Assembly: GCF_000025605.1 (NCBI RefSeq)
Contig: NC_013894.1
Location: 605,529 to 669,528, forward strand
Origin: Thermocrinis albus DSM 14484
Lineage (GTDB): Bacteria; Aquificota; Aquificia; Aquificales; Aquificaceae
DNA: 64,000 nucleotides
Reading direction: 5' to 3'
Within the stretch, counting starts at the first letter, position 1, and each line of letters begins with the position of its first letter. Under the pieces are notes generated by a model, which searched no databases, was not told where the DNA came from, and saw only the letters and a program-made list of their open reading frames with translations. The translations under genes were made by a program, and so were the position numbers. This document shows, in pieces, positions 1-64,000 of this stretch.

Positions 1-13
1 GAGCTACCTGGGC
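1..13 (-). tRNA. 5' end of a tRNA cut by the window edge
   Basis: On the minus strand the first 13 bases read as a seven-base acceptor strand (GCCCAGG), then TA, then GCTC, the usual start of a tRNA through the beginning of the D arm. It follows tRNA-Thr, tRNA-Tyr and tRNA-Gly in the same direction and at similar spacing. The anticodon lies outside the window, so the isotype cannot be named. Confidence 0.6.
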
Positions 14-31
14 TCTTTTTCAAAGTTTAAG

Positions 32-103
32 AGCGGGCGACGGGACTCGAACCCGCGACCTGCTGCTTGGAAGGCAGCTGCTCTACCACTGAGCTACGCC
101 CGC
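32..103 (-). tRNA. tRNA-Gly (anticodon TCC)
   Basis: The minus strand folds as a full cloverleaf. The acceptor pairs GCGGGCG with CGCCCGC, the T arm carries GGTTCGAGTCC, and the anticodon stem GCTGC/GCAGC closes a loop CTTCCAA with anticodon TCC. The discriminator base is T and no CCA is encoded. It is the third gene of a tRNA-Thr, tRNA-Tyr, tRNA-Gly run. Confidence 0.95.
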
Positions 104-110
104 TTCTGTA

Positions 111-195
111 TGGAGGGGGCAGGATTCGAACCTGCGCAGGGCGGAAGCCCGGGGGATTTACAGTCCCCTGCCTTTGGCCGCTCGGCCACCCCTCC
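111..195 (-). tRNA. tRNA-Tyr (anticodon GTA)
   Basis: This is an 85-nt class II tRNA with a long variable arm on the minus strand. The acceptor is GGAGGGG paired with CCCCTCC, the discriminator is A, the anticodon loop reads CTGTAAA, and the T arm is GGTTCGAATCC. The 3' CCA is not encoded. It lies 11 nt from tRNA-Thr and 7 nt from tRNA-Gly, so the three are probably cut from one transcript. Confidence 0.95.
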
Positions 196-206
196 TACCT
201 CTGCCA

Positions 207-279
207 AGCTGGCGGTGGGACTTGAACCCACGACCGCGGGATTACAAATCCCGCGCTCTGCCCACTGAGCTACGCCAGC
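207..279 (-). tRNA. tRNA-Thr (anticodon TGT)
   Basis: The minus-strand cloverleaf has acceptor GCTGGCG paired with CGCCAGC. The anticodon stem CGGGA/TCCCG encloses loop TTTGTAA with anticodon TGT, and the T arm is GGTTCAAGTCC. It is the promoter-proximal gene of the tRNA cluster. The order Thr-Tyr-Gly matches the tRNA run that precedes tuf in many bacteria, so an EF-Tu gene may lie just left of the window (inference). Confidence 0.95.
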
Positions 280-299
280 TTATGGCAGAGCAATATAAT

Positions 300-328
300 A
301 TCATAAACCAAAAACTTCAGCTTTTCAA
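300..328 (-). promoter_or_regulatory. Promoter of the tRNA-Thr-Tyr-Gly cluster
   Basis: On the minus strand TTGAAA (328-323) is followed after exactly 17 nt by TATGAT (305-300). This is a good sigma-70 type promoter whose transcript would start about 15 nt before tRNA-Thr. No other promoter-like match separates the tRNAs from each other. Confidence 0.7.
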
Positions 329-345
329 GTATAATGGATAGAGCC

Positions 346-1563
346 ATGGTGGAGAGTCTTACCATCAGTAACTCTACGAAACTACTACTGATAGTTTTGG
401 ATGGCCTCGGTGGTCTGCCTGTAGTAGAGGGTAAGACAGAGCTGGAGCTGGCAAAAAAGCCCAACTTGGACCAACTGGCCAAACGTTCCGCATTAGGTAT
501 GCATATACCTGTCGATTACGGTATAACACCCGGAAGTGGCCCCGGCCATCTGGGTATATTTGGCTACGATCCTATAAAGTACCAGATAGGTAGGGGTATT
601 CTGGAAGCTTTGGGTCTTGGGATGGAGGTGAAAGACACTGATATAGCGGTTAGAGGGAACTACGCTACTGTTGAGAGGAAGGATGGAAGAATACTGGTTA
701 AGGACAGGAGAGCTGGTAGAATACCTACCGAAGAAAACAGGCGTATAACAAGAAAACTGGCGGAGAACATAGGGGAGATAGACGGAGTAAAGGTCTTTAT
801 AGAGGCTGGCATGGAGCACAGAACAGCGATAGTGTTCCGCTTTCCCCACCCTCTACCTCCTGACAGTCATCTCATCAACGACACCGACCCCCAGAAGGAA
901 GGGAAAGAACCTCTTGAGCCGAGGGGTCTCAATGCCTCTTCTGAGGAAGTGGCTCGTGTGGTGAGACTCTTTCTTAAAAAGGTGGAAGAAATTCTTGCAG
1001 ATGAACCGGTGGCCAACTACATGCTACTGAGGGGTTTTGCTCAGAAACCTAAGATGGAGGACTTTTACCAGAGATTTAAGCTAAGGGCATGCGCGGTAGC
1101 TGTGTATCCTATGTACAGGGGACTTGCCAGTTTGGTGGGAATGGATACCTTACCTGTGGCAGGATCTACCCTTCAGGATCAGATAGAAACCTTGAGGAGT
1201 GTATGGGACAGGTATGACTTTTTCTTCCTTCACATTAAGAAGACGGACTCCTACGGAGAAGATGGTAACCATTGGGGAAAAGTCAAAGTGATAGAGGAGT
1301 TTGACGCTCACCTTCCTCAGATACTGGAGCTTAAGCCGGACGTTTTGGTAATAACAGGAGATCATTCTACACCCTCCCTTCTGAGAGGCCACTCCTGGCA
1401 TCCTGTACCTGTGTTGCTTCACTCTCCTTACGTTTTAGGAAACACGGCAGAGTCTTTCACCGAGAGAGAATGTCTTAGAGGTGAACTGGGAATATTTCCG
1501 GCGGTAAAGCTTATAAACCTTATGCTAGCTCACAGCTTGAGATTGGCCAAGTACGGAGCATGA
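346..1563 (+). CDS. apgM: Cofactor-independent phosphoglycerate mutase, archaeal (ApgM) type
   Basis: Interconverts 3- and 2-phosphoglycerate in glycolysis and gluconeogenesis without 2,3-bisphosphoglycerate. The 405-residue protein opens with the alkaline-phosphatase-superfamily metal motif LDGLGGLP (Asp about residue 19). Next come the nucleophile region TPGSGPGH (Ser about 64) and a late metal-binding ITGDHSTP motif. Length and motif order fit the archaeal-type family rather than the longer GpmI. An in-frame ATG at 334 overlaps a perfect TATAAT (330-335). If that is the -10 box, translation must begin at the ATG at 346, giving an almost leaderless mRNA. It is convergent with the broken hemerythrin gene, one base away. 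Confidence 0.9.
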   Translation: MVESLTISNSTKLLLIVLDGLGGLPVVEGKTELELAKKPNLDQLAKRSALGMHIPVDYGITPGSGPGHLGIFGYDPIKYQIGRGILEALGLGMEVKDTDIAVRGNYATVERKDGRILVKDRRAGRIPTEENRRITRKLAENIGEIDGVKVFIEAGMEHRTAIVFRFPHPLPPDSHLINDTDPQKEGKEPLEPRGLNASSEEVARVVRLFLKKVEEILADEPVANYMLLRGFAQKPKMEDFYQRFKLRACAVAVYPMYRGLASLVGMDTLPVAGSTLQDQIETLRSVWDRYDFFFLHIKKTDSYGEDGNHWGKVKVIEEFDAHLPQILELKPDVLVITGDHSTPSLLRGHSWHPVPVLLHSPYVLGNTAESFTERECLRGELGIFPAVKLINLMLAHSLRLAKYGA

Positions 1564-1564
1564 T

Positions 1565-1970
1565 TCATACAATCCCCTTCTGTTTGGCATATAGCCCGTA
1601 TTTTTTATCGGTTCTCGCTATGTGATTGTAGAGCCATCCCCAGCTTAAAGCAAGAGCCTCTCTGAAAGCTTTGACGTCTCCTGTCTCCACGTGGGGCAGA
1701 AGATCATAGATGACTTTTCTGAAGGTATCGTGAACCTTTTCTGTGATTATCTAAGTCAGGATAACCGATTTTTTCCATGAACTCTTCCTCATCCTTCAGA
1801 TGAGTCTCCACATACTCCACCAACTTATCCCTAAAAACTTTAATAGCCTTTTCCCTCTCACCCCTCTCCAGCAAAGAAGTTACCTCATTAAGGAGCTCCA
1901 CAAGAACCATATGCTGCCGATCCATCTCCTCAACCCCCGTAAGTAACTCGTTCACAAACTGGAGCTTCAT
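1565..1970 (-). pseudogene. Bacteriohemerythrin broken by a single-base frameshift
   Basis: Bacteriohemerythrins bind O2 at a di-iron site in a four-helix bundle. The first part carries the early ligands: MDRQH, then HLKDEEEFME, then DNHRK. After DNHRK the frame runs into a premature stop. In the +1 frame the expected sequence resumes as VHDTFRKVIYDL and ends with the HIARTDKKYG ligand motif and a TGA at 1565-1567. One extra base in the AAAAGG run (plus positions about 1735-1740) explains everything. An ideal AAGGAGG (1978-1984) sits 7 nt before the ATG at 1970. The frameshift separates two adjacent His ligands and drops the last His and Asp. It may be a real inactivation, a sequencing error or an unusual +1 shift. 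Confidence 0.85.
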
Positions 1971-2066
1971 GTTCAAACCTCCTTATTTTTTGATATAAAT
2001 ATAAAATTCTTCTTAAAAATGCCTCCTCTGGAAAATGGTGGACGATGGCATTATTATTAAAAGGCT

Positions 2067-2990
2067 ATGAGAGAGGTAGGCTTTGAGGAGAGAAAGGTTT
2101 CGGGTACGTTCTTTGCCCTAGGTGGGCTTACAGCAGCTTTGCTTTTGTTCCTTATGGAAAACGTCATCTTGAAAGGAATAAGTAATGTACTGTGGTACCG
2201 TTTTGCCTTCGGCACCTATGCCATTGCCGCCGTTCTTTACGTACTGAGCTTTATTTTTCGTAAAAGAAAGCTGGAGAATCTTTCGAGCTTTGTCCTTTAC
2301 GCAGGCCTTGTGTTTAACCTAACAGGTATGATGAGTAGGGGATGGGAGTCTTATCAAATGGGTGCTTTTCACCCTCCGTGGAGCAACCTCTTCGAGGCTC
2401 TCACTTTCTGGAGTTTTGTGGTGGGTGTTTTATACCTCCTTCTGGAGAAAAGTTATAACCTGAGAGTGTTGGGGGTCTTTGTGGTTCCCATCATGGCCGG
2501 CCTGTCTGGTTTTGCCATATTCTACGCCTCCCACCAGCTCACGCCTCTGATGCCGGCACTGAGAAGCTACTGGCTTTATCTTCATGTGGTCACCGCTTTT
2601 ATAGGATACGCGGGTTTTACGGTGGCCTTCGGTGCAGCGGTTCTTTATCTTCTGAGGGATCGCATAGGCGGTCTGCCTTCTGAGGATACTTTGGATGAGA
2701 TAACCTACAGGGCCATAGTCCTTGTGTTTCCTGTCTGGACACTGTCCATAATACTGGGTGCCATGTGGGCCAGCGAAGCGTGGGGTGGCTATTGGAGCTG
2801 GGATCCTAAGGAGGTTTGGTCTCTGATAGTGTGGTTGTTTTTCGGGGCTTATCTGCACGCACGCCACATGCTGGGTTGGAGGGGCAAGAGAACCGCATGG
2901 ATGGTAGTGGCAGGTTTTGTGACGGTCCTCGTATGTTTCTTCGCCATAAATCTGTTCTTCCCAGGTCTCCACAGCTATGCTACTGATTGA
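2067..2990 (+). CDS. ccsA: Cytochrome c biogenesis protein CcsA/ResC type
   Basis: Integral membrane protein of the system II cytochrome c maturation pathway, which carries heme and attaches it to apocytochromes outside the inner membrane. The 307-residue protein has about eight hydrophobic segments. The diagnostic tryptophan-rich WWD-type motif WGGYWSWDPKEVWSL lies near residues 240-254, and conserved histidines flank the segments. No CcsB partner lies next to it. It stands alone between a divergent hemerythrin pseudogene and a convergent EAL-HDOD gene, whose stop lies one base past its own. Confidence 0.88.
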   Translation: MREVGFEERKVSGTFFALGGLTAALLLFLMENVILKGISNVLWYRFAFGTYAIAAVLYVLSFIFRKRKLENLSSFVLYAGLVFNLTGMMSRGWESYQMGAFHPPWSNLFEALTFWSFVVGVLYLLLEKSYNLRVLGVFVVPIMAGLSGFAIFYASHQLTPLMPALRSYWLYLHVVTAFIGYAGFTVAFGAAVLYLLRDRIGGLPSEDTLDEITYRAIVLVFPVWTLSIILGAMWASEAWGGYWSWDPKEVWSLIVWLFFGAYLHARHMLGWRGKRTAWMVVAGFVTVLVCFFAINLFFPGLHSYATD

Positions 2991-2991
2991 A

Positions 2992-4212
2992 TCAAAAACC
3001 TTCAAAGATGGCTCTGGCTTCCTCCTTAGCCTTTTCCATAGCTTTACGTACACTCTCGGGAGTGGTCCTAAGTACCTTCGCTACCTTCTGTATGGTGTCT
3101 TCGTTTCCCGCATCTTCCAGAAGTTCCACCACCGATAGGAGAAAACCTATCTCGTTGAGCTTTCTTTCGTAAGCTTCCTGTATGTCTTTGTCCAGTGCCA
3201 GTTCACGGGCAACGTCTTCCGGTTCCTCTCCAAATATCTCTTTGGATAAGGAGAAGAGGCCAGCCATGTAAGCCTTGTCTTTCACATGAGGTGCATAGAT
3301 CTCAGCCAGCTTCTCAGTGAGTAATGCTCTACACACCGCCCTCTCCCAAAGATCCTTATCCTCCTCGGGGGCGAACATCTCGGAAAGTGCCAGTACGATG
3401 GCGAATTTCACCACATTGTCGAAACCGAGATACACCACAGCCTCATCCAGTTTACTTATGTTCCTCGCCTTTGGAAAGAAGGCAGAGTTTACAAACTTAA
3501 GAAGTTTGTAAGTTGCGCCCACGTCCTTTTCCAACACCTCCACCACCTTCTTCATATCCTTCTCTCTTATAGCATTGTACAGCTTAAATAGCGTACTTTT
3601 GAGGAAAGCTATGGTGCGTGTATCTCTTATAACTACAGGTTTAGAGAGATAAAAGCCTTGAAAATACTGAAAGCCTATAGAATACGCCCTTTCATAGTCT
3701 TCCTTAGTTTGTATGTTTTTTGCTATTATTCCTTTCTTCAAACTCTTAAGTATGCTAACAACTTCCTTAAGTTCCTCATCATCGTAAGGGTTGTTTCGAA
3801 AATCTATCTTCACAAACTGACACTTGTTAAGAAGGGGAAGATAGTCTATTTTCTCAAAACCGAAATCATCTATACAGAACTTGAACCCCCTCTTAAGGAG
3901 AGTGTTGATAGAGGCAAGGAGCTCGTTGCTCAACCTTTTGTTCTCCACCAGCTCAATACCTACGTACTCCGGCGGTAGAAGATCGAACATCTCCGCTGAG
4001 AGAAATATGGCGGGTACGTTTACGAAAACAAGGTGTCCGTTTCCTACTCTCTGTGGTCCCATCTGGACAAGCACATCTACAGCCATACCGGTGGCCTTAA
4101 GAGGGTCCAAGTTCTCAGGATACTGTCCGGTTAATCTGTCTTGCACAAAGATCTCATAGAAGGCTACCTTACCATCTCTATCGTATATAGCTTGTTTGCA
4201 AACTACATGCAT
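2992..4212 (-). CDS. Degenerate EAL plus HDOD domain signalling protein
   Basis: A 406-residue two-domain protein. The N-terminal half (about 1-195) has the fold of an EAL phosphodiesterase: YEIFVQD where EAL would be, then FVNVP, IELVE and CIDDFG. The catalytic acids are not kept: EAL is replaced by YEI, and the later Glu-Lys motif reads AKNIQ. So it probably does not hydrolyse c-di-GMP and acts as a binder or adaptor. The C-terminal half (about 200-390) is an HDOD domain (LLKFVNSAFF). Proteins of this layout regulate motility or surface behaviour in other bacteria. A TATAAT lies 6 nt before the ATG, inside the stop region of the upstream riboflavin synthase gene. Confidence 0.85.
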   Translation of the reverse strand: MHVVCKQAIYDRDGKVAFYEIFVQDRLTGQYPENLDPLKATGMAVDVLVQMGPQRVGNGHLVFVNVPAIFLSAEMFDLLPPEYVGIELVENKRLSNELLASINTLLKRGFKFCIDDFGFEKIDYLPLLNKCQFVKIDFRNNPYDDEELKEVVSILKSLKKGIIAKNIQTKEDYERAYSIGFQYFQGFYLSKPVVIRDTRTIAFLKSTLFKLYNAIREKDMKKVVEVLEKDVGATYKLLKFVNSAFFPKARNISKLDEAVVYLGFDNVVKFAIVLALSEMFAPEEDKDLWERAVCRALLTEKLAEIYAPHVKDKAYMAGLFSLSKEIFGEEPEDVARELALDKDIQEAYERKLNEIGFLLSVVELLEDAGNEDTIQKVAKVLRTTPESVRKAMEKAKEEARAIFEGF

Positions 4213-4218
4213 GATTTA

Positions 4219-4224
4219 ATTATA
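4219..4224 (-). promoter_or_regulatory. -10 box of the EAL-HDOD gene
   Basis: A perfect TATAAT on the minus strand ends 6 nt before the ATG at 4212 and overlaps the riboflavin synthase stop codon. A transcript from here would have essentially no 5' leader. No -35 hexamer is obvious. Confidence 0.5.
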
Positions 4225-4855
4225 GTAACTCTCCCAGAAACCCTTCTATAAGTTTTTCTAATCGTCCACCCCTATGTTTCCTTATATAGTTGATGATGTA
4301 CTTGCCTATTACATCCACCTCCACGTTGAGGAGATCTCCCACCTTCTTACTTTTGAGATTAGTGTTGTTGTAAGTGTGGGGTACCACAGTGATAGTGATG
4401 GTATCTTCCCTCACTTCGTTTACCGTCAAACTTATGCCATCTATACCCACAGAACCCTTTTCCACAAAGTACAAGGACCACTCGGTTGGTATCTCTACCT
4501 CCATATGCCAGAAATCACCCACCTTCCTGAGATGGCGCAACTTTCCGCAGAAGTCTACGTGACCGTAAAGTATATGTCCGCCCAACCTCCCTCCCACCTG
4601 AAGAGCCCTCTCCAGATTGACGGACATTCCCCTGGTGAGACTTCCCAAGTTACTCCTGCGTAACGTTTCGTAAGATACATCGAACTCCAAAAGATTCTCC
4701 TTCACTGAGACAACGGTGAGACACACACCGTTGACAGCCACACTGTCACCCACCTTAACGTCCTGAAAGTGGCAGGATACACCTATTCTACGCCCCTCGG
4801 GTTTGAAAGAGATAAACTCCACATAACCTACCTGTTCCACAATTCCCGTAAACAT
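4220..4855 (-). CDS. ribE: Riboflavin synthase alpha chain
   Basis: Catalyses the last step of riboflavin synthesis, dismutation of two 6,7-dimethyl-8-ribityllumazines. The protein begins with the family's nearly invariant MFTGIVE and holds two lumazine-binding barrels. The first has VAVNGVCLTV near residue 38, the second GSVGIDGISLTV near residue 135, with GHILYGHVD between them. About 211 residues is the normal length. A GTG three bases upstream is possible, but the MFTGIVE start at 4855 overlaps the pyrK stop as TGATG, implying translational coupling. It is an operon member with pyrK and the ABC permease. No FMN riboswitch is visible upstream. Confidence 0.95.
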   Translation of the reverse strand: MFTGIVEQVGYVEFISFKPEGRRIGVSCHFQDVKVGDSVAVNGVCLTVVSVKENLLEFDVSYETLRRSNLGSLTRGMSVNLERALQVGGRLGGHILYGHVDFCGKLRHLRKVGDFWHMEVEIPTEWSLYFVEKGSVGIDGISLTVNEVREDTITITVVPHTYNNTNLKSKKVGDLLNVEVDVIGKYIINYIRKHRGGRLEKLIEGFLGELL

Positions 4856-5604
4856 CACAGAACCACCTCACTGGCTTCAAAGACAGGACCTTCGTAACAG
4901 ACTCGCGCATACCCACCCTTCTCCTTACCCACCACACAGCCAAGACAAACCCCCCAACCGCAAGCCATGCGCGCCTCCAGAGAGAGAAAAACCCTTCTTC
5001 CGGCAGATCTGTTTTTGATGGCCCTAAGCATACCAACAGGACCACAGGCATGTACAGTCCATGTACTATCAACATAATCAAGAACGTCAACAACGGAACC
5101 CTTCTTGCCTTCCGAACCATCCTCTGTATAGAGGAGAACTTCAAACCCTTCCCTCTTCAGCCAATGAAGAAGAGCAAGTTCCCTTTTAGTTCTGGCACCG
5201 TAAGCCACGAGGACCTCCTTACCCATTCTGATGAGCTTTTTACCCAAGAAGGTGAGGCCGGCCATACCTATACCTCCACCCACCAAAAGATGCTTGTCCC
5301 CTTCTGTAGAGAAAAGACCTTTACCTAAGGGTGCCAGCACGCTCACCTCCTCTCCTTCTCTCACCTGGCTAAGGAGAGCGGTGGCTCTCCCCACTACCTG
5401 GTACATTATGGTAAAACTACTTTCCGTAGCGTCGGCAACAGCAAAAGCTCTTCTACCAAGAGGATCCAAACTTTTCCAGCTTCTCATCATCACAAAATGC
5501 CCGGGTTTCAGAAGGTCTACCACAGGGCCACCTTCCAGCTCCATCAACCATGTGTTGTGGGATAAAGGCTCGTTTCTGAGGACTTTAAGCTGAAGGTCTT
5601 TCAT
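4855..5604 (-). CDS. pyrK: PyrK-type dihydroorotate dehydrogenase electron transfer subunit
   Basis: A 249-residue ferredoxin-reductase-like flavoprotein with FAD- and NAD-binding domains. The flavin segment has RRAFAVAD (about residues 51-58), and the nucleotide-binding loop is VGGGIGMAGL (about 107-116). The C-terminal [2Fe-2S] cysteine cluster reads MACGWGVCLGC followed by ARVC. In class 1B dihydroorotate dehydrogenase PyrK passes electrons from PyrD to NAD. PyrD is not in the window. A good AAGAGGTGAG ribosome site lies in the 6-nt gap after the permease gene. Related oxidoreductase electron-transfer subunits share this fold, so the partner is inferred from family. Confidence 0.85.
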   Translation of the reverse strand: MKDLQLKVLRNEPLSHNTWLMELEGGPVVDLLKPGHFVMMRSWKSLDPLGRRAFAVADATESSFTIMYQVVGRATALLSQVREGEEVSVLAPLGKGLFSTEGDKHLLVGGGIGMAGLTFLGKKLIRMGKEVLVAYGARTKRELALLHWLKREGFEVLLYTEDGSEGKKGSVVDVLDYVDSTWTVHACGPVGMLRAIKNRSAGRRVFLSLEARMACGWGVCLGCVVGKEKGGYARVCYEGPVFEASEVVL

Positions 5605-5610
5605 GTTAAC

Positions 5611-6579
5611 TCACCTCTTGGAAAGCTCATCTCCCAAAAGGTTAAAGGCTAGCACCAAAAGAAAGAGGGCCACACCCGGAGAAAGTATCCAAGGATAGTA
5701 AGGGATGAGGTTTATGTTACGAGCTTCTGCCAGCATGTTACCCCAACTGGGTTGAGGCTCTTGTACACCCAAACCCAAGAGGCTTAGGGCCGACTCTCCC
5801 AACACATAGGCGGGGAAAGATAAAGTGGCTGATACCACAAGGTAGTAGTAAGTGTTGGGGATGATATGTTTAAAGAGAATGCGCCACGTACTCGCTCCGT
5901 AAGTCTTCGCAGCGTAAACAAACTCCTTCTCCCTTATGGAAAGCACCATTCCTCTCACCACCCTAGCGAGCCCAGCCCAACCCACGACAGACAGGATAAA
6001 CACCACCGCCAGAAAGACCTGTGTGGGATCCATGTTAAGGGGAAAGAGAGATCTAAGAGAGAGCATAAGGTAAAAGGTGGGAATAGACATAAGCACCTCC
6101 ACCAACCTCATGATGACGCTGTCGGTTCTTCCCCCTACGTACCCCGATAAACCACCCACCACCACTCCTATCACGAAGGTAACACTCACCCCCACAAGAC
6201 CAACCAGTAGGGATACACGGGATCCATAAAGGAGTCTTGAAAAAACATCTCTTCCTAAGCCATCAGTTCCGAGAAGGTAGATGTGACATGGCTTGTCCAC
6301 TGCTATCAACTTAAACCCGTACTCGGTCCTTTTGAAGAAGCTGAGATAACAGACGGTAGAAGAATCTTCCCTGTAGACTTTAAAAACAGGATCCTCCAAC
6401 ACGTAAGGATGCACGTAGGGACGTGAGAGCTTACCATCTTTGATAAGGTGTATACGTGTAGGTGGGTGATAGGGAGCCTTTCTGTTCTGAAGGTGGTAGG
6501 GATAAGGGGCGAGGAAATCTGCCAACACAGCGCACACCACAAAGATGCTCAGTAAAGTGATGGGAAAAACCAACCTCAT
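5611..6579 (-). CDS. ABC transporter permease, OppC/DppC family
   Basis: Inner-membrane permease of a peptide/nickel-type ABC importer. Residue 1 onward is a signal-anchor segment (LVFPITLLSIFVVCAVLADFLAP). A roughly 80-residue extracytoplasmic loop follows, ending in the LLGTDGLGRDVFSRLLYGSR motif typical of OppC/DppC. The core permease domain includes the EAA-type loop (YAAKTYGASTWRILFKHIIPN, about residues 222-242). The partner permease, ATPases and binding protein are not adjacent, so substrate cannot be inferred. It is the first gene of the pyrK-ribE operon and divergent from the coiled-coil gene, with only 31 bp between. Confidence 0.88.
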   Translation of the reverse strand: MRLVFPITLLSIFVVCAVLADFLAPYPYHLQNRKAPYHPPTRIHLIKDGKLSRPYVHPYVLEDPVFKVYREDSSTVCYLSFFKRTEYGFKLIAVDKPCHIYLLGTDGLGRDVFSRLLYGSRVSLLVGLVGVSVTFVIGVVVGGLSGYVGGRTDSVIMRLVEVLMSIPTFYLMLSLRSLFPLNMDPTQVFLAVVFILSVVGWAGLARVVRGMVLSIREKEFVYAAKTYGASTWRILFKHIIPNTYYYLVVSATLSFPAYVLGESALSLLGLGVQEPQPSWGNMLAEARNINLIPYYPWILSPGVALFLLVLAFNLLGDELSKR

Positions 6580-6610
6580 GTCCTAAGGAAAAAGTATAAC
6601 TTATAGAACT

Positions 6611-7798
6611 ATGGCTATAAGGGAGCCCTTTGTACTGGCATTTCTTATGGCATCCAGCTTATTCTCCCTTAAATACCTCTCTATGTACTCACCCATAAGC
6701 CTTTTCCCAGAGGATCTTTCACAGATAGTAACCCTTCTTTCCTTCATATCCGTACTTTATCTCTCCTGGTTGTTTGGGGCCAGGAGGGAAGTGATAGGTT
6801 GGATAGGTTACATCTTCCTTTTTCAGGTGATAGGAAGAGCCCTGATGGAAAGAGATTACGGGACAGTTACGCAGAACTTACCTCCTTTTCTGTTAGCTTT
6901 ACTTTTCACACAGCTTTTGGAACCTCCGTATCAGAGGCGTATAAGGGAGTTGGAAGATCTTTTAAGGCGCAACGAAGAAAACATAAAGAAACTAAAGCGC
7001 GAAAGCTTGGATGCACAAACCAAACTGGAAATCCTTCTAAGGGAGAAGGAAGAGATAGAGAAAAAACTGGAAGGACTAGAACTATCCCAAAAGGAAATTG
7101 AGAGTTTGAGAAACCAGTACAGGGAAGTTCTGAGAAACTTGGAGACAGCAAAGAGGGAGCTTGTCTCTTACAGAGAGAGAATGGAGCGTCTTGTGGAAGC
7201 TAACAGGGGGCTTTTGGAGCTTTTAGAGGAGGTTCAGAACAGTAGACCTTCCCTCAACAAACAGGAGGAACTTTCACGACTTAGGAACGAAAGGAGAAAA
7301 CTCCTGAAAGAGGTACAACAGATGCAAGCCCTATTGGAAGAGTTGGACCGAGAAAACAGAAACTTGAGGGAAGAAGTAGCCCAACTGAAGGAGAAGCTGG
7401 AAGAGCTTTCCAAAGAAAAGCAGCTTTTGGAGCTGCATCTGGAAAAAGAGAGATCTTCTACTTCTTCCAGAAGGGAAGTCATCTTGGAGTATCTGAGTGA
7501 TATTTACGAAAACATAGAGTGGGAGTCCCGAGCTTTGGACGAACTTATGGATCTGCCACGCACCAAGAGAAGGGAGTTTTTCAAGGAGTTACATATCTTG
7601 AATCTTACGCAACCCACCGACCAGTTGAAACCCATGAGGGGGGTAAAGGACATCTTCAAACTGAAACCTAAGGGAGGGAGAATATACTTCACCTACGGGA
7701 AGAACCGCAGGTGGCTGGTGGTGGGCATCTTGAACTCGGAAGATAACAAGGACAAGGAAAGGTATCTAAGGGAGGTTTTGGTAAAATATAGTAGTTAA
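6611..7798 (+). CDS. Membrane-anchored coiled-coil protein with possible RelE-like C-terminal domain
   Basis: Not a family I can name. The 395-residue protein has three or four hydrophobic segments (about 5-110). A long, highly charged coiled coil follows (about 108-285) with clear heptad leucines. The compact C-terminal part is about 105 residues. That tail (LPRTKRREFFKEL, then IFKLKPKGGRIYFTYGKNRRWLVVGIL, then a Lys-rich helix) resembles the order of elements in RelE/HigB-type folds. Without a neighbouring antitoxin it is unlikely to be an ordinary toxin. TATAAC (6595-6600) ends 10 nt before the ATG. The domain suggestion is inference from pattern only. Confidence 0.6.
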   Translation: MAIREPFVLAFLMASSLFSLKYLSMYSPISLFPEDLSQIVTLLSFISVLYLSWLFGARREVIGWIGYIFLFQVIGRALMERDYGTVTQNLPPFLLALLFTQLLEPPYQRRIRELEDLLRRNEENIKKLKRESLDAQTKLEILLREKEEIEKKLEGLELSQKEIESLRNQYREVLRNLETAKRELVSYRERMERLVEANRGLLELLEEVQNSRPSLNKQEELSRLRNERRKLLKEVQQMQALLEELDRENRNLREEVAQLKEKLEELSKEKQLLELHLEKERSSTSSRREVILEYLSDIYENIEWESRALDELMDLPRTKRREFFKELHILNLTQPTDQLKPMRGVKDIFKLKPKGGRIYFTYGKNRRWLVVGILNSEDNKDKERYLREVLVKYSS

Positions 7799-7820
7799 AC
7801 CATCTTCGCGGAGGAGGAAT

Positions 7821-9029
7821 ATGAGAGACCTGAAGAGAATCCTCGATAATCTTACGTCCTTCCAACCTGACGGATCTCCTGTGGTGAGTCTCTACCTGAG
7901 ACTTATGCCCGAGGACAGGGTAGACAGAAGGTACCTGAAGACCTTTAAAGATATCGTCAAGGCCCACAGACAATCCATAGAGGAGAGGTTTGGTAGCCAG
8001 CAGGTGGAGGAAGATCTGAGAAAGATAGAGAATTTTCTTTCAGAGCTGGAAAACATGAAAGGTTCACGAGGTGTAGCCATCTTTTCCTCCTCCAAGAGGG
8101 ATCTGTGGGAGGTGGTGCACCTCCCCTACGTGTACAGAAACAGACTGATGGTTTCTTACGTGCCCCTCATAAGGGAGATAGCGGCTATTGATGAGGAATT
8201 GGGAAGAGTAGGCGTACTCCTTATAGACAGAAAGCATGTAAGGTTCTTCCTTATGGATATGGTGGAGACTGTGGAGATGTTGGATTTTCTAGAGCCTTTG
8301 GCTACAAGATCCCACAGATTTCACAGCGGTGGTGCTCTGCTGAAAGGTGCTGAAGGAGCCATGAGGTACTCCATACCTTCACGGGGTACACCGGCTTATG
8401 CCTCGGCTCATGCCTACGGTGAGTACAGATTCCACATGAGGATAAGGGAGGAAAAACACAGGCTCTTCAAGCTGGCCAACGACGCCCTTATGGAGGCTTG
8501 GAAGGAGAGCAAGTTTGATAAGTTGGTTATCGGAAGTGAAAGGGACGACATAAGGGAGATAGAGAACCATCTTCACACGTATCTTCTTGAAAGGCTGGTA
8601 GGTTACATCAACGTGAACGTAAGCACCGCTTCACCCCATGAGGTTAGGGAAAAGGTTCTGGATCTTCTGTGGCAGAAAGACAGGGAAGAAGAAGCGCATT
8701 TGGTGAAAAAACTGGAGGATTTAGTAGGAAAAGGATTAGCGGTGAACGGAACGTCCTTGGTACTGCAACAGCTTTACATGGGTAATGTAAAGACCCTCCT
8801 GGTCCCGGAAGACTTTCAGAAGGCAGGTTACTTTTGTCCTAAGTCCCACATACCTGTGCTCAACCCTGAATGTCCCATGGAGGACGAAAAACCTTATTCT
8901 CTACCCGACATAGTGGACGAGGTGATAGAACTGGCGTTGGAAGAGAGGGCAACGGTGGAGATAATAGTAGACCCCCATCTTCAGAAAAAGATAGATGGGC
9001 TGGCTGCCTTTCTTAGGTTCAGCATATAG
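7821..9029 (+). CDS. Bacterial eRF1/Vms1-like (baeRF family) protein
   Basis: The 402-residue protein resembles the bacterial relatives of eukaryotic release factor 1 and Vms1. A first domain contains GVAIFSSSKRDLWEVV and GVLLIDRKHVRFFLM. A helix-rich middle follows (YRFHMRIREEKHRLFKLANDAL, then KLVIGSERDDIREIENHL), then a C-terminal eRF1-domain-3-like part with three cysteines (FCPKS, NPECPMED). The loop where eRF1 and Vms1 carry the catalytic GGQ has only HSGGALLKG, so peptidyl-tRNA hydrolysis is uncertain. A strong GGAGGAGGA precedes the ATG. The stop lies 5 nt before an NYN nuclease gene, suggesting a shared operon. Confidence 0.7.
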   Translation: MRDLKRILDNLTSFQPDGSPVVSLYLRLMPEDRVDRRYLKTFKDIVKAHRQSIEERFGSQQVEEDLRKIENFLSELENMKGSRGVAIFSSSKRDLWEVVHLPYVYRNRLMVSYVPLIREIAAIDEELGRVGVLLIDRKHVRFFLMDMVETVEMLDFLEPLATRSHRFHSGGALLKGAEGAMRYSIPSRGTPAYASAHAYGEYRFHMRIREEKHRLFKLANDALMEAWKESKFDKLVIGSERDDIREIENHLHTYLLERLVGYINVNVSTASPHEVREKVLDLLWQKDREEEAHLVKKLEDLVGKGLAVNGTSLVLQQLYMGNVKTLLVPEDFQKAGYFCPKSHIPVLNPECPMEDEKPYSLPDIVDEVIELALEERATVEIIVDPHLQKKIDGLAAFLRFSI

Positions 9030-9034
9030 CTTTT

Positions 9035-9625
9035 ATGGAAAGGGTGGTCATCTTCATAGATGGGTCTAACCTTTTCCATGCCATACGTTACCTCAACATA
9101 AAGATAGACTACAGTAAGTTGGTGGAGTTTCTAAGAGAGGACAGAAAACTGGTAAGAGCCTACTTTTACGGAGCTGTACCCCAAGAGAGGGATGTTAAAA
9201 GAAACACTCCCGAGTGGGAGAGTCTCCTAAGACAAAGGCGTTTTTTGGAAGAACTTTCCCTCATGGGTATCAAGGTGAAGACCGCACCCCTAAGAAAACT
9301 ACCAACAGGAGAGTACTTGGAGAAGGAAGTGGACATAATGTTAGCTACCGATATGCTGAGCATGGCCTACATGAACGTCTACGACACAGCGATACTTGTA
9401 AGTGGCGACAGTGATTTTTCTTACACGGTGGAGGAGGTGCAGAGAATAGGTAAGAGGGTAGAAAACGCCTCCTTCAGAAAAACCAGTTCCTACCTTTTGA
9501 GAAAGATATGTGACAGGTTCATACTTCTCGACGATTACGTGGATAGGTTCATCATGGAGGAAAAGGTTTTACCTACACAGGAGATAAGTTTTTGGGAGAA
9601 GATAAAGAGGCTATGGAAAAAGTAG
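9035..9625 (+). CDS. NYN-domain (LabA/DUF88) ribonuclease-like protein
   Basis: A 196-residue PIN-like NYN domain protein. The conserved acidic metal-binding residues are visible: FIDGSNLFH near residue 9, EKEVDIMLATDML near 95, and VSGDSDFSYTVEEV near 122, all typical of LabA/DUF88 proteins that act on RNA. The C-terminus is a short lysine-rich tail. It directly follows the eRF1-like gene and overlaps ribF by 13 nt. Co-occurrence of an RNA-cleaving fold with an eRF1-like protein suggests a role in RNA or ribosome quality control, but that is inference. Confidence 0.82.
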   Translation: MERVVIFIDGSNLFHAIRYLNIKIDYSKLVEFLREDRKLVRAYFYGAVPQERDVKRNTPEWESLLRQRRFLEELSLMGIKVKTAPLRKLPTGEYLEKEVDIMLATDMLSMAYMNVYDTAILVSGDSDFSYTVEEVQRIGKRVENASFRKTSSYLLRKICDRFILLDDYVDRFIMEEKVLPTQEISFWEKIKRLWKK

Positions 9626-10557
9626 TTTTTCTACGTTTAGATGATGGCTGTCCAAAGGGTTATCCTTGTGTGGACAGATTAGACTACGACACAGCCCTCA
9701 CTGTAGGTGTTTTTGATGGAGTACATCTGGGACACGTTCATCTTCTGAAGAGGTTGGTGAAGGTAGCCGAAAGGAAGAACTTGATGAGCTGTGTGCTGAG
9801 TTTTTATCCTCATCCTGCACGTGTCTTAGCACCTTCACAGGCACCCTGTGAACTCACCACGGTAGAAGAACGGGCAGAGCTCATCTTGGCTACAGGTGTG
9901 GACACAGTGGTTTTCATAAAGTTTGACAGAAGGTTCTCTTCCACAAAGGCGGAGGATTTTATAAGAGATGTGGTTCACCACCGTCTCAGATGCAAACACC
10001 TTCTGGTAGGTTACGACTGGCGCTACGGTTTTAGAAGGGAAGGGGAGATAGAACTGGCAAGAGAACTGGGAAAAGATCTTGGTTTTGAGGTGGAGGGGAT
10101 AGAACCCTTTCAGGTAAAAGGTCATGTGGTGAGCAGTACCCTTATAAGGAGACTTTTGCACGAAGGACGCCTGGAAGAGGCAAAGGAATTCTTGGGAAGA
10201 TATTACTACATAGTGCGACGCGTGGTGAGAGGAGAAGGTAGAGGTTCCTCCATAGGTGTGCCAACAGCCAATCTGGATCATACCGAAAATCTGTGCCTAA
10301 AGGAAGGAGTATATGCGGTAATGGTAAACGATCATCTACCCGGCGTTGCCAACTACGGCTATAGACCTACCTTTGACGGTAAAAGGAAAACACTGGAGGT
10401 GCATATAATAGGTTCGTCAGTGAATGTGAGAGGTAAGTGGTTGAAGGTGGAGTTCAGAGCCTTTTTGCGAGAGGAGAGAAAGTTTCAGAGAGTGGAGGAG
10501 CTCAGAGAACAGATACAGAAAGATATATCAACCGCTCTTGCTATCTTGAGCAAGTAG
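9613..10557 (+). CDS. ribF: Bifunctional riboflavin kinase / FAD synthetase
   Basis: Makes FMN and FAD from riboflavin. The N-terminal adenylyltransferase domain has GVFDGVHLGH (about residue 30) and the VSSTLIRRLL signature. The C-terminal riboflavin kinase domain begins near residue 195 and has IGVPTANL, then GVYAVMV and NYGYRPTF. The start at ATG 9613, inside the end of the NYN gene, is preferred over an upstream TTG because AGAGG precedes it. Riboflavin synthase lies 5 kb away in another operon. The 3' end overlaps the convergent small gene by 30 bp. Confidence 0.93.
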   Translation: MEKVVFLRLDDGCPKGYPCVDRLDYDTALTVGVFDGVHLGHVHLLKRLVKVAERKNLMSCVLSFYPHPARVLAPSQAPCELTTVEERAELILATGVDTVVFIKFDRRFSSTKAEDFIRDVVHHRLRCKHLLVGYDWRYGFRREGEIELARELGKDLGFEVEGIEPFQVKGHVVSSTLIRRLLHEGRLEEAKEFLGRYYYIVRRVVRGEGRGSSIGVPTANLDHTENLCLKEGVYAVMVNDHLPGVANYGYRPTFDGKRKTLEVHIIGSSVNVRGKWLKVEFRAFLREERKFQRVEELREQIQKDISTALAILSK

Positions 10558-10824
10558 GTAAGCTGCGTATATAACCTCGCCGTTCTTTAGGAGAGCGAAC
10601 CCCTTCTCCATTTTATCCTTCAGCCCTTTCTTGTTTTCCAGGAAGTCTATGAGAGTTTTGGGTTCTCCGTGAGCCCTCAGCTGGTAATCTACCACACTGC
10701 CATTGTCGAAGTGTATCTTAACAGGAAGGCAGTAAAATTTAGAGTCCTCACCCTTCCCGCAACGCCTTATCTCACCAACCACTTCTATCCTTACACTTCT
10801 GGCCACTATATCTTCCAACCTCAT
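10528..10824 (-). CDS. Small conserved-looking protein of unknown function
   Basis: About 98 residues, rich in charged and beta-prone residues (IRRCGKGEDSKFYCLPVKIHF, GSVVDYQLRAHGEPKTLIDFL, NGEVIYAAYLL), with no signal peptide or membrane segment. I do not recognise the family. A GTG at 10845 could extend it by seven residues. However, a TATACT box lies just upstream of that GTG, so the ATG at 10824 fits the transcript better. Its 3' end overlaps ribF by 30 bp in convergent orientation. Confidence 0.6.
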   Translation of the reverse strand: MRLEDIVARSVRIEVVGEIRRCGKGEDSKFYCLPVKIHFDNGSVVDYQLRAHGEPKTLIDFLENKKGLKDKMEKGFALLKNGEVIYAAYLLAQDSKSG

Positions 10825-10914
10825 CGCTGATATTCTCGCTACCACTAGTATAAGTTAAGGGGATGTGTCCTGTCAAGAAGACTCGGTTTCTCAGCCAGCG
10901 GGTATTATATCCAT

Positions 10915-10920
10915 TATAAT
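10915..10920 (+). promoter_or_regulatory. -10 box of icd
   Basis: A perfect TATAAT ends 8 nt before the icd ATG at 10929. No Shine-Dalgarno sequence fits in between, so a leaderless transcript is likely. A second TATTAT lies at 10903-10908. Confidence 0.55.
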
Positions 10921-10928
10921 CTTATCTC

Positions 10929-12188
10929 ATGCTGGAGAGAGTCTACAGATGGGAAGGCAAAGCTGTTCTACCTCAGGAGGGGAGCTTTATAAAGCTCCTG
11001 CCCGACAAGAGGATAGAGGTGCCCCACAATCCCATAATACCCTTCATAGAAGGTGACGGCATAGGCCCCGAGATAGCACCTGCCATGATACTCGTGGTCA
11101 ACAGAGCTGTTGAGAAGGCTTACGGAGGAAGCAGACTCATATACTGGGTGGAACTGCTGGCAGGTGATAAGGCAGAGGCTCTCACCGGTAAACGTATGCC
11201 AGAAGAAACACTGGAAGTTCTCAAGGAGGCCGTTGTCAGCATAAAGGGACCTTTAGGCACACCTGTGGGTAAGGGTGGTAAGTCCCTCAACGCCATACTG
11301 CGCCAGTCTATGGATTTCTACTCGGCCATAAGACCCGTCTACTGGTTGGGACAACCTGCACCGATACCCGAACCTCACAGGGTGAACGTCACAGTGTTTA
11401 GGGAAAACTCCGATGACGTTTACATGGGTATAGAGTACATGCCGGGTTCTCAGGACACCCAGAAGGTCAGGAAGTTTTTCTTAGAGGAGATGGGAGTTTC
11501 TCCCTACGCTCTACCCGAGGACTGTGGTATCACAGTGAAACCTATGAGTGAGTATAAAACCAAGAGACATGTCAGAAAGGCTCTGAGATACGCCCTTGAG
11601 AAAGGGTTAAAAGTGGTGGCCGTCGTTGGTAAGGGTAACATCATGAAGGCCACCGAAGGCGCCTTCATGAACTGGGCCTTTGAAGTGGCAAAGGAGCCAG
11701 AGTTTGAGGGGAGAGTTATCACCGAAGGAGAACCAAAAGACGGACAGGTCCTTCTTACACGTGTTATAACGGACCAGATGCTCATGCAGTTGGTTCTAAA
11801 ACCAGAAGCCTACCATGTCATAATAACTCAGAACCTTAATGGAGATTACATATCGGATCTGGCAGCAGCGCTGGTAGGTGGTCCCGGATTTGTCCCTAGC
11901 GGTAACATAGGTGACGGGTACGCCCTTTTTGAGAGCACTCACGGTACAGCCTACGATATAGCCGGTAAGAACATAGCCAACCCCCTATCTTTAACCCTGT
12001 CGGGAGCTATGATGTTGGAATACCTGGGTTGGAAAGAGGCCGCCCAGCTCATATACGATGCCGTCAAGAAGGCTATAGAGGACCGTCTGGGAACTCCTGA
12101 CATAGCGAAGGGTTTTGAAAAGATGGGTGTAGAGGCCAAAGCCCTTTCCACCATGGAGTTTGCCCAAGCTATAGCGGAGAGGATATGA
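10929..12188 (+). CDS. icd: Isocitrate dehydrogenase
   Basis: The 419-residue enzyme interconverts isocitrate and 2-oxoglutarate. In the reductive TCA cycle it runs toward isocitrate. In Hydrogenobacter thermophilus the orthologue is reported to reduce oxalosuccinate made by a separate biotin carboxylase (known for the group, not shown here). Visible motifs are FIEGDGIGPEI (about residue 38), the phosphate-binding NVTVFRENSDDVYMGIEY (about 156-173), KGNIMKATEGAF (about 238) and the signature NLNGDYISDLAAALVGGPG (about 300-318). It is followed by era with a 4-nt ATGA overlap. Cofactor preference was not determined. Confidence 0.95.
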   Translation: MLERVYRWEGKAVLPQEGSFIKLLPDKRIEVPHNPIIPFIEGDGIGPEIAPAMILVVNRAVEKAYGGSRLIYWVELLAGDKAEALTGKRMPEETLEVLKEAVVSIKGPLGTPVGKGGKSLNAILRQSMDFYSAIRPVYWLGQPAPIPEPHRVNVTVFRENSDDVYMGIEYMPGSQDTQKVRKFFLEEMGVSPYALPEDCGITVKPMSEYKTKRHVRKALRYALEKGLKVVAVVGKGNIMKATEGAFMNWAFEVAKEPEFEGRVITEGEPKDGQVLLTRVITDQMLMQLVLKPEAYHVIITQNLNGDYISDLAAALVGGPGFVPSGNIGDGYALFESTHGTAYDIAGKNIANPLSLTLSGAMMLEYLGWKEAAQLIYDAVKKAIEDRLGTPDIAKGFEKMGVEAKALSTMEFAQAIAERI

Positions 12189-13093
12189 AGGTAGGATACG
12201 TAGCCATAGTGGGTAAACCCAACGTAGGTAAGTCTACTCTCCTTAACAATCTGATAGGTACCAAGGTGTCCATAGTGTCACCAAAACCTGGTACCACCCG
12301 TATAAGGGTTCTGGGTGTGAAGAACATACCTAACGAAGCCCAGATTGTTTTCCTTGACACACCCGGTATATACCGACCCCGTGATGCGTTGGGAGAAGCT
12401 ATGGTGAGTCAGGCGGCAACCTCCCTTCAGGACGCAGATGTTATTCTTTTCATGATAGACGCAGAGGACGGTTGGAGACAAGATGATGAGATGGTCTTTA
12501 ACACCTACATAAAACAGTATGCCAAGGATAAGCCTGTTTTTCTCGTCATCAACAAGGTGGATAAAGTAGGACCGGTGGATGAGCTTCTTCCTTTCGTTAA
12601 AGAGATAACGGATCAGCACCCAGAGTTTCGTGAGGTGATACCCATAAGCGCCTTAAAGGGATACAACCTGGACGAACTCCTCAAAACTATAGTGAAATAC
12701 CTTCCCGAAGGTGAGCCTCTGTTCCCTGAGGAGATGGTAACGGACCTTCCCTTTAAACTTCTGGCAGCGGAGATCATAAGGGAGAAGGTTCTTATGAAGG
12801 TCCACCAGGAGATACCTCAGGGCGTGGCGGTGGTTGTCTACGAAGTGAGCGACGGTAAACACGATCCTAACGTCCTGGTGATAAAAGGTGAGATCATTGT
12901 GGACAGGGAGAACTACAAACCCATCATAATAGGTAAGGGGGGGCAAAGGTTAAAGAGTATAGGTAAAATGGCTCGGGAGGAGCTGGAACTAATAACGGGA
13001 AGGAAAGTATACCTGGAGCTTTACGTGAGGGTAAAGCCTGACTGGAGAAAGAGGCCTGAACTGGTCAAAAGTTTTGGATACAGAGTGGATTAA
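12185..13093 (+). CDS. era: GTPase Era
   Basis: Essential GTPase that binds the 3' end of 16S rRNA during 30S subunit assembly. The GTPase domain has GKPNVGKST (about residue 9), switch-region TTRIRV, DTPGIY and NKVD. The C-terminal KH domain carries the RNA-binding loop IIIGKGGQRLKSIG (about residue 243). At 302 residues it is the standard length. It overlaps the end of icd by four bases, so translation of the two is probably coupled, an unusual pairing of a metabolic enzyme with a ribosome factor. Confidence 0.95.
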   Translation: MKVGYVAIVGKPNVGKSTLLNNLIGTKVSIVSPKPGTTRIRVLGVKNIPNEAQIVFLDTPGIYRPRDALGEAMVSQAATSLQDADVILFMIDAEDGWRQDDEMVFNTYIKQYAKDKPVFLVINKVDKVGPVDELLPFVKEITDQHPEFREVIPISALKGYNLDELLKTIVKYLPEGEPLFPEEMVTDLPFKLLAAEIIREKVLMKVHQEIPQGVAVVVYEVSDGKHDPNVLVIKGEIIVDRENYKPIIIGKGGQRLKSIGKMAREELELITGRKVYLELYVRVKPDWRKRPELVKSFGYRVD

Positions 13094-13103
13094 ACCGTAT
13101 AAT
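13074..13103 (+). promoter_or_regulatory. Promoter of fabG
   Basis: TTGGAT (13074-13079), an 18-nt spacer and a perfect TATAAT (13098-13103) lie across the end of era. The -10 ends only 7 nt before the fabG ATG at 13111, predicting a leaderless mRNA. Confidence 0.6.
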
Positions 13104-13110
13104 ATCTCCC

Positions 13111-13848
13111 ATGTTATGCATAGATCTACAGGGCAAAAGGGCTCTGGTGACGGGAGCAACGAGAGGTATAGGAAGAGCCATAGCTCAGGCTCTCGCTCAG
13201 GCAGGTGCCACTGTAGTGGTGACGGGAAGAGAAAGAAGTAGAGCGCAGGAAGTGGCCGAAAGGCTACCTGGTGAAGCCATTGGGATAGAGCTGAGACTGG
13301 AGGATCCCGAGTCTATAAAGAGGGCCTACGCTGAGGTGGAGGAGAGGTTAGGAGGTGTGGACATCCTCGTTAACAACGCCGGTGTAACGAGGGACAAACT
13401 GTTCCTGCGGATGACCTTGGAGGACTGGGATGAAGTGTTTCAGGTAAACCTCAGGGGTACCTTCATAGTAACATCTCTCGCAGTTAAGGGTATGGTGAAG
13501 AACCGTTGGGGAAGGATCATCAACATATCTTCCGTCGTGGGTTTTACAGGCAACATAGGACAGGTCAACTACTCAGCTACCAAATCGGCACTCGTAGGGT
13601 TCACAAAAAGCCTTGCCAAAGAGCTGGCTAGCAGAAACATCACCGTCAACGCCGTGGCTCCAGGCTTTATAGAAACCGATATGACCTCTGTTCTTTCGGA
13701 AGATATAAAACAGAGTTATCTCAAAAACATACCTTTAGGGCGCTTTGGCACCCCCGAGGACGTGGCAGGGATAGTGGTGTTTCTCTCTTCCGATCTTGCC
13801 AGTTACATAACGGGTGAGATCATTCACGTTAACGGCGGTATGTACTGA
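13111..13848 (+). CDS. fabG: 3-oxoacyl-[acyl-carrier-protein] reductase
   Basis: NADPH-dependent reductase of the fatty acid elongation cycle. The 245-residue short-chain dehydrogenase shows the cofactor loop TGATRGIGRAIA (about residues 13-24), NNAGVTRD (about 88), ISSVVG with the catalytic Ser (about 140), and YSATK with the catalytic Tyr and Lys (about 152-156). The C-terminal YITGEIIHVNGGMY is typical of FabG. No other fab genes are adjacent. Tgt begins 6 nt later. Confidence 0.93.
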   Translation: MLCIDLQGKRALVTGATRGIGRAIAQALAQAGATVVVTGRERSRAQEVAERLPGEAIGIELRLEDPESIKRAYAEVEERLGGVDILVNNAGVTRDKLFLRMTLEDWDEVFQVNLRGTFIVTSLAVKGMVKNRWGRIINISSVVGFTGNIGQVNYSATKSALVGFTKSLAKELASRNITVNAVAPGFIETDMTSVLSEDIKQSYLKNIPLGRFGTPEDVAGIVVFLSSDLASYITGEIIHVNGGMY

Positions 13849-16734
<2,886 letters not shown>

Positions 16735-16738
<4 letters not shown>

Positions 16739-17106
16739 TGGGGCTATTTGATACTGTAAACAGGATCATACCCCTTTTGGATGAAAGATGGTTACGACAC
16801 AAGGTCATTGTGAGTAACATAGCCAATGCAGACACACCTAGGTACATGCCTAAGGAACTTCTTTCCTTAAGAAACTCTGAAATACCCCTCAAGACAACGA
16901 GGCCACGCCACATAGATCCAGAGAATGGGGTGGTATACAGGGTGGTAGAGGTGAAGAGAAGTCTCGTGGGCAACGATCTAAACGGTGTGAGTTTAGAAGA
17001 AGAGATATCTAAGTTGATTCAGAACAAGCTGGCCTACGAAACTTACATGTATCTTGCTAAGAGAAGTTTGGATGGCATAGGAAACGTGCTGAGGGATGCC
17101 AAATGA
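16735..17106 (+). CDS. flgB: Flagellar basal-body rod protein FlgB
   Basis: Proximal rod subunit of the flagellum. The 123-residue protein has the conserved rod-protein N-terminus (VIVSNIANADTPRYMPKEL, about residues 24-42) and a C-terminal helix (LIQNKLAYETYMYLAKRS). It starts in an ATGATGG overlap with the preceding repeat protein and ends in an ATGA overlap with flgC, as expected for tightly coupled flagellar genes. Confidence 0.93.
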
Positions 17107-17516
17107 TGGAGGTCTTTAAGGTCTTTGAGGTGTCTGCGTCTGGAATGTATGCTCAGAGGGTGAGGATCAACGTGATAGCCTCCAATCTGGCCAACTATGA
17201 ATCTTACACGAGGGAAGGGGAGCCCTACAGGAGGTTGGAACCTGTTTTTGAGGCTGTTGAAACTCCAGGAAACCTCAGTAAAGGGCTTGTCCCAGTGCGT
17301 GTAGTAGAGATAAGAAGGTCCGACGCTCCCTTCAGGCTCCTCTTTGATCCTACCAATCCTAGGGCTGATAGGGATGGTTTTGTGAGACTCCCCAACGTGG
17401 ATGTTACGGCAGAGATGGTGGACATGCTGTCCGCATTGAGAAGCTATGAGGCCAACTTGACAGCCTTTAACGCTACAAAGGAGATAGTACAGAGGACGTT
17501 AGAGCTATGGAGATAA
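17103..17516 (+). CDS. flgC: Flagellar basal-body rod protein FlgC
   Basis: Rod subunit, 137 residues. The N-terminal signature ASGMYAQRVRINVIASNLANYES (about residues 11-33, split by a variable region) and the C-terminal VDVTAEMVDMLSALRSYEANLTAFNATKEIVQRTLEL are characteristic. It overlaps flgB by four bases and fliE by ten, in the widespread flgB-flgC-fliE order. Confidence 0.94.
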   Translation: MMEVFKVFEVSASGMYAQRVRINVIASNLANYESYTREGEPYRRLEPVFEAVETPGNLSKGLVPVRVVEIRRSDAPFRLLFDPTNPRADRDGFVRLPNVDVTAEMVDMLSALRSYEANLTAFNATKEIVQRTLELWR

Positions 17517-17785
17517 GAGGTCTCGGTGAAGGTACGTTACAGTATGGGAAAGAACTGAGACGTACCTCTGACTTCTTTGAGGAGCTTAAGCGCATTGTTC
17601 TTTGGGTGAACCAGCAGAGACAGGAAGCCAACAATGTTAGGGAGGCCTTTTTGAAGGGTGAGGATGTCCCCCTACACCGCCTCGTTATTGAGATGGAAAA
17701 GGCGAGCTTAGCGTTATCACTACTCGTACAGATCCGCAATAAACTTGTGGAGGCTTTTCAGGAACTCAACAGGATGCAGGTGTAG
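17507..17785 (+). CDS. fliE: Flagellar hook-basal body protein FliE
   Basis: A 92-residue protein that joins the MS ring to the rod. The C-terminal half shows the FliE pattern (PLHRLVIEMEKASLALSLLVQIRNKLVEAFQELNRMQV, about residues 56-92). The first half is short and polar. It begins inside the flgC end and is followed five bases later by fliF. Confidence 0.9.
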   Translation: MEIRGLGEGTLQYGKELRRTSDFFEELKRIVLWVNQQRQEANNVREAFLKGEDVPLHRLVIEMEKASLALSLLVQIRNKLVEAFQELNRMQV

Positions 17786-17789
17786 TAAT

Positions 17790-19280
17790 ATGGATTACAG
17801 AACCCTTTTAAGGGAGCTAAAGACAAAGATAGAACAACTATCCACGAAACAGAAACTTATCCTGTCAGGTGCGGTGGCAGCTGGACTCATCTCCCTTCTG
17901 TTGATGGTGCTGTTGGCTTCCTCTGCCCGTTACGTGCCTCTATACTCGGGTCTCTCTCAGGAGGATATGTCAGCTGTGCTTTCGGAGCTTGAGAAGGAAG
18001 GTGTCCCCTACAAACTGGGCGGTGATGGGAGGAGTGTGTTGGTTCCTGAGGATAAGGTGAGGGACATAAGACTCAAACTTGCGGCAAAGGGAATACCCAG
18101 TAAGGGTGTGGTGGGTTATGAGATATTTGACAAGAGTAACTTTGCTGTATCCGATTTTCAAAATCAGGTGAATTTCAAAAGGGCTGTGGAGGGTGAACTG
18201 GCTAAAACCATCATGAGGATACAGGGCGTCGAAGAAGCAAAGGTGAATATCGGTATGCCTCAGAGATCTATCTTTGTGAGAGAGGAAGAACAACCTACGG
18301 CGAGTGTCCTTGTTAGGTTGAAACCGGGCTATGAGCTTTCTCCGGAGCAGGTAAAGGCTATAAGGAACCTTGTGGCCTTAAGTGTACCGCGACTTGATCC
18401 TAAGAACGTGGTGGTGATAGACGATAGAGGAAGAGATCTCACCTCCCTGTTAGGAGAGGAGATGGACTTAACTGAGAGAGAGCTGAGGATAAAGCGAGAG
18501 TATGAAGAACAGGTAGAGAAGAAGCTTCAGAAAATCTTGGAAGAGGCGTTGGGTGTAGGTAACGTGAAGGTGAGAGTCTCTGCCGATATAGATCTTACAA
18601 GAAGGGAAAGTAAAGAAGAGATATACGATCCCGATATGACCGCCGTAGTAAGTCAGCAGAAGAAGAAGGAGAGGGTTTTAGGGGGCACCTTAGGAGGTGT
18701 ACCTGGCACAGCTTCCAACATACCTCCTGCCACCGGTGTGGGTGCTGGAGGCCAGACTCTCTCTGAGAGGACGGAGACTATAACCAACTATGAGGTCAGT
18801 AAGAAACAGATCTATACGGAGGAACCTTTAGTAAAGGTACGGCGACTGAGCGTGGGTGTTGTGGTAAACAGCCAGCTGAAGAATGTTAACCTGGATAGTA
18901 TAAGGGAGCTTGTCCAAACGGCCGCAGGCATCGACCAACGGCGAGGTGATACCATCAGTGTGGTAGCTGTCCCCTTCCATAGACCTACTCTGGGAGAGGA
19001 GAAGGCTAAAGAAAGGGTATACTGGCCGTATATCGTAGGTGGGGTCCTTATAGCCTCCTTGCTCGTCTTCTCCCTTCTGGTGTTCATGCGACGCAGGAAA
19101 CAGGTACCCTTACCTACTCCCCCAACGGCTGTACCGCCAGTACCAGAGACGATGGTGACGGAGGAAATTAGGGTAAAGGCTAAGGAAGTAGCCAGCCTGG
19201 AGGCTGTGGCAGAACTGGCGAAGCAAGAACCACAGAAGGTGGCCAAAATTATAAAAAGTTGGCTCAGGAGTAAGGGCTGA
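17790..19280 (+). CDS. fliF: Flagellar MS-ring protein FliF
   Basis: Forms the membrane ring on which the flagellum is built. The 496-residue protein starts at ATG 17790; upstream in-frame codons read through fliE. It has a transmembrane segment near residues 24-48. The periplasmic ring domains include YVPLYSGLSQEDMSAVLSEL and GRDLTSLLG. A second membrane segment lies near residues 418-440, and the cytoplasmic tail VAELAKQEPQKVAKIIKSWL is the FliG-binding end. fliG does not follow, although it usually does; fliM comes next instead. Confidence 0.95.
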   Translation: MDYRTLLRELKTKIEQLSTKQKLILSGAVAAGLISLLLMVLLASSARYVPLYSGLSQEDMSAVLSELEKEGVPYKLGGDGRSVLVPEDKVRDIRLKLAAKGIPSKGVVGYEIFDKSNFAVSDFQNQVNFKRAVEGELAKTIMRIQGVEEAKVNIGMPQRSIFVREEEQPTASVLVRLKPGYELSPEQVKAIRNLVALSVPRLDPKNVVVIDDRGRDLTSLLGEEMDLTERELRIKREYEEQVEKKLQKILEEALGVGNVKVRVSADIDLTRRESKEEIYDPDMTAVVSQQKKKERVLGGTLGGVPGTASNIPPATGVGAGGQTLSERTETITNYEVSKKQIYTEEPLVKVRRLSVGVVVNSQLKNVNLDSIRELVQTAAGIDQRRGDTISVVAVPFHRPTLGEEKAKERVYWPYIVGGVLIASLLVFSLLVFMRRRKQVPLPTPPTAVPPVPETMVTEEIRVKAKEVASLEAVAELAKQEPQKVAKIIKSWLRSKG

Positions 19281-20227
19281 TGGCTGAGGAGTTTCTGTCA
19301 CAGGAAGAGGTGAACCTCCTTCTGCAGGCGCTGGGTAAGGAGGAGGAGACTAAAACTACCGTAACTCACAAAGAGGTGAAGCCCCTTGATATTAGTACAC
19401 TGGAACACATCTCGGCTAGTAGAATAGCTGGACTTGAACTCATATTGGAACGTTGGGTTTCTTCCCTCAAAAGATCCCTCTCATCGGTTATGGTGAGCAT
19501 ACCAGCAGTACTCAAAGAAGGTGTAAGTGTTGTCAGGTTCTCAGAGTTTGTTTCCCAACTACCCTTCCCCTCAGCAATAGGCTTTTTTAACGTACACCCC
19601 CTAAGGGGTGTAAGTATGTTGGTCCTTGATCCCAGGATAATATATATGACCGTCAGTAGCTTGTTTGGTGGACCACCTAAACCCTACAAAATAGAGGGGA
19701 AAGAATTCACCAAGATAGAGTTGAGAATAGTGCAGAAAATTTTAGAAATATGTTACAGAGAGTTGGAGGAAGTCTGGAACACCGTTATGGAGGTGAAAGT
19801 CATCCCACAAGGATTGGAAACTAATCCTTCTCTTCTGACGATAGCACGCCCCAAAGAGAAGTTTATAGTACTCAAGCTTCTTGTATCTCTGGAGGGGAGC
19901 GAAGGTTATATGTATCTGGCAATACCTGAAGAATCTTTGGATCCCTACAAGGAGGTCCTTAAAGGAATCACGGAACTTAGATCGCCGGAGGTTTCCAACA
20001 AGCTCTTGCAGGCTTTAGAAGAGATACCTTTAAACCTAGAGGTGATACTGGGTAGACAGAAAATACAGCTGGGGGATCTTCTCAATATGAAGGTGGGTGA
20101 TACTATGATACTACAGAAAGGTCTCAGAGAACCTGTGGAGGTTAGGGTAAGTGGCGTGCCCAAGGCTTTAGCCTTTCTAGGACAGGTAGGGAAAAGGAAA
20201 GCCATAAAGATTCTAAGGTTTTACTAA
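19280..20227 (+). CDS. fliM: Flagellar motor switch protein FliM
   Basis: Switch-complex protein, 315 residues. The CheY-binding N-terminus reads FLSQEEVNLLLQALG (residues 5-19). The middle domain contains PLDISTLEHISASRIAGLELI. The C-terminal SpoA-like domain (about 240-310) has LGRQKIQLGDLLNMKVGDTMIL. Its ATG shares one base with the fliF stop (TGATG). The last 15 bp overlap the convergent PII-like gene. No fliG or fliN lies beside it here, so the rest of the switch is elsewhere. Confidence 0.93.
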   Translation: MAEEFLSQEEVNLLLQALGKEEETKTTVTHKEVKPLDISTLEHISASRIAGLELILERWVSSLKRSLSSVMVSIPAVLKEGVSVVRFSEFVSQLPFPSAIGFFNVHPLRGVSMLVLDPRIIYMTVSSLFGGPPKPYKIEGKEFTKIELRIVQKILEICYRELEEVWNTVMEVKVIPQGLETNPSLLTIARPKEKFIVLKLLVSLEGSEGYMYLAIPEESLDPYKEVLKGITELRSPEVSNKLLQALEEIPLNLEVILGRQKIQLGDLLNMKVGDTMILQKGLREPVEVRVSGVPKALAFLGQVGKRKAIKILRFY

Positions 20228-20512
20228 GGTAACTTGAGAGAGAACACATAAGCCACCGTATCTTTTCAGCACAGGAGATACCTCCTTAATAAGTCTTTCT
20301 GCGAGGTTATCATCGCACACAACTACCACGTACACGTTTTCCATTGCTCCGGAGGGTTCGTCCCCTCTCATAATACCCCTCTCTCCCATTCCCATAACAT
20401 GCTCCATCACGCTGTAACCGGGGACTTTGAGTTGATGAAGGACTTCGATGACCTTCTCCAACTGGTACTTGCCTATTATGATCTCCACCTTGGTGGCTGT
20501 CAACCTCTCCAT
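20213..20512 (-). CDS. sbtB: PII-like regulatory protein, SbtB-type
   Basis: A 99-residue ferredoxin-like-fold protein of the PII superfamily: KVEIIIGKYQLEKVIEVLHQLKVPGYSVME at the start, a flexible T-loop region (GMGERGIMRGDEPSGAMEN, about residues 40-58), then VYVVVVCDDNLAERLIKEVSPVLKRYGGLCVLS. Placement 3 nt downstream of an SbtA-type bicarbonate transporter is the classical arrangement for SbtB, which senses adenyl nucleotides and inhibits SbtA in cyanobacteria (known). The C-terminal Cys pair of some cyanobacterial SbtBs is absent. GGGGTGAAGG, spanning the sbtA stop, serves as ribosome site. The symbol rests on context plus fold. Confidence 0.75.
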   Translation of the reverse strand: MERLTATKVEIIIGKYQLEKVIEVLHQLKVPGYSVMEHVMGMGERGIMRGDEPSGAMENVYVVVVCDDNLAERLIKEVSPVLKRYGGLCVLSQVTLVKP

Positions 20513-20515
20513 CCT

Positions 20516-21487
20516 TCACCCCCAGAGCAAGTTGGCCACGTAATAGTATAAGGGAATACCGATAGATATGTTGAAGGGAAAGGTTACAGAGAGGGACATG
20601 GTGATGTATAATCCTGGGTTGGCCTCAGGTAAAGCTATTCGCAACGCTGCCGGAACAGCTATGTAGGAAGCACTGGCCGACAGAACCGCCAACAGAAAAG
20701 CATCCCCCATTTCTGTGCCTACCAACTTGGCCAACATGAGGGCCACGTGGGCGTTAACGATGGGAACAAAGATAGCAAAAATGAGGAGGAAGGGTCCTAC
20801 TTTCTTTAACTCTCCCACTCTTCTTGAAGCTACCAGACCCATGTCCAACAAGAAAAAGGCGAGAAAGCCTTTAAAGAGATCACCGTATAAAGGTTTCATA
20901 GCTTCCCAACCCTTCTCTCCTGTAATATAACCCACTATCAAAGATCCCAACAGGATAAGAACAGACCCGTTAAAGAAGGCTTCCCTCAGAAGATCCTTCC
21001 ACTCTATGTGTACCCCATCAGATCTCTTACCGAAGAGGTTTGCCAGTATGAGGCCCAGTATTATAGCGGGAGATTCCATGAGAGTCATGGCAGCCACCAT
21101 ATGACCTCCGTGGTGAACACCCAAGGACTGAAGAAAGGTGGTGGCTGTCACGAAGGTGACCGCACTGATAGAACCGTAAGTGGCGGCTATACCGGCGGCG
21201 TTGTAAACGTCCAACTTCCATCGTAGTAAAAAGAAGCTGTACAAAGGAACCAGTACAGCCATGAGCATAGCTATAAGGAGTGTGATCAGCACATACTGAT
21301 TTAAACCACTGTGAGCTATCTTGTACCCTCCCTGTAAGCCTATGGATATGAGGAGGTAGAGGGAAAAGAGTTTAGGAAGAGGGTGCGGTATGTCAAGGTC
21401 AGACTTCAGAAGAGTTGCCAGAAATCCTAGAAAGAAGAAAAGTATGGGAGGTTGGAGTATGTTGTTAAGGACAAGCTCCCAGCTCAT
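20516..21487 (-). CDS. sbtA: SbtA-type sodium-dependent bicarbonate transporter
   Basis: A 323-residue integral membrane protein with about ten hydrophobic segments and the SbtA/DUF897 pattern. Visible features are LFSLYLLISIGLQGGYKI near residue 40, the conserved AATYGSISAVTFVTAT segment near 104, then AAMTLMESPAIILGLILAN, and in the second half FLLDMGLVASRR and SASASYIAVPAALRIALPEANPGLYITMSLSVTFPFNI. In cyanobacteria this family imports HCO3- with Na+. Start ATG 21487 overlaps the COG0523 stop (ATGA); an upstream in-frame start lies inside that gene and is less likely. In an rTCA autotroph it would supply inorganic carbon. Confidence 0.85.
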   Translation of the reverse strand: MSWELVLNNILQPPILFFFLGFLATLLKSDLDIPHPLPKLFSLYLLISIGLQGGYKIAHSGLNQYVLITLLIAMLMAVLVPLYSFFLLRWKLDVYNAAGIAATYGSISAVTFVTATTFLQSLGVHHGGHMVAAMTLMESPAIILGLILANLFGKRSDGVHIEWKDLLREAFFNGSVLILLGSLIVGYITGEKGWEAMKPLYGDLFKGFLAFFLLDMGLVASRRVGELKKVGPFLLIFAIFVPIVNAHVALMLAKLVGTEMGDAFLLAVLSASASYIAVPAALRIALPEANPGLYITMSLSVTFPFNISIGIPLYYYVANLLWG

Positions 21488-22392
21488 GCCTGTACACCCC
21501 CTCTTTTGATAAATACCAAGAAGCTGGAACCTCTGTAGGAGGGTATCTCCTCTCCTATGTCCCAAAGACCGAAGGCGTAGTTAACGATGACAGGATTTTT
21601 CATATTGGCTATGCGCACTATACCCTTCACCCTTATCACGTCAGCGGGAAGGTTTTTGAGAAGATCAACCAGCTTATCATACTCCAAGGGCTGAGGAAAC
21701 TGGATAACCTGTTCCGCTACGCGGTGCTGGTGTTGGTGAGCGGGTGACGGTTGTGTGTACTTACTCAGATCATCCAAGACAAATATACCCTCAAACACCT
21801 CAGCGGGTAACTGTCCGAAGGATGTTCTGTATACCCTAAGATAACTAAATATTCTCTCACCGGTAAATACATTCCTTATGGAGTACTCCTCCCAGATTTT
21901 CTTTATTTCCTTTTCCAACTCATCACACCTTTGAGCATCTACCAGATCCACCTTGTTGATGACCACTATGTTGGACCCTCCTATCTGGTATCTGGCAGTA
22001 CTTTCATTCTTGTATTTCTCAAAATTCTTAGCGTCCACCACACATATGACACCTTCTATACTACATCCCAAACTTTGTAGACTCAGCATAACGGGGAAGG
22101 GCTCTGCGGCTCCCGATGTTTCCACCAACAAAACCTCAGGATCATACTTCTCCCTTATCTCCTTAATGCCTTTCTCAAACTCTGCATGTAAGGAACAACA
22201 TATGCAACCTTCTGCCAGTTCTACCACCGAGGAATACACATTCTGAAGCACCTTCCCATCTACACCTACTTCACCTATCTCGTTTACCAGAACCGCCACC
22301 CGTTTTCCACCAAAATGCTCTCTGGCAGCCCGTACGAGGAGAGTAGTCTTACCGCTACCTAAAAATCCTGTTACCACAAAGGCAGGTAACAT
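21484..22392 (-). CDS. COG0523 (CobW/P47K-like) metal-chaperone GTPase
   Basis: A 302-residue G3E-family GTPase. Walker A GFLGSGKTT lies at about residue 9, the metal-binding CxCC motif GCICCSLH at about 62, Walker B VETSGAAEP at about 92 and NKVD at about 148. A His-rich stretch (PAHQHQHRV) precedes the C-terminal CobW_C domain. Family members deliver Zn, Co or Ni, and some are tied to carbonic anhydrase supply under metal limitation (known). It overlaps sbtA by four bases, so a link to bicarbonate handling is plausible (inference). The metal cannot be told from sequence. Confidence 0.85.
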   Translation of the reverse strand: MLPAFVVTGFLGSGKTTLLVRAAREHFGGKRVAVLVNEIGEVGVDGKVLQNVYSSVVELAEGCICCSLHAEFEKGIKEIREKYDPEVLLVETSGAAEPFPVMLSLQSLGCSIEGVICVVDAKNFEKYKNESTARYQIGGSNIVVINKVDLVDAQRCDELEKEIKKIWEEYSIRNVFTGERIFSYLRVYRTSFGQLPAEVFEGIFVLDDLSKYTQPSPAHQHQHRVAEQVIQFPQPLEYDKLVDLLKNLPADVIRVKGIVRIANMKNPVIVNYAFGLWDIGEEIPSYRGSSFLVFIKRGGVQA

Positions 22393-22399
22393 GGCGGTA

Positions 22400-22693
22400 T
22401 TACTCTCCGCCGTACTCTACTGAGTCGATCTCCTCCATAAACTGTTCTATCTGAAAGGTTATGAAGTTGGCAAGGTCCTTAACATCCTTGTCCATGTATT
22501 CCGGATCTATGTCTATCCGTTTTTCGTGAATACTGTGCCCTTCTACCACATACTTCACCTTCAGATACGGAACTGAGACAGTTCCACATCCTGCCTCCTG
22601 CTCCGTGGGAAAGCAGACCTCTATATCTATGTCCGGATTGGCCATATTCTTTCTCACTTCCTGTGCCAAAAGCTCCAGCTTGCTTATGTCCAT
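22400..22693 (-). CDS. Unknown 97-residue protein in the for-sbt operon
   Basis: Acidic soluble protein with no recognised domain. It has two isolated cysteines (EVCFP, AGCGT), a beta-rich centre (GTVSVPYLKVKYVVEG) and a C-terminal helix (VKDLANFITFQIEQFMEEID). It begins 10 nt after the ferredoxin-like subunit gene and ends 7 nt before the COG0523 gene, so it is clearly co-transcribed. Its size and place suggest an accessory to the oxidoreductase or to metal delivery, but nothing in the sequence decides that. Confidence 0.65.
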   Translation of the reverse strand: MDISKLELLAQEVRKNMANPDIDIEVCFPTEQEAGCGTVSVPYLKVKYVVEGHSIHEKRIDIDPEYMDKDVKDLANFITFQIEQFMEEIDSVEYGGE

Positions 22694-22703
22694 GGCTATT
22701 CCC

Positions 22704-22928
22704 TCAGTCAGAAGCTGTTACCATAACCATCTGGATACAGTTTCTCTTGAGAAGATCTGAGCAAACGTAAACGCATATGGCACAACCTTTGCACCTGGCG
22801 TAGTTGACCCACGCCACGTGCTTAGACTCATGGTACATTAGGGTGTTGGGTTCAGGACAGAACAGAACACACTGCTTGCAGTTGTATTTGGCACAATCAC
22901 TTTCCTTTACATCAGCCACATAGTACAT
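22704..22928 (-). CDS. forE: Ferredoxin-like small subunit of five-subunit 2-oxoacid:ferredoxin oxidoreductase (ForE-like)
   Basis: A 74-residue protein with two [4Fe-4S]-type cysteine sets: C-x4-C-x2-C-x3-C-P at about residues 12-25 and C-x2-C-x2-C-x3-C at about 46-56. It is the fifth gene of a D-A-B-G-E order that matches the forDABGE operon described for Hydrogenobacter thermophilus. Its likely role is passing electrons between ferredoxin and the catalytic subunits. The start has only a weak GGGA ribosome site and is preceded, 17 nt upstream, by copy A of the structured RNA element. Confidence 0.8.
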   Translation of the reverse strand: MYYVADVKESDCAKYNCKQCVLFCPEPNTLMYHESKHVAWVNYARCKGCAICVYVCSDLLKRNCIQMVMVTASD

Positions 22929-22945
22929 TCCCGTTACTCGGATTA

Positions 22946-23026
22946 CCCATCTTCGGGTGCCGGGCTATTTGTAACGCGCCCTTTAATGGGTGTCCAGAGA
23001 CCCGGCAGGCGCCATTTGGACACCCA
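22946..23026 (-). ncRNA. Structured RNA element, copy A (between forG and forE)
   Basis: On the minus strand the element starts 19 nt after the forG stop and ends 17 nt before the forE ATG. Helix 1 pairs 23026-23018 with 22995-22987 (9 bp). Its loop contains GCGCCT (23012-23007), able to pair with GGGCGC (22981-22976). The loop also holds TGCCGGGT (23007-23000), able to pair with GCCCGGCA (22965-22958). A CCC/GGG hairpin (22957-22946) closes the element. A-rich joints AAAT, TTAAA and TACAAATA are shared with the other copies. No known family recognised. Confidence 0.7.
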
Positions 23027-23045
23027 TATTAAGAATTTTATATGA

Positions 23046-23729
23046 TCAGCCGGTGAGAGCTTCTTCCTCAACCCATCCCCTTTCCTCTGCTATACGGAAG
23101 GCTTCCCTTATAACCTGCATGTTCTTCTCCAGCAGCTCCATCTTCTTCTTGAACTTCTTTTCTATAGCACTGTCCAAGGCCGTTGTCCCACCCGAAGCCA
23201 CGAAGGTGTTACCTAAGAATCTCTCCCTCACAGCTTGCTCAATGTGTTCAAAGTTCACCAATCTGGTGATACCAAAGAACAGACCTATCATAGCCATGTT
23301 GGTGGCTAGCTCTGTACCCGCTACCTCCAGGGCCAGCTTTGTGGCGGGGAACATGTAAACTCGCGTGTTGAGTTCCTTAAGAACCTGCCAATCTTCGGGG
23401 GGAATTATATCGGCATCGGTGTTAATGATAACCATACCGTTTTCCTTGAGTCCCGAGTAAAAAGGCATAGTGTAAGACTTACCGTGAGTTATAACTTGAG
23501 GGTGATAGATCATTATCACGTTGGGGTAAACCACCTCTCCTACTTCGTAGATGGGCTCGTCTGAAACCCTCACGTAGGCCTCAACGGGTGCCATACGCTT
23601 CTCGGAACCGAAGAAAGGTACCAAAGTGGCGTACTTACCGGCCGCAGTCATAGCGTTACCAAGTATGTGGGCGGAGGTGACAACCCCCTGCCCACCGACA
23701 CCAGCTATCCTTATGTTATACCTTTTCAT
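23046..23729 (-). CDS. forG: 2-oxoacid:ferredoxin oxidoreductase gamma subunit
   Basis: A 227-residue gamma-type subunit: N-terminal IRIAGVGGQGVVTSAHILGNAM, central VYPNVIMIYHPQ, then ELATNMAMIGLFFGIT. It forms part of the complex that reductively carboxylates an acyl-CoA with ferredoxin. forB overlaps its start by four bases (ATGA). After its stop there is an AT-rich tract and RNA element copy A before forE. Gene order favours the For (2-oxoglutarate) over the Por (pyruvate) complex, but sequence comparison would be needed to separate them. Confidence 0.87.
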   Translation of the reverse strand: MKRYNIRIAGVGGQGVVTSAHILGNAMTAAGKYATLVPFFGSEKRMAPVEAYVRVSDEPIYEVGEVVYPNVIMIYHPQVITHGKSYTMPFYSGLKENGMVIINTDADIIPPEDWQVLKELNTRVYMFPATKLALEVAGTELATNMAMIGLFFGITRLVNFEHIEQAVRERFLGNTFVASGGTTALDSAIEKKFKKKMELLEKNMQVIREAFRIAEERGWVEEEALTG

Positions 23730-24592
23730 GCCTTCACCTCCTGTTGCTCCTTCTCCAGGTTCTCGAAGAACTCTCTTACTTCATCTGTCATCCACTCGTA
23801 GAAGGCAAAATCTTGCTTTTCCCTCTTTCTGGCATCTTCCAACACCTTCTCTGTGGGTATAGAGTACTCTATGTTACAGGATGTGTAAGCGTGTATGAAG
23901 GTAGGACCAAAGTGTCTGGCTGCCAGTATGGCCCTTCTTATAACCTTAGCTATTCTCTTGGGGTTAGTGGGTGCCAGCTTTGCCACGTACACGCATCCCG
24001 CTACTTTAGCCAGCTCCACAGCGTTTATTTTGTCGAACTGCTTTCCTTTTGGAGCCATTTTAAGCTGAACACCCTTGGGTGACATACCGCTCTCTTGTCC
24101 ACCGGTGTTGCCGTAAACCTCGTTATCCACCATGATGGTGGTGAACTTCTCTCTTCTGAACCAAGAGTGCATGGTCATACCGAAACCTATATCAATGAGA
24201 CCTCCGTCACCTGCTATAACCACCACGTCTTTCACTTTGTCGGGGAACCTTATCGTTAGAGCTCTCTTGAGACCAGAGGCCACAGCGTTAGTGTCACCGT
24301 AGTTACCATAGATGAAGGGAACGGCAGCCTGTGACAGAGCAAGTCTCGCACAACCCGCTGTACCTATCACTATGGTGTCCTCGGGATTGGGAAGGGCAGC
24401 GTAGAACACCCTTATGAAGTAGGCCATAAAGCACCCTGCACACATAGGGTGTTCTTCCACCAACTCCTTAAACTGTCCCAGTTGCTGCACATCTACCTGT
24501 CTGCCGAACTGGCCATACTTGACCAGGTCCACGTAATCCTTTGGCATGTATCTTTCAAAACCTGGAGAAATCCTCACATACTCCAGACCCAT
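23726..24592 (-). CDS. forB: 2-oxoacid:ferredoxin oxidoreductase beta subunit (TPP-binding)
   Basis: A 288-residue beta subunit that binds thiamine diphosphate and an Fe-S cluster. Visible features are the CAGC pair near residue 51, a further cysteine in GTAGCARLA, the TPP/Mg motif GDGGLIDIGFGMT near residue 147, DNEVYGNTGGQ near 176, and SCNIEYS for the late cysteine. GGAGGTGTTAAC precedes the ATG. It follows forA by 21 nt and overlaps forG by four. Confidence 0.9.
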   Translation of the reverse strand: MGLEYVRISPGFERYMPKDYVDLVKYGQFGRQVDVQQLGQFKELVEEHPMCAGCFMAYFIRVFYAALPNPEDTIVIGTAGCARLALSQAAVPFIYGNYGDTNAVASGLKRALTIRFPDKVKDVVVIAGDGGLIDIGFGMTMHSWFRREKFTTIMVDNEVYGNTGGQESGMSPKGVQLKMAPKGKQFDKINAVELAKVAGCVYVAKLAPTNPKRIAKVIRRAILAARHFGPTFIHAYTSCNIEYSIPTEKVLEDARKREKQDFAFYEWMTDEVREFFENLEKEQQEVKA

Positions 24593-24613
24593 GTTAACAC
24601 CTCCTTAAAGTTT

Positions 24614-25783
24614 TTATACCACCACTTTTCTTTCCTTCTTGATGCCAAAAGCATCGTAAATCTTTTCCATAATAAGCTCTACGGGGAGAGTCATACCACC
24701 GTAGACCCTCGGTCCACCTATCACTATGTCGTTGTTGGGAAGGACCGCTTTAACTTCCTTAGCCAACCATCCCACTATGTTGTGCTCCGGCACTATCACC
24801 GCCTTTGCCTTCCTGAGAACTTCCCTTATCTCTCTCTCAGGGAAGGGTCTTATAGACTTTACCTTTACGAGGCCTACGTTGAGACCTTCCATCTGAGCAT
24901 ACCTAACCGCTTCCCTTCCTTGGGCTGCAGCACAGCCAGAGGCCACTACAAAGACCTCCGCATCAGGATTAACCACCTCAATGGGGCCTCCCAGATATTT
25001 ATAAATGTACTTCATGGCCCTTATGTTGGAGGACCAAACCTCCTGTTGCCATACAGCGTGTATAAGGTAACTCATGAAGTTGGACTTTTGAACGGGAGCG
25101 TCTCTCTGTATACGTGCAGGTGGTATCTCACAGTCGGTAGGAGGAACGGGGGCTTTGTAAGGATCTCTGGGAGGGAGTTTCATGTCCTCAGGTGTCATGT
25201 TAACGTAACCTTTGGCGTGGGTAACAAAGAAGCCTTCCGTACAGACCGCCACAGGTATGTACACGTCTACCTTCTCTGCTATTACGAAAGCTGCGAGGGT
25301 AAAGTCAAAAACATCCTGCTGGTTTTCTGCATGTAACACCACCATACCGCAGTGAAGGAGGTAGGCTATCTCCACATTGTCAGGCTGTATGGAGAGGGGT
25401 GCGTTCACCACCCTTGTGAGGACACCCAAAACCGCGGGGAGTCTGTGACCGGGCCACGAAGCTATAGCCTCCAGACCTCTCAGAAGACCTGGTCCTGAGG
25501 TAGCGGTAAAGGCTCTCGCTCCACCTCTCACAGCACCCGCTATAGCGGACATAGCGCCGTACTCTTCTTCTGCTCTGTAGTAATCTCTGAGATAACCCTG
25601 TGCCCACAAATCCCCCACCAGGTGCATCACTTCAGACTGAGGTGTTATGGGATAGGCTATCGCTATGTCCACGTTGGCACGTTTCACAGCCTCGGCCATA
25701 GCCTGGGCACCTGTTATAAACTTACGCTCTCTAGGTGCCTCTAAGAGAAGGTAATCGGCATCTACTACTCTCTGTTCAGGCAT
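24614..25783 (-). CDS. forA: 2-oxoacid:ferredoxin oxidoreductase alpha subunit
   Basis: A 389-residue alpha subunit (pyrimidine-binding half of the TPP fold). It has AIAYPITPQSEVMH, EEEYGAMSAIAGAVRGGARAFTATSGPGL and a C-terminal transketolase-like domain with VKSIRPFPEREIREV and PEHNIVGWLAKEV. Start ATG 25783 follows GGAAGGGGAG by 2-3 nt. An in-frame GTG-type start at 25807 would lie within the terminal hairpin of RNA element copy B and is rejected. Supplies the acyl-CoA binding half of the enzyme that fixes CO2 in the reductive TCA cycle. Confidence 0.88.
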   Translation of the reverse strand: MPEQRVVDADYLLLEAPRERKFITGAQAMAEAVKRANVDIAIAYPITPQSEVMHLVGDLWAQGYLRDYYRAEEEYGAMSAIAGAVRGGARAFTATSGPGLLRGLEAIASWPGHRLPAVLGVLTRVVNAPLSIQPDNVEIAYLLHCGMVVLHAENQQDVFDFTLAAFVIAEKVDVYIPVAVCTEGFFVTHAKGYVNMTPEDMKLPPRDPYKAPVPPTDCEIPPARIQRDAPVQKSNFMSYLIHAVWQQEVWSSNIRAMKYIYKYLGGPIEVVNPDAEVFVVASGCAAAQGREAVRYAQMEGLNVGLVKVKSIRPFPEREIREVLRKAKAVIVPEHNIVGWLAKEVKAVLPNNDIVIGGPRVYGGMTLPVELIMEKIYDAFGIKKERKVVV

Positions 25784-25798
25784 GTCTCCCCTTCCTAA

Positions 25799-25886
25799 CC
25801 CAGACATCTCGTGTCTGGGGCCGGGCTATTTTTAACGCGCCCTTTGAGGGTGTCCAGAGACCCGGCAGGCGCCATTTGGACACCCT
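25799..25886 (-). ncRNA. Structured RNA element, copy B (between forD and forA)
   Basis: Starts 8 nt after the forD stop and ends 15 nt before the forA ATG on the minus strand. It is almost identical to copy A through all three interlocking helices. Helix 1 is 9 bp with an A-T closing pair unlike copy A, so the closing pair covaries. The joint reads TTAAAAATA and the third helix loses its last pair. The terminal hairpin is longer (CCCAGACA/TGTCTGGG, 25819-25799) and unrelated in sequence to that of copy A. It ends next to the ribosome site. Confidence 0.7.
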
Positions 25887-25894
25887 TAAACTCA

Positions 25895-26611
25895 TCATTC
25901 TGTCTCCGTAACTTGCTCTCCTCTTCTGGGTATGAGGAGATAGGCGTACTCTCCGTAATCTAGAACGGAGAGTGTCTCGTAGTTTTCCGGCGGTAGAGAT
26001 GGGTTTTCTGGTGGAAGTTTGGGCTCCCACTCTATGCCCATCTCCTTCCTCACCTGCACTACCACATTCTTGAATCTCCTTATCTCCTCTGCATGAACAT
26101 CTCTCAGGGACACCATAGCGTCCTCGTGTCCCATCTCGGCGCACAGAGCTATGGTGAAGCAGTTGGTACCAGCTCTTATCATTCTGAGAGATAGGTTAGC
26201 ATAGTGACAGTGCACACCCACAAATATAGCTACCTCTATTTTGTTGTGAAGGATCGTGAGGTTGGGGTGGTTGGGATTTATCTCCGCTTCCGGATCTATT
26301 TTGGGATACTTAGGTCTGTAGTCCGGCATAGGAATTATCCTGCAGTTGGGTATTTCCATAGCCAGCTCTAGCACGGCTTTTGCCTTCTCCATAGCACTGG
26401 CGTTCCACCCCCACAGAACAAGAGGACCCGGAAATATGGTGGGATTCCTTCTGGTGAGGAGGGCCTTGGCGGCCTCACGCATGGCCACCTCTTCGTCCAC
26501 TATTTCTCCATAAAGAAGAGCCTTGCCAGGTGGTGGAAGCTCTACGCCTTCAAAGGCTGGAGGCGTAGGTATATAACCGGCCGGCCCAGGAACCACCTTC
26601 ATCTTCTGCAT
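25895..26611 (-). CDS. forD: Fifth (delta-like) subunit of 2-oxoacid:ferredoxin oxidoreductase, CdhB/CO-dehydrogenase-epsilon-like
   Basis: A 238-residue first gene of the forDABGE-type operon. The centre (GPLVLWGWNASAMEKAKAVLELAMEIPNCRIIPMPDYRP, read in pieces from about residue 66) and VAIFVGVHCHYANLSLRMIRAG resemble the small CO dehydrogenase/acetyl-CoA synthase epsilon fold, which is found in the five-subunit enzymes of Aquificales. The start is ATG 26611, 4 nt after GGAGGTG. A longer frame to 26671 would begin upstream of the predicted transcription start. Its catalytic role is unknown; it may bind CoA or nucleotide. Confidence 0.78.
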   Translation of the reverse strand: MQKMKVVPGPAGYIPTPPAFEGVELPPPGKALLYGEIVDEEVAMREAAKALLTRRNPTIFPGPLVLWGWNASAMEKAKAVLELAMEIPNCRIIPMPDYRPKYPKIDPEAEINPNHPNLTILHNKIEVAIFVGVHCHYANLSLRMIRAGTNCFTIALCAEMGHEDAMVSLRDVHAEEIRRFKNVVVQVRKEMGIEWEPKLPPENPSLPPENYETLSVLDYGEYAYLLIPRRGEQVTETE

Positions 26612-26643
26612 ACTGCACCTCCAGGCTTTTGGTGGTTTTTCAA

Positions 26644-26671
26644 ATATTAGCATGGGGTAATACCTTGTCAA
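26644..26671 (-). promoter_or_regulatory. Promoter of the forDABGE-sbt operon
   Basis: A consensus TTGACA (26671-26666), 16-nt spacer and TAATAT (26649-26644) on the minus strand, with GGAGGTG further down before the forD ATG. It is the best sigma-70 promoter in the window and the only convincing one found for the ten genes downstream. The divergent korA promoter must lie in the adjacent AT-rich 80 bp but is not clear. Confidence 0.75.
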
Positions 26672-26753
26672 GCGGGAACTATATGATTAAAATCTTAATG
26701 ATTTAAGCTATGTAAGCGTATGTTTATATTTACAATGGCACGGAGGTGAAGGT

Positions 26754-28574
26754 ATGTGGGATCTGACCGTTAAGATAGGTGGAGAAGGTGGAGAAGGTGT
26801 CATATCAGCCGGAGACTTCCTTACGGAAGCCTGTGCCAGGGCGGGATATTGGGTGGTTAACTTCAAGAGCTTCCCGGCGGAGATAAAGGGTGGGTACGCT
26901 CAGTCAGTGGTCCGTGTATCGGACGAGAGACTTTTCTCAACAGGTGACAGCTTTGACGTGCTTTGCTGTTTCAACGGCGAAGCCTATGAATTCAACAAAA
27001 AGCATCTTGTAGGTGGTACCGTAATGGTGTACGACAGTTCCGACTTTGAACCAGAGGACCACGATGGCGTGATCATGTATCCCGTTCCTCTCTCGTATCT
27101 CGCAAGGGACGTTATGAAGGCTTATATAACTAAGAACGTTATAGCCTTGGGTGTTTTGTGTGGCCTGCTAGATGTACCCGTGGAACCTATAAAGGAATCC
27201 ATAAAGGCCAAGTTTGGGAGAAAAGGAAGTCAAGTGGTGGACATGAACCTCAGAGCTCTGGAGCTGGGACTTGACTTTGCAAAGAGGGAACTTACGAAGA
27301 GAGACCCCTACCGTTTTCCACCTGCGAAGGAACCTATGGACGTAGTTATTATGGAAGGGAATCAGGCTATAGCGAAGGGTGCCGTGGTGGCAGGCTGTAA
27401 GTTTTACGCGGCGTATCCCATAACACCAGCTACAACAGTGGGTAATTACATAGTGGAGGACCTTATACGTACAGGTGGCTGGCTGTATCAGGCTGAGGAC
27501 GAGATAGCCTCTTTGGGTATGGCCCTAGGAGCGTCTTTTGCCGGTGTGAAGGCGATGACCGCTACCTCCGGTCCAGGCCTCTCACTTATGACGGAATTTC
27601 TCTCCTACTCCGGCATGACGGAACTTCCCGTTGTTATAGTGGATGTCCAGAGGGTAGGGCCTGCTACAGGTATGCCCACAAAACACGAGCAGGGAGATCT
27701 ATACCATGCTGTTTTTGGAGGGCACGGTGAGTTCCCACGAGCTGTCCTAGCACCTATCTCTGTAGAAGACAGCTTCTACATGACCATAGAGGCCTTCAAT
27801 CTTGCCGAAAAATACCAAATACCCGTCATTCTGTTAACAGATGCATCCATGTCTCTGAGAACGGAGTCCTTCCCTTCTCCTCGTCTTAAGGACATAAAGA
27901 TTGTAGATAGATGGGTCTATAAGGCCAGTGAAGATCCGGAGGGAAGATTTAGAAGGGCAGGTCGTTTTCTGCGATACGCTCTGTTTACTTCTGACGGAAT
28001 AACACCCATGGGTACACCAGGTGATCCTGATGCTATACATGCCGTAACGGGACTAGAAAGGCAGGAAAACTCAGATCCCAGAAACAGACCCGATGTGAGA
28101 ACGTGGCAGATGGAAAAGCGTTTTAAGAAGCTTGAGAAACTCCTTAGAGAAGATGCGGAGAGATTTTACGAGATAGACGGACCCTTTGATAAGGCGGAGT
28201 TGGGCTTGATAACGTGGGGTCTTACAGCCTCAGTAACCAAAGAAGCCGTAAGAAGGCTCAGAAACAGAGGTGTGAAGGTGAACGCTCTTTACATCAAACT
28301 TCTCTATCCCTTAAGGGGTGATGTGGTGGAGAGGTTTGCCGAAAGGTGCGAAAGAGTTGTGGTTCCTGAAAGTAACTGGAGCGGTCAGTTGGCCACTCTG
28401 CTGAGAGCCTTTTCCCACGTAAGACCCATAAGCTACTGCGTTTACAGGGGCGAGCCCTTTATCCCCAAAGAGATAGAAGATCTGGTAGTCTACCTTCTGG
28501 AAAACCCAACCTTAACTGAAGGTAGGCTAACACCTTCCCACCTTTATGGGGAGAAATCTTACGGACTGATATGA
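26754..28574 (+). CDS. korA: 2-oxoglutarate:ferredoxin oxidoreductase alpha subunit (gamma-alpha fusion)
   Basis: A 606-residue fusion of a gamma domain (KIGGEGGEGVISAGDFLTEA at the start, to about residue 190) and an alpha domain (AAYPITPATTVGNYI, EDEIASLGMALGASFAGVKAMTATSGPGLSL, KHEQGDLYHAVFGG). This architecture is that of the two-subunit KorAB enzymes which carboxylate succinyl-CoA to 2-oxoglutarate in the reductive TCA cycle. A strong GGAGGTGAAGG precedes the ATG. It is divergent from the five-subunit operon. After its stop comes RNA element copy D, then korB. Confidence 0.92.
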   Translation: MWDLTVKIGGEGGEGVISAGDFLTEACARAGYWVVNFKSFPAEIKGGYAQSVVRVSDERLFSTGDSFDVLCCFNGEAYEFNKKHLVGGTVMVYDSSDFEPEDHDGVIMYPVPLSYLARDVMKAYITKNVIALGVLCGLLDVPVEPIKESIKAKFGRKGSQVVDMNLRALELGLDFAKRELTKRDPYRFPPAKEPMDVVIMEGNQAIAKGAVVAGCKFYAAYPITPATTVGNYIVEDLIRTGGWLYQAEDEIASLGMALGASFAGVKAMTATSGPGLSLMTEFLSYSGMTELPVVIVDVQRVGPATGMPTKHEQGDLYHAVFGGHGEFPRAVLAPISVEDSFYMTIEAFNLAEKYQIPVILLTDASMSLRTESFPSPRLKDIKIVDRWVYKASEDPEGRFRRAGRFLRYALFTSDGITPMGTPGDPDAIHAVTGLERQENSDPRNRPDVRTWQMEKRFKKLEKLLREDAERFYEIDGPFDKAELGLITWGLTASVTKEAVRRLRNRGVKVNALYIKLLYPLRGDVVERFAERCERVVVPESNWSGQLATLLRAFSHVRPISYCVYRGEPFIPKEIEDLVVYLLENPTLTEGRLTPSHLYGEKSYGLI

Positions 28575-28578
28575 AACT

Positions 28579-28683
28579 GGGTGGCCAAATACCGCCTGCG
28601 GGGGCCATGGCCACCTTGAAGAGGCGGGATACAAATACCCCCGCACCTGGGCTGTGTGAGTTTGCACAGCTTGGGTAACCAGG
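28579..28683 (+). ncRNA. Structured RNA element, copy D (between korA and korB)
   Basis: Starts 4 nt after the korA stop and ends 7 nt before the korB ATG. It keeps the architecture of copies A-C with different sequence. Helix 1 pairs GGGTGGCC (28579-28586) with GGCCACCT (28609-28616). Helix 2 pairs CCGCCT (28592-28597) with AGGCGG (28622-28627). Helix 3 pairs TGCGGGGG (28597-28604) with CCCCCGCA (28638-28645). AAATA and TACAAATA joints are conserved. The terminal hairpin is larger, CCTGG/CCAGG around GCTGTG/CACAGC. The compensatory changes in all three helices against the other copies are the main support. Confidence 0.72.
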
Positions 28684-28690
28684 TTCCAAT

Positions 28691-29566
28691 ATGTTGAAAC
28701 CAGCCGACTATAGGAGTGATGTTGAACCTACGTGGTGTGCCGGATGTGGAGACTTTGGTGTTCTCGCTGCCATAACTCGTGCTTTTGCTGAGCTGGGCTT
28801 AGAACCTCACCGGGTAGTGTCTGTCTCCGGCATAGGTTGTTCTTCGAGGCTTCCCCTCTTCCTCAAAAACTACTCCATACACACCCTCCACGGCAGGGCC
28901 ATACCGGTGGCTATAGGTGTGAAACTGGCAAGACCGGATCTTACCGTTATAGTGGAAACGGGGGATGGTGATCTCTTTTCCATAGGTGCCGGTCATAATC
29001 CCCATGCTGCCAGAAGGAATGTGGATATCACCGTACTGTGTATGGATAACCAGGTCTACGGCCTTACTAAGAACCAGGTATCTCCCACATCAAGGGAATG
29101 GCTTTACGGGTCCCTCACACCCTATGGATCCATAGACAGACCTCTCAACCCTATCGCCACCATGTTGGCCTTTGGTGCCACTTTTGTAGCACAGACTTAT
29201 GCCGGTAACTTACAACACATGACGTATGTTATTAAGGAGGCCATAAAACACAGGGGATTCTCCTTCGTTAACATAATCTCTCCCTGTCCCACCTTTAACA
29301 GAGTGGACACATTTCAGTACTACAAGGGTAAAGTGAAAGATATCAACCAGTTGGGTCACGATCCGTCCAGTTACGAAGCTGCCCTCCGTGTGGCTTTTCA
29401 TGATCTGGACCATTATTATGATCCGGAGGCACCTGTTCCCATAGGGATATTCTACAGAGTTCAGATGGAAACTTACGAAGAACGTATGGCAAAGGTAAAG
29501 GCTCGATACGGAGGTTTAGAGGACCTTCAGGAAATCATAGATGCCTGCAAACCCAAGAGGGTTTAG
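28691..29566 (+). CDS. korB: 2-oxoglutarate:ferredoxin oxidoreductase beta subunit
   Basis: A 291-residue beta subunit. WCAGCGDFGVLAA near residue 16 gives two Fe-S cysteines, SGIGCSSRL a third, GDGDLFSIGAGHN (about 96) is the TPP/Mg motif, MDNQVYGLTKNQVSPTS follows, and SPCPTFN provides the late cysteine. It forms the TPP-binding half of KorAB. No clear Shine-Dalgarno lies in the 7 nt between RNA element D and the ATG, so the element may control its translation (inference). Confidence 0.93.
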   Translation: MLKPADYRSDVEPTWCAGCGDFGVLAAITRAFAELGLEPHRVVSVSGIGCSSRLPLFLKNYSIHTLHGRAIPVAIGVKLARPDLTVIVETGDGDLFSIGAGHNPHAARRNVDITVLCMDNQVYGLTKNQVSPTSREWLYGSLTPYGSIDRPLNPIATMLAFGATFVAQTYAGNLQHMTYVIKEAIKHRGFSFVNIISPCPTFNRVDTFQYYKGKVKDINQLGHDPSSYEAALRVAFHDLDHYYDPEAPVPIGIFYRVQMETYEERMAKVKARYGGLEDLQEIIDACKPKRV

Positions 29567-29570
29567 TGGT

Positions 29571-30068
29571 ATGGATCTTTCCTTCAGACAGTTTGAGAGC
29601 ACCGTATACTGGGGTGTCTCCTTGGAGGGAGTGACTCTCACGGGTAGCACTTTTAAGAACTGTACTTTCGTAAAAGTATGCTTCAGGGATGCATACATCC
29701 CTGAGGCTTCCTTTGAGAACTGTCTCATGTTAGGTTGCGAGTTTACAGGTGCCATGATGCAGAAAGACTGTCTGTTGGATACAGCCTTCTTAGGTCAAGC
29801 AAAGGTCGAAGATGTGCTAATGGAAAACTGTAGCGGGTGCAAGGCATCCCTGCTGGAGGTGCGTTTCTTGAGAGCTCAGCTTAAGGGATGTGATCTCACA
29901 GCTGCTGTCCTGAGGGATTCGCGGTTTGAAAGATGCATTCTACACACCGTTAACTTAAGGGGTGCGGATATGCGCCGTACCAAGTTTTCATACTGTGAAT
30001 TCTTCCACATAGAGGATGAGGAGGTTCTGTTCTATGGAAAGAAACCGTGGTGTCCAACTACTTGGTAA
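29571..30068 (+). CDS. Pentapeptide-repeat-like protein
   Basis: About 165 residues with a five-residue periodicity of Phe, Leu or Cys alternating with small polar residues (GSTFKNCTFVKVCFRDAYIPEASFENC near the N-terminus, GCDLTAAVLRDSRFERC and NLRGADMRRTKFSYCEF later). This is typical of the right-handed quadrilateral beta-helix. Unusually cysteine-rich. Start ATG 29571 follows GAGGG by 9 nt; a start at 29541 would lie inside korB. It is the last gene of the kor operon; its function is unknown. Confidence 0.75.
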   Translation: MDLSFRQFESTVYWGVSLEGVTLTGSTFKNCTFVKVCFRDAYIPEASFENCLMLGCEFTGAMMQKDCLLDTAFLGQAKVEDVLMENCSGCKASLLEVRFLRAQLKGCDLTAAVLRDSRFERCILHTVNLRGADMRRTKFSYCEFFHIEDEEVLFYGKKPWCPTTW

Positions 30069-30189
30069 ACAGCTTTTTGTAGATCCAGTCGGAAATTAAG
30101 ATTATCAAAACCAGGATAGGTAAACCTATTACTATCCCCAGGAAAAGCAACTTAGCGTAAAAAACTATCAGGGCCAGGACAGCATCCAT
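30058..30189 (-). CDS. 43-residue single-span membrane protein
   Basis: ATG at 30189, immediately after the leuS stop (one base), to a TAG at 30058. The peptide is M-D-A-V then a long hydrophobic stretch (LALIVFYAKLLFLGIVIGLP, ILVLIILI) and a basic end (DWIYKKLFTK), so one or two membrane spans with a positive C-terminus. GGTGGTG precedes the start at the end of leuS. It overlaps the pentapeptide gene's last bases in convergent orientation. Unknown function; too short for certainty, but position and composition support a real gene. Confidence 0.5.
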   Translation of the reverse strand: MDAVLALIVFYAKLLFLGIVIGLPILVLIILISDWIYKKLFTK

Positions 30190-30190
30190 A

Positions 30191-31048
30191 TTACACCACC
30201 AGGTTTACCAGTTTGTTCTTTACATACACGAAACGTTTCACCTCTCTTCCGTCAAGGTAGCCCCTTACCTTCTCATCACTCAGTACTATCTTACGAACCA
30301 TCTCCTCGTCGGCATCCTTAGGTACCACTACCGTGGCTCTTACTTTGCCGTTTATCTGTACCGCTAAGCTTACCTCCCCTTCCTGAAGGGCTGTTTTATC
30401 GGGCTCCGGGAAGGGATGCTGTATCATCAAGGTGGTGTATCCAAGTCTGTGCCAAAGTTCTTCTGCCACGTGGGGCGTTATGGGATAGAGCATGAAGAGA
30501 AGCATCTCGAAGGCCTCACGCACAACGGCCAGATCCTCTGGCGTTTCCGGTTTAAAGTCCTGAAGGTGATTGAGAAGCTCCATTATTCCAGCTATGGCGG
30601 TGTTGAAAGAGAGGGACTCCATATCCTTTATGTACTTCTGAAGGGTTTGGTGAGTCTTCTGGCGTAGTTTTTTGGCCTCTCCCCTTATGTCACCGATGAG
30701 GTTCTTATCTATGTCCTTGATGTGGGGCAGGTACTGGTGAAAAGTGTTCCACAGCCTCCTTATGAACCTGTAGGCACCCGCTATACCTTCTTCTGTCCAC
30801 TCAAAATCTTTCTCAACGGGACCGGCAAAGAGAACGTAGAGTCTAACAGTATCTGCACCGTACTTCTGAACCATGTCCTCGGGGTCTACCGTGTTGCCTT
30901 TGGACTTGGACATCTTAGCAGGTTCCCCAATCGTACTTTCCAGCTCCTTTATAATCCTTTCGTCGTAGAGTTCCAACTTTTCCAGAAGCACCCTACAGTT
31001 ATCTCCTAAGGATATGAGGTTTTTCCTGAGGAACTCTCCTATTGTCAT
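30191..31048 (-). CDS. leuS: Leucyl-tRNA synthetase beta subunit (C-terminal half)
   Basis: A separately encoded C-terminal part of LeuRS, 285 residues. It starts just ahead of the KMSKS catalytic loop (PAKMSKSKGNTVDPEDM, about residues 43-59). It continues with the anticodon-binding helical bundle (GADTVRLYVLFAGP, FIRRLWNTFH, LYPITPHVAEELWHRLGY) and ends with the C-terminal domain (LAVQINGKVRATVVVPKD). Aquifex LeuRS is known as an alpha-beta heterodimer split at this point; the alpha gene is not in the window. A TATAAT ends 7 nt before the ATG, so the mRNA is probably leaderless. Confidence 0.93.
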   Translation of the reverse strand: MTIGEFLRKNLISLGDNCRVLLEKLELYDERIIKELESTIGEPAKMSKSKGNTVDPEDMVQKYGADTVRLYVLFAGPVEKDFEWTEEGIAGAYRFIRRLWNTFHQYLPHIKDIDKNLIGDIRGEAKKLRQKTHQTLQKYIKDMESLSFNTAIAGIMELLNHLQDFKPETPEDLAVVREAFEMLLFMLYPITPHVAEELWHRLGYTTLMIQHPFPEPDKTALQEGEVSLAVQINGKVRATVVVPKDADEEMVRKIVLSDEKVRGYLDGREVKRFVYVKNKLVNLVV

Positions 31049-31055
31049 AAGGTAA

Positions 31056-31063
31056 ATTATAAT
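31056..31063. promoter_or_regulatory. Shared palindromic -10 box for leuS beta and pabC
   Basis: The self-complementary AATTATAATT (31055-31064) gives TATAAT on the plus strand at 31058-31063, ending 6 nt before the pabC GTG. On the minus strand it gives TATAAT at 31061-31056, ending 7 nt before the leuS ATG. The two genes are only 21 bp apart, so one polymerase site in two orientations would make two leaderless mRNAs, mutually exclusive at any moment. Confidence 0.6.
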
Positions 31064-31069
31064 TCTGGT

Positions 31070-31795
31070 GTGTACAACAGAACCTTGCTGTTCGGCGAAG
31101 GCTTGTTTGAAACCTTACGTCTTCCTACTTCTGAAAGAAGACTGTCACTCCACTACGGACGTATGAAAGCTTCTGCAGACGCTTTGGGAATACCATGTCC
31201 ACCGTGGGAAGAGTTTGTGCAAGGTGTGAGAAGTGCCGGTTATGGGCCGTCGGTGGTGCGTTACACTCTCGTGGCTTTGGGAGAAGGCCACTACAACGGT
31301 AAGGCAGAGGCTTTTCGTACAGAGATACACGTGAGACCTATTCCAAGCATCCCTCCCTCTGTTAAGCTCTGTATTTCTTCTTACAGAAGACATTCTTCCG
31401 ATCCCCTTTGCAGACATAAAACTACCAGTTATTTTTTTAACGTGCTGGTAAAGCGAGAAGCCAACGGACGGGGTTTCTATGACGGTGTGGTGCTGAACGA
31501 GAGAGGTCATATATGTGAAACATCCTCCTCTTGCCTGATAGCTCTGAAGGGCAGCAGAGTGTTGGTACCTTCTTGGGATTGTGGTAGGCTACCCAGCACC
31601 ACCCTCCAGGCTCTTAGTAGTTTTTTGGATGTAGAGGAAGAATACATAAAACCTGAAGATCTTGAGAGCATGGACGGTGTGTTTATCATCAACGCTGTTG
31701 TAGACTGTTTGCCGGTAGACGAGGTGGAGGGTGTAAAGCTCCGGATGGATGAAGATTTTGCCTATACCGTCAGGCGCTACCTGAGGTCTTTTTAA
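31070..31795 (+). CDS. pabC: Class IV aminotransferase, probable aminodeoxychorismate lyase
   Basis: A 241-residue PLP fold-type IV protein. It has LLFGEGLFETLRL at the start, the PLP lysine in RHKTTSYFFNVL (about residue 116), the Glu in ICETSSSCLIAL (about 147), and the phosphate-cup region PSTTLQAL. Size and the GEGLFETLR start fit PabC, which makes p-aminobenzoate for folate. A D-amino acid or branched-chain aminotransferase cannot be fully excluded. The GTG start lies 6 nt after the shared -10 box. The end overlaps nth by 26 bp in convergent orientation. Confidence 0.75.
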   Translation: MYNRTLLFGEGLFETLRLPTSERRLSLHYGRMKASADALGIPCPPWEEFVQGVRSAGYGPSVVRYTLVALGEGHYNGKAEAFRTEIHVRPIPSIPPSVKLCISSYRRHSSDPLCRHKTTSYFFNVLVKREANGRGFYDGVVLNERGHICETSSSCLIALKGSRVLVPSWDCGRLPSTTLQALSSFLDVEEEYIKPEDLESMDGVFIINAVVDCLPVDEVEGVKLRMDEDFAYTVRRYLRSF

Positions 31796-32429
31796 AGAAG
31801 TCACAGTAATCCCTTATGGGGCACTTGTGACATAGAGGTTTAACAGGCCTACATATGGTCTGACCAAAGGCCACGAGAAGTCTGTTAAACTCTTGCCAGT
31901 ACTCAATGGGAAGCACCTCCATAAGGGCTTTCTCTGTCTGATAGGGTGTTTTGGTTTTTACTAAGGACCAGCGGTTGGTGATGCGATGTACATGGGTGTC
32001 TACACATATGGCGGGTTTGTTAAAACCGTCCGCCAGAACCAAGTTGGCCACTTTTCTCCCTACGCCCTTCAGTTTTAGGAGATCCTCTATTCTGTCTGGT
32101 ACCTTTCCTGCAAACTCCTTCTTGAGTTCTTCTGCAAGCCTTTTGAGAAACTTGGCCTTGTTTCTGTAAAAACCTACAGGGTATATTAGGGAAGCCAGTT
32201 CTTCTTCGGGTATGTTTATTAAGTCGTCGATGGAACGGATGCGAGAGAAGAGCTTGCTGCATACTTGGGCAGTCACCTCATCCTTGGTACGTGTGGAGAG
32301 TAGGGCACACACCAGCACTCTGAAAGGGTCACCCGTCTTTTGGGCTATGAGACTCACCACAGGAGCGTTCCATTTTTTAAACTCTTCCCTCAGTATGCTG
32401 ATCACTTGGGGAACATGTTCCTTCTCCAT
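31770..32429 (-). CDS. nth: Endonuclease III
   Basis: DNA glycosylase/AP lyase for oxidised pyrimidines, 219 residues. The helix-hairpin-helix is LLKLKGVGRKVANLVLADGF (about residues 115-134). The catalytic Lys lies before the HhH pair (LSTRTKDEV region and VDTHVHRITNRW with the catalytic Asp about 145). The [4Fe-4S] cluster is C-x6-C-x2-C-x5-C near the C-terminus. CCGGAGG just ahead of the ATG and TATAAA further up give its expression signals. The transposon inserted on its upstream side begins near those signals. Confidence 0.93.
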   Translation of the reverse strand: MEKEHVPQVISILREEFKKWNAPVVSLIAQKTGDPFRVLVCALLSTRTKDEVTAQVCSKLFSRIRSIDDLINIPEEELASLIYPVGFYRNKAKFLKRLAEELKKEFAGKVPDRIEDLLKLKGVGRKVANLVLADGFNKPAICVDTHVHRITNRWSLVKTKTPYQTEKALMEVLPIEYWQEFNRLLVAFGQTICRPVKPLCHKCPIRDYCDFFKKTSGSA

Positions 32430-32602
32430 CCTCCGGGATCCCTATAATTTTATAGAAAAACTTGCGGGCTAAAACCTCGTATATGTGATGCAGGGATACA
32501 GCCAGCCTGCCGAAGGCAGTTCTTGGTTTTGACACTTGCATATGGTTGACCATATAATTAATCTTAAATGGTTGCGGAAAGTATCAGGAGGGATATTGAA
32601 GA

Positions 32603-33955
32603 ATGTCAAAATCTCTAAGATGTATCACCATATCCTTAAACGACCTTCCCAAAGAGTACAGGATTGTCCTCGGGTATCTTACCTACCACTCGGGCAAGCT
32701 CTACAACCAGGCTCTCTATTTTCTAAAAAACAAACTTGCCAAGGTTAATATGTTTGACCTCTACAATAAGCTAAACTCCTCAATCCACCTCAAAGCCCTC
32801 CAGTCAAGAACAGCTCAGATAGTCTTAGATGAGCTTGTGAGAGCCTACAAAAACTGGTTTGAGTTTCAGATAAAGCCTCCCAAATTCAGACCAAAGAGAA
32901 AACCACACAGAACCTTAACTTACGACAGGACAGGCTTTAAGGTTATAGGTACTAAGATAAGGCTGAGTCTCTCTATGGAGCTGAGAAGGTGGCTCAGAGA
33001 AAAGCACGACATACACGTCAAATACCTCTGGATAGAAACAGGGCTTGAACTGAGAGAGGAGCTGGTGAAGAATATCCAGATAGTCCCTAAAGGGACAGGG
33101 TTTGAGCTTCACATAATTTATGAACCTGAAGCAAAAAATGAAAATAAATATTCTGGAAACAAGGTAATGGTGATAGATCCAAATTCTGGGAATTTTATGG
33201 TAATAGGAGTAGAAGGGGTAAGGACTCCTTACATAATAGATGGAAGAGGTCTCAAGAGTCTTCTGAGAAAGTATTTGAAGAAAATAGCAAAACTTCAAAG
33301 CCTGAGGGACAATCTCAAGAACAAGGGACTTCCCTACCACAGGGTGGAGGAGAGGATAAGCAAGCTTTGGTTGAAGATAAAGAGGCTTTTAAGACACTAC
33401 GCTCATGCGGTATCAAATCTGATACTTGAACTTGCAATCAAGTTTGGAGTGAAAGAAATCTATATAGGTAATGCAGCAAAGAATAAGAACAAAGAGAGTA
33501 AACTGAACTCCGTGGTGGACCAGATATGGAGCCTGCTTCCACACGGGAAGGTGAAGGAGTATCTGGAGTATAAAGCTCCGGAATACGGTATAAGTGTGGA
33601 TTACATAGATGAGAGCTACACTTCAGGGGTGGACTCTACGCTCTTTTGTGGAGTTGGCAAAGAAAACTACACCCCTGAAGGAAGGATAAAGAGAGGGCTT
33701 TTCAGAACCTCTCTCGGACTCTTGAATGCTGATGTCAACGCTGTGAGGAACTATCTCAAGAAGCTCGGAAAGTTTGACCTTGAAACCGCTCTGGGAAGAC
33801 CTGTGAGGCTGAGGGTATTTTACAAGCTAAAGGGAAGTAGCTCCGCTATACCACTGTACGGTGGTATAGGCAGGAGTAGGGGCGGAGTGAACCCGCCTGT
33901 GGTAGTAAGGAACGCGTTAAGCGTTCAAACCTACCACGAAGCTCCGCATCTTTGA
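32603..33955 (+). CDS. tnpB: TnpB RNA-guided nuclease (IS605 OrfB)
   Basis: A 450-residue OrfB/TnpB protein, ancestor-like to Cas12. RuvC motifs: VMVIDPNSGNFMVIG (first Asp, about residue 191), EIYIGNAAKNKNKE (second region, where many homologues have Glu but one subgroup has an IGxN form), and LNADVNAVRNYLKK (third Asp, about 383). The zinc ribbon is degenerate: YTSGVDSTLF with a single nearby Cys instead of two CxxC pairs, followed by EGRIKRGLF, as in the IS1341-like subgroup. AGGAGGG precedes the start. The gene is more AT-rich than its neighbours. Its end overlaps the guide-RNA region. Confidence 0.85.
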   Translation: MSKSLRCITISLNDLPKEYRIVLGYLTYHSGKLYNQALYFLKNKLAKVNMFDLYNKLNSSIHLKALQSRTAQIVLDELVRAYKNWFEFQIKPPKFRPKRKPHRTLTYDRTGFKVIGTKIRLSLSMELRRWLREKHDIHVKYLWIETGLELREELVKNIQIVPKGTGFELHIIYEPEAKNENKYSGNKVMVIDPNSGNFMVIGVEGVRTPYIIDGRGLKSLLRKYLKKIAKLQSLRDNLKNKGLPYHRVEERISKLWLKIKRLLRHYAHAVSNLILELAIKFGVKEIYIGNAAKNKNKESKLNSVVDQIWSLLPHGKVKEYLEYKAPEYGISVDYIDESYTSGVDSTLFCGVGKENYTPEGRIKRGLFRTSLGLLNADVNAVRNYLKKLGKFDLETALGRPVRLRVFYKLKGSSSAIPLYGGIGRSRGGVNPPVVVRNALSVQTYHEAPHL

Positions 33956-33970
33956 TGTGGGGTAGTTCAC
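33841..33970 (+). ncRNA. Probable omega RNA scaffold of TnpB
   Basis: The end of tnpB and its right flank are strongly structured. CTCCGC (33841-33846) pairs with GCGGAG (33882-33887). Inside lies CTATACCAC/GTGGTATAG (33846-33854 with 33861-33869). Further on GTGGTAG (33899-33905) pairs with CTACCAC (33931-33937) around GAACGC/GCGTTC. The right-end hairpin follows at 33942-33962. TnpB guide RNAs in this family span exactly this region, and the guide is the flanking DNA, here the start of pncB from 33971 on. Confidence 0.65.
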
Positions 33971-33973
33971 GCC

Positions 33974-35218
33974 ATGATCCATCACGTCGGGCTGGCAACG
34001 GATCTTTACGAACTTACCATGGCACAAAGCTATCTGGAACATGGTAAAACAGGTAGGGCCGTTTTTAGCCTCTTTGTGAGGAAACTTCCCGAAAGGAGGA
34101 ACTTTCTCGTTTCTGCAGGACTTGAAACCCTCATGGGTCTTTTGGAAAAGTTCCGATTTGGAGACACTGAGCTACGATATCTTAGATCTTTGGGTATCTT
34201 CAAAGACTGGTTTCTTGATTACCTTAGGGAGTACGATCCCTTCAGGTGCCAGTTTTACGCCTTGCCGGAAGGGACCATCTTCTTCCACAACGAACCAGTA
34301 CTGCAGGTGGAAGGGTCTCTTCCCGATGCTCAGATACTGGAGACTCTCGTCATGAACGTCATTCACTTTGAGACACTGGTGGCCTCTAAAGCGGTAAGGA
34401 GTTATCTTGTAGCAGGTGGGAAGGTTCTCATAGACTTTGGTCTTCGTAGATCCCACTCGCCTCTAGCGGGACTTTTGGCAGCTAGAGCCTCTTATTTGGC
34501 AGGTTTTATGGGAACTTCCAACCTCCAGGCAGGTATGCTGTACGGCATTCCGGTGTTGGGTACCATGGCTCATTCTTTCGTTATGGTTTTTGAGGATGAG
34601 GAAGAGGCTTTTAGAGCCTTTGCAGAAAGTTTCCCCGATAGGACAGTTTTACTTATAGACACCTACGACACATTAGAAGGTGCCAAAAAGGCGATAAAGC
34701 TTATGAAAGAGGGGATAAAAGTAGTGGGTGTGAGGATAGACAGTGGAGACATAGCCCAGCTGTGTTGGGAGGTGAGAGATCTGTTGGACAGGGAAGGTTT
34801 TTCTCACGTGAAGATAGTGGTAAGTGGCGGTGTAGATGAGGAAGATATAGAGCGATGGGTTTCCCAAAATGTACCCATAGACATTTTGGGGGTGGGTACC
34901 AAAATGGTGGTGTCTGCCGATGCGCCTTATCTAGATATAGCCTATAAGCTGGTAGAGTACGAAGGAAAACCCAAGTTTAAGCTGAGTCCCGGGAAGGCCA
35001 CCTTTCCCTACAAAAGACAGATAGTGCGGGAGAAGGAAGGTGGGTTCTTCGTAAAGGACAGGGTGATAAGGTACACAGAAGAGGGTCTTGTACAGAAGGT
35101 AAGACTTCCTGTACCTTCCCTAAAGGAAGCTCGTGAGAGACTTATGGAACAACTTTCCCAGCTTCCACCTGCCCTCAGATCCTTACAGAAGGCTCAGTAT
35201 CCTGTGGAGATAGAGTAG
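33974..35218 (+). CDS. pncB: Nicotinate phosphoribosyltransferase
   Basis: NAD salvage enzyme, 414 residues. It begins LATDLYELTMAQSYLEHG and has FSLFVRKLPERRNFLVSAGLE, DFGLRRSHSP (about residue 156), the active-site region GIPVLGTMAHSFVM (about 191-204), and VGVRIDSGDIAQLCWEVRDLL (about 252). Typical of the shorter thermophile-type enzyme. It has no Shine-Dalgarno: the bases before the ATG are the right end of the transposon, so the insertion appears to have replaced its native promoter and leader. The end overlaps argB by 44 bp in convergent orientation. Confidence 0.93.
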   Translation: MIHHVGLATDLYELTMAQSYLEHGKTGRAVFSLFVRKLPERRNFLVSAGLETLMGLLEKFRFGDTELRYLRSLGIFKDWFLDYLREYDPFRCQFYALPEGTIFFHNEPVLQVEGSLPDAQILETLVMNVIHFETLVASKAVRSYLVAGGKVLIDFGLRRSHSPLAGLLAARASYLAGFMGTSNLQAGMLYGIPVLGTMAHSFVMVFEDEEEAFRAFAESFPDRTVLLIDTYDTLEGAKKAIKLMKEGIKVVGVRIDSGDIAQLCWEVRDLLDREGFSHVKIVVSGGVDEEDIERWVSQNVPIDILGVGTKMVVSADAPYLDIAYKLVEYEGKPKFKLSPGKATFPYKRQIVREKEGGFFVKDRVIRYTEEGLVQKVRLPVPSLKEARERLMEQLSQLPPALRSLQKAQYPVEIE

Positions 35219-36107
35219 AAACCACTTCTGTCCCTATGCCTTCGTCGGTGAAAACTTCCAGAAGGATGGCGTGAGGTACCCTCCCGTCTATGATGTGGAC
35301 CTTCCTCACACCCATAGCCAACGATCTTAGAGCACTCTTTACCTTAGGAAGCATGCCACCCTTTATGACACCCTCTTTTATCAGGCGGTATGCTTCGTCC
35401 GGCGTTAGTGTTGGAATCACGCGACCCTCTGCGTCCTTTATCCCCTCTGTATCTGTCATAAAGATTATCTTTTCGGCTTTTAAGGCAGCTGCCACTTCAC
35501 AGGCTACTAAATCGGCGTTTATGTTGTAGGCTTCCCCTTCATCCCCTACCCCCACCGGAGCTATCACAGGTATGTAACCTTTCTCCAGCAAAGTCCTAAG
35601 GAGCTCTACATTCACCTCTTCCACCTCCCCTACAAAACCTAGGTCTTCCTCCGGTGGCTCAAGACCCAACTCCCTGAAGTACCTCACTTTATCCAGTTTT
35701 CTGGCTTTTATGAGCTGTCCGTCCCTACCGGAAAGACCCACCGCATAAACTTTTTTACCACTGTGGGTGTTGATGAGAGCCACTATGTCCTTGTTGATGT
35801 CTCCAGACAGGACCATCTCCACCACGTGCATGGTTTCTTGATCCGTCTTTCTCATACCCCCTACGAAGTGAGGCTTTATACCCATCTTTTCCAAGGTTTT
35901 GCTGATCTGAGGACCTCCACCATGAACAACCACCACCTTTATACCTACGTAACTCAGGAGCACTACATCCCTGGCAAAACTGTCCCTCAAACCCTCCTCC
36001 ACCATAGCTGAACCACCGTACTTGATGACGAATACTTTTCCGTAAAACTCCCTTATGTAAGGTAAAGCGGACTGAAGTATCTTGGCACGGTATATTAGTT
36101 CCTCCAC
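35175..36107 (-). CDS. argB: Acetylglutamate kinase
   Basis: Second step of arginine synthesis. The 310-residue amino acid kinase has VIKYGGSAM near residue 28, VVVHGGGPQI near 61, GLSGRDGQLI near 124, YNINADLVACEVAAAL near 195 and GGMLPKV near 248. The longer N-terminal helix (EELIYRAKILQSALPYIREFYG) is the form found in arginine-sensitive hexameric enzymes. The GTG start at 36107 lies 7 nt after TAAAAT (36120-36115), so the message may be leaderless. The 3' end overlaps pncB by 44 bp. Confidence 0.94.
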   Translation of the reverse strand: MEELIYRAKILQSALPYIREFYGKVFVIKYGGSAMVEEGLRDSFARDVVLLSYVGIKVVVVHGGGPQISKTLEKMGIKPHFVGGMRKTDQETMHVVEMVLSGDINKDIVALINTHSGKKVYAVGLSGRDGQLIKARKLDKVRYFRELGLEPPEEDLGFVGEVEEVNVELLRTLLEKGYIPVIAPVGVGDEGEAYNINADLVACEVAAALKAEKIIFMTDTEGIKDAEGRVIPTLTPDEAYRLIKEGVIKGGMLPKVKSALRSLAMGVRKVHIIDGRVPHAILLEVFTDEGIGTEVVSTLSPQDTEPSVRI

Positions 36108-36318
36108 AAAGTGTATTTTAGCAGAAAAGTCCCTTCTAGGATCTTCTTTCCCTGATATACGAGATTGTTATCCCTGACCCCAAAAACGAAAGTTGAAAAA
36201 AGAATGCGCTATAAGAAACTTTACAGCATTGCTTCCGACCCCCGTTTGCTCTTTGAAGTCGCATTTTGTTTCTCATAAGCTATAGTATAAAAGCTTGATC
36301 CCCCTTCTTACTCTCCTT

Positions 36319-36349
36319 TAATGTAAAATAAATTCTCCTGCATGACCTT
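36319..36349. repeat. 31-bp direct repeat, copy 1
   Basis: This unit starts TAATGTAAAATAAATTCTCC and ends CATGACCTT. It is identical in 30 of 31 positions to the second copy. The two copies are 96 bp apart, measured start to start. Confidence 0.85.
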
Positions 36350-36414
36350 ACTGAAACCTTTGTCTTTCAACGCTTTGCTGTAGATATCTAAACCTGTTTT
36401 TTAGTGTTTGCAGA

Positions 36415-36445
36415 TAATGTAAAATAAATTCTCCTACATGACCTT
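36415..36445. repeat. 31-bp direct repeat, copy 2
   Basis: Second copy of the unit at 36319-36349, differing at one base (CTCCTACATG against CTCCTGCATG). No third copy or Cas gene was seen in the window. Confidence 0.85.
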
Positions 36446-36494
36446 GTGTATGCATTGTCCACTATGAAAAATTAAACTTTTTTGGATAGATAGC

Positions 36495-36557
36495 AGCCCC
36501 GGACCTAAAAACGCTATAAATCCTTGATACTTTTTACATTTGGCTAAGCCCGGGGCT
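36495..36557. repeat. 63-bp segment bounded by an 8-bp inverted repeat
   Basis: AGCCCCGG (36495-36502) and its exact complement CCGGGGCT (36550-36557) flank an AT-rich core. In RNA it would be a GC-capped long hairpin; in DNA it could be a small transposon remnant. It lies just beyond the obgE stop, so a 3'-end role for obgE is also possible. Confidence 0.55.
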
Positions 36558-36584
36558 ATACTTTATTATAATCCAGCTGAGAAT

Positions 36585-37598
36585 TTATGCAACATGTTTG
36601 ACAGTTCCTACATACACACTCCACAAGGTATCCACCAGTTGATCAAGGCCCTCACCGGTAACGGCAGACACAGCCAGAAAGGGATATCCCATGTCTTCAA
36701 AGGTTCTTTTCAAAGTATCCAGTTTTGTCCTGTCGCTGAGAGCGTCCAGTTTTGTCCCCACCACTATCTGTGGTTTCTTGAGAAGTTCCTCACTGTACTC
36801 GCCTAGCTCTTTGTTTACTATCCTGAAAGCCTCCACAGGATCCATACTGGCACCGTCCGATATATCCACAAGGTGAAGGAGGATCCTCGTTCTTTCTATG
36901 TGGCGTAAAAACTCGTGTCCCAGTCCTCTTCCTTGAGAGGCACCTTCTATGAGTCCAGGTATGTCGGCCAGTACAAGTCTTCTCTCTTCGTCTATCTCTA
37001 AAACACCTAGCACAGGACTCAGAGTGGTAAAGGGATAGTCAGCTATCTTTGGTCTTGCTCTCGTAAGTTTAGAGATTAGGGTGGATTTTCCTGCGTTGGG
37101 AAGCCCTACGAGACCTACATCCGCTATAAGTTTCAGCTCCAGTATTATCCAGCGCTCTTCTCCCTCCTGTCCTTTCTCTGCGTACCTGGGTGCCTGATGG
37201 GTGGGTGTAGCGAACCTTGCGTTACCTCTACCACCTCTTCCTCCCTTTGCCACCACACATCTCTGACCCTCCTCCACTATGTCACAGATCACCTCACCAG
37301 TTAATGCATCCTTCACTACAGTCCCAAGGGGAACTTCTAGCACCAGATCCTCTCCGTCTTTTCCATGTTGGTTCTTCCCTTTACCGTGTTCTCCATCTTT
37401 AGCTTTGAAATGTTTCTTGTACTTAAAGTCCAAGAGAGTATGCTTTCTGGATGTGCCCACTAAAATCACGCTCCCCCCGTTCCCTCCATCACCTCCGGCA
37501 GGTCCTCCAAAGGGTCTGTACTTTTCTCTGAGGAAGGCTACCGCTCCATCTCCACCTCTTCCGCCCTTTACCCATATCTTCACCCGATCCACAAACAT
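36585..37598 (-). CDS. obgE: GTPase Obg/CgtA
   Basis: Ribosome-assembly GTPase, 337 residues. The glycine-rich Obg domain occupies residues 1-156 (FVDRVKIWVKGGRGGDGAVAF, GGPAGGDGGNGG, GGRGGRGNARF). The G domain has GLPNAGKSTL near residue 166, DIPGLIEGA near 212 and TKLD near 280. There is no extended acidic C-terminal tail. TAATAT (37612-37607) ends 8 nt before the ATG and no Shine-Dalgarno is present, so the message is probably leaderless. Confidence 0.95.
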   Translation of the reverse strand: MFVDRVKIWVKGGRGGDGAVAFLREKYRPFGGPAGGDGGNGGSVILVGTSRKHTLLDFKYKKHFKAKDGEHGKGKNQHGKDGEDLVLEVPLGTVVKDALTGEVICDIVEEGQRCVVAKGGRGGRGNARFATPTHQAPRYAEKGQEGEERWIILELKLIADVGLVGLPNAGKSTLISKLTRARPKIADYPFTTLSPVLGVLEIDEERRLVLADIPGLIEGASQGRGLGHEFLRHIERTRILLHLVDISDGASMDPVEAFRIVNKELGEYSEELLKKPQIVVGTKLDALSDRTKLDTLKRTFEDMGYPFLAVSAVTGEGLDQLVDTLWSVYVGTVKHVA

Positions 37599-37627
37599 GG
37601 TGCTACATATTAAAATACATCAGTGCT

Positions 37628-38065
37628 ATGGAATACAGAGGGTGTAAGATACCGGAAGACCTTTACTATGACATAGAAAACCAGGTTTGGTATAAGCTGG
37701 AGGAAGATGGCACCGTAAGGGTTGGTGCCACCGACGTGGGACAGACACGAGCCGGTAGGATGGTGAACGTACGTATAAAGCCTCCCGGTAAACATGTTCC
37801 GAAAGGAAAACCTATAGCTTCTCTGGAAAGTGGTAAATGGACAGGTCCTATACCCGCCGTCATAGAGGGTGAGGTGGTGGAACGGAACGAGAAACTCTTC
37901 GATCAGCCGGATCTCATAAACGATGACCCATACGGAGAGGGCTGGATCGCCAGAATAAAACCGGTCAATTTGGAAAGGGATCTTAAGGATCTCCTCACAG
38001 GACAGGAAGCGGTAAGGGCCATGAAGGAGTACATAGACAGGGAAGGTGTGGAGTGTAAAGGTTAG
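37628..38065 (+). CDS. GcvH-like lipoyl protein, possibly the LbpA type of sulfur oxidation
   Basis: A 145-residue lipoyl-domain protein resembling glycine cleavage H protein (VWYKLEEDGTVRVGATDVGQTRAG; NDDPYGEGWIARIKP). The lipoylated lysine lies in SLESGKWTGPIPA (about residue 74). Ordinary GcvH usually has ESVKA at this point. The ESGKW form is the one described for lipoate-binding proteins (LbpA) that work with the sHdr sulfur-oxidation complex in Aquificales and others. No hdr or gcv genes are in the window, so the assignment is open. A TAAAAT box lies 11 nt before the ATG, next to the divergent obgE promoter. Confidence 0.72.
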   Translation: MEYRGCKIPEDLYYDIENQVWYKLEEDGTVRVGATDVGQTRAGRMVNVRIKPPGKHVPKGKPIASLESGKWTGPIPAVIEGEVVERNEKLFDQPDLINDDPYGEGWIARIKPVNLERDLKDLLTGQEAVRAMKEYIDREGVECKG

Positions 38066-38541
38066 GGACAGTTGAACTTTTCACGAAGTTTCACCTCCAC
38101 ATAAGGATGTACTAGGCCTGACACACAACCGCAGTAAGAAGCTATGTCCCTCACGATGGTGGAACTTATATGGATGTACTCTTGAGATGGCATCATGAAT
38201 ACCGTCTCTACACCGGCCAGTTTGAAGTTGTTTAGGGCTATCTGAAGTTCGTACTCAAAGTCTGTAAAAAGTCTGACGCCTCGCACGATGAGCCTTATGT
38301 TCTCCCTTCTCATGAAGTCTACCAGAAGACCCTCAAACCACCTTACCTTTACGTTGGGAAGATCTTCCACCATCTTGGCGAACATATCCACTCGCTCCTC
38401 TACCGAAAAGAGGAGGTTCTTGCGAGGGCTTTTGGCCACCGCCACTATCACCTCGTCGAACACTGCGCAGCTTCTTCTTACTATATCCAAGTGTCCCAGA
38501 TGGGGAGGGTCAAAAGTTCCCGGATAAACCACCTTCGTCAT
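38062..38541 (-). CDS. coaD: Phosphopantetheine adenylyltransferase
   Basis: Penultimate step of coenzyme A synthesis. The 159-residue nucleotidyltransferase has YPGTFDPPHLGHLDIV near residue 6, VRGVRLFTDFEYELQIALNN near 87 and the ISSTIVRDIA motif near 126. It overlaps rsmD by 32 bp at its start, a common rsmD-coaD pairing in bacteria, and its stop overlaps the convergent lipoyl-protein gene by four bases. Confidence 0.95.
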   Translation of the reverse strand: MTKVVYPGTFDPPHLGHLDIVRRSCAVFDEVIVAVAKSPRKNLLFSVEERVDMFAKMVEDLPNVKVRWFEGLLVDFMRRENIRLIVRGVRLFTDFEYELQIALNNFKLAGVETVFMMPSQEYIHISSTIVRDIASYCGCVSGLVHPYVEVKLREKFNCP

Positions 38542-38995
38542 GTTCCTTCCTCCATATGGAGAGTACGGTATCCCCGTACCTTCTTACCTCATGGGCACCG
38601 AAGTTTTTGTCTTTTCTGTGCTCCAATATAAAGATGCCCCCAGGTTTCAGCTTTTTTATGGATAATTCTATGAGTTTTTCGTAATTTTTGTAGTCATAAG
38701 GTGGATCTGCAAATATTATATCAGCCTCCTCATTCATACCGATTAGGAACTGTAGTGCATCCATTTTGTAGACATTTTTCCCAACCTTTCCCTTTATAAT
38801 TTCGGCAAGTTTCTGATTTTTTTCCACAAAAATAACCCTTGCACCCCTCTCCAAAGCCGTCATACCTATCTGACCTGTACCTGCAAACAAATCCAAGAAA
38901 AGCTTCTCCCTTATATCCCCCAGTATGTTAAAGACAGCCTGTTTTACGAGGGAGGAAGTGGGTCTGAGGCGGCTTTTACCTGTTGATTTTTTCAT
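38510..38995 (-). CDS. rsmD: 16S rRNA (guanine966-N2)-methyltransferase
   Basis: A 161-residue SAM-dependent methyltransferase: RPTSSLVKQAVFNIL near residue 11, SAM motif LDLFAGTGQIGMTALERGA near 33 and catalytic DPPYDY near 95. ATG 38995 is chosen because TATAAT (39008-39003) ends 7 nt upstream; a longer frame would reach across that promoter into the speD leader. Slightly shorter than E. coli RsmD. coaD follows with a 32-bp overlap. Confidence 0.92.
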   Translation of the reverse strand: MKKSTGKSRLRPTSSLVKQAVFNILGDIREKLFLDLFAGTGQIGMTALERGARVIFVEKNQKLAEIIKGKVGKNVYKMDALQFLIGMNEEADIIFADPPYDYKNYEKLIELSIKKLKPGGIFILEHRKDKNFGAHEVRRYGDTVLSIWRKEHDEGGLSGNF

Positions 38996-39010
38996 AAAGT
39001 GTATTATAAT
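38983..39010 (+). promoter_or_regulatory. Promoter of the speD leader, sharing its -10 with rsmD
   Basis: TTGATT (38983-38988), a 16-nt spacer and TATAAT (39005-39010) direct plus-strand transcription toward the small leader ORF and speD. The overlapping ATTATAAT also reads TATAAT on the minus strand (39008-39003), 7 nt before the rsmD ATG. Confidence 0.6.
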
Positions 39011-39038
39011 GTATCTTCTGTTTGAAAGGAGGTTTGAC

Positions 39039-39119
39039 ATGTGGTGGCTTTTTAAACTTCTCAAAAATCTTGACAAGGAGGAGAAGAAATGGCAAAAGCC
39101 CTCGGACTGCATATCATAG
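39039..39119 (+). CDS. 26-residue leader ORF overlapping speD
   Basis: An AAAGGAGG (about 39026-39032) lies 6 nt before an ATG that opens a 26-codon ORF rich in W, K and L (MWWLFKLLKNLDKEEKKW then QKPSDCIS). The ORF contains the speD ribosome site (AAGGAGGAG) as its Asp-Lys-Glu-Glu codons. It ends at a TAG 28 nt inside speD in another frame. Its ribosome site is stronger than most in the window, so ribosomes should translate it and meet the speD start. A role in coupling or in polyamine/SAM-dependent control is inference. Confidence 0.55.
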   Translation: MWWLFKLLKNLDKEEKKWQKPSDCIS

Positions 39120-39484
39120 CGGACCTGCACGGTGTAAACCCTGAACTCATAGACAGGGTGGAAGACATAAGACACCTGCTGGAAACGGCGGTGAAGGTGG
39201 CCGGCCTTACCAAGATCTCCTCTCACTACTATCAGTTTCAACCTCACGGTGCCACAGGTGTGGTTCTATTGGCGGAGTCCCACATCTCCATTCACACGTG
39301 GCCAGAACACGGTCTTGCCACGGTAGACGTGTACACGTGTGGAGATCCGGCCAAGGCCTACAAAGCTATGGACTACATCATTTCCCATCTTGAACCCAGC
39401 AGGGTGGATAAACAGGTTCATGAGCGAGGAATAGTGGAAGAGTCCGAGGGTTACCAGTTGCCACAGGTTCTTCTTAGGGTATAA
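39089..39484 (+). CDS. speD: S-adenosylmethionine decarboxylase proenzyme
   Basis: Produces decarboxylated SAM for polyamine synthesis. The 131-residue class 1B proenzyme begins ALGLHIIADLHG. It carries the self-cleavage site ESHISIHTWPEHGLATVDVYTCG (Ser near residue 67 becomes the pyruvoyl group; His and Cys catalytic residues follow). AAGGAGGAG stands 5 nt before the ATG, within the leader ORF. Its stop codon overlaps the -10 box of the following tRNA-Ala. Confidence 0.95.
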   Translation: MAKALGLHIIADLHGVNPELIDRVEDIRHLLETAVKVAGLTKISSHYYQFQPHGATGVVLLAESHISIHTWPEHGLATVDVYTCGDPAKAYKAMDYIISHLEPSRVDKQVHERGIVEESEGYQLPQVLLRV

Positions 39485-39485
39485 T
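39458..39485 (+). promoter_or_regulatory. Promoter of tRNA-Ala
   Basis: TTGCCA (39458-39463), a 16-nt spacer and TATAAT (39480-39485) lie across the last codons of speD, with the -10 overlapping its stop codon. Transcription would start about 9 nt before the tRNA. Confidence 0.65.
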
Positions 39486-39500
39486 AGTTAATATAAGGTA

Positions 39501-39575
39501 GGGGCGGTAGCTCAGTGGGAGAGCGCCTGCTTGGCGTGTAGGAGGTCGGGGGTTCGAATCCCCTCCGCTCCACCA
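39501..39575 (+). tRNA. tRNA-Ala (anticodon GGC)
   Basis: The acceptor pairs GGGGCGG with CCGCTCC and the discriminator is A. The anticodon stem CCTGC/GTAGG encloses loop TTGGCGT (anticodon GGC), and the T arm is GGTTCGAATCC. Unlike the other complete tRNAs of this window, CCA is encoded (39573-39575). It is convergent with infC, whose stop codon starts one base after the CCA. Confidence 0.96.
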
Positions 39576-39576
39576 T

Positions 39577-40092
39577 TTACTTTTTCTTGGGAAGTAAAGC
39601 GAAGGACAGAAAGTTTCCCTCCTTCTTGGGAGGAGATTCCAGCTGACTCACGTCGGAGAGTTCTTCCAGTATTCTCTGTACCAGACGATCTCCCAGTTCG
39701 GGGTGTAAATTTTCCCTACCCCTGAACCTTATCCTCACCCTCACCTTATCTCCGTCCTCGAGGAACTCCCTCATGTGTTTTAGCTTCACCTTAAGGTCAT
39801 GTTCATCTATGCGCGGGTTCATCATAATATCCTTCACTTCCATAGAGTGTTCTTTCTGTTTCTTACGAGCCTCTTTCTCTTTCTTTCTAAGTTCGTAAAG
39901 AAACTTACCGTAGTCCAGCAGTTTGCATACGGGAGGGTTAGCATTTGGAGCCACTTCCACCAGATCCAACCCCCTCTCTTCCGCTATCTTCAGAGCCTCT
40001 TGCAACGGTACTATGCCTATCTGCTTTCCCGTCTCATCGATAAGCCTAACCTCCTTTGCCCTTATCTGTCTGTTTATCCTGTAGTTTTGCAT
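39577..40092 (-). CDS. infC: Translation initiation factor IF-3
   Basis: A 171-residue IF-3: N-domain NYRINRQIRAKEVRLIDETGKQIGIVPLQEAL, then the conserved DYGKFLYELRKKEKEARKKQ linker and a C-domain with RIDEHDLKVKLKHMREFLEDGDKVRVRIRFRGRE. An ordinary AUG start (40092) follows AAAGGTG; a GTG two codons upstream is less likely. The rare AUU start used for autoregulation in E. coli is not present. rpmI and rplT do not follow. Structured RNA element copy C ends 13 nt before its start. Confidence 0.95.
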   Translation of the reverse strand: MQNYRINRQIRAKEVRLIDETGKQIGIVPLQEALKIAEERGLDLVEVAPNANPPVCKLLDYGKFLYELRKKEKEARKKQKEHSMEVKDIMMNPRIDEHDLKVKLKHMREFLEDGDKVRVRIRFRGRENLHPELGDRLVQRILEELSDVSQLESPPKKEGNFLSFALLPKKK

Positions 40093-40601
40093 GCACACCT
40101 TTCTGACCGGACGTACTCTGTCCGGTGCCGGGCTATTTGTATAGCGCCCTTTAGGCTGAGGATGTACCCGGCAGGCGCTATTTCCCCAGCCTTGTGTTCA
40201 TTTACTGTGTGAAAAAGATGGTACATAGCCACAAAAAACTGCAGCAAGAAGAGGGAAAGAGACAGATAAGAGAGTCTTCTGAAACGTACCCTCATGGGAT
40301 GATGGACAGATATAAGGTCTATGTTACCTAACTTCCTCTTCTCTTTCTTCATATACAAGGAGAGAGAATAACTCAGTAAGAGCAGTGAAAGAAGGACAAT
40401 GTCCATGAGCTTTAAACCACCCAGAACAATCTTCAGCATCAACAAAGACAGAGCCACCATGTAAAATCTGGCCAGTATCCTACCGTAAAATCTACCTGCT
40501 AGATCCTTGTACTCTTTCTCTCTGAGTAACACGGGTGCTACAACGCTCACCAGCATAAAGAGGGATCCGGTGTAGAGAGAGAGAAGAAGCACCTCAATCA
40601 T
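40074..40601 (-). CDS. DUF4149/TMEM205-like membrane protein with a C-terminus read through an RNA element
   Basis: A 175-residue frame with four hydrophobic segments in about residues 1-135 (LLLSLYTGSLFMLVSVVAPVLL; MVALSLLMLKIVLGGLKL; MDIVLLSLLLLSYSLSLYM; LSLSLFLLQFFVAMYHLF) and an RVRFRRLSYLSLS stretch, like DUF4149/TMEM205 proteins. After HTVNEHK the frame has no stop. It passes through the whole of RNA element copy C, adding a polar, basic tail of about 40 residues, and ends inside infC. This looks as if the element displaced the original stop codon. The start overlaps the diguanylate cyclase stop by 8 nt. Confidence 0.65.
   Translation of the reverse strand: MIEVLLLSLYTGSLFMLVSVVAPVLLREKEYKDLAGRFYGRILARFYMVALSLLMLKIVLGGLKLMDIVLLSLLLLSYSLSLYMKKEKRKLGNIDLISVHHPMRVRFRRLSYLSLSLFLLQFFVAMYHLFHTVNEHKAGEIAPAGYILSLKGAIQIARHRTEYVRSERCACKTTG
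40106..40181 (-). ncRNA. Structured RNA element, copy C (upstream of infC)
   Basis: Minus strand. Helix 1 GGCTGGGG (40181-40174) pairs with CCTCAGCC in eight pairs with a sequence different from copies A, B and D. GCGCCT and TGCCGGGT in the loop pair with downstream GGGCGC and GCCCGGCA as in copy A. The joints AAATA, TAAA and TATACAAATA are conserved. The terminal hairpin is ACCGGAC/GTCCGGT (40126-40106), ending 13 nt before the infC ATG and just ahead of its AAAGGTG. Unlike the other copies, its 5' half lies inside an upstream reading frame. Confidence 0.7.
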
Positions 40602-41799
40602 TCAGCAGTACAACCCTGTTTTTTCCTTCCCTTTTGGCACAGTACATGGCCCTGTCTGCCCTCTCCAGGAAGGAGGTTACGTCATCCTCCTCCTTCAGTG
40701 GCGTAACACCTATACTCACCGTCAGTTTAATGGACACGTTGTGAGCCTCAAAAACATGATTCTCCACAGCTCTTCTTATCCTCTCCGCCACCACCATAGC
40801 CCCTTCTGCGGATGTGTGAGGAAGGATCACCACAAACTCATCCCCACCATACCTCACAGGTATATCACCACTGCGTAGATTTTCCTTCAAAAGGGAGGCA
40901 AAGGACTTTAAGACCACATCACCCACCATGTGCCCGTAAGTATCGTTCACCCATTTAAAATCGTCTAAATCTATGAAGAGTAAGCTTATCACCAGTTTGT
41001 GTCTCTTTACTCTGCTCATCTCTTTGTTGAGGTAATCCTCTAGATACTGCCTGCTATAAAGCCCTGTGAGAGGATCCTTTATGACAAAACCCGATAAGAC
41101 TGCCAGCATCTCCTCCTGGATGAGATGGAGAAGAGTCTTGGAGTAGTTATCCATCTCCTTTATACTGTTGTAGAGTTGATCCGGCTGCCGGAGTTTTGAA
41201 GAAACGGTGCGCTCCAGCGCCGTGTGGTACATACGGTGTACAAGAAGGATCCTCCTAAAGGGGTCGCTGTTGAGAAGATACGAAGGAATCTTTTCTGTGA
41301 GAAGCCTCTCAAAGGGACAGGGCTCTGCTTTTATCTCTACGTTAGGTACTCTACCCTCCATGAGTGCCAGAACGGTGTCCTTAAAGTGCTTAACATGTAT
41401 CTCCTTCAGTTGAGCCAGGAGGCTCAGAATTTGTATACCCTCAGTTTTTCCCAGATCCTCATCCATTACGAGAACCTTCACGTAAGGTTTTAGCATCTCA
41501 GAAAAGGCGGTGTCCAAGCGGGACGTATCTTCCACCACATGTAGATCACGTAGCCAGGTATACAGATCCGTGAGAAAGGTGTCGGGAACCGCCAGCAGTA
41601 AGAATTTCCTCCCTAAGGTATTGAAAGCCCTTCTGTGAACGTTTTCTTTGGTGAAGAGAAGGGTGAGGAGACGTTCCACCAGCTTGAGGATCTTCTCCCT
41701 CTTCCCTTCATCCAGTTCCTTCAGCCATAAGTTCTCCCTCAGTTCTGCCAGTATGCTCTCCACCGCATACTCTTCGTGCTTCTGTCTCAGTTTCCTCAT
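40594..41799 (-). CDS. Diguanylate cyclase (GGDEF)
   Basis: Makes c-di-GMP from two GTP. The 401-residue protein has a helical N-terminal sensor-like region of about 225 residues with no membrane segment. A complete GGDEF domain follows: DPLTGLYSRQYLEDYL, LLFIDLDDFKWVNDTYGHMVGD, active-site RYGGDEFVVILPHT (about residue 320) and a SIGVTPL end. No RxxD inhibitory site stands just before GGDEF. ATG 41799 overlaps the stop of a tiny membrane-protein gene as TGATG, and a TATAAT about 15 nt upstream could give a separate transcript. It ends the acn-mdh-fumA operon. Confidence 0.92.
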   Translation of the reverse strand: MRKLRQKHEEYAVESILAELRENLWLKELDEGKREKILKLVERLLTLLFTKENVHRRAFNTLGRKFLLLAVPDTFLTDLYTWLRDLHVVEDTSRLDTAFSEMLKPYVKVLVMDEDLGKTEGIQILSLLAQLKEIHVKHFKDTVLALMEGRVPNVEIKAEPCPFERLLTEKIPSYLLNSDPFRRILLVHRMYHTALERTVSSKLRQPDQLYNSIKEMDNYSKTLLHLIQEEMLAVLSGFVIKDPLTGLYSRQYLEDYLNKEMSRVKRHKLVISLLFIDLDDFKWVNDTYGHMVGDVVLKSFASLLKENLRSGDIPVRYGGDEFVVILPHTSAEGAMVVAERIRRAVENHVFEAHNVSIKLTVSIGVTPLKEEDDVTSFLERADRAMYCAKREGKNRVVLLND

Positions 41800-41900
41800 C
41801 ACCTGATCCTCTTATTATACCTGAGAAGCCTGAAGACAAATCCTGACAGAAACAGGAGGGAGATAGCACCTATCATAGCCAGTAGGAGTAGGTACTTCAC
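41799..41900 (-). CDS. 33-residue single-span membrane protein between fumA and the cyclase
   Basis: GTG 41900 overlaps the fumA stop (GTGA) and the TGA at 41799 overlaps the cyclase start (TGATG). The peptide is M-K-Y then a hydrophobic stretch (LLLLAMIGAISLLFLSGFVF) and a strongly basic end (RLLRYNKRIR), a classic single-span protein with a cytoplasmic tail. The double overlap with two real genes is the best evidence that it is translated. Function unknown; it could be a partner of the adjacent diguanylate cyclase. Confidence 0.6.
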   Translation of the reverse strand: MKYLLLLAMIGAISLLFLSGFVFRLLRYNKRIR

Positions 41901-42742
41901 AGCTCTACAGAGGCGTGACGTGACGCGTGGCACTGTATGTTGACGGCCACAGGAAGGGAAGCTATATGACAGGGGTAGAGTTCCACCTTGACATCTATGG
42001 CGGTGGTGGTCCCACCGAAACCCATTGGGCCCCAACCCAGCATGTTGATCTCCTCTATTAGCTCTTCTTCTATACGGCGAGCCACAGGATCCTGACTTCT
42101 CTCACCTACCGGCCTCAGCAGGGCTCTCTTGGCCAGGAGGGCGCAGAACTCAAAGTTACCACCTATACCCACACCCACAGTGAAGGGAGGACACGCGTTG
42201 GGACCTGCCAGTTTAACGGTTTCTAAAACAAACCTCTTCACACCCTCCCAGCCATCCGCAGGCTTCAGCATAGCAAGGCGTGACGTGTTTTCTGACCCTG
42301 CACCTTTTGGAGCAAAGGTCAGTTTAATCTTATCTCCCGGTACCACCCTGTAGTGTATTATGGCAGGCGTGTTGTCTCCCGTGTTCTTTCTGGAGAAAAC
42401 GGGGTCGTACACCATGGAAGCCCTGAGGTAGCCCTCCGTGTACGCTCTCCTCACCCCTTCGTTTATGGCATCCTCCAAGCTTCCACCCACTACGTGGACA
42501 TCCTGACCTATGTCCACAAAAACCACCGCTACACCAGTATCCTGACAGTAAGGCATAAGTTCCTCTCGAGCTGTCCTGGCGTTCAGAAGGATCTGTCTGA
42601 GAACCTCCTTACCCAGCTCCGATTCTTCTTTCTCAAGAGCTACCGAAAAGGCCAGCTCCACATCTTCCGGAAGACAGTAGTTGGCTTTTAACGCTATATC
42701 CTTCACCGCCTCCACTATATCTTCATACCGCACTTCTCGCAT
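41897..42742 (-). CDS. fumA: Class I fumarate hydratase alpha subunit
   Basis: An N-terminal half (281 residues) of the [4Fe-4S] class I fumarase, encoded separately as in many thermophiles. PYCQDTGVAVVFVDIG holds the first cluster cysteine (about residue 65), NACPPFTVGVGIGG the second (about 185), and MLGWGPMGFGGTTTAIDVKVE follows, with a later cysteine in NIQCHASRHA. It interconverts malate and fumarate. The beta subunit is not in the window. Its start overlaps mdh by 20 bp, and it is part of acn-mdh-fumA, three rTCA steps in a row. Confidence 0.92.
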   Translation of the reverse strand: MREVRYEDIVEAVKDIALKANYCLPEDVELAFSVALEKEESELGKEVLRQILLNARTAREELMPYCQDTGVAVVFVDIGQDVHVVGGSLEDAINEGVRRAYTEGYLRASMVYDPVFSRKNTGDNTPAIIHYRVVPGDKIKLTFAPKGAGSENTSRLAMLKPADGWEGVKRFVLETVKLAGPNACPPFTVGVGIGGNFEFCALLAKRALLRPVGERSQDPVARRIEEELIEEINMLGWGPMGFGGTTTAIDVKVELYPCHIASLPVAVNIQCHASRHASVEL

Positions 42743-43727
42743 TGAGTAATTCCTCCACCGTTTTCACGTTTCTTCTGACCGACTCAACAGATCTCTGCCA
42801 CATCTCTCTTTCTTCCGGTAGCATAGGAATCTTAATTATATCCTCCACACCGCAGTTGCCAAGTTTTACCGGGACACCCACGCAGAAACCTTCCACACCG
42901 TAATACTCACCTGTCTCACCTTCCAGGTATACGGAACACGGAAGTATTCTCTTGTTATCGGTCACTATGGCTTCCACCATCTCCACTATGGAGGCAGCGG
43001 GCGCATGGTACGCAGATGTACCCATAAGATCCACTATCTCACCTCCCCCGAACTGGGTGCGTTTTATAAGCTCGTTGAGTTTTTCCTTGCTCAACATGTC
43101 CTTTAAGGGTATACCACCTACGTTGGATATAGATATGAGAGGTACCATCTCATCACCGTGCCCACCTATCACATAAGCGTGAATGTCTTGGGGCGACACC
43201 TTTATCTCTCTTGATATGAAGGTCTTGAAACGAGCAGAGTCCAGCACACCTGCCATTCCTATAACCCTCTCCTTTGGGAACCCCAGCATTCTGTAAGCGG
43301 CGTATGTCATAAGATCCACAGGGTTTGTCACTACTATGACAATGGCATCCTTCGCATACTGCTTTATCTTGCTGGTTATTACCTGGAGAACCCCTATGTT
43401 TTTATCTAACAGGTCCTCACGGGACATCCCCGGCCTTCTGGGAAAGCCGGCTGTTATGATTACTATATCACTCCCCTCTAAGGCTTCGTAGCCATCTCCT
43501 TCTGGGCTTACTGTGTATCCTTCCACTCTACCGTCTATGTTGAGAGCCGAGAGCATCTGCTGTATATCCAGGGCTTTACCTTTCACGGGTTCTATAAGCC
43601 TCTCCCCATCCCTTTTAGGTAAATCAAACATACGAACATCCACCAGACCTCTGATGGCCAGTAAGCTGGCGGTGTGTTCTCCTACGTTGCCTGCTCCTAC
43701 AACGGAGACTACCTTCCTCATCTTCAT
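42723..43727 (-). CDS. mdh: Malate dehydrogenase
   Basis: Lactate/malate dehydrogenase family, 334 residues. The NAD-binding GAGNVGEHTASLLA lies near residue 11. Pieces of the signature follow: ITAGFPRRPGMSREDLLDKN near 92 with the substrate arginines, VVTNPVDLM near 132, and the catalytic His in VIGGHGDEMVPL near 185. In the rTCA cycle it reduces oxaloacetate to malate. It overlaps acn by four bases (ATGA) and fumA by 20. Confidence 0.93.
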   Translation of the reverse strand: MKMRKVVSVVGAGNVGEHTASLLAIRGLVDVRMFDLPKRDGERLIEPVKGKALDIQQMLSALNIDGRVEGYTVSPEGDGYEALEGSDIVIITAGFPRRPGMSREDLLDKNIGVLQVITSKIKQYAKDAIVIVVTNPVDLMTYAAYRMLGFPKERVIGMAGVLDSARFKTFISREIKVSPQDIHAYVIGGHGDEMVPLISISNVGGIPLKDMLSKEKLNELIKRTQFGGGEIVDLMGTSAYHAPAASIVEMVEAIVTDNKRILPCSVYLEGETGEYYGVEGFCVGVPVKLGNCGVEDIIKIPMLPEEREMWQRSVESVRRNVKTVEELLNARSAV

Positions 43728-45700
43728 ACCTTAACCCCCTGCTTGTTCTTGATCCAGTTAAGAAGACCACCTGCCATAAGTACCGACACCTGCTTAGGTG
43801 TAAGGTTGTATCTGCAGAGAATCTCGTGGCCTGTTGTTTTGTTTATCACCACCAGTTCTTTTCCTGAATTGAGGCTCTCGTAAAGCTCAGGGATGTATAT
43901 CTCGTCTCCCAAAGAGAACTTGTTGTAGTCTTCTTTGTCCACAAACTCCAGGGGAAGTATTCCAAAGTTTACCAAATTGGCGTGATGAATACGTGCAAAG
44001 GACTTGGCTATAACCACCCTCACACCCAAAAACCTTGGAGCGAGAGCAGCATGTTCCCTCGAAGATCCCTGTCCGTAGTTCTCACCACCTATTATCACGC
44101 TGAACTTCTTCTTTTCGTCCCTTATCTTCTTGGCTCTTGCCACAAACTCAGGATCCACATAGTGATACACGTACTCACTTATGGCGTATATGTTGGATCT
44201 TAAGGGCAGTATCTTGGCTCCTGCGGGCATTATGTGGTCGGTGGTTATGTTGTCTCCCACTATCAGGCTTACTTCTGCCTCCAGGGTTTCGGGTAAGGGG
44301 TCAAACTGGGGTAGGGGTTTTATGTTGGGACCTCTGTATATCTCCACCTTCTTGGCCTCTTCTTCCGGAAGAGGTTCTATAATGGCCTCATCACCGTACG
44401 GGAAGCGCTCAGGCATCTCCACCTTGACCCACGTTATCTTCTCCTTCTGTGCCAGCTTACGGGGATCTATGATCTCTCCTGCTATAGCACAGGCTACACA
44501 GACTTCCGGAGACGCCAGATATACCTTGGCATCGGGTGTTCCAGATCTACCCTCAAAGTTCCTGTTGAAGCTCCTCACCGAAACACCACCGGAAGGTGGC
44601 GCAAAACCCATGCCTATGCAAGGTCCACAGGCGGTTTCCAGGATCCTGGCTCCCGCTTTCAGGAAAGAGAGTAAGGCACCGTTTTGGGTTATGAGCTCAA
44701 GGGCTTGCTTGGAACCAGGCGCTACAGCAAACACCACATCAGGGTGCACCTTCCTACCTTCCAACAGTTTGGCGGCACGTGTAAGATCCACAAAAGAGGA
44801 GTTGGTGCAGGAGCCTATGACCACCTGATCCACCTTTATACCCTCTACCTCCCTTACAGGTACCACGTTGTCAGGAGAGTGAGGACAAGCTATGAGAGGC
44901 TCAAGGGAAGAAAGGTCCAGTTCTATCACTTCGTCGTACTGGGCATCAGGGTCAGGCAGTAGTTCTATCCAGTCCTCCTCTCTTCCCTGTGCCCTCAGGT
45001 AGGCTCTCGTGATGTCATCGGAGGGAAAGATGGAGGTGGTAGCTCCCAGTTCTGCTCCCATATTGGTGATGGTGGCCCTCTCGGGCACCGATAGTTCCCT
45101 TATACCTTCACCGAAGTACTCGAAGATTTTACCCAGACCACCCTTCACGGTTAGCCTTCTGAGAAGTTCCAAGATGATATCCTTAGCAGTTACCCACGGA
45201 GGTAGCTTCCCCTTCAGATGTACACCCACTATCTTGGGCATCTTCATATAAAAGGGTTCTCCCGCCATAGCGGCTGCTACGTCCAGTCCTCCCGCCCCTA
45301 TGGCCAGCATACCTATACCACCCGCTGTGGGAGTATGGGAATCGGATCCCAACAATGTTTTTCCTGGTTTTGCAAACCTTTCCAGGTGTACCTGGTGGCA
45401 TATGCCGTTACCGGGTTTGGAGAGGTATATACCGTACCTTTTAGCCACCGTCATGAGATACTTGTGGTCATCTGGGTTCTTGTAGTCGGTCTGCAACATG
45501 TTGTGATCTATGTAACTTACGGAAAGTTCCGTCTTGACTCTGTCTATTCCCATGGCTTCCAGTTGAAGGTAAGCCATGGTACCGGTAGCGTCCTGAGTGA
45601 GAGTCTGATCTATCTTTATGGCTATCTCCTCTCCTGGCACTAACCTGCCGCTGACCAGATGCTGCTGTAGTATCTTGTAAGCTACAGTACCTTTAGCCAT
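43724..45700 (-). CDS. acn: Aconitate hydratase
   Basis: A 658-residue single-chain aconitase of the mitochondrial-like type. It has TGTMAYLQLEAMG, LGSDSHTPTAGGIGMLAIGAGG near residue 120, the cluster cysteines in IGSCTNSSF and TACGPCIGMG (about 300-365), and a C-terminal swivel domain with GGENYGQGSSREHAAL and SFARIHHANLVNFGILPL. It interconverts citrate and isocitrate, next to ATP-citrate cleavage in the rTCA cycle. AAGGAGGA precedes the ATG. It is the first gene of acn-mdh-fumA. Confidence 0.95.
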   Translation of the reverse strand: MAKGTVAYKILQQHLVSGRLVPGEEIAIKIDQTLTQDATGTMAYLQLEAMGIDRVKTELSVSYIDHNMLQTDYKNPDDHKYLMTVAKRYGIYLSKPGNGICHQVHLERFAKPGKTLLGSDSHTPTAGGIGMLAIGAGGLDVAAAMAGEPFYMKMPKIVGVHLKGKLPPWVTAKDIILELLRRLTVKGGLGKIFEYFGEGIRELSVPERATITNMGAELGATTSIFPSDDITRAYLRAQGREEDWIELLPDPDAQYDEVIELDLSSLEPLIACPHSPDNVVPVREVEGIKVDQVVIGSCTNSSFVDLTRAAKLLEGRKVHPDVVFAVAPGSKQALELITQNGALLSFLKAGARILETACGPCIGMGFAPPSGGVSVRSFNRNFEGRSGTPDAKVYLASPEVCVACAIAGEIIDPRKLAQKEKITWVKVEMPERFPYGDEAIIEPLPEEEAKKVEIYRGPNIKPLPQFDPLPETLEAEVSLIVGDNITTDHIMPAGAKILPLRSNIYAISEYVYHYVDPEFVARAKKIRDEKKKFSVIIGGENYGQGSSREHAALAPRFLGVRVVIAKSFARIHHANLVNFGILPLEFVDKEDYNKFSLGDEIYIPELYESLNSGKELVVINKTTGHEILCRYNLTPKQVSVLMAGGLLNWIKNKQGVKV

Positions 45701-45740
45701 GGGATCCTCCTTCTCAGGGATTAAAAATAGATGATCTATA

Positions 45741-46346
45741 TTATAGTCTTTTGCGAGACAAAAGTCTCTGTCTTACCTCATCGGCAAAGGGGTGGGGAAT
45801 GCCAAGGGAGATCATCCTATCCAGTAAGGACAGGGCACCTTCTATATCCCCCTTCCTCTCCTTTAGGTATATGAGAACCTCAAAGCTGTTTATCTGAGGA
45901 AACCTCCCACCGTTCTTCTCCTTCAGCTCTTCAGCATACTCCTGAAACAGATCCACGTCCAGCTGAGCGTACTTCTCCATTTTTTCGAAATCTTTGAGCT
46001 TTTGAGCCAGTAGTACAAGGTCGTTAAGGATAAGGTGAGCTTCGTAAGGTGTACCTTCTATCCTTAGAGCTTCCAAGTATAGCCACTCGGCAGTTGGGTA
46101 ATCACCTTCTAAAAGGGCCATCTGCGCTATGCTTCCCAAGAAGGTTCTGGGTGTGTAGAGGGTTTTTACCTCACCTCTATCAAAATCCTTGGCTCTGTGG
46201 GGAAAGCGAATGTTCTTTATGGTCTTTAGGGAGAAATAATACTTTACCTTCTTCTGTTGCTGAGGAGAAAGTTTCTCGTACCAGTCCCAAAGACCGAGGG
46301 CTTTCAGAAGGCCACCCTTTTCTCCGAAAAGTCTAAACCAGCCCAC
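45741..46346 (-). CDS. Unknown TPR-like protein
   Basis: About 201 residues, starting at a GTG 43 nt inside panD. The N-terminus is GWFRLFGEKGGLLKALGLWDWYEKL. The rest is helical, with repeat-like pieces (LLEGDYPTAEWLYLEALRI; KERKGDIEGALSLLDRMISLG) that suggest two or three TPR-type hairpins. No signal peptide. The family is not recognised. The overlap with panD suggests co-expression. Confidence 0.6.
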   Translation of the reverse strand: MGWFRLFGEKGGLLKALGLWDWYEKLSPQQQKKVKYYFSLKTIKNIRFPHRAKDFDRGEVKTLYTPRTFLGSIAQMALLEGDYPTAEWLYLEALRIEGTPYEAHLILNDLVLLAQKLKDFEKMEKYAQLDVDLFQEYAEELKEKNGGRFPQINSFEVLIYLKERKGDIEGALSLLDRMISLGIPHPFADEVRQRLLSRKRL

Positions 46347-46720
46347 AGGTCCGTTATCTCCTTCACGCTAGTTATACGGTTATCTTCGTTTACGTAAACC
46401 ATCACCGGTCTGAAGGTACCCAGCTGGAGGGACACCTCGTCCACCATACAATAGGATGCTATGATGACGATATCTCCCGGCATGCCTAGGCGCGCAGCTG
46501 CACCGTTTAGCCTAACTTCTCCAGAGCCTGGAGGAGCAGGTATAACGTAGGTACTGAAACGGGCACCGTTGTTGACATTATAAACGTCCACCTGTTCAAA
46601 GGGAAGGATGTTGGAGGCTCTGAGCAGACTCTCGTCTATGGCTATGCTGCCTTCGTAGTGAAGCTCACAGCCTGTTATTCTCGCTCTATGTATCTTGGAT
46701 TTCAGCATCCTCCTGTACAT
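46304..46720 (-). CDS. panD: Aspartate 1-decarboxylase proenzyme
   Basis: Makes beta-alanine for pantothenate. The 138-residue pyruvoyl enzyme has MLKSKIHRARITGCELHYEGSIAID, with self-cleavage between Gly and Ser at about residues 28-29, then NNGARFSTYVIPAPPGSGEVRLNGAAAR and PGDIVIIASY. Normal length. coaD is 8 kb away on the same strand. TTATAG or TATATT boxes close to the ATG and the lack of a ribosome site suggest a short or absent leader. Confidence 0.94.
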   Translation of the reverse strand: MYRRMLKSKIHRARITGCELHYEGSIAIDESLLRASNILPFEQVDVYNVNNGARFSTYVIPAPPGSGEVRLNGAAARLGMPGDIVIIASYCMVDEVSLQLGTFRPVMVYVNEDNRITSVKEITDLWAGLDFSEKRVAF

Positions 46721-46742
46721 AGCTATAAAAATATAAGAAAGA

Positions 46743-47771
46743 TCACCACTTTAACTCGCTTCTTTTGGCATAAGTTTGAGGTTTGGCCTGGAAGAAGTCT
46801 GTTTTGGTGTCGTTGATGGTTCTGAATGTGTCTATCCACTTCATGGGGTTTTCGGTAACATCGGGGAAGACAGGTTCGTACCCTATCTGGGTGAGTCTGA
46901 GGTTGGCAAGGTACTTAATGTACCTGTCTATAAGCTGGTCATTTATACCCAGTATCTGGTTTCTGGTAACGTACTGCCCCCACTTTATCTCTTCAGAGGC
47001 CGCGTATCGGAAGAACTCCTTCACCCATTTTTCCATCTCCGGTGTGAAGAGCTCTGGATTCTCCTTCTTCAGGGTGAGGATTATGTTTCGGAAGAGGGAT
47101 ACGTGGGTAAGTTCGTCCCTGTTTATGTACTTGATTTGCTGCACGGTACTGAGCATTTTGCCTTGTCTTCCAAGGGTGTAGAAGAAGGCGAAGCCTGAGT
47201 AAAAGTAAAGACTTTCCAGCACGTAGTTACCAAAAACCGCCTTCAGGAATGTTTCTTCGTCCTGCTTTCTTACAAAGTCGTTGTAAAGGTCCGCTATCAC
47301 ACGGTTCCTTTCCATAAGCACCTTGTCCTCCCTCCAGTAGTTGTATATCTCGTCTGCCTTCACAGGATCCACCACACTCTCCAGGATAAACTGGTAGGAG
47401 TAGGAGTGTAGTGCTTCTTGAAACTCCTGGGCGGTTATGGCCATGGTGAGTTCAGGAGCGGTCAAAAACCTCGCAAACTCTTTAAGCATGTTCACCTGAT
47501 AGGAATCCAGAGCTATGAGAAAACTCAGAACCATCTCGTAAGCTCTCTTTTCGTGAGCAGACAACACCCTTTCGTACTGCTTGCGATCTTCCATCATAGA
47601 TATCTCTTCAGGTATCCAGAAGTTGGTAAATCCCATAGTTTTGTAAAGGTCAAAGGCCCATTGGTACTTTACGTTGTTGAGCTCCATTATGTTGGTAGGA
47701 TTACCTTTGATAATCCTCCTCTTACTGGCCTCTCTATCACCCTCTGGATTAAAAATAAGGGGCTTCTCCAT
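46743..47771 (-). CDS. nrdB: Ribonucleotide reductase class I beta subunit
   Basis: The radical-carrying R2 subunit, 342 residues. Metal ligands and tyrosine follow the E. coli R2 pattern: ALDSYQVNML (Asp), EFQEALHSYSYQF (Glu, His, and the Tyr four residues after His), LESLYFYSGFAFFY and INRDELTHVSLF (Glu, His). It therefore keeps a radical tyrosine. Start ATG 47771 follows AAAGGAGGT by 6 nt; an upstream in-frame codon at 47804 lies inside nrdA. No intein is present. Confidence 0.94.
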   Translation of the reverse strand: MEKPLIFNPEGDREASKRRIIKGNPTNIMELNNVKYQWAFDLYKTMGFTNFWIPEEISMMEDRKQYERVLSAHEKRAYEMVLSFLIALDSYQVNMLKEFARFLTAPELTMAITAQEFQEALHSYSYQFILESVVDPVKADEIYNYWREDKVLMERNRVIADLYNDFVRKQDEETFLKAVFGNYVLESLYFYSGFAFFYTLGRQGKMLSTVQQIKYINRDELTHVSLFRNIILTLKKENPELFTPEMEKWVKEFFRYAASEEIKWGQYVTRNQILGINDQLIDRYIKYLANLRLTQIGYEPVFPDVTENPMKWIDTFRTINDTKTDFFQAKPQTYAKRSELKW

Positions 47772-47784
47772 GGCGATACCTCCT

Positions 47785-50085
47785 TTAAGTACTGCAGCTC
47801 TCACACTCTTCTATGTCAGTTATGGACTTACTTCTGCAGTAGTAGACCGTCTTCAGTCCTAACTGGTGAGCTAGCTGGTAAAGGTGCGAGAGGGTGGGAC
47901 CATCTATCTTTTCAGGATCTATGTAGAGGTTAAAAGACTGGGATTGATCTATCCATTTCTGGCGAGCTGCCGCTGCTCTTATACTCCATTCCTGATCTAT
48001 GTGGTATGCAGACTTGTAATGCCAGAAGTACTTCTTTATCTCGGGTGGGACCTGGGGTAGTATGCCTGACATGTTCTCCTCTTTGTAAAACTTAGCAAAT
48101 ATGGGATCTACAGAAGCTGTGGCACCTATGATGAGGGATGTACTGCCTGTTGGCATAACAGCCAGCAGATAACCGTTTCTGAGACCATGCTCTTTCACCT
48201 CTTTAGCTAGTCCTATCCAGTCCAGATGGTTTCCGTTCTTTACACTTTCCTGCTGATTTTCTTCGGGTGTTCTTCCGAAGAATATACCCTTGCTCCAGTC
48301 AGATCCATCAAAGAGAGGATATTTGCCTCTCTCCTTGGCAAGATCACAGCTGGCCTTTATGGCGTAGTAAGCTATCCTCTCAAAGAGGGCATCAGCAAAC
48401 TTAATATGTTCCTCAGACTCCCACTGAATACCGTTCTTCACAAGACAGTAGTGGTAGTTGGACACACCTATGCCTATAGCTCTATAGCGCTTGTTGGTGT
48501 ACTCTGCCTCCTTTATGGCGTAAAAGTTGATGGAGATGACGTTATCCAGCATCCTCACCAGAACAGGCATCACCTTAGCCAGATCCTCCGCCGTGTACAC
48601 CAGACCCAGATTGATGGAACCTAAGTTGCAAACCACCACGTCCCCTGACCTTTTCCTGTGGGTTATCCTGCCATCCTCCTCCAAGATGTCCTCCTCGTGA
48701 GTGGTCACCGACATGTTCTGTATAATCTCCATGCACAGGTTTGATGAGTAAACCATACCACAGTGCTTGTTGGGATTCAGGTAGTTGGCGGTATCCCTGA
48801 AGAAAATGTAAGGTTCTCCTGTCTCAAAGATAACGGTAAGGAGGCGTTTCCAGAGCTCCCAGGCGTCCACCTCCCTTTTGGCATAGGGCGGAAGCTCCTT
48901 CTCTAAACGAAGGTAGACCTCCTCAAACTCCTTGCCGTAAAAGTCTTCCAGGTTTTTCCCATCCTTGACCTTCTTGCAGTAGTAGGGGTCCATCAGCGTC
49001 CATTTTTCCCTTCTTCTGACTCTCTCCATAAAGAGATCGGGAATGGCTACCGCAGGGTGTATGTCGTGGGCCTTCTTTCTCTCATCACCCACGTTGGTTT
49101 TTACCTCCAGAAAATCCAGGACATCCTTGTGCCAGATGTCCAAGGTTATGCTGGCAGACCCCTTTCTCATACCCAACTGATCCACATAAACCATCACATC
49201 GTTGATGATCTTCACCACAGGAAGCACACCGCTGCTGGCACCTCTGAACTTCCTTATGGGAGCTCCGGTAGCCCTTATCTTACCCAGGTATATTCCTAAA
49301 CCTCCCGCAAACTTAGATATCTGAGCAGCCTTCTGAACGTTGTCAAAAATATCGTAAAGATCATCGTCTACTGTAAGAACAAAGCAGGAGGAGAGCTGGG
49401 TGTGAGTTCTCCGAGCGTTCATCATGGTGGGAGTTGCCAGAGATACGTAGTGCTGACTGAGAACATCGTAGAACTTTTTGACCCACTCAAGGCGTTCCTC
49501 TTTTTTCTCCGCAATACCTAAGGTCATAGCTATGAGCATGTACATCTCCTGAGGAAGCTCTATGATCCTTCCTTCCTCGTCCCTCACCAGATATCTGTCC
49601 GACAGAACTTTTATACCCGTGTAGTTAAAGAGAAGGTCCCGCTCAGGCTTTATGTATTGAGCCAGCTGATCTATCTCTTCCTTGGTGTAGTTTTCCAGAA
49701 GATAGCCTCCGTATATGCCTCTGTCTGTGTAAGTTTTTATAAGGTGATAGAAAGACTCAGGGTTATAGGGTCTGTACTTTCCGTTTATCTTGTCCTTCAC
49801 CTTGTAACCACGTAGATGCCCTACATCTTTGTAAAGATCGTACAGTAGGAGTCTTGCCGCCACATAGGTCCAGTCGGGCGTTTCCGGAGACACCTTCTCT
49901 GCCGCGGTCCTTATAAGAAGCTGTTGAATCTCACGAGTGGTGATGTTGTCCCGAAACTGTATCTGGGCATCCATCTCCAGCTCAAGGGGATCCACATCCA
50001 GTCCGGCACAAGCAAAATCTATCACTATGCGTATCTTGGATATATCCAACTCCTCCCTTCTTCCCGAACGCTTTATGACCTTCAT
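47785..50085 (-). CDS. nrdA: Ribonucleotide reductase class I alpha subunit
   Basis: Catalytic R1 subunit, 766 residues in one uninterrupted frame. An ATP-cone allosteric domain occupies about 1-90 ([19 protein letters not shown]). The active-site cysteines are in [11 protein letters not shown] and [21 protein letters not shown] supplies the Asn, thiyl Cys and Glu. The C-terminal shuttle pair is ECESCS. AAAGGAGGT precedes the ATG. The Aquifex aeolicus NrdA is reported to be split by an intein; nothing of the kind is seen here. Confidence 0.95.
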
Positions 50086-50264
50086 GGCTACCTCCTTTAC
50101 CTCTGATGGAAGGTATAAGTTTATCAGAAGGTGTCAGGAAGGATAGGGCACCTTCCCTATGCGGCAAGCCACCTGTGTATCATAAAGAAAATACGTCACT
50201 TTTCTGAACGTTGCCAAAGGGTTCAGCTCCACTATCTTTATATCCTATAGGAGAGGTAAAGGCC

Positions 50265-52709
50265 ATGTTTGAGAAGTTTACTGAAAAGGCTCGACAAGTT
50301 ATCCTGCAAGCAAGGGAAGAGGCCCTTGAACTGGGGCACACTTACCTAGGTAGTGAACATATACTGCTTGCCCTTATAAAGGACGAAGATCTGCCTACCC
50401 TCATCCTTTCCCGTTTTGGTCTCACACCCGATAGGGTAAGAAAGGCCATAATGGGTCAGGTGACGAGGGGAAGTAACTCCGGAGAGGTTCTCTTTGCTCC
50501 CGATGCCAAAAGGGTCCTTGAGTTCGCGGTGGAAGAGGCCCGTATACTCCATCATCAGTTTGTTGGTCCCGAACACCTTCTGATAGGCGTAGTGAGAGAG
50601 AAGACAGGTCTTGGCGGAAGGATACTGAGGGGATTTGGCTTGGATGAGTACTCGGTGAGGAGAGAGGTGCTACAGATACTGGGAGAGCTTCCTCCTCAGG
50701 AAAGCGTTAAGTACGCTCCCACACCTAACCTGGATAGGTTCTCAAGGGATCTTACCCAGATGGCGAGAGAGGGTAAACTGGATCCTGTCATAGGAAGGGA
50801 CAGGGAGATAGAGAGGGTCATACAGATACTGGTGAGACGTAGAAAGAACAACCCGGTTCTTTTGGGTGATCCGGGCGTAGGTAAAACAGCTATAGTGGAA
50901 GGTCTGGCTCAAAGGATAGCGGAGAGGAGAGTTCCCGAACCACTCCTTAACAAGAGGATAGTGGCTCTGGACCTGGCAGCTCTTGTGGCAGGCACCAAGT
51001 ACAGAGGTCAGTTTGAGGAGCGCCTTAAGAACATACTGAAGGAGTTGGAGAAAGCTCCCAACGTGATACTTTTCATAGATGAGATTCACACGTTGGTGGG
51101 TGCAGGTTCTGCGGAAGGTTCTATAGATGCCTCCAACATGCTTAAACCTGCTTTGGCAAGGGGAGAAATACAGGTTATAGGTGCCACCACCTTGGATGAG
51201 TACAGGAAGTACATAGAGAAGGACGGTGCTTTGGAAAGAAGGTTTCAACCTGTCCTTGTAGAGGAACCTACGGTAGAGGACACCATACAGATCCTTTATG
51301 GTCTCAAGCCCAAGTTTGAGGAGTTCCATAACGTAGAGTACACACCGCAGGCTATAGAGAAGGCGGTGATTCTTTCGGAGCGCTACATTACCGAAAGACA
51401 TCTCCCCGACAAGGCCATAGACGTCATGGACGAAGCCGGCTCCCTTGTGAAGCTGAGGGCTTACCAGTTACCTCCTGAGCTACAAGAGTTGGAGGAAAGA
51501 ATAAAGCAGATAGAGGCTGAGAAGGATGAGGCAGCCAGTGAACAGGACTACGAGAGGGCAGCGAGACTCAGAGATGAGGAGCTGAGATTGAGGGCCAAGC
51601 TGGAGAACCTTAAGATGAAGTGGAAACAAGAGATGGCCCACAACAGACCTAAGGTGACGGAGGAGGACGTGGCGGAGGTGGTAGCACGCTGGACAGGTAT
51701 ACCCGTCAAGAGGGTACACGAGAGCGACATGGAAAAACTCCTACACATAGAGGAGGAGCTCAAGAAGAGGGTGGTAGGACAGGACGAAGCCATAAAAGCC
51801 GTGGCTAGGGCTATAAGAAGATCACGGGTAGGTCTCAAAGGCAGACACAGACCTATAGGTGTGTTTCTGTTCTTAGGTCCTACAGGTGTAGGTAAAACGG
51901 AGACGGCTAAGGCACTGGCCGAGTATCTCTTTGGTACAGAAGACGCTCTCATCAGGTTCGACATGTCAGAGTATATGGAGAAACACACCGTCTCCCGCCT
52001 TGTAGGTGCACCTCCCGGTTACGTAGGTTACGAAGAAGGTGGGCAGCTCACCGAAAAGGTACGTAGGAGACCCTACTCTGTTCTTCTCTTTGACGAGATA
52101 GAAAAGGCTCATCCAGATGTGTTTAACATATTCCTACAGATCTTCGATGATGGAAGACTCACCGATGCTATGGGAAGGACAGTAGACTTTTCCAACACCA
52201 TCATCATCATGACTTCTAACCTGGGTGCCAGGTTGATAGTGCAGGGTGGAAAGATGGGCTTCGAGCAAAAGTTCGGCATGATAGACTTTGAACAGATGAA
52301 GAAGAACGTTTTGGAACAGGTAAAGAGAACCTTCAGCCCCGAGTTTCTCAACAGGTTGGATGAGATAATCGTGTACAGGCCTCTGGAGAAGGAGGATATA
52401 GTGAAGATTCTGGACCTGCAGGTGGCGGAGATCAACAGGAGCCTTACCGACTGGGGTGTAAAGGTCAAACTCCACAAGAGCTTTGTAGACTGGCTCATAG
52501 AGAAAGAGTACAAACCTGAATACGGTGCGAGAAGCATAAAAAGAGCTCTTCAGCGCCACGTGGAGGATCTCCTTGCAGAGGAGCTCATAAAAGGTAACCT
52601 GGCAGATGTGGAGCTGGTGGAGATAAAGGTAAAAGATGACAAACCTTACATAAGGCCTATCAAGAAGAAGGAGAATCTGGAAGCTCTTGTGAGCCAACCA
52701 TCTGAGTAA
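50265..52709 (+). CDS. clpC: ClpC-type AAA+ unfoldase
   Basis: An 814-residue Hsp100 chaperone that feeds ClpP. The N-domain is a double repeat ([34 protein letters not shown]). AAA-1 has [15 protein letters not shown] near residue 208. A UvrB/C-like motif ([15 protein letters not shown]) lies in the middle domain, typical of ClpC. AAA-2 has [15 protein letters not shown] near 543 and [16 protein letters not shown]. Start ATG 50265 follows AGGAGAGG; the 18 extra upstream codons lack support. clpP is not in the window. Its last 50 bp overlap smc in convergent orientation. Confidence 0.93.
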
Positions 52710-55700
52710 TGTTCCTGAGGGGGAACACGCGAGACGTTCCCCCTCTGCTGGATACACCTATGAGTCGGTGGGCGTAGGAGGCCAGAACTTCCCTGAGGGT
52801 CACCACTATAAACTGGGCATACGAGGATCTTTCTCTGATTAACTCTCCTACACGGCGCGCGTTGACCTCGTCTAAATGAGCATCCACTTCATCAAAGTAG
52901 TAGAATATGGACGGTCTGTACTCCTGTATGGCAAAGATGAGAGAAAGAGCGGCGAGAGTTTTTTCTCCTCCCGATATGGCCTCAAGATACTGTACCTCCT
53001 TTCCTCTAGGCTTCACCACCAGGTGAATACCTCCCGACAGGGGATCCTCCTCCTTTTCCAGAACCATGTAAGCGGTTCCACCGGGCGACAGCTGGGAGAA
53101 TATCCGGCGTAAGTTTCTGTTTATGCTGTTGTAGGCCGACATAAAAGCTTTCAACTTCTTGGTATCTAACTCCTCTATGAGGCGTATTATGGATTCCTTC
53201 TCCTCCTTAAGTTTACTGTACCGCTCTTGGTACTCTTGATGCCTCTCCTTATACTCCCTGTAGTCCTCTTCTGCCTTCATGTTGATACTTCCCAAAGCCT
53301 CCAGTTTGCTCTGTAGTTTCTGAAGTTGGTCACGCAGTTTTTGGAAACTCTCCTGTACTTCAAAACCTTCGCCTTCAAAACCCAACTCTCTAAGTCTACC
53401 TTTTATCTCCTCGTACCTTTCTTCCCAACGTACCTTCTCCTTATCCATTTGGTGAAGTTCCTCCTCCTTCTTCTCCCTCTCCATCCTCAACATACCGAGG
53501 AACGAAGTAAGCTGTCTCAGTTCATCTTCCAACGCATCCTTCCTACGATACATCTCGTAAGCGGTAGAGTTAAGCTCTCTCAGTTGTTCTTCTAATCTAT
53601 CCCTTTCAGTTATGAGAGCCACCTCCTCTTCCTCTAAGCTGTTCCATCGGGAAGAGACCTCCTCTAAGGATACTTCCCTTAGACCTATCTCCTTTTCCAG
53701 AGTTTGGATCTCTGCCTCCAGCTGCTGTAGCTTCAACTTCAAAGAGAAGATCTCCTCCCTCTTTCTCTCTATCCTTTTCCTCTCTCTCTCGTAATGCTGG
53801 CGCAGTTCCTCTATTCCCGAACTCCTGTAGTGCTGTAGAATATCGGACCTCCTCAACACTAAGTTGTCCAGCTTCTCCCTAAGGGTGGGTATCTCTTCCT
53901 CCAAACTCCTCTTTTCCAACAGGAGCCTTTCTTCTTGTTCCACAAGATGACGCATGTACTCCTTCCCTTTGGCCAGCTTTATCTCCAACTGTTTTATCTT
54001 CTCAAAGGTCTCCTTATCCCTCTCCTGAAGTTCTTCTATCTTCCTGCGAAGTATGTGGATAACCCCTTCTTTCTCCAGAACCTCTTTCCTCAAGGTGGAT
54101 ACCTTCTCCTCCAGTTCCACAAGAGCTCTGTCATCCCTCTCCTTCCTCTTAAGAAGTTCCTCCAGCTTCCTCCTGTAGGACTCTGCCCCTAGATACCCTC
54201 CGTAATCTGTATACCCACCCGTTATTATCCCGCTTTTCTCAAAAAGCTCACCCTCTAAGGTGACCATACGGTACAGACCTATTCCTATGGCTTTTGCCCT
54301 TTCGTAATCTTCTACCACGAGGGTATCTCCAAAAACGAACTTTATCGCTTTCTCCACACGGGGATCGTACTCTACCAGTCTTATGGCAAAGTCTACGTAT
54401 CCCCGCACACGGGGATAGGGAGGAAGTTGTACATCCCTTATCCTCTTGAGAGGTATAAAACTCATTCTACCTCCCTTGAGTTCCTTAAGTCTTCTGATAC
54501 ATTCCTGAGCCACGTCCTCATCTTCCACAATGACGTAGGACAACCTTGATCCCCCTGCCACCTCTATGGCTCTTATGTAAAGACTATCCTTAACCCTTAT
54601 AAGATCAGAAACCCTCCCATACACACCCCTTATGTCCTCAAAGGGAAGGTGCGTCAGCTCCAAGTCCCTTATTTTGGACTCCAGGACAGCTATCTCCTTC
54701 AGAAGATTCTCCCTCTCTTCTCTCCTTTTACGGAGATGATCCTCCAGATCTGCCAGTTCCCTCTTCTTGAGGATCACCATCTGTTCCTCTTTTTGGAGCA
54801 TTTGGATGAAGTTTTCCTTCTGTAAAACAGAGTCTTTGGAGCCTTCTTTGAGGGATTCTAACTCTCTTTCTGTGTTTTGCAGTTCCTCTTCTAGTCTCTC
54901 TATCCTTAGCTGAATGTCTTTTATCTTTATCTCCAGCTGAGATAACTGATCCTTCTTGTGACGCAGTGTCCCTTCCAGTTTCTTTATGCGTTCCTCCACG
55001 CTTTCCAGTTCACCGAAGGATGCCTTTAGGAAGCTCTCCTTTTCCTGAAGGGTCTTCTGTAGTTCTTCCAACATAACTTCGTCCTCTGTTAGTTCCTCTT
55101 CCCTTTGGATGAGTTGGTGAGCCAGATCCTCCTTCTCTATTCTTAGTCTGTCGGCGTCATGTTTCAGGTGTTCCAGCTGACGTTCCAGTGTGGTGCGCTG
55201 ATCCAAAAGTTCCTCCTTGGTCCTGGCGATCTGTTGAAGGCGGTTACTTATACTTTCCAGTTTCTGGCTTAGCCTTCCCACCATCTCTCTGTGAGGCAGT
55301 AACTTTTCCCTAAGCTCCTTTAGTTTCTCCTCCAATAGGTTTAACTCTCCTTGTTTTTCCTCCTCCTGCTGCCTTAAGGAGGCTAACTCTTCTCTCAGGA
55401 CCTTCTCCTTAGATTCAATGGTTTCCAGTTGGGTTTTTATCTGCTGGGCTTCCTTAACCAGCAACTTTATCTGAAGCTCCCTCCTTCTTTCCTCCAGCTC
55501 TCTGTACTCTTCCAACTTCCTCACCTCTTCCTTCAGTTTCTCCATGTGTACTTCTAGCTCATCCATGAGAAGTCTTAACTCCCTTATCCTCAACTCCACA
55601 TCTCCCAGATCTGCCAATGCTTTCTGCTTTTTCTCCTCGTACTCACCAACTCCAGAGATCTCCTCTATCAGTTTTCTACGCTCCACAGGTGTCATCTTCA

Positions 55701-56157
55701 CAAAACGCACCACATCACCCTGGAGAACCACGTTGTAGGCATTTTCGTATATACCTGCCGCAGCCAAAAACTCCTTCAGGTCCTTCTCTCTAACCCACTG
55801 ACCGTTTATACGGAACACGCTCCTCCCATCGGGATAAACCTTACGGGATATCACCACATGAGAGTCCTCTGTAGGAAAAGCTCCGAAATTGTTAAAGTGT
55901 ACCTCCACATAGGCGTAAGGTGCCCTCTGTCCATCCTTTGTGTGGATGAGATAGGATAAGTTTTTGGCCCTCAGCATCCTGGCTGTGGCTATACCTAAAG
56001 CAAAGGATATGGCGTCTCCTATGTTGGACTTTCCCGAACCGTTTGGCCCCACTATAGCGGTAAAACCCTCTCCCAGAGGTATCTCCAATCTGTTCATACC
56101 GTAGGACTTAAAACCTTCCACTACTATCTTCTCTATGTACCCTTTAGTTTCCTTCAT
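52660..56157 (-). CDS. smc: Chromosome segregation ATPase SMC
   Basis: Condensin core protein, about 1165 residues. Walker A is VGPNGSGKSNIGDAISFALG near residue 34. Two very long coiled coils lie about 165-490 and 660-980. The hinge domain is near 500-640 (GRVSDLIRVKDSLYIRAIEVAGG, LVVEDYERAKAIG). The C-terminal ABC signature AISGGEKTLAALSLIFAIQ and Walker B FYYFDEVDAHLDEVNA follow. ATG 56157 follows AAAAGG; the in-frame ATG at 56193 lies upstream of the likely -10 and is rejected. The stop overlaps clpC by 50 bp. Confidence 0.95.
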   Translation of the reverse strand: MKETKGYIEKIVVEGFKSYGMNRLEIPLGEGFTAIVGPNGSGKSNIGDAISFALGIATARMLRAKNLSYLIHTKDGQRAPYAYVEVHFNNFGAFPTEDSHVVISRKVYPDGRSVFRINGQWVREKDLKEFLAAAGIYENAYNVVLQGDVVRFVKMTPVERRKLIEEISGVGEYEEKKQKALADLGDVELRIRELRLLMDELEVHMEKLKEEVRKLEEYRELEERRRELQIKLLVKEAQQIKTQLETIESKEKVLREELASLRQQEEEKQGELNLLEEKLKELREKLLPHREMVGRLSQKLESISNRLQQIARTKEELLDQRTTLERQLEHLKHDADRLRIEKEDLAHQLIQREEELTEDEVMLEELQKTLQEKESFLKASFGELESVEERIKKLEGTLRHKKDQLSQLEIKIKDIQLRIERLEEELQNTERELESLKEGSKDSVLQKENFIQMLQKEEQMVILKKRELADLEDHLRKRREERENLLKEIAVLESKIRDLELTHLPFEDIRGVYGRVSDLIRVKDSLYIRAIEVAGGSRLSYVIVEDEDVAQECIRRLKELKGGRMSFIPLKRIRDVQLPPYPRVRGYVDFAIRLVEYDPRVEKAIKFVFGDTLVVEDYERAKAIGIGLYRMVTLEGELFEKSGIITGGYTDYGGYLGAESYRRKLEELLKRKERDDRALVELEEKVSTLRKEVLEKEGVIHILRRKIEELQERDKETFEKIKQLEIKLAKGKEYMRHLVEQEERLLLEKRSLEEEIPTLREKLDNLVLRRSDILQHYRSSGIEELRQHYERERKRIERKREEIFSLKLKLQQLEAEIQTLEKEIGLREVSLEEVSSRWNSLEEEEVALITERDRLEEQLRELNSTAYEMYRRKDALEDELRQLTSFLGMLRMEREKKEEELHQMDKEKVRWEERYEEIKGRLRELGFEGEGFEVQESFQKLRDQLQKLQSKLEALGSINMKAEEDYREYKERHQEYQERYSKLKEEKESIIRLIEELDTKKLKAFMSAYNSINRNLRRIFSQLSPGGTAYMVLEKEEDPLSGGIHLVVKPRGKEVQYLEAISGGEKTLAALSLIFAIQEYRPSIFYYFDEVDAHLDEVNARRVGELIRERSSYAQFIVVTLREVLASYAHRLIGVSSRGGTSRVFPLRNITQMVGSQELPDSPSS

Positions 56158-56175
56158 TGCAGACCTTTTGACAGG

Positions 56176-56182
56176 GTATAAT
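56176..56182. promoter_or_regulatory. Shared -10 region for smc and the following plus-strand gene
   Basis: GTATAAT (56176-56182) gives a perfect TATAAT on the plus strand, 11 nt before the ATG at 56194, and TTATAC (56181-56176) on the minus strand, about 19 nt before the smc ATG at 56157. The two divergent starts are only 36 bp apart. Confidence 0.5.
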
Positions 56183-56193
56183 TTTAAAACCAT

Positions 56194-56634
56194 ATGGAGT
56201 ACTTTTTCTTTCCCGACGTTTATGCGGACCGACAGCTGATAGATTACTACGTACTTGTTTTTAATCTAAGATCAGAAAGTATGGTGAGACTTGTGGAACG
56301 TGACGGGCGTAGGTACATTGTGGACATCTACGACTGGGAATCCTTTAAGAGAAGTGCCTACAACGTGATCTTATACGAAATGGGAGATGAGATAGGAAGA
56401 TTTGAGGACATAGAGACAGCTCTTAGGACCGCTTACCGTATGGCCTATACAGATGCTGTACGCCTGAACCCGAAGCGAGTAGAACCCTCCTTGGGAGTAG
56501 GTGCGCCTCCCATAGACGTGATAAAGAGGGTGTTTCCTGTAGAGTTCTCGCTGGATCCTTTCCCCGCCGATCTGGACGCCTTTTTGGAAGAAGTGGTGAG
56601 AAGTCTTAACGAAACGGGAGAGCTGGAACTATGA
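56194..56634 (+). CDS. Unknown protein upstream of hslU
   Basis: A 146-residue acidic soluble protein ([90 protein letters not shown]), with no signal peptide or recognised motif. It ends in an ATGA overlap with hslU, so it is co-translated with the protease regulator. The protein family is unknown to me. Confidence 0.65.
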
Positions 56635-57977
56635 CCAAAGATATAACGGATCTCCTTGAGGAACTTACACCAGCGCGCATAGTGGAGGAGCTAAGCAGGT
56701 ACGTGGTGGGACAGGAGGAAGCCAAAAAGGCGGTAGCTATAGCTCTCAGAAACAGGTGGAGGAGGCAGAAGCTACCCGAGCATATAAGGGACGAAGTGGC
56801 ACCCAAGAACCTTCTGATGATAGGACCTACCGGGGTAGGTAAGACCGAGATAGCCCGTAGACTGGCCCAACTCATAAAGGCTCCTTTTGTGAAGGTGGAG
56901 GCTACCAAATACACGGAGATAGGTTACGTAGGAAGGGACGTAGAGTCCATGGTGAGGGAGTTGGTGGAAGTTTCCTACCAGATGGTTAAGCAAGAGAAAC
57001 TACAGAGTGTGAGAGAAAGAGCGCGCAGAGCTGCTGAAGAGAGAATCCTGGACTACCTGGTACCCCAACAGCTTAGCTTCGGTCATAGATCTCCCCAAGA
57101 TCTCAGCAGGCGCGAGGCAATAAGAGAGAAACTGAGAAGTGGTGAGTTGGACGAAAAGTACGTGGAGATAGACGTGCAGGAAAAGATGCCACCCATAGTG
57201 GGTATAGCTGGACCTCCGGGTCTTGAGGAGTTGGAGGAACAGATAAGGAACATGCTGGGTGGCGTTCTCAGTGGAAGGAAGAGAAGGAAAGTTAAGGTTA
57301 AGGAAGCATTACACCTTCTGGAGCAGGAGGAGGCGGAAAAACTAATAGATCAAGAGGAAGTAGCACGAGAGGCCATCTACAGAGCGGAGAACTTTGGCAT
57401 CATATTCATAGACGAAATTGACAAGATAGCCATAAAGACACCGGGAGTCGGTCCAGGAGTTTCCAGAGAAGGTGTTCAGAGGGACCTTCTTCCTATAGTG
57501 GAAGGTACAGTGGTTAAAACCAAGTACGGCCCCGTCAGGACGGATCACATCCTCTTCATAGCGGCGGGTGCCTTTCATATGTCTAAGCCTTCGGACCTTA
57601 TCCCCGAACTTCAGGGTAGGTTTCCCATCCGTGTAGAACTAAAGCCTCTCACCAAAGAGGACTTTAAGAGGATCTTGGTGGAACCTAGAAACGCCCTCAC
57701 CAAGCAGTATATAGAACTTCTGAAAACGGAGGGAGTACAGCTGGAGTTTACCGACGATGCCATAGAAGCTATAGCTCAGCTGGCAGAAGAGGTCAACAAC
57801 AGGATGGAGAACATAGGAGCCCGGAGACTTCACACCCTTATGGAAAAGCTTCTGGAAGACATCTCCTTCAACGCTCCAGAACTCTCCGGACAGAGGATCA
57901 TAATAGATGAACGTTTCGTAAAGGCAAAACTGGAAGGGCTTGCTAGGGATGTGGAAGTCTCCAAGTACATACTGTGA
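56631..57977 (+). CDS. hslU: ATP-dependent protease ATPase subunit HslU
   Basis: AAA+ unfoldase partner of the HslV peptidase, 448 residues. It has [34 protein letters not shown] at the start and Walker [16 protein letters not shown] near residue 66. [21 protein letters not shown] follows, then an I-domain of about 130 residues, [13 protein letters not shown] (Walker B, about 255), and the C-terminal tail EVSKYIL, which inserts into HslV. hslV is not adjacent, although the two genes usually are. It overlaps both neighbours by a few bases. Confidence 0.95.
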
Positions 57978-58441
57978 TGCAACAACTTTGGTTTTTCCTT
58001 AAGAGGCTGGAGGAGATACTGAATCTTCAGTACAAGAGTGTCAACATAGTACTCTACGCGGGTGGTAAGTTCCCTTTTTCTCCCTCGGCAGTACTGGATA
58101 TTCTCCGTTACAGCTCTGAGGCTGTTGATCTCCTGGTGGAGCTAATAAACGCCCTTGATCTTCTTGATACGGAAGCCGAAAAGAAACACGTACTGGGTTT
58201 AGCCATAGACACCATGTCCTGCATGGAGATCCTGATACCCTCCGTGGAATCTTTTTCTTCCCTTTTGATGGAGCAAGGCTTTTACGAAAAAACGAGAGAG
58301 CTAATAGATCTGCTTCAGGAAGCACTTCTCAGTATGGACGAGGAGCTTTTAAGAGAAGTGTTGAACTTGATGAGCGGCCTATCGGCCCTCCTTAAGTACA
58401 ACCTTTACATAGTTTCTCGTTACTCTAACTTAATGTCCTAA
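57977..58441 (+). CDS. Unknown all-helical protein after hslU
   Basis: A 154-residue protein starting in a TGATG overlap with hslU. The sequence is almost entirely amphipathic helix (WFFLKRLEEILNLQYKSVNIVLY; SSEAVDLLVELINALDLLDTEAEKKHVLGLAIDTMS; TRELIDLLQEALLSMDEELLREVLNLMSGLSALL), with no signal or membrane segment. I do not recognise the family. hemD begins one base after its stop. Confidence 0.65.
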   Translation: MQQLWFFLKRLEEILNLQYKSVNIVLYAGGKFPFSPSAVLDILRYSSEAVDLLVELINALDLLDTEAEKKHVLGLAIDTMSCMEILIPSVESFSSLLMEQGFYEKTRELIDLLQEALLSMDEELLREVLNLMSGLSALLKYNLYIVSRYSNLMS

Positions 58442-58442
58442 C

Positions 58443-59138
58443 ATGCGTGTTCTCATCACGCGCCCCCACGAAGAGGCTCAGAAGGACAGAAAGCTTTTGG
58501 AAAGGGAGGGTTTTTCAGTAGAGGTTCTACCTCTGATACGCACGGTTCCTCTGGACTTTACAGTTCCGGATGAGGAGTTCCAGTTTGTGGTGTTTGCCAG
58601 TCCGAGAGCTGTGGAGTACCTTCTGAAAAAGTGGAGACCTAAAGGTGGCGAGAAACTGGTGGCGGTAGGAGAGAAAACCAAGAGAAAACTGGAGAGTATG
58701 GGGCTGAAGGTATGGGCGGTGCCTCAGGAAAACACAGCGCGCGGTCTTGTGGAACTTCTGAGAGGTCACAGTGGTAAGGTATTACTACCTAGATCCGCAT
58801 CAGGGCGGGAGGAACTTATAGAAGGTTTGAAGGGAGGGAACCTCCTCCTCTTTCCTTTGGATGTGTACAAAACAGAGATAATCCTTTACGAAAAGGGGAA
58901 GGTCTCAAGAGCTCTGGAAAGAAACCATGTGGTGTATCTTGCCAGTCCTTCCGCAGTGCAGGGACTTTTGGCAAATTTGCAAAAGGACCAAAGTCTACAC
59001 CTTCTCAAAGACAAAAAGGTGGTGTGTATTGGAAAAACTACAAAAGAAGAGTGGCAGAAGGAGACCGGTCTGCCCGCCTTAGTCCTCCCCAAACCCTCTA
59101 CAGAAGCCCTCATAGAACTTCTGAAGAATTTGGTATAA
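58443..59138 (+). CDS. hemD: Uroporphyrinogen-III synthase
   Basis: Closes and flips ring D in tetrapyrrole synthesis. The 231-residue protein has the two-domain HemD pattern: VLITRPHEEAQKDRKLLEREGFSVEVLPLIRT at the start, FVVFASPRAVEYLL, VAVGEKTKRKLESMGLKV, then LPRSASGREELIEGL, YLASPSAVQGLL and VVCIGKTTKEEW. This family is weakly conserved, but motif order and length fit. TATAAA for the next gene lies at its end. Confidence 0.88.
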   Translation: MRVLITRPHEEAQKDRKLLEREGFSVEVLPLIRTVPLDFTVPDEEFQFVVFASPRAVEYLLKKWRPKGGEKLVAVGEKTKRKLESMGLKVWAVPQENTARGLVELLRGHSGKVLLPRSASGREELIEGLKGGNLLLFPLDVYKTEIILYEKGKVSRALERNHVVYLASPSAVQGLLANLQKDQSLHLLKDKKVVCIGKTTKEEWQKETGLPALVLPKPSTEALIELLKNLV

Positions 59139-59160
59139 AATTTGCAAAATCTTAGGAGGG

Positions 59161-59961
59161 ATGAGGCAGAGGACCATAAAGGAGAGTATAGTCTTTGAAG
59201 GTGTAGGTCTTCACACGGGAGAGCACTGCAAGATCCTTTTACATCCTGAGAAAGAAAACACAGGGGTGAGGTTTTTGGTGAAGGGTAAATACATACCAGC
59301 CCTTTACACTCATGTGGTGAGTACCGATCACTCCACCGATCTAGGTGATGGGAGTAGAGAGGTGAAGACGGTAGAGCACCTTATGGCGGTCCTCTATCTT
59401 TTGGGTATAGATAACGTAACTGTGGAGGTTCAGAAGGGTCAGGAAGTGCCAGCCATGGACGGTAGCGGTTTTTACTTCTACAAACATCTCAAAACAGCGG
59501 TAGTGGATTTGAATGCCGACAAAAAGGTCCTTTATGTCAAACGGATCATCAGAGTGGACAACTGCTGTGCCAGTGTGTGGGTACAACCTGATGAAGACTT
59601 CAGAGCGGTCTACGTAGGTTATTTGGAAGGATTCTTTGATGAGAGAAGTGTGGAGTTTGACGGGAACATCAGAGACATAGTCTTTGCACGTACCTTCTGT
59701 TACGACCATCACCTTCCCCTTCTCAGAAGAAAAGGGCTTGCCAGAGGCGGAAGCCTCAAGAACGCCGTCCTCCTAGGAAAGGGTTTTGTGTACAACAGAG
59801 AGGGTCTTAGGTCCGAAGACGAGCCCCTCCGCCACAAACTGTTGGATCTTATAGGTGACGTGGCCCTTATAGGGAGAAGGCTGATAGGTAAGGTGGTCTC
59901 CGTAAGGGGTGGGCATACCCTAAATCACCAACTACTGCTGGAACTTTCCAGATGCTTATAA
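59161..59961 (+). CDS. lpxC: UDP-3-O-acyl-N-acetylglucosamine deacetylase
   Basis: Zinc enzyme for the committed step of lipid A synthesis, 266 residues. It has QRTIKESIVFEGVGLHTGEHCKI, the first zinc His in VKTVEHLMAVLYLLGIDN (about residue 71), EVPAMDGSGFYF, RTFCYDHHLPLL and LRHKLLDLIGDVALIGR with the second zinc His and Asp (about 225-229), and GGHTLNHQLL. A good TAGGAGGG adjoins the ATG, and TATAAA stands 21 nt further up. Shows that the cell makes lipopolysaccharide. Confidence 0.95.
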   Translation: MRQRTIKESIVFEGVGLHTGEHCKILLHPEKENTGVRFLVKGKYIPALYTHVVSTDHSTDLGDGSREVKTVEHLMAVLYLLGIDNVTVEVQKGQEVPAMDGSGFYFYKHLKTAVVDLNADKKVLYVKRIIRVDNCCASVWVQPDEDFRAVYVGYLEGFFDERSVEFDGNIRDIVFARTFCYDHHLPLLRRKGLARGGSLKNAVLLGKGFVYNREGLRSEDEPLRHKLLDLIGDVALIGRRLIGKVVSVRGGHTLNHQLLLELSRCL

Positions 59962-59962
59962 T
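59957..59962 (+). promoter_or_regulatory. -10 box of the Fe-S protein gene
   Basis: A perfect TATAAT overlaps the lpxC stop codon and ends 8 nt before the ATG at 59971. No ribosome site fits in the gap. Confidence 0.5.
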
Positions 59963-59970
59963 TGATACCT

Positions 59971-60522
59971 ATGCCTTTCCAAAGACCTGTTATGATCATA
60001 GATGCCGACAGATGTGTGGGATGCCTCTCCTGTGAAGTGGCTTGTCTTCAGGAGAAGGGGCTTTATCAAACTAACATAAGACCTATGAAAGTTCTGAGGC
60101 TGGAGGGTTTTACCGACACAGCGGACAGCCTCTTTTTACCTATGAACTGCTTTCACTGCGAGGTGGCTCCCTGTGTGCTGGCCTGTCCTACCAGCGCCAT
60201 GAGGAAGCGTCAGGACGGTATCGTATATCTGGAAGAAACCCGTTGCATAGGTTGTAAAGCTTGCATAATAGCATGCCCTTATGGAGCAATAACTTTTAAT
60301 CCGGACACCATGAAGGTGGAAAAATGCGACTACTGTTACAGAAGGGTAGATAAAGGTCTGTTACCTTCATGTGTTTCTAAATGCGTCACCAACTGTCTTT
60401 ACTTCGTACAGGTAGAAGAACCTCCCAGAGAGCGACATATCATCAGAGGTTACGGCAAAGATATCTACCGTGACCTTTTTTCTTTTGCTATAATAGAATC
60501 CTCTGGAGGAAGTAATGGGTGA
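59971..60522 (+). CDS. Electron-transfer Fe-S protein, DmsB/PhsB-like
   Basis: A 183-residue protein with cysteine sets for four [4Fe-4S] clusters: CVGCLSCEVAC near residue 15, CFHCEVAPCVLAC near 51, CIGCKACIIAC near 85, and CDYCYRR with later SCVSKCVTNC. This is the electron-transfer subunit pattern of molybdopterin oxidoreductases (DMSO, thiosulfate, polysulfide reductases). No catalytic or membrane subunit is beside it, and there is no signal peptide, so it may serve an unlinked or cytoplasmic partner. The ATG is preferred to a TTG nine bases upstream. Its end overlaps rpsA by 8 nt. Confidence 0.85.
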   Translation: MPFQRPVMIIDADRCVGCLSCEVACLQEKGLYQTNIRPMKVLRLEGFTDTADSLFLPMNCFHCEVAPCVLACPTSAMRKRQDGIVYLEETRCIGCKACIIACPYGAITFNPDTMKVEKCDYCYRRVDKGLLPSCVSKCVTNCLYFVQVEEPPRERHIIRGYGKDIYRDLFSFAIIESSGGSNG

Positions 60523-62086
60523 GTTTGAGAAGCTTCTTGAGGACTTGGGAGAAGTAAGAGAACTGAGGAGGGGGGACGTAGTTAAAGGAAGGGTGGTAAA
60601 ACTGGACGAAAGAAACGCTTATGTGGACATAGGTTTTAAAGTAGAGGGCATTGTACCCCGTGAAGAGCTTCCTGAGACTATAAAGGAGGGTGATGAGATA
60701 AAGGCTGTTTTCGTAAGATTCACCAAAGCCGGCTCTCCCATCCTGTCCTACCAGAGGTACGTAAAGGACAGACTTATAAGCTTTCTCAAAAACGCCTTTG
60801 AGAAGGGTAAGTTTGTAGAGGGAAAGGTGGAGGAGAAGACGGAAGAAGGTTTTGTAGTGAACATAAGTGGTCTGAAAGCTTTCTTGCCAAAAGAGGACGC
60901 CAGGAAAGGGCTCAAGGTAGGTTCTCGCGTAGTGGCCAAGATAAAACAACTGGTGCAAGAAGGAAAGGATCTTAAGGTGGTCCTTTCGGAAAGGGAGTAC
61001 CTTGAAGTACGGAAAGAGGCTAAAAAAGAAAGGCTCCTCAAAAGACTCAAGGAAGGAGACGTTATCTGGGGAAGGGTTATAAAGATAGATCCGGAAAAAG
61101 GTATAACCCTGCTGGTACAGGGCGTCTTAAGGGCTTTCCTTCCCAAAGAAGAACTCTCTTGGGGCAGAGACAAAAACCCTTACAACTATGCGGAGGTAGG
61201 TGAGAGGCTCAAAGTAAAGGTCAAAAGGATACCCAAAGATGGTCAGTTCATATTCGTGAGCCTAAGAGAACTTAAGGAAAATCCCTGGCTTAAGATAAAG
61301 GATACCCTCAAGAAAGGAGACAAGGTAGAAGGAAGAGTGGTGGAGGTCAACGAGAAAGGTCTCGTAGTAGAGCTATCAGAAGGTGTGGAGGGTTTTGTCC
61401 CTAAGAGTGAGATTTCCTACGACGGGACTGTACCCAACAAGGGTGACCGCATTTCCGCCATAGTTTTGGATCTGGATGTAGGAAAGCGCAGTTTGATCTT
61501 AAGCATAAAGAGAGCCCTTCCCAAACCTTGGGAGGAGTTCCTCAAGGAACACCCCGTCGGCTCCAAGGTGGTAGGTAGGGTGGAGAAGATAGAGGGTGCC
61601 AGCGCTATAGTGGATCTAGGTAAGGTGCGTGGCATCATTCACAGAAGCGATCTTTCGTGGACCAGACCGGGTAGGATAGAAGAGGTGCTAAAAGTAGGTG
61701 AAGAAAGGGAGTTTGCTGTACTGGGTTCGGAAGGAAGATACATAAAGCTGGGTATAAAACAGCTCACCCAGAATCCTTGGGACATAGTGGCGCAAAGGTA
61801 CAAGGTGGGTGATCGTGTAAAGCTGAGAGTGAGGTCACTGCACACCTTCGGAGCCTTTTTGGAGTTTCCTGAGGGTATAGATGGTCTGCTGCCTATATCT
61901 GAAATGTCCAAGGATACCAAGTTGGAAGAAGGCCAAGAGGTGGAGGTGAGGATAATAGAGCTCGTTCCCGGCAACAGGATAACCCTCAGCATGAAGGAAG
62001 AACAACCTGTGGAGGAGATCATCACTCAATCTTCGGAAAGCGGTTTTACCTTAGGAGATATCCTCAGAAAGAAGCTTAAGCTCTGA
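60515..62086 (+). CDS. rpsA: 30S ribosomal protein S1
   Basis: A 523-residue protein of six S1 RNA-binding barrels, at about residues 18-85, 97-165, 180-258, 268-345, 352-422 and 435-500. Each begins GDxVxGRV or similar (GDVVKGRVVKLDERNAYVDIG; GDKVEGRVVEVNEKGLVVEL; GDRVKLRVRSLHTFGAFLEF). It unfolds mRNA for initiation in many bacteria. GGAGG precedes the ATG and a TATAAT lies about 27 nt upstream, inside the Fe-S gene. An HU-like gene follows after two bases. Confidence 0.92.
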   Translation: MGEFEKLLEDLGEVRELRRGDVVKGRVVKLDERNAYVDIGFKVEGIVPREELPETIKEGDEIKAVFVRFTKAGSPILSYQRYVKDRLISFLKNAFEKGKFVEGKVEEKTEEGFVVNISGLKAFLPKEDARKGLKVGSRVVAKIKQLVQEGKDLKVVLSEREYLEVRKEAKKERLLKRLKEGDVIWGRVIKIDPEKGITLLVQGVLRAFLPKEELSWGRDKNPYNYAEVGERLKVKVKRIPKDGQFIFVSLRELKENPWLKIKDTLKKGDKVEGRVVEVNEKGLVVELSEGVEGFVPKSEISYDGTVPNKGDRISAIVLDLDVGKRSLILSIKRALPKPWEEFLKEHPVGSKVVGRVEKIEGASAIVDLGKVRGIIHRSDLSWTRPGRIEEVLKVGEEREFAVLGSEGRYIKLGIKQLTQNPWDIVAQRYKVGDRVKLRVRSLHTFGAFLEFPEGIDGLLPISEMSKDTKLEEGQEVEVRIIELVPGNRITLSMKEEQPVEEIITQSSESGFTLGDILRKKLKL

Positions 62087-62088
62087 GT

Positions 62089-62376
62089 ATGACCAGAAGG
62101 AGGGTGGTAGAAAAATTTCTGCAGAACAACCCTGGGTTTTCTCCCACTTTAGTGGGGAAGGCCCTCAACCTGATGTTGGAAGAGATCATCTGTGCTTTGG
62201 AGAAAGAGGGAGTGGTGAGAATTCAGGGGCTTGGAACTTTCAGACTGGACAGAACAGCGGTAAGGAAGCTGAGGGGAAAGGTTTATCCTTCTAGGAAAAC
62301 GGTGAGGTTCAAACCCAGCAAACTTCTTCTGTCTGCGTTGAAGATGGGTACAAAAAGTAATAAAATAAAAACATAA
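62089..62376 (+). CDS. HU/IHF-family DNA-binding protein
   Basis: A 95-residue histone-like protein: RRRVVEKFLQNNPGFSPTLVGKALNLMLEEIICALEKEGVVRIQGLGTFRL is the helical dimer body, and the short arm RTAVRKLRGKVYPSRKTVRFKPSKLLL carries the DNA-binding residues, with VYPSRKTVRFKPS at the usual place. The tail is basic. It starts two bases after rpsA. Its TAA is followed with no gap by the first base of tRNA-Pro. Confidence 0.88.
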   Translation: MTRRRVVEKFLQNNPGFSPTLVGKALNLMLEEIICALEKEGVVRIQGLGTFRLDRTAVRKLRGKVYPSRKTVRFKPSKLLLSALKMGTKSNKIKT

Positions 62377-62449
62377 CGGGGTGTGGCGCAGGCGGTAGCG
62401 CGCTGGCATGGGGGGCCAGAGGTCACGGGTTCAAGTCCCGTCACCCCGA
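62377..62449 (+). tRNA. tRNA-Pro (anticodon GGG)
   Basis: The acceptor pairs CGGGGTG with CACCCCG and the discriminator is A. The anticodon stem CTGGC/GCCAG encloses loop ATGGGGG (anticodon GGG), and the T arm is GGTTCAAGTCC. No CCA is encoded. The C1-G72 acceptor pair is the usual bacterial tRNA-Pro identity mark. It directly abuts the preceding HU stop codon, so it is probably cut from the rpsA-HU message. Confidence 0.96.
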
Positions 62450-62469
62450 TTTAAAAAAGGAGGACAGAT

Positions 62470-63108
62470 ATGGTGGTGCAGCTGGGTCCAGTACAGCAAG
62501 ATGTGGAGACTTTGGTCACCCGTGTCTTCATGAAGTCCCTGGACGTTCTGGGGGGGTTGTCCAAGTTGGTGGAGTACAGAACCCTGACGTGGCTTCCTTC
62601 TCTGGCACGCGCTGCCTACGCTGTTGTGCTAAGAGAAGAGTACTTTAAAACAGAGGAGGAGATAGCTCAGCAGGTAGGACTCACGAGACAGACAGTCCGT
62701 AACATTCTCAGGGCGGATCCGGCTCTGGCTCTTGAGAAGATAAGGAGGTTGGAGGAACTTCTCCAGGAGGAGCAGAAGGAACTCAAGGTTCACACGGCAG
62801 GTGGTATAGCCAAGTTGGCCTACAAGATGGTTAAGGAAGGGCAGGAAGAGTCCAAGATGCTCATGGAGTACTGTGAGAGAGTAGCCGTAGCTCTGGATAT
62901 ACCCTGGGCCTACATGACCCTCAGGAGACTCAAAGGTGTTGATTTCCCCATTCAGTCCTCCCAGGACATAGCAGACAGACTTACAGGTGTTTATATAAAG
63001 GGTAGACCTGCTCAGGAGGTTATGGCTGAGCTAGAGTATCCCATAAAGAACCCTGCGGAACTTCTTCACAAGATAAAGGAGAACCTCAAGATGCATGGCA
63101 TAGAGTGA
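62470..63108 (+). CDS. HTH regulator-like protein
   Basis: A 212-residue protein with a helix-turn-helix at about residues 62-85 (EEEIAQQVGLTRQTVRNILRADP) inside a helical N-terminal domain. A second helical part (HTAGGIAKLAYKMVKEGQEE, MEYCERVAVALDIPWAYMTLRRLKG, SSQDIADRLTGVYIKG) contains another HTH-like segment. It resembles archaeal-type and Aquificales regulatory-domain proteins, but I cannot name the family. AGGAGG lies 7 nt before the ATG. It is followed at once by a large envelope gene. Confidence 0.68.
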   Translation: MVVQLGPVQQDVETLVTRVFMKSLDVLGGLSKLVEYRTLTWLPSLARAAYAVVLREEYFKTEEEIAQQVGLTRQTVRNILRADPALALEKIRRLEELLQEEQKELKVHTAGGIAKLAYKMVKEGQEESKMLMEYCERVAVALDIPWAYMTLRRLKGVDFPIQSSQDIADRLTGVYIKGRPAQEVMAELEYPIKNPAELLHKIKENLKMHGIE

Positions 63109-63109
63109 T

Positions 63110-64000
63110 TTGAGGTACGTAGGTTACATACTTCTTCTCGCTCTGTTTGCCTATTTTCTCTTTGTTAAGCCCTTTTTGAAACTTAGTTTACACTTAAGTG
63201 ACGTGGGTTTAGGAAGGGGAGGGTTTTACGTTGGTGAATTCTGGTTTCAGGTAGACGGCTGGCAAGGTGATGTCTACTTTGTGGGTGTGAAAGGTCTGTT
63301 GTTGAATCCTCCTTCGGTGAAGGTAAAAGAAGCCAGGATAATTGTGGTAGGGTTAAAACCCAAACCTCCGAAACCCTTTCAGTATAACTTCGGTCCCCTT
63401 TTGAGACGCTTGCAACAAAAGGATGTTTACATAGGTGCTCTGTACGTTTCTGTTAACTCGGTACCCCATAAAGAGAGTTACACCGTGGTGGTGAAGGATG
63501 TTTTCCTAAAGGATGGGACGATAAGGTCGGGAGACTGGTCCTACCTTTACATCCTCCACCAGAACAGTACGGACCTTATGAGTATACTGGTGGATGAGGC
63601 GTACCTCAAGGAAGGAAAAGTGTATGTGGAGAAAGCAACGGTAACCTCTGACAGGTACACCTTCGCGTTAAGGGGTGTGTGGAACGGTATGGATGGTAGT
63701 TTCAGCATACAGGGTTATGTAAAAGGTTACACCGGTACCCACGTTACGGTGGATGATGTAAAGGTGAGGGCCACAGGTTCCTTCAGCTACACCCATGTGA
63801 GAGCTAACATTGATCTTTACTGCCCCATGGTGTTCTACAAAGATATCTATTACAGGAACATATACGGGAAAGGAGAGTACCTCTATCTCTGGCACAAAGA
63901 GAACAAACTGTACGGAAATCTCTATTGGGAGAGTTCAAAGGCTTTGGTAAACTATGATCTTCATACCCGAGTTATGGCGGTGTCCTTTCAGCACCTGCCC
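63110..64000 (+). CDS. N-terminal part of a TamB/AsmA-like envelope protein
   Basis: Open to the right edge for 297 codons from a TTG at 63110, one base after the preceding stop; there is no earlier start. It begins R-Y-V-G-Y-I then a hydrophobic anchor (LLLALFAYFLFVKPFL) and continues as a beta-rich extracytoplasmic protein with repeating short strands (GLGRGGFYVGEFWFQVDGWQG; YLKEGKVYVEKATVTSDRYTF; VDDVKVRATGSFSYTHV). This layout fits AsmA/TamB/DUF490 proteins that bridge inner and outer membranes. No catalytic motif was seen. The family call is tentative because the diagnostic C-terminus is outside the window. Confidence 0.6.
   Translation, partial: MRYVGYILLLALFAYFLFVKPFLKLSLHLSDVGLGRGGFYVGEFWFQVDGWQGDVYFVGVKGLLLNPPSVKVKEARIIVVGLKPKPPKPFQYNFGPLLRRLQQKDVYIGALYVSVNSVPHKESYTVVVKDVFLKDGTIRSGDWSYLYILHQNSTDLMSILVDEAYLKEGKVYVEKATVTSDRYTFALRGVWNGMDGSFSIQGYVKGYTGTHVTVDDVKVRATGSFSYTHVRANIDLYCPMVFYKDIYYRNIYGKGEYLYLWHKENKLYGNLYWESSKALVNYDLHTRVMAVSFQHLP

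Follow-up and report, generated by a model that had tools for sequence, protein, structure and literature searches.

Exchange of a candidate bicarbonate-uptake pair for DabBA beside the 2-oxoglutarate:ferredoxin oxidoreductase genes of Thermocrinis albus and its relatives

Two unrelated uptake systems were exchanged for one another in a single slot of the Aquificota operon encoding 2-oxoglutarate:ferredoxin oxidoreductase (OGOR), and this comparative result is what is new here. In the Thermocrinis albus window (the whole stretch of 64,000 nucleotides that was analysed), the operon probably pairs this CO2-fixing enzyme of the reductive TCA (rTCA) cycle with an inorganic-carbon import pair, including gating of the transporter and shared transcription. 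A broader reading, toward which we are nearly evenly inclined with a slight lean to doubt, is that the OGOR operon of Aquificota has a dedicated, exchangeable carbon slot, to which unrelated machines (SbtA with PII, DabBA with CPII) were recruited more than once and in which they are PII-switched together with the carboxylating enzyme. If true, this would be an rTCA counterpart of the carboxysome-linked CO2-concentrating mechanism, without the compartment. A conserved operon with mutually replacing uptake systems gives genomic evidence for coupling of inorganic-carbon supply to one particular rTCA step, and the small gene sets named below are amenable to tests in E. coli or a cultured Aquificota species. 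To our knowledge, the acquisition of CO2 and bicarbonate in rTCA organisms has been largely unstudied, unlike that in cyanobacteria and carboxysome users, and the papers found on T. albus and bicarbonate named the species only once.

That inorganic-carbon transporters can lie beside rTCA genes has previously been noted in general terms in the accessible part of Scott et al. 2024 (PMC10880623), where a DIC toolkit included transporters beside por/kor in rTCA organisms and Aquificota were surveyed. The swap of SbtAB for DabBA-PII in one slot and its COG0523/U97 context were not described in that part of the text.

Gene content and layout of the operon

According to the open reading frames and domain matches, the whole operon was located on the minus strand, and a second enzyme of the same type diverged from it:

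26754..29566, plus strand: korA-korB, second OGOR-type enzyme outside the operon (open reading frames)
25895..26614, minus strand: forD, OGOR delta, CO_dh epsilon-like domain (PF02552, E 4e-47)
25817..25885, minus strand: RNA element in the forD-forA gap, three crossing helices followed by a hairpin
24614..25807, minus strand: forA, OGOR alpha (PF01855, E 2e-65)
23726..24592, minus strand: forB, OGOR beta, thiamine-diphosphate binding (PF02775, E 2e-21)
23046..23729, minus strand: forG, OGOR gamma (PF01558, E 2e-38; TIGR02175 above cut-off)
22956..23025, minus strand: second copy of the RNA element, in the forG-forE gap
22704..22928, minus strand: forE, OGOR epsilon, 2x[4Fe-4S] ferredoxin-like (TIGR02179-type match below cut-off; Fer4 domains)
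22400..22693, minus strand: U97, conserved protein of 97 residues, after forE in nearly every operon read
21484..22392, minus strand: COG0523-type GTPase, CobW N- and C-terminal domains (PF02492, E 7e-47; PF07683)
20516..21487, minus strand: sbtA-like transporter, 323 aa, Sbt_1 family (PF05982, E 8e-123)
20213..20512, minus strand: PII-like protein of 99 aa, occupying the sbtB position (PF00543, E 2e-13)

The five subunits in the delta-alpha-beta-gamma-epsilon order, with a delta subunit of ~27 kDa, identified the enzyme as OGOR. These genes matched aq_1166-aq_1171a of Aquifex aeolicus, which have been shown to encode OGOR by in-gel activity and mass spectrometry (PMC10052474). The forDABGE genes of A. 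aeolicus and Hydrogenobacter thermophilus comprised the identical five subunits in the identical order, and matches to forD were present in 62 of the 64 genomes of the family comparison. The start of forA was probably the conserved ATG at 25783; the proteins of relatives begin with MPEQ.

The genes from forD to the PII gene apparently formed one operon, as the earlier note had claimed, and gene content, strand, short gaps and overlaps, and a promoter-like site agreed with this. The spacing was 21 nt for forA-forB, 10 nt for forE-U97, 7 nt for U97-COG0523 and 3 nt for sbtA-PII, and there were 4-nt overlaps of forB with forG and of the COG0523 gene with sbtA. The remaining gaps, between forD and forA and between forG and forE, were wider and contained one RNA element each. 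A promoter scan found the promoter-like TTGACA-16-TAATAT upstream of forD (26671-26644). At its 3' end the operon met fliM (20227) tail-to-tail, and korAB diverged from the intergenic region common with forD, a korBA-for layout that was also seen in four other genomes (G025, G027, G028 and G029).

Operon status was read from spacing alone, and sigma-70-like sites were also present within forG and the COG0523 gene; both points would suit two transcription units, with for stopping at forE and U97-COG0523-sbtA-PII starting from a separate promoter. This arrangement was improbable, since the scan for the terminator that the earlier note had named as contrary evidence, one between forE and the COG0523 gene, revealed no terminator-like site on the minus strand from forE to sbtA. 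Moreover, from forE to PII the neighbouring genes lay 10, 7 and 3 nt apart or, in one case, overlapped by 4 nt, and the short spacing was kept across 15 genomes.

Exchange of uptake systems at the same position

The for-sbtA-sbtB linkage that was to be sought in relatives recurred there: sbtA and a PII gene followed forE-U97-COG0523 in 15 Aquificaceae genomes from 4 genera. Of the 16 Aquificaceae genomes having sbtA, 15 carried it on the same strand 917-974 nt beyond U97, and because of this recurrence the linkage was not a matter of chance. In 19 other genomes (5 genera), the same slot was occupied by dabB-dabA and a CPII-like PII gene (5d4n, E 4e-37). A twentieth genome (G026) had a decayed remnant of dab in the slot and sbtAB elsewhere. 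Both states of the slot were found within the genus of the window (G000 and G051 versus G052 and G054).

The slot Dab of locus L134 was identified as a DAC (DabA-DabB) by its matches to DabA (PF10070, E 1e-245) and Proton_antipo_M (E 3e-49). It has been reported that DAC performs vectorial CO2 hydration driven by the proton-motive force (PMC13144422). Its machinery is unrelated to SbtA and hydrates CO2 instead of symporting HCO3-. In the 19 relatives it filled the identical slot, where a PII-like gene of its own came last. Judged by gene order, the slot looks like a reserved position for inorganic-carbon supply. In raw counts that include shared ancestry, 14 of the family genomes had Sbt only, 38 had DabA only, 2 had both and 10 had neither.

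In Hydrogenothermaceae, dab was flanked by for and por, or the genes ran in the order dabB-X-sbtA-PII-dabA-por. On the other hand, Aquifex- and Hydrogenobaculum-type genomes (g2, g5) possessed for-U97 without adjoining carbon-uptake genes and, thus, the linkage was not obligatory. The genome that we take to be A. aeolicus (G001) had no carbon-uptake genes in the slot, and the one that is presumably H. thermophilus (G029) had dabBA-PII there. DabAB has been found to be abundant in the A. aeolicus membrane (PMC10052474).

Outside Aquificota, the closest sbtA-PII pairs either immediately preceded purK-purE, in Campylobacterota, or followed carB, in the Pyrinomonadaceae locus L040. The products of purK and carB consume bicarbonate. 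Near relatives with such neighbours in other phyla would also fit a general bicarbonate supply (for biotin carboxylases, PurK and CarB), where the pair had simply come to reside in an operon with strong expression and had no special link to OGOR. Similarly, the SbtA tree indicated lateral transfer, with the slot SbtAs not forming one clade (AU p 0.0014), and the dab module of G000 was located elsewhere in its genome. We regarded a general supply as a lesser but real possibility, given that two unrelated uptake systems repeatedly adjoined for (por in Hydrogenothermaceae) and not random strongly expressed operons.

The transporter and its PII-like partner

The SbtA-like protein matched PF05982 from residue 13 to 318 (model positions 1-307 of 308), as a full-length member of the SbtA family (TC 2.A.83). 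This profile match agreed with the family proposed in the earlier note and spoke against a position outside it. Cyanobacterial Slr1512-Slr1513 likewise consists of an Sbt_1 gene with a PII-like gene directly after it; however, the cyanobacterial SbtA-SbtB is tied to CBB genes and the pair described here to rTCA genes. For the two inverted 5-TM repeats of the SbtA family, a single-sequence AlphaFold2 model of the protein was too poor to be informative (pLDDT 47) and was set aside.

The HCO3- ligands of Slr1512, Ser114, Tyr140, Ser324 and Ser327, have been docked and mutated (PMC8352866). Two of the four were kept (Ser114 as Ser108, Ser324 as Ser274) and two were replaced (Tyr140 by Met134, Ser327 by Ala277). 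The identity to Slr1512 was just 30% over 286 aligned residues, and the central cytoplasmic region was shorter than in Slr1512, which has ~42 more residues there. These differences would be expected if the Sbt_1 protein carried another substrate, such as a small anion or an organic acid, making the Sbt name misleading. We considered this very improbable because DabBA was exchanged for sbtA-PII at the identical slot and the neighbours purK, carB and OGOR all use inorganic carbon.

The PII-like gene started 3 nt after sbtA, in the adjacent position expected of SbtB. Thus, the proposed SbtB-type partner was borne out with respect to position; with respect to type it was not, since the C-terminal redox R-loop CGPxGC of SbtB, found in some of its homologues, was absent in 11 of 11 aligned proteins, including the one here, and the profile was nearer to CPII (5d4n, E 7e-9) than to 3dfe (1e-6) and the SbtB chains (5e-5).

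Supply of carbon and accessory genes

OGOR carboxylates with CO2 rather than HCO3-. The enzyme could not, therefore, be retained as a direct user of imported bicarbonate, and a bicarbonate importer would supply it only indirectly. Inorganic-carbon supply was nevertheless the best reading because of the Sbt_1 family, the adjacent PII, the conserved linkage to for and the exchange for DabBA in the slot. Accordingly, the supply for the reverse TCA cycle proposed in the earlier note was strengthened by the linkage and the Dab exchange, and weakened by the substrate of OGOR and by the two of four ligands kept; as predicted from sequence, a carbon-concentrating role for the operon is a candidate.

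Under this inorganic-carbon supply, the 323-aa protein would import bicarbonate via Na+ symport, and the PII-like protein would gate it by adenine nucleotides and possibly bicarbonate, a reported ligand of CPII. Shared transcription would match carbon entry to the amount of OGOR. The imported bicarbonate would serve biotin carboxylases directly, and its spontaneous dehydration at high temperature would provide CO2 for OGOR and pyruvate synthase. Three candidate biotin carboxylases were present in the T. albus genome, one overlapping porG, and no alpha- or beta-carbonic anhydrase was found in it.

The RNA elements were tried as regulators native to the operon and rejected. They belonged to a family of dispersed repeats whose members occupy the 3' end of TnpB-like genes, and they were missing from the operon of relatives; therefore, they were not native to it. 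The forD-forA gap of relatives was 4-51 nt between aligned ends, with no such insert, and their forG-forE gap was 22-64 nt. No Rfam match to a known riboswitch or ribozyme was obtained at E up to 5.

U97 and the COG0523 GTPase may be accessory proteins, U97 tied to OGOR and the GTPase to the inorganic-carbon slot. Neither Pfam nor the PDB sequences yielded a match to U97, and its fold had no significant counterpart (best Foldseek E 0.05); its model had a predicted alpha-beta-beta-beta-alpha fold (pLDDT 79). Paralogues of U97 were located elsewhere in the genome, both within the ATP synthase region and next to unrelated genes, and U97 was thus not specific to carbon fixation.

The for operon and the chemistry of inorganic carbon

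The Thermocrinis albus DSM 14484 genome was closed (1,500,577 bases), with the window spanning positions 605529-669528. It carried the five subunit genes of 2-oxoglutarate:ferredoxin oxidoreductase (OGOR), a reverse TCA (rTCA) enzyme, followed by U97, encoding a 97-residue protein, and three further genes:

26671-26644: sigma-70-like site upstream of forD, from a promoter scan
about 26614-20213, minus strand: forD, forA, forB, forG, forE, U97, COG0523 GTPase, Sbt_1 transporter (sbtA) and PII-like protein, in that order

The genes were separated by 3-21 nt or overlapped by 4 nt, except at forD-forA and forG-forE, where one RNA element lay in each gap; korAB was divergent and shared its upstream region with the for operon. 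Thus, the gene content, order and gaps described in the earlier note were confirmed. The note had named a strong terminator and separate promoter between forE and the COG0523 gene as evidence against a single operon, and no terminator-like site was seen from forE to sbtA. Spacing and conservation suggested that all nine genes may form a single transcript.

The for genes agreed in their order, and in having a long delta subunit, with aq_1166-aq_1171a of Aquifex aeolicus, identified as OGOR by in-gel activity and mass spectrometry (PMC10052474). The form of inorganic carbon that this enzyme uses differs from the one that the transporter would import. OGOR carboxylates succinyl-CoA with CO2, not bicarbonate, and bicarbonate is the substrate of biotin-dependent carboxylases. 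Three biotin carboxylase candidates were present in the genome. One of them overlapped the end of porG (G000:749000-760000, G000 being the window's genome), so that the pyruvate synthase operon porEDABG ran into it, another tie of a CO2-fixing to a bicarbonate-fixing enzyme. A search covering alpha- and beta-carbonic anhydrases found neither in this genome. Since CO2 and bicarbonate interconvert fast without a catalyst at 80-90 C, import of bicarbonate could nevertheless provide the enzyme with CO2.

The transporter matched Pfam Sbt_1 along its full length (E 8e-123) and shared 30% identity with Slr1512 across 286 aligned residues. Four Slr1512 residues have been docked to bicarbonate, and mutation showed that each matters (PMC8352866). 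Two of the four were kept (Ser108 and Ser274), whereas the other two were replaced, being Met134 and Ala277 in the window protein. The PII-like protein had the gene position and superfamily of SbtB; however, the CGPxGC R-loop was absent from it and from all 11 relatives aligned, and the profile of its group scored best with CPII (5d4n, E 7e-9), SbtB-type chains coming next. Thus, the name SbtB-type was right for position and superfamily, and would be putative for regulation.

Two probable carbon-uptake modules in one operon position

We located forD matches over 64 Aquificaceae genomes and Sbt_1 and DabA matches over 136 Aquificota genomes, and read 41 neighbourhoods. In these, U97 followed forE nearly everywhere, and the COG0523 gene usually stood between U97 and a carbon-uptake module. 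The for-sbtA-PII linkage proposed earlier was present in 15 Aquificaceae genomes from four genera (U97-to-sbtA distance 917-974 nt). In 19 genomes from five genera, the same slot was held by dabB-dabA (U97-to-dabA distance 2.4-3.3 kb), encoding an inorganic-carbon-accumulating complex unrelated to Sbt_1, and a PII gene came next in the neighbourhoods that were read through to the end. DabA matched at E 1e-245, DabB matched the antiporter-like domain, and the PII protein in the Dab slot matched CPII (E 4e-37).

The window's own genus contained both slot states. In one relative, G026, all that the slot still carried was a shortened dabA joined to the tail of a Dab-type PII gene, these remains being 78-91% identical to another relative, G025; the sbtA-PII of G026 was located elsewhere. 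Among Aquificaceae, 14 genomes had Sbt only, 38 Dab only, two both and 10 neither, a nearly exclusive distribution (Fisher p 3e-6, uncorrected for ancestry and with some genomes incomplete). The window's genome was among the two that carried both systems; the Dab module lay 374 kb away and was 88% identical to that of G025. Beside this second inorganic-carbon locus (dabB-dabA-PII, within G000:244000-262000) were repeats with CRISPR-array-like ORF translations, at about 2650-3400 of that region.

In Hydrogenothermaceae, the modules lay between for and por, as in G077 (for-U97-COG0523-X-dabB-X-dabA-por), and two genomes (G097 and G100) had a hybrid locus with sbtA-PII inserted between dabB and dabA and adjoining por. 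The Aquifex-type and Hydrogenobaculum-type genomes read kept for-U97 with no adjacent module. In one Aquifex-type genome, G001, the gene after forE-U97 encoded the C-terminal half of the carbamoyl-phosphate synthase large subunit (CarB).

The closest sbtA-PII pairs of Campylobacterota were followed directly by purK-purE, and one Pyrinomonadaceae genome had sbtA-PII downstream of carB. Bicarbonate is a substrate of PurK and of carbamoyl-phosphate synthase alike. Taken with the exchange for Dab, these neighbours argued for inorganic carbon as the likely transporter substrate. They were also the main support for another explanation, in which sbtA-PII supplies bicarbonate in general and has no special tie to OGOR. 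The arrangement itself is real and conserved. That the operon pair would supply inorganic carbon was well supported by this comparative evidence.

Maximum-likelihood analysis did not place the slot SbtAs in a single clade (AU p 0.0014): G057 grouped with Campylobacterota and G026 with G098, and one Pyrinomonadaceae and one unclassified-genome sequence fell within genus g7. The simplest reading, tentative because terminal branches, that of the window's protein among them, are long, would be that the genes moved laterally and were recruited to this slot more than once.

A survey of DIC transporters of autotrophs, rTCA Aquificota included, described DIC transporter or carbonic anhydrase genes co-located with rTCA genes, por and kor being named in its Fig. 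2 legend (Scott et al. 2024, PMC10880623). The general idea of co-location is thus already published; its text does not name Thermocrinis. What is added here, as far as the literature consulted shows, is that two unrelated modules replace each other at a single operon position, that U97 and COG0523 form their setting, and that the PII proteins are related to CPII.

RNA elements and the U97 family

The RNA elements belonged to a structured family with four copies in the window:

22956-23025, minus strand: RNA element, forG-forE gap
25817-25885, minus strand: RNA element, forD-forA gap
28579-28647, plus strand: RNA element
40124-40191, minus strand: RNA element

Its members had a stretch of about 70 nt and a hairpin after it, and three helices that all crossed one another. 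Covariation was strong: over 69 distinct copies, 99.0% of cells paired and 14 of 21 pairs had both-side changes, values reached by 0 of 500 shuffles; a search of Rfam gave no match. There were 35-36 copies in the window's genome, many immediately ahead of a start codon (ppa, tsf, trxA, rpsK, ftsH, ndk, forA, forE, korB), several of these at housekeeping genes, and at least one in 85 of 136 Aquificota genomes. We compared 17 places in other genomes, chosen for a TnpB-like match on the same contig. The element lay at the matched end of a same-strand IS200/IS605 TnpB-type gene or as much as about 550 nt past it, and the ORF continued into the element where readable. Such a place, at the 3' end of a gene for a TnpB-type RNA-guided nuclease, is where omega-RNAs of TnpB lie. 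The window's genome had no match to that gene at E <= 0.001; its copies thus appear to be orphans. No insert of this kind was seen in the for operons of the relatives read. Since the family was also TnpB-associated, we rejected the view that the elements belong natively to the carbon module.

U97 belonged to a family of about 100 residues with a C-terminal EID and then a GG motif, for which a search found no known relative. One copy followed forE through much of Aquificota, and others stood beside ATP synthase genes and elsewhere. Copies in the window's genome included:

22400-22693 of the window: U97 after forE
G000:1435276-1435521: U97 family copy
G000:536367-536630: U97 family copy

The predicted fold was alpha-beta3-alpha.

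Follow-up and report, generated by a model that had tools for sequence, protein, structure and literature searches.

What is the structured RNA that lies directly in front of four start codons in this window, the 64-kb stretch of DNA analysed here, and how did it come to be there? The initial annotation described four copies with one shared order of parts, and all four are present in the sequence. The core coordinates below are covariance-model matches converted to window coordinates. Copy C is a real copy, but the interval first given for it lacks roughly 10 nt on its 5' side and leaves out the 5' strand of helix 1. The features are as follows.

22954 to 23026, minus strand: core of copy A with its three helices, intergenic and upstream of forE; helix 1 is GGGTGTCC/GGACACCC, helix 2 is GCGCC(T)/GGGCGC and helix 3 is TGCCGGG/CCCGGCA.
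22929 to 22953, minus strand: 3' tail of copy A, a short hairpin and the ribosome-binding region; the forE ATG is at 22928.
25815 to 25886, minus strand: core of copy B, upstream of forA.
25784 to 25814, minus strand: terminal hairpin of copy B (CCAGACA..TGTCTGG) and Shine-Dalgarno sequence; the forA ATG is at 25783.
28578 to 28649, plus strand: core of copy D, upstream of korB.
28650 to 28690, plus strand: terminal hairpin of copy D and the transposon-type right end GGGTAACCAGG; the korB ATG is at 28691.
40122 to 40192, minus strand: core of copy C, upstream of infC; helix 1 is GGCTGGGG/CCTCAGCC.
40093 to 40121, minus strand: terminal hairpin of copy C (CCGGAC..GTCCGG) and ribosome-binding region; the infC ATG is at 40092.

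The fold was assessed in an alignment of 68 sequences. With the helices in the order 1-2-3-1'-2'-3', in which all three cross each other, 96.9% of the pair cells pair compared to 78.7% after shuffling, and slides of 1, 2 or 3 nt all leave less than 50% paired. Sixteen pairs show changes on both sides, and the covariation score is 0.522 compared to 0.160. The support for helices 2 and 3 is not circular because the covariance model that made the alignment contained helix 1 and left both of them out. Helix 1 is also visible in an unguided MAFFT alignment. Covariation is weakest in helix 2, where 4 of 7 pairs are invariant. Some pairs read as G-U in the sense strand, such as the 30 U-G pairs at columns 34/72, and these point to the sense RNA. 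Minimum-energy folding gave z-scores of -0.5 to -2.8, which are uninformative since the method cannot represent crossing helices. Covariation suggests that the three helices form simultaneously; alternation between them is possible in principle. These data confirm the three-helix element, which had been proposed as a structured sense-strand RNA with crossing helices.

A covariance-model search found 35 copies in the window genome (G000) with E-values of 1e-15 to 1e-27. The start codon lies 21–43 nt beyond the core in all 35, in sense orientation, so the placement first noted at four sites holds across the genome. A reversed-pattern control gave 4 matches compared to 42 with the true pattern. 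The element is present in 85 of the 112 genomes of the order and is also found in thermophilic Firmicutes and other thermophiles. Chance or recent duplication alone, which would have undone the first proposal, is ruled out by the genome-wide matches, the same-genus comparison and the covariation that persists in the wider alignment. The 35 host genes include ribosomal protein genes, rpoA, rho, infC, tsf, hfq and ftsH and share no common pathway. The same hosts recur in different genomes: rho in G000 and G007, infC in G000 and G052, rpoA in G000 and g15/g16, metE in G000 and G034, and hfq in G000 and G014. A TATAAT resembling a -10 box lies 3–22 nt upstream of helix 1 in 13 of the 35 copies compared to 3.5 in control windows, a placement that would fit transcription of some messages from helix 1 onward.

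The element belongs to no Rfam family, as the initial annotation had supposed. A search of the window with Rfam 15 at the gathering score returned only tRNAs, and no match at E≤5 overlapped the element at five copy-bearing loci. A known RNA family was rejected on this basis. A term search of the paper on Aquificales noncoding RNAs (PMC4227106) found no mention of the element. A search of open-licence papers for a link between TnpB and GGAGG, the Shine-Dalgarno sequence or the ribosome binding site yielded no description; an earlier description elsewhere is possible.

Relatives of the element in other genomes are linked to tnpB. The element sits at the tnpB right end, on the same strand, in 15 of the 29 loci and regions from the tnpB search, in several genera and with E-values of 1e-9 to 1e-26; tnpB-linked elements also occur in Firmicutes and other thermophiles. 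The TnpB proteins were identified by profiles TIGR01765, TIGR01766, and NF040570, and no PDB sequence matches the element-linked TnpB at E≤0.01. The tnpB frame reads through the element and stops at the TAA of TAACCAGG. The element overlaps the tnpB 3' end and the guide begins at the boundary, which by position would be the location of an omega RNA. In G051 (two copies) and G055, the end of an IS607 TnpA ORF (NF033518) coincides with the beginning of the tnpB match, which places a serine-recombinase TnpA directly upstream of tnpB. An NF033518 match adjoins a tnpB fragment in G008, and most tnpB copies in the other genomes have no adjoining tnpA match. The full-length relatives have neither inverted repeats nor a target duplication, and GG is found at both junctions. 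The empty site reads CTGGAAGGAGG joined to AGAGGTATGG, compared to CTGGAAGGAGG joined to TTAGCAACAGTTG...TAACCAGG joined to AGAGGTATGG in the filled site. About 20 transposon left ends directly follow GGAGG, which is the predicted TAM of the linked TnpB, and the right end closes with CCAGG. Because the transposon targets GGAGG, a Shine-Dalgarno sequence, the element always lies in sense just upstream of a start codon.

In the tnpB-linked copies, the loop of a hairpin further upstream can also pair with the bases that flank the guide, which gives a guide-proximal pseudoknot. Its 5' half (the C[CT]TGG loop) is present in 25 of 28 tnpB-linked copies and 1 of 35 copies in the window genome. Its 3' half, the right-end ACCAGG, is present in 26 of 28 and 3 of 35, copy D among the three. 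Covariation of this pseudoknot is one-sided (C-G to U-G), and its support comes from position and conservation. Nearly all copies of the window genome thus lack this pseudoknot, and in copy D just the 3' half survives. These data identify the element, almost certainly, as an omega-RNA scaffold from an IS607-type TnpB transposon and not, as first thought, as an independent riboswitch or ribozyme whose descent is obscure. An IS200/IS605 origin was rejected: the window genome has one Y1 transposase gene, but the GG ends and the adjoining serine TnpA are those of IS607. TnpB elements of the same genus (G003) and of G029 were rejected as the source; they form a separate group, marked by inverted repeats and by target duplications of about 9 bp, and the tested members gave no match to the R1 model of the element.

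What remains in the window genome is the RNA. A profile search found no match there to the element-linked TnpB, and inspection of the four window sites found no tnpB and no transposon left end; none of the four combines tnpA and/or tnpB with both ends. A single solo copy in that genome (104016) has both ends, with GGAGGTtgGCAACCGTTGAAA still joined to the element. The four window copies are absent from 6 of 6 same-genus genomes searched, and the forA site of copy B in the relative G003 reads GGAGGTAATACC-ATG without the element. The element is missing from 19 of 19 G003 orthologs of the host genes; in 16 of these, a GGAG/GGAGG-type site precedes the start. Identical cores in the window genome carry different terminal hairpins, which simple transposon deletion does not explain; cores seem to have been exchanged between copies.

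The comparison with characterized systems defines what is shared. As in the omega RNA (reRNA) of ISDra2 (PMC10097598) and ISXfa1 (PMC10711439), the RNA lies 3' of and overlapping tnpB and ends at the transposon right end, a hairpin lies just inside that end, and the loop of a 5' hairpin can pair with five guide-flanking nucleotides, here C[CU]UGG with CCAGG. The middle differs from both. Stems 2 and 3 of ISDra2 are nested with one pseudoknot in the cryo-EM structure (PMC10097598), and the ISXfa1 RNA is described as having three stem-loops and one pseudoknot (PMC10711439), unlike the three mutually crossing helices found here. A serine-recombinase TnpA adjoining TnpB (G051, G055), the lack of inverted repeats and target duplication, and GG at both junctions are shared with the IS607 family (PMC6188088, PMC10711439). 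Reported IS607 insertions require only (G)GG (PMC6188088, PMC10711439) and a GGG TAM was reported for ISXfa1 TnpB (PMC10711439), whereas the target here is GGAGG, giving sense insertion between the Shine-Dalgarno sequence and the start codon, and many copies are tnpB-only or solo. IStrons combine a group I intron with IS605/IS607, and group B inserts at GG-containing sites (PMC4227781). They too are mobile elements that curb harm through an RNA feature, but no group I intron was seen here, and harm is curbed by insertion upstream of the start codon and a restored ribosome-binding site. TldRs are TnpB-derived RNA-guided transcription factors in which the protein is kept and remains RNA-guided (PMC13418256). 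They share the use of a domesticated part of a TnpB system in gene expression, but here the RNA alone is kept, lying in cis within the message.

Conservation of solo copies was compared at four loci outside the window, in genera g7, g11, g13/g18 and g15/g16. At htpX, rpoA, acpP and a TAT-protein gene, conservation of the solos extends over several species and genera. Identity between orthologous solos is 0.78–0.96 in the element, compared to 0.53–0.71 at codon position 3 and 0.49–0.63 in the upstream 31 nt. The element is the more conserved in 106 of 106 pairs, which share ancestry and are not independent counts. The htpX solos carry compensatory changes in helix 1. These data support selection on the solo copies in other genera, on some of them over very long periods, and we infer selection for the window copies as well. 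A strong Shine-Dalgarno site is a mark of high expression, and the housekeeping character of the host set may therefore reflect target choice and not benefit.

We consider it likely that these elements are domesticated omega-RNA scaffolds that act as rigid 5' leaders in cis. The copies in the window genome almost certainly correspond to the middle and 3' portions of an omega RNA from thermophile IS607-type TnpB transposons. Comparison of sites shows that the transposon enters immediately 3' of GGAGG, so that it separates the Shine-Dalgarno sequence from the start codon. At the right end, the omega RNA closes with a hairpin and CCAGG, which puts an AGG near the start codon and leaves the host gene readable. 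If the left end, tnpB and the guide-proximal hairpin on the 5' side were then lost, this would yield solos with three crossing helices and one hairpin, no longer usable as guides because those parts are deleted. Conservation in the other genera makes it probable that solo copies are retained by selection for a role in cis on the message, as may also hold in the window. Their most likely function, put forward tentatively, is to form a rigid and heat-stable leader, protecting the 5' end or an intergenic junction while leaving the ribosome-binding site free. A block against the exonuclease RNase J is unsupported in this form, since the window genome gave no match to TIGR00649, although that HMM is named for one subfamily.

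A host RNA-binding or ribosomal protein may instead have taken over a scaffold once bound by TnpB and now regulate translation downstream. Several hosts serve transcription or translation (rpoA, rho, infC, hfq, rpsK, rpsR, rpsT, rpsU), the recurrence upstream of rho, infC, rpoA, metE and hfq fits such a role, and the unpaired joints are conserved in solo copies. Tertiary contacts within the fold would explain these joints just as well, the hosts are otherwise unrelated and no common protein is known, which makes this explanation unlikely. Neutral debris is less probable still. Insertions without tnpB would be tolerated since the right end restores the ribosome-binding site, with the fold inherited and not selected; about 13 copies in the window genome have near-identical cores, one retains its left end, and the 19 same-genus orthologs tested are all empty. 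Against this reading, conservation of the solos in g7, g11, g13/g18 and g15/g16 far exceeds that of third codon positions and includes compensatory changes, and 27 invariant columns are kept in all 34 aligned copies of the window genome, which span several diverged subfamilies with no tnpB left.

The compact multi-pseudoknot fold, the conserved joints and the leader position would suit a riboswitch or a self-cleaving ribozyme that binds a metabolite or cuts the message between genes, but a guide-RNA scaffold origin accounts for fold and joints, and no Rfam riboswitch or ribozyme matches, leaving this very improbable. Ligand sensing, self-cleavage and the setting of subunit ratios, suggested at first, found no support, and 2-oxoglutarate or CoA is an unlikely ligand because the 35 host genes share no pathway. 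Trans-encoded omega RNAs are known in other systems, and the gene start occupies the guide position as in full transposons, but live guides served by TnpB or Cas12 in trans are hardly credible in a genome without TnpB of the matching family and with the guide-proximal pseudoknot gone from nearly all copies.

The domesticated-leader reading accounts for a repeat family that is absent from Rfam. A TnpB transposon with the Shine-Dalgarno sequence as its target would always enter a leader, in sense, and bring a substitute ribosome-binding site, which suits gene-dense genomes. The RNA alone would be domesticated, whereas known TnpB domestications keep the protein. In the papers found, these two points are not joined with an omega-RNA core in which covariation reveals three helices that all cross each other. 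GGAGG would be a new TAM for a thermostable RNA-guided nuclease. The 5'-leader modules lie upstream of rpoA, rho, infC, ribosomal-protein genes and others. There is about an even chance that a nuclease-free, domesticated guide-RNA scaffold constitutes a widespread class of cis 5' leaders built on a three-way crossing pseudoknot, which was spread by a Shine-Dalgarno-targeting TnpB transposon and may control or stabilize the messages of core genes in thermophiles.

All four window copies of the element show the order of parts described in the initial annotation, and the whole genome (G000; one contig, 1,500,577 bases) contains 35 copies. A start codon lies in sense 21-43 nt past the three-helix core (median 33) in 35/35 of them. 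There is no Rfam match, either over the window at gathering score or to the element at E<=5 on five loci with copies. The claimed covariation of the three helices was upheld in an alignment of 68 sequences from many genera that was fitted to helix 1 only, not helices 2 and 3. Standard pairs occupy 96.9% of the pair cells in this alignment, both-sided changes occur in 16/22 pairs, and pairing falls below 50% once the partners are slid by 1-3 nt. The sequence of helix 1 changes almost freely and is always matched by its partner (99.1% paired), and changes in helix 3 are matched in the same way (99.6% paired). The proof for helix 2 is weaker because it is mostly invariant, with a single strong C-G/G-C exchange (53 versus 14). 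An unguided alignment of the G000 copies gave the same helix pairing. The pairing order 1-2-3-1'-2'-3' means that each helix crosses the others. Neighboring helix pairs resemble ordinary H-type pseudoknots whose third loops are rich in A (AAA; UACAAAUA), which makes it plausible that all three helices could be folded at once.

The element is almost certainly the omega RNA (TnpB guide RNA) part of an IS607-type TnpB transposon. Several genomes carry it at a tnpB gene, whose right end it forms in the same orientation; matches to TIGR01765, TIGR01766, and NF040570 identify TnpB. The tnpB reading frame continues through the element to a TAA stop within TAACCAGG. In two-gene copies (twice in G051 and in G055), an IS607 serine TnpA ends where the tnpB match starts. 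An empty site in G024, CTGGAAGGAGG|AGAGGTATGG, fixes the exact transposon ends against its filled counterpart in G017, CTGGAAGGAGG|TTAGCAACAGTTG...TAACCAGG|AGAGGTATGG. This pair has no target duplication and GG at both junctions, traits that the transposon shares with IS607 (PMC6188088; PMC10711439). The tnpB-linked copies carry a hairpin 5' of helix 1, CCUGC...GCAGG with forms that covary by eye. Its loop, C[CU]UGG, is able to pair with the guide-adjacent CCAGG, and the halves are present in 25/28 and 26/28 tnpB-linked copies. This pairing matches the pseudoknot of ISDra2 (PMC10097598) and ISXfa1 (PMC10711439); mapped by order of parts, the three-helix module corresponds in position to ISDra2 stems 2-3 and the terminal hairpin to stem 4.

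Two G051 transposons (L135 and L136) are 96.6% identical overall, yet helix 1 is largely different and still pairs in both; from these sequences, helix 1 appears to be hypervariable to a degree that exceeds point mutation. The transposon left-end motif, ACAACAGTTGAAA (L204, L222, and L221), resembles a -35 promoter element for tnpB, and L204 reads TTGAAA-17 nt-TATAAT. TnpB-like elements of ~1.55 kb with inverted repeats (GAGGCTGTTCYAAAAATCC type) and target duplications of ~9-10 bp were found at L130-L134 (G029) and L140-L144 (G003), with no second ORF seen in the repeated unit. Such ends on an element with TnpB are unusual for IS605/IS607.

GGAGG directly precedes ~20 left ends. This motif is the Shine-Dalgarno sequence; insertions therefore fall in the gap from it to the start codon, in sense orientation, and this targeting explains the position and orientation of the element without any regulatory role. 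In most cases a possible start codon follows 1-10 nt after the transposon's own end, CCAGG, and this end would offer a replacement for the displaced Shine-Dalgarno. No match to this TnpB was found in G000, where the copies begin at helix 1, the guide-proximal hairpin motif is kept in 1/35, and the CCAGG end in only 3/35. One copy, at 104016, retains the left end joined to the element (GGAGGTtgGCAACCGTTGAAA...TGGGCACTC), which shows that the solo copies derive from the transposon. In G003, of the same genus, the element is absent from 19/19 orthologs, with a GGAG/GGAGG-type site before the start in 16 (these orthologs alone counted); forA and forE show the same there. G000 copies (L020, L029, L014, and L032) are mosaics, with identical cores joined to different terminal hairpins and shared hairpins to different cores, which suggests an exchange of cores between loci (concerted evolution).

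A model search found the element in 85/112 genomes and 21/22 genera of the order, at 1-35 copies per genome, and in none of six other genomes of the G000 genus. Matches listed from a GTDB pattern scan include Caldanaerobacter, Thermoanaerobacter, Fervidicola, Thermovorax, Tepidanaerobacteraceae, Thermosyntropha, Carboxydothermus, Caldisericum, and Desulfobacterota MAGs. Two MAGs, labelled Deltaproteobacteria and uncultured bacterium (L210 and L239), have a solo copy whose core carries AT-rich inserts; in both it follows an apparent tRNA gene end and precedes the same gene, possibly another old, vertically kept copy. Precedents exist for omega RNAs, IS607, and the domestication of TnpB; the literature searched yielded no omega RNA core with three crossing helices, no Shine-Dalgarno targeting by such a transposon, and no RNA-only domestication of a TnpB system.

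The G000 host genes, named from protein starts with an HMM check of the window genes only, include rpsK, rpsR, rpsT, rpsU, rplY, rpmF, tsf, infC, rpoA, rho, hfq (two), ftsH, a thioredoxin, ndk, ppa, glyA, metE, ilvC, nuoB, forA, forE, and korB. A TATAAT-like box lies 3-22 nt 5' of helix 1 in 13/35 copies versus 3.5 in control windows, so some messages may begin at helix 1. The function ranked first, tentatively, is a rigid leader that would shield the message end and keep the ribosome-binding site open. A leader bound by protein ranks second and is unlikely. Ligand binding and self-cleavage, both raised in the initial annotation, are without support. Some copies carry a short frame that begins at an upstream start codon, crosses the whole element, and stops beside the host start (ATGAGAAAAAGGGTG...GGGTAA):

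G000:1256254-1257198 (L037 and L044), short frame through the element
Window 25799-25900, short frame through the element

The tnpB read-through of the element is similar, and translational coupling via the short frame is possible.

A cross-species comparison took orthologous solo copies at htpX (8 genomes), rpoA (7), the gene of a TAT-signal protein (11), and acpP (3). Mean identity at these four loci is 0.78-0.96 for the element, 0.53-0.71 for third codon positions, and 0.49-0.63 for the upstream 31 nt. Element identity is the higher in 106/106 pairs, which are not independent and stand apart from the window copies. At htpX, helix 1 is paired in 8/8 and its changes are compensatory. This TnpB was unmatched in some of the genomes compared (e.g., G016, G035, G044, G046, G053, G054, and G057). 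The conservation and compensatory changes, with TnpB unmatched in some genomes, argue that the fold is probably kept by selection for a cis role.
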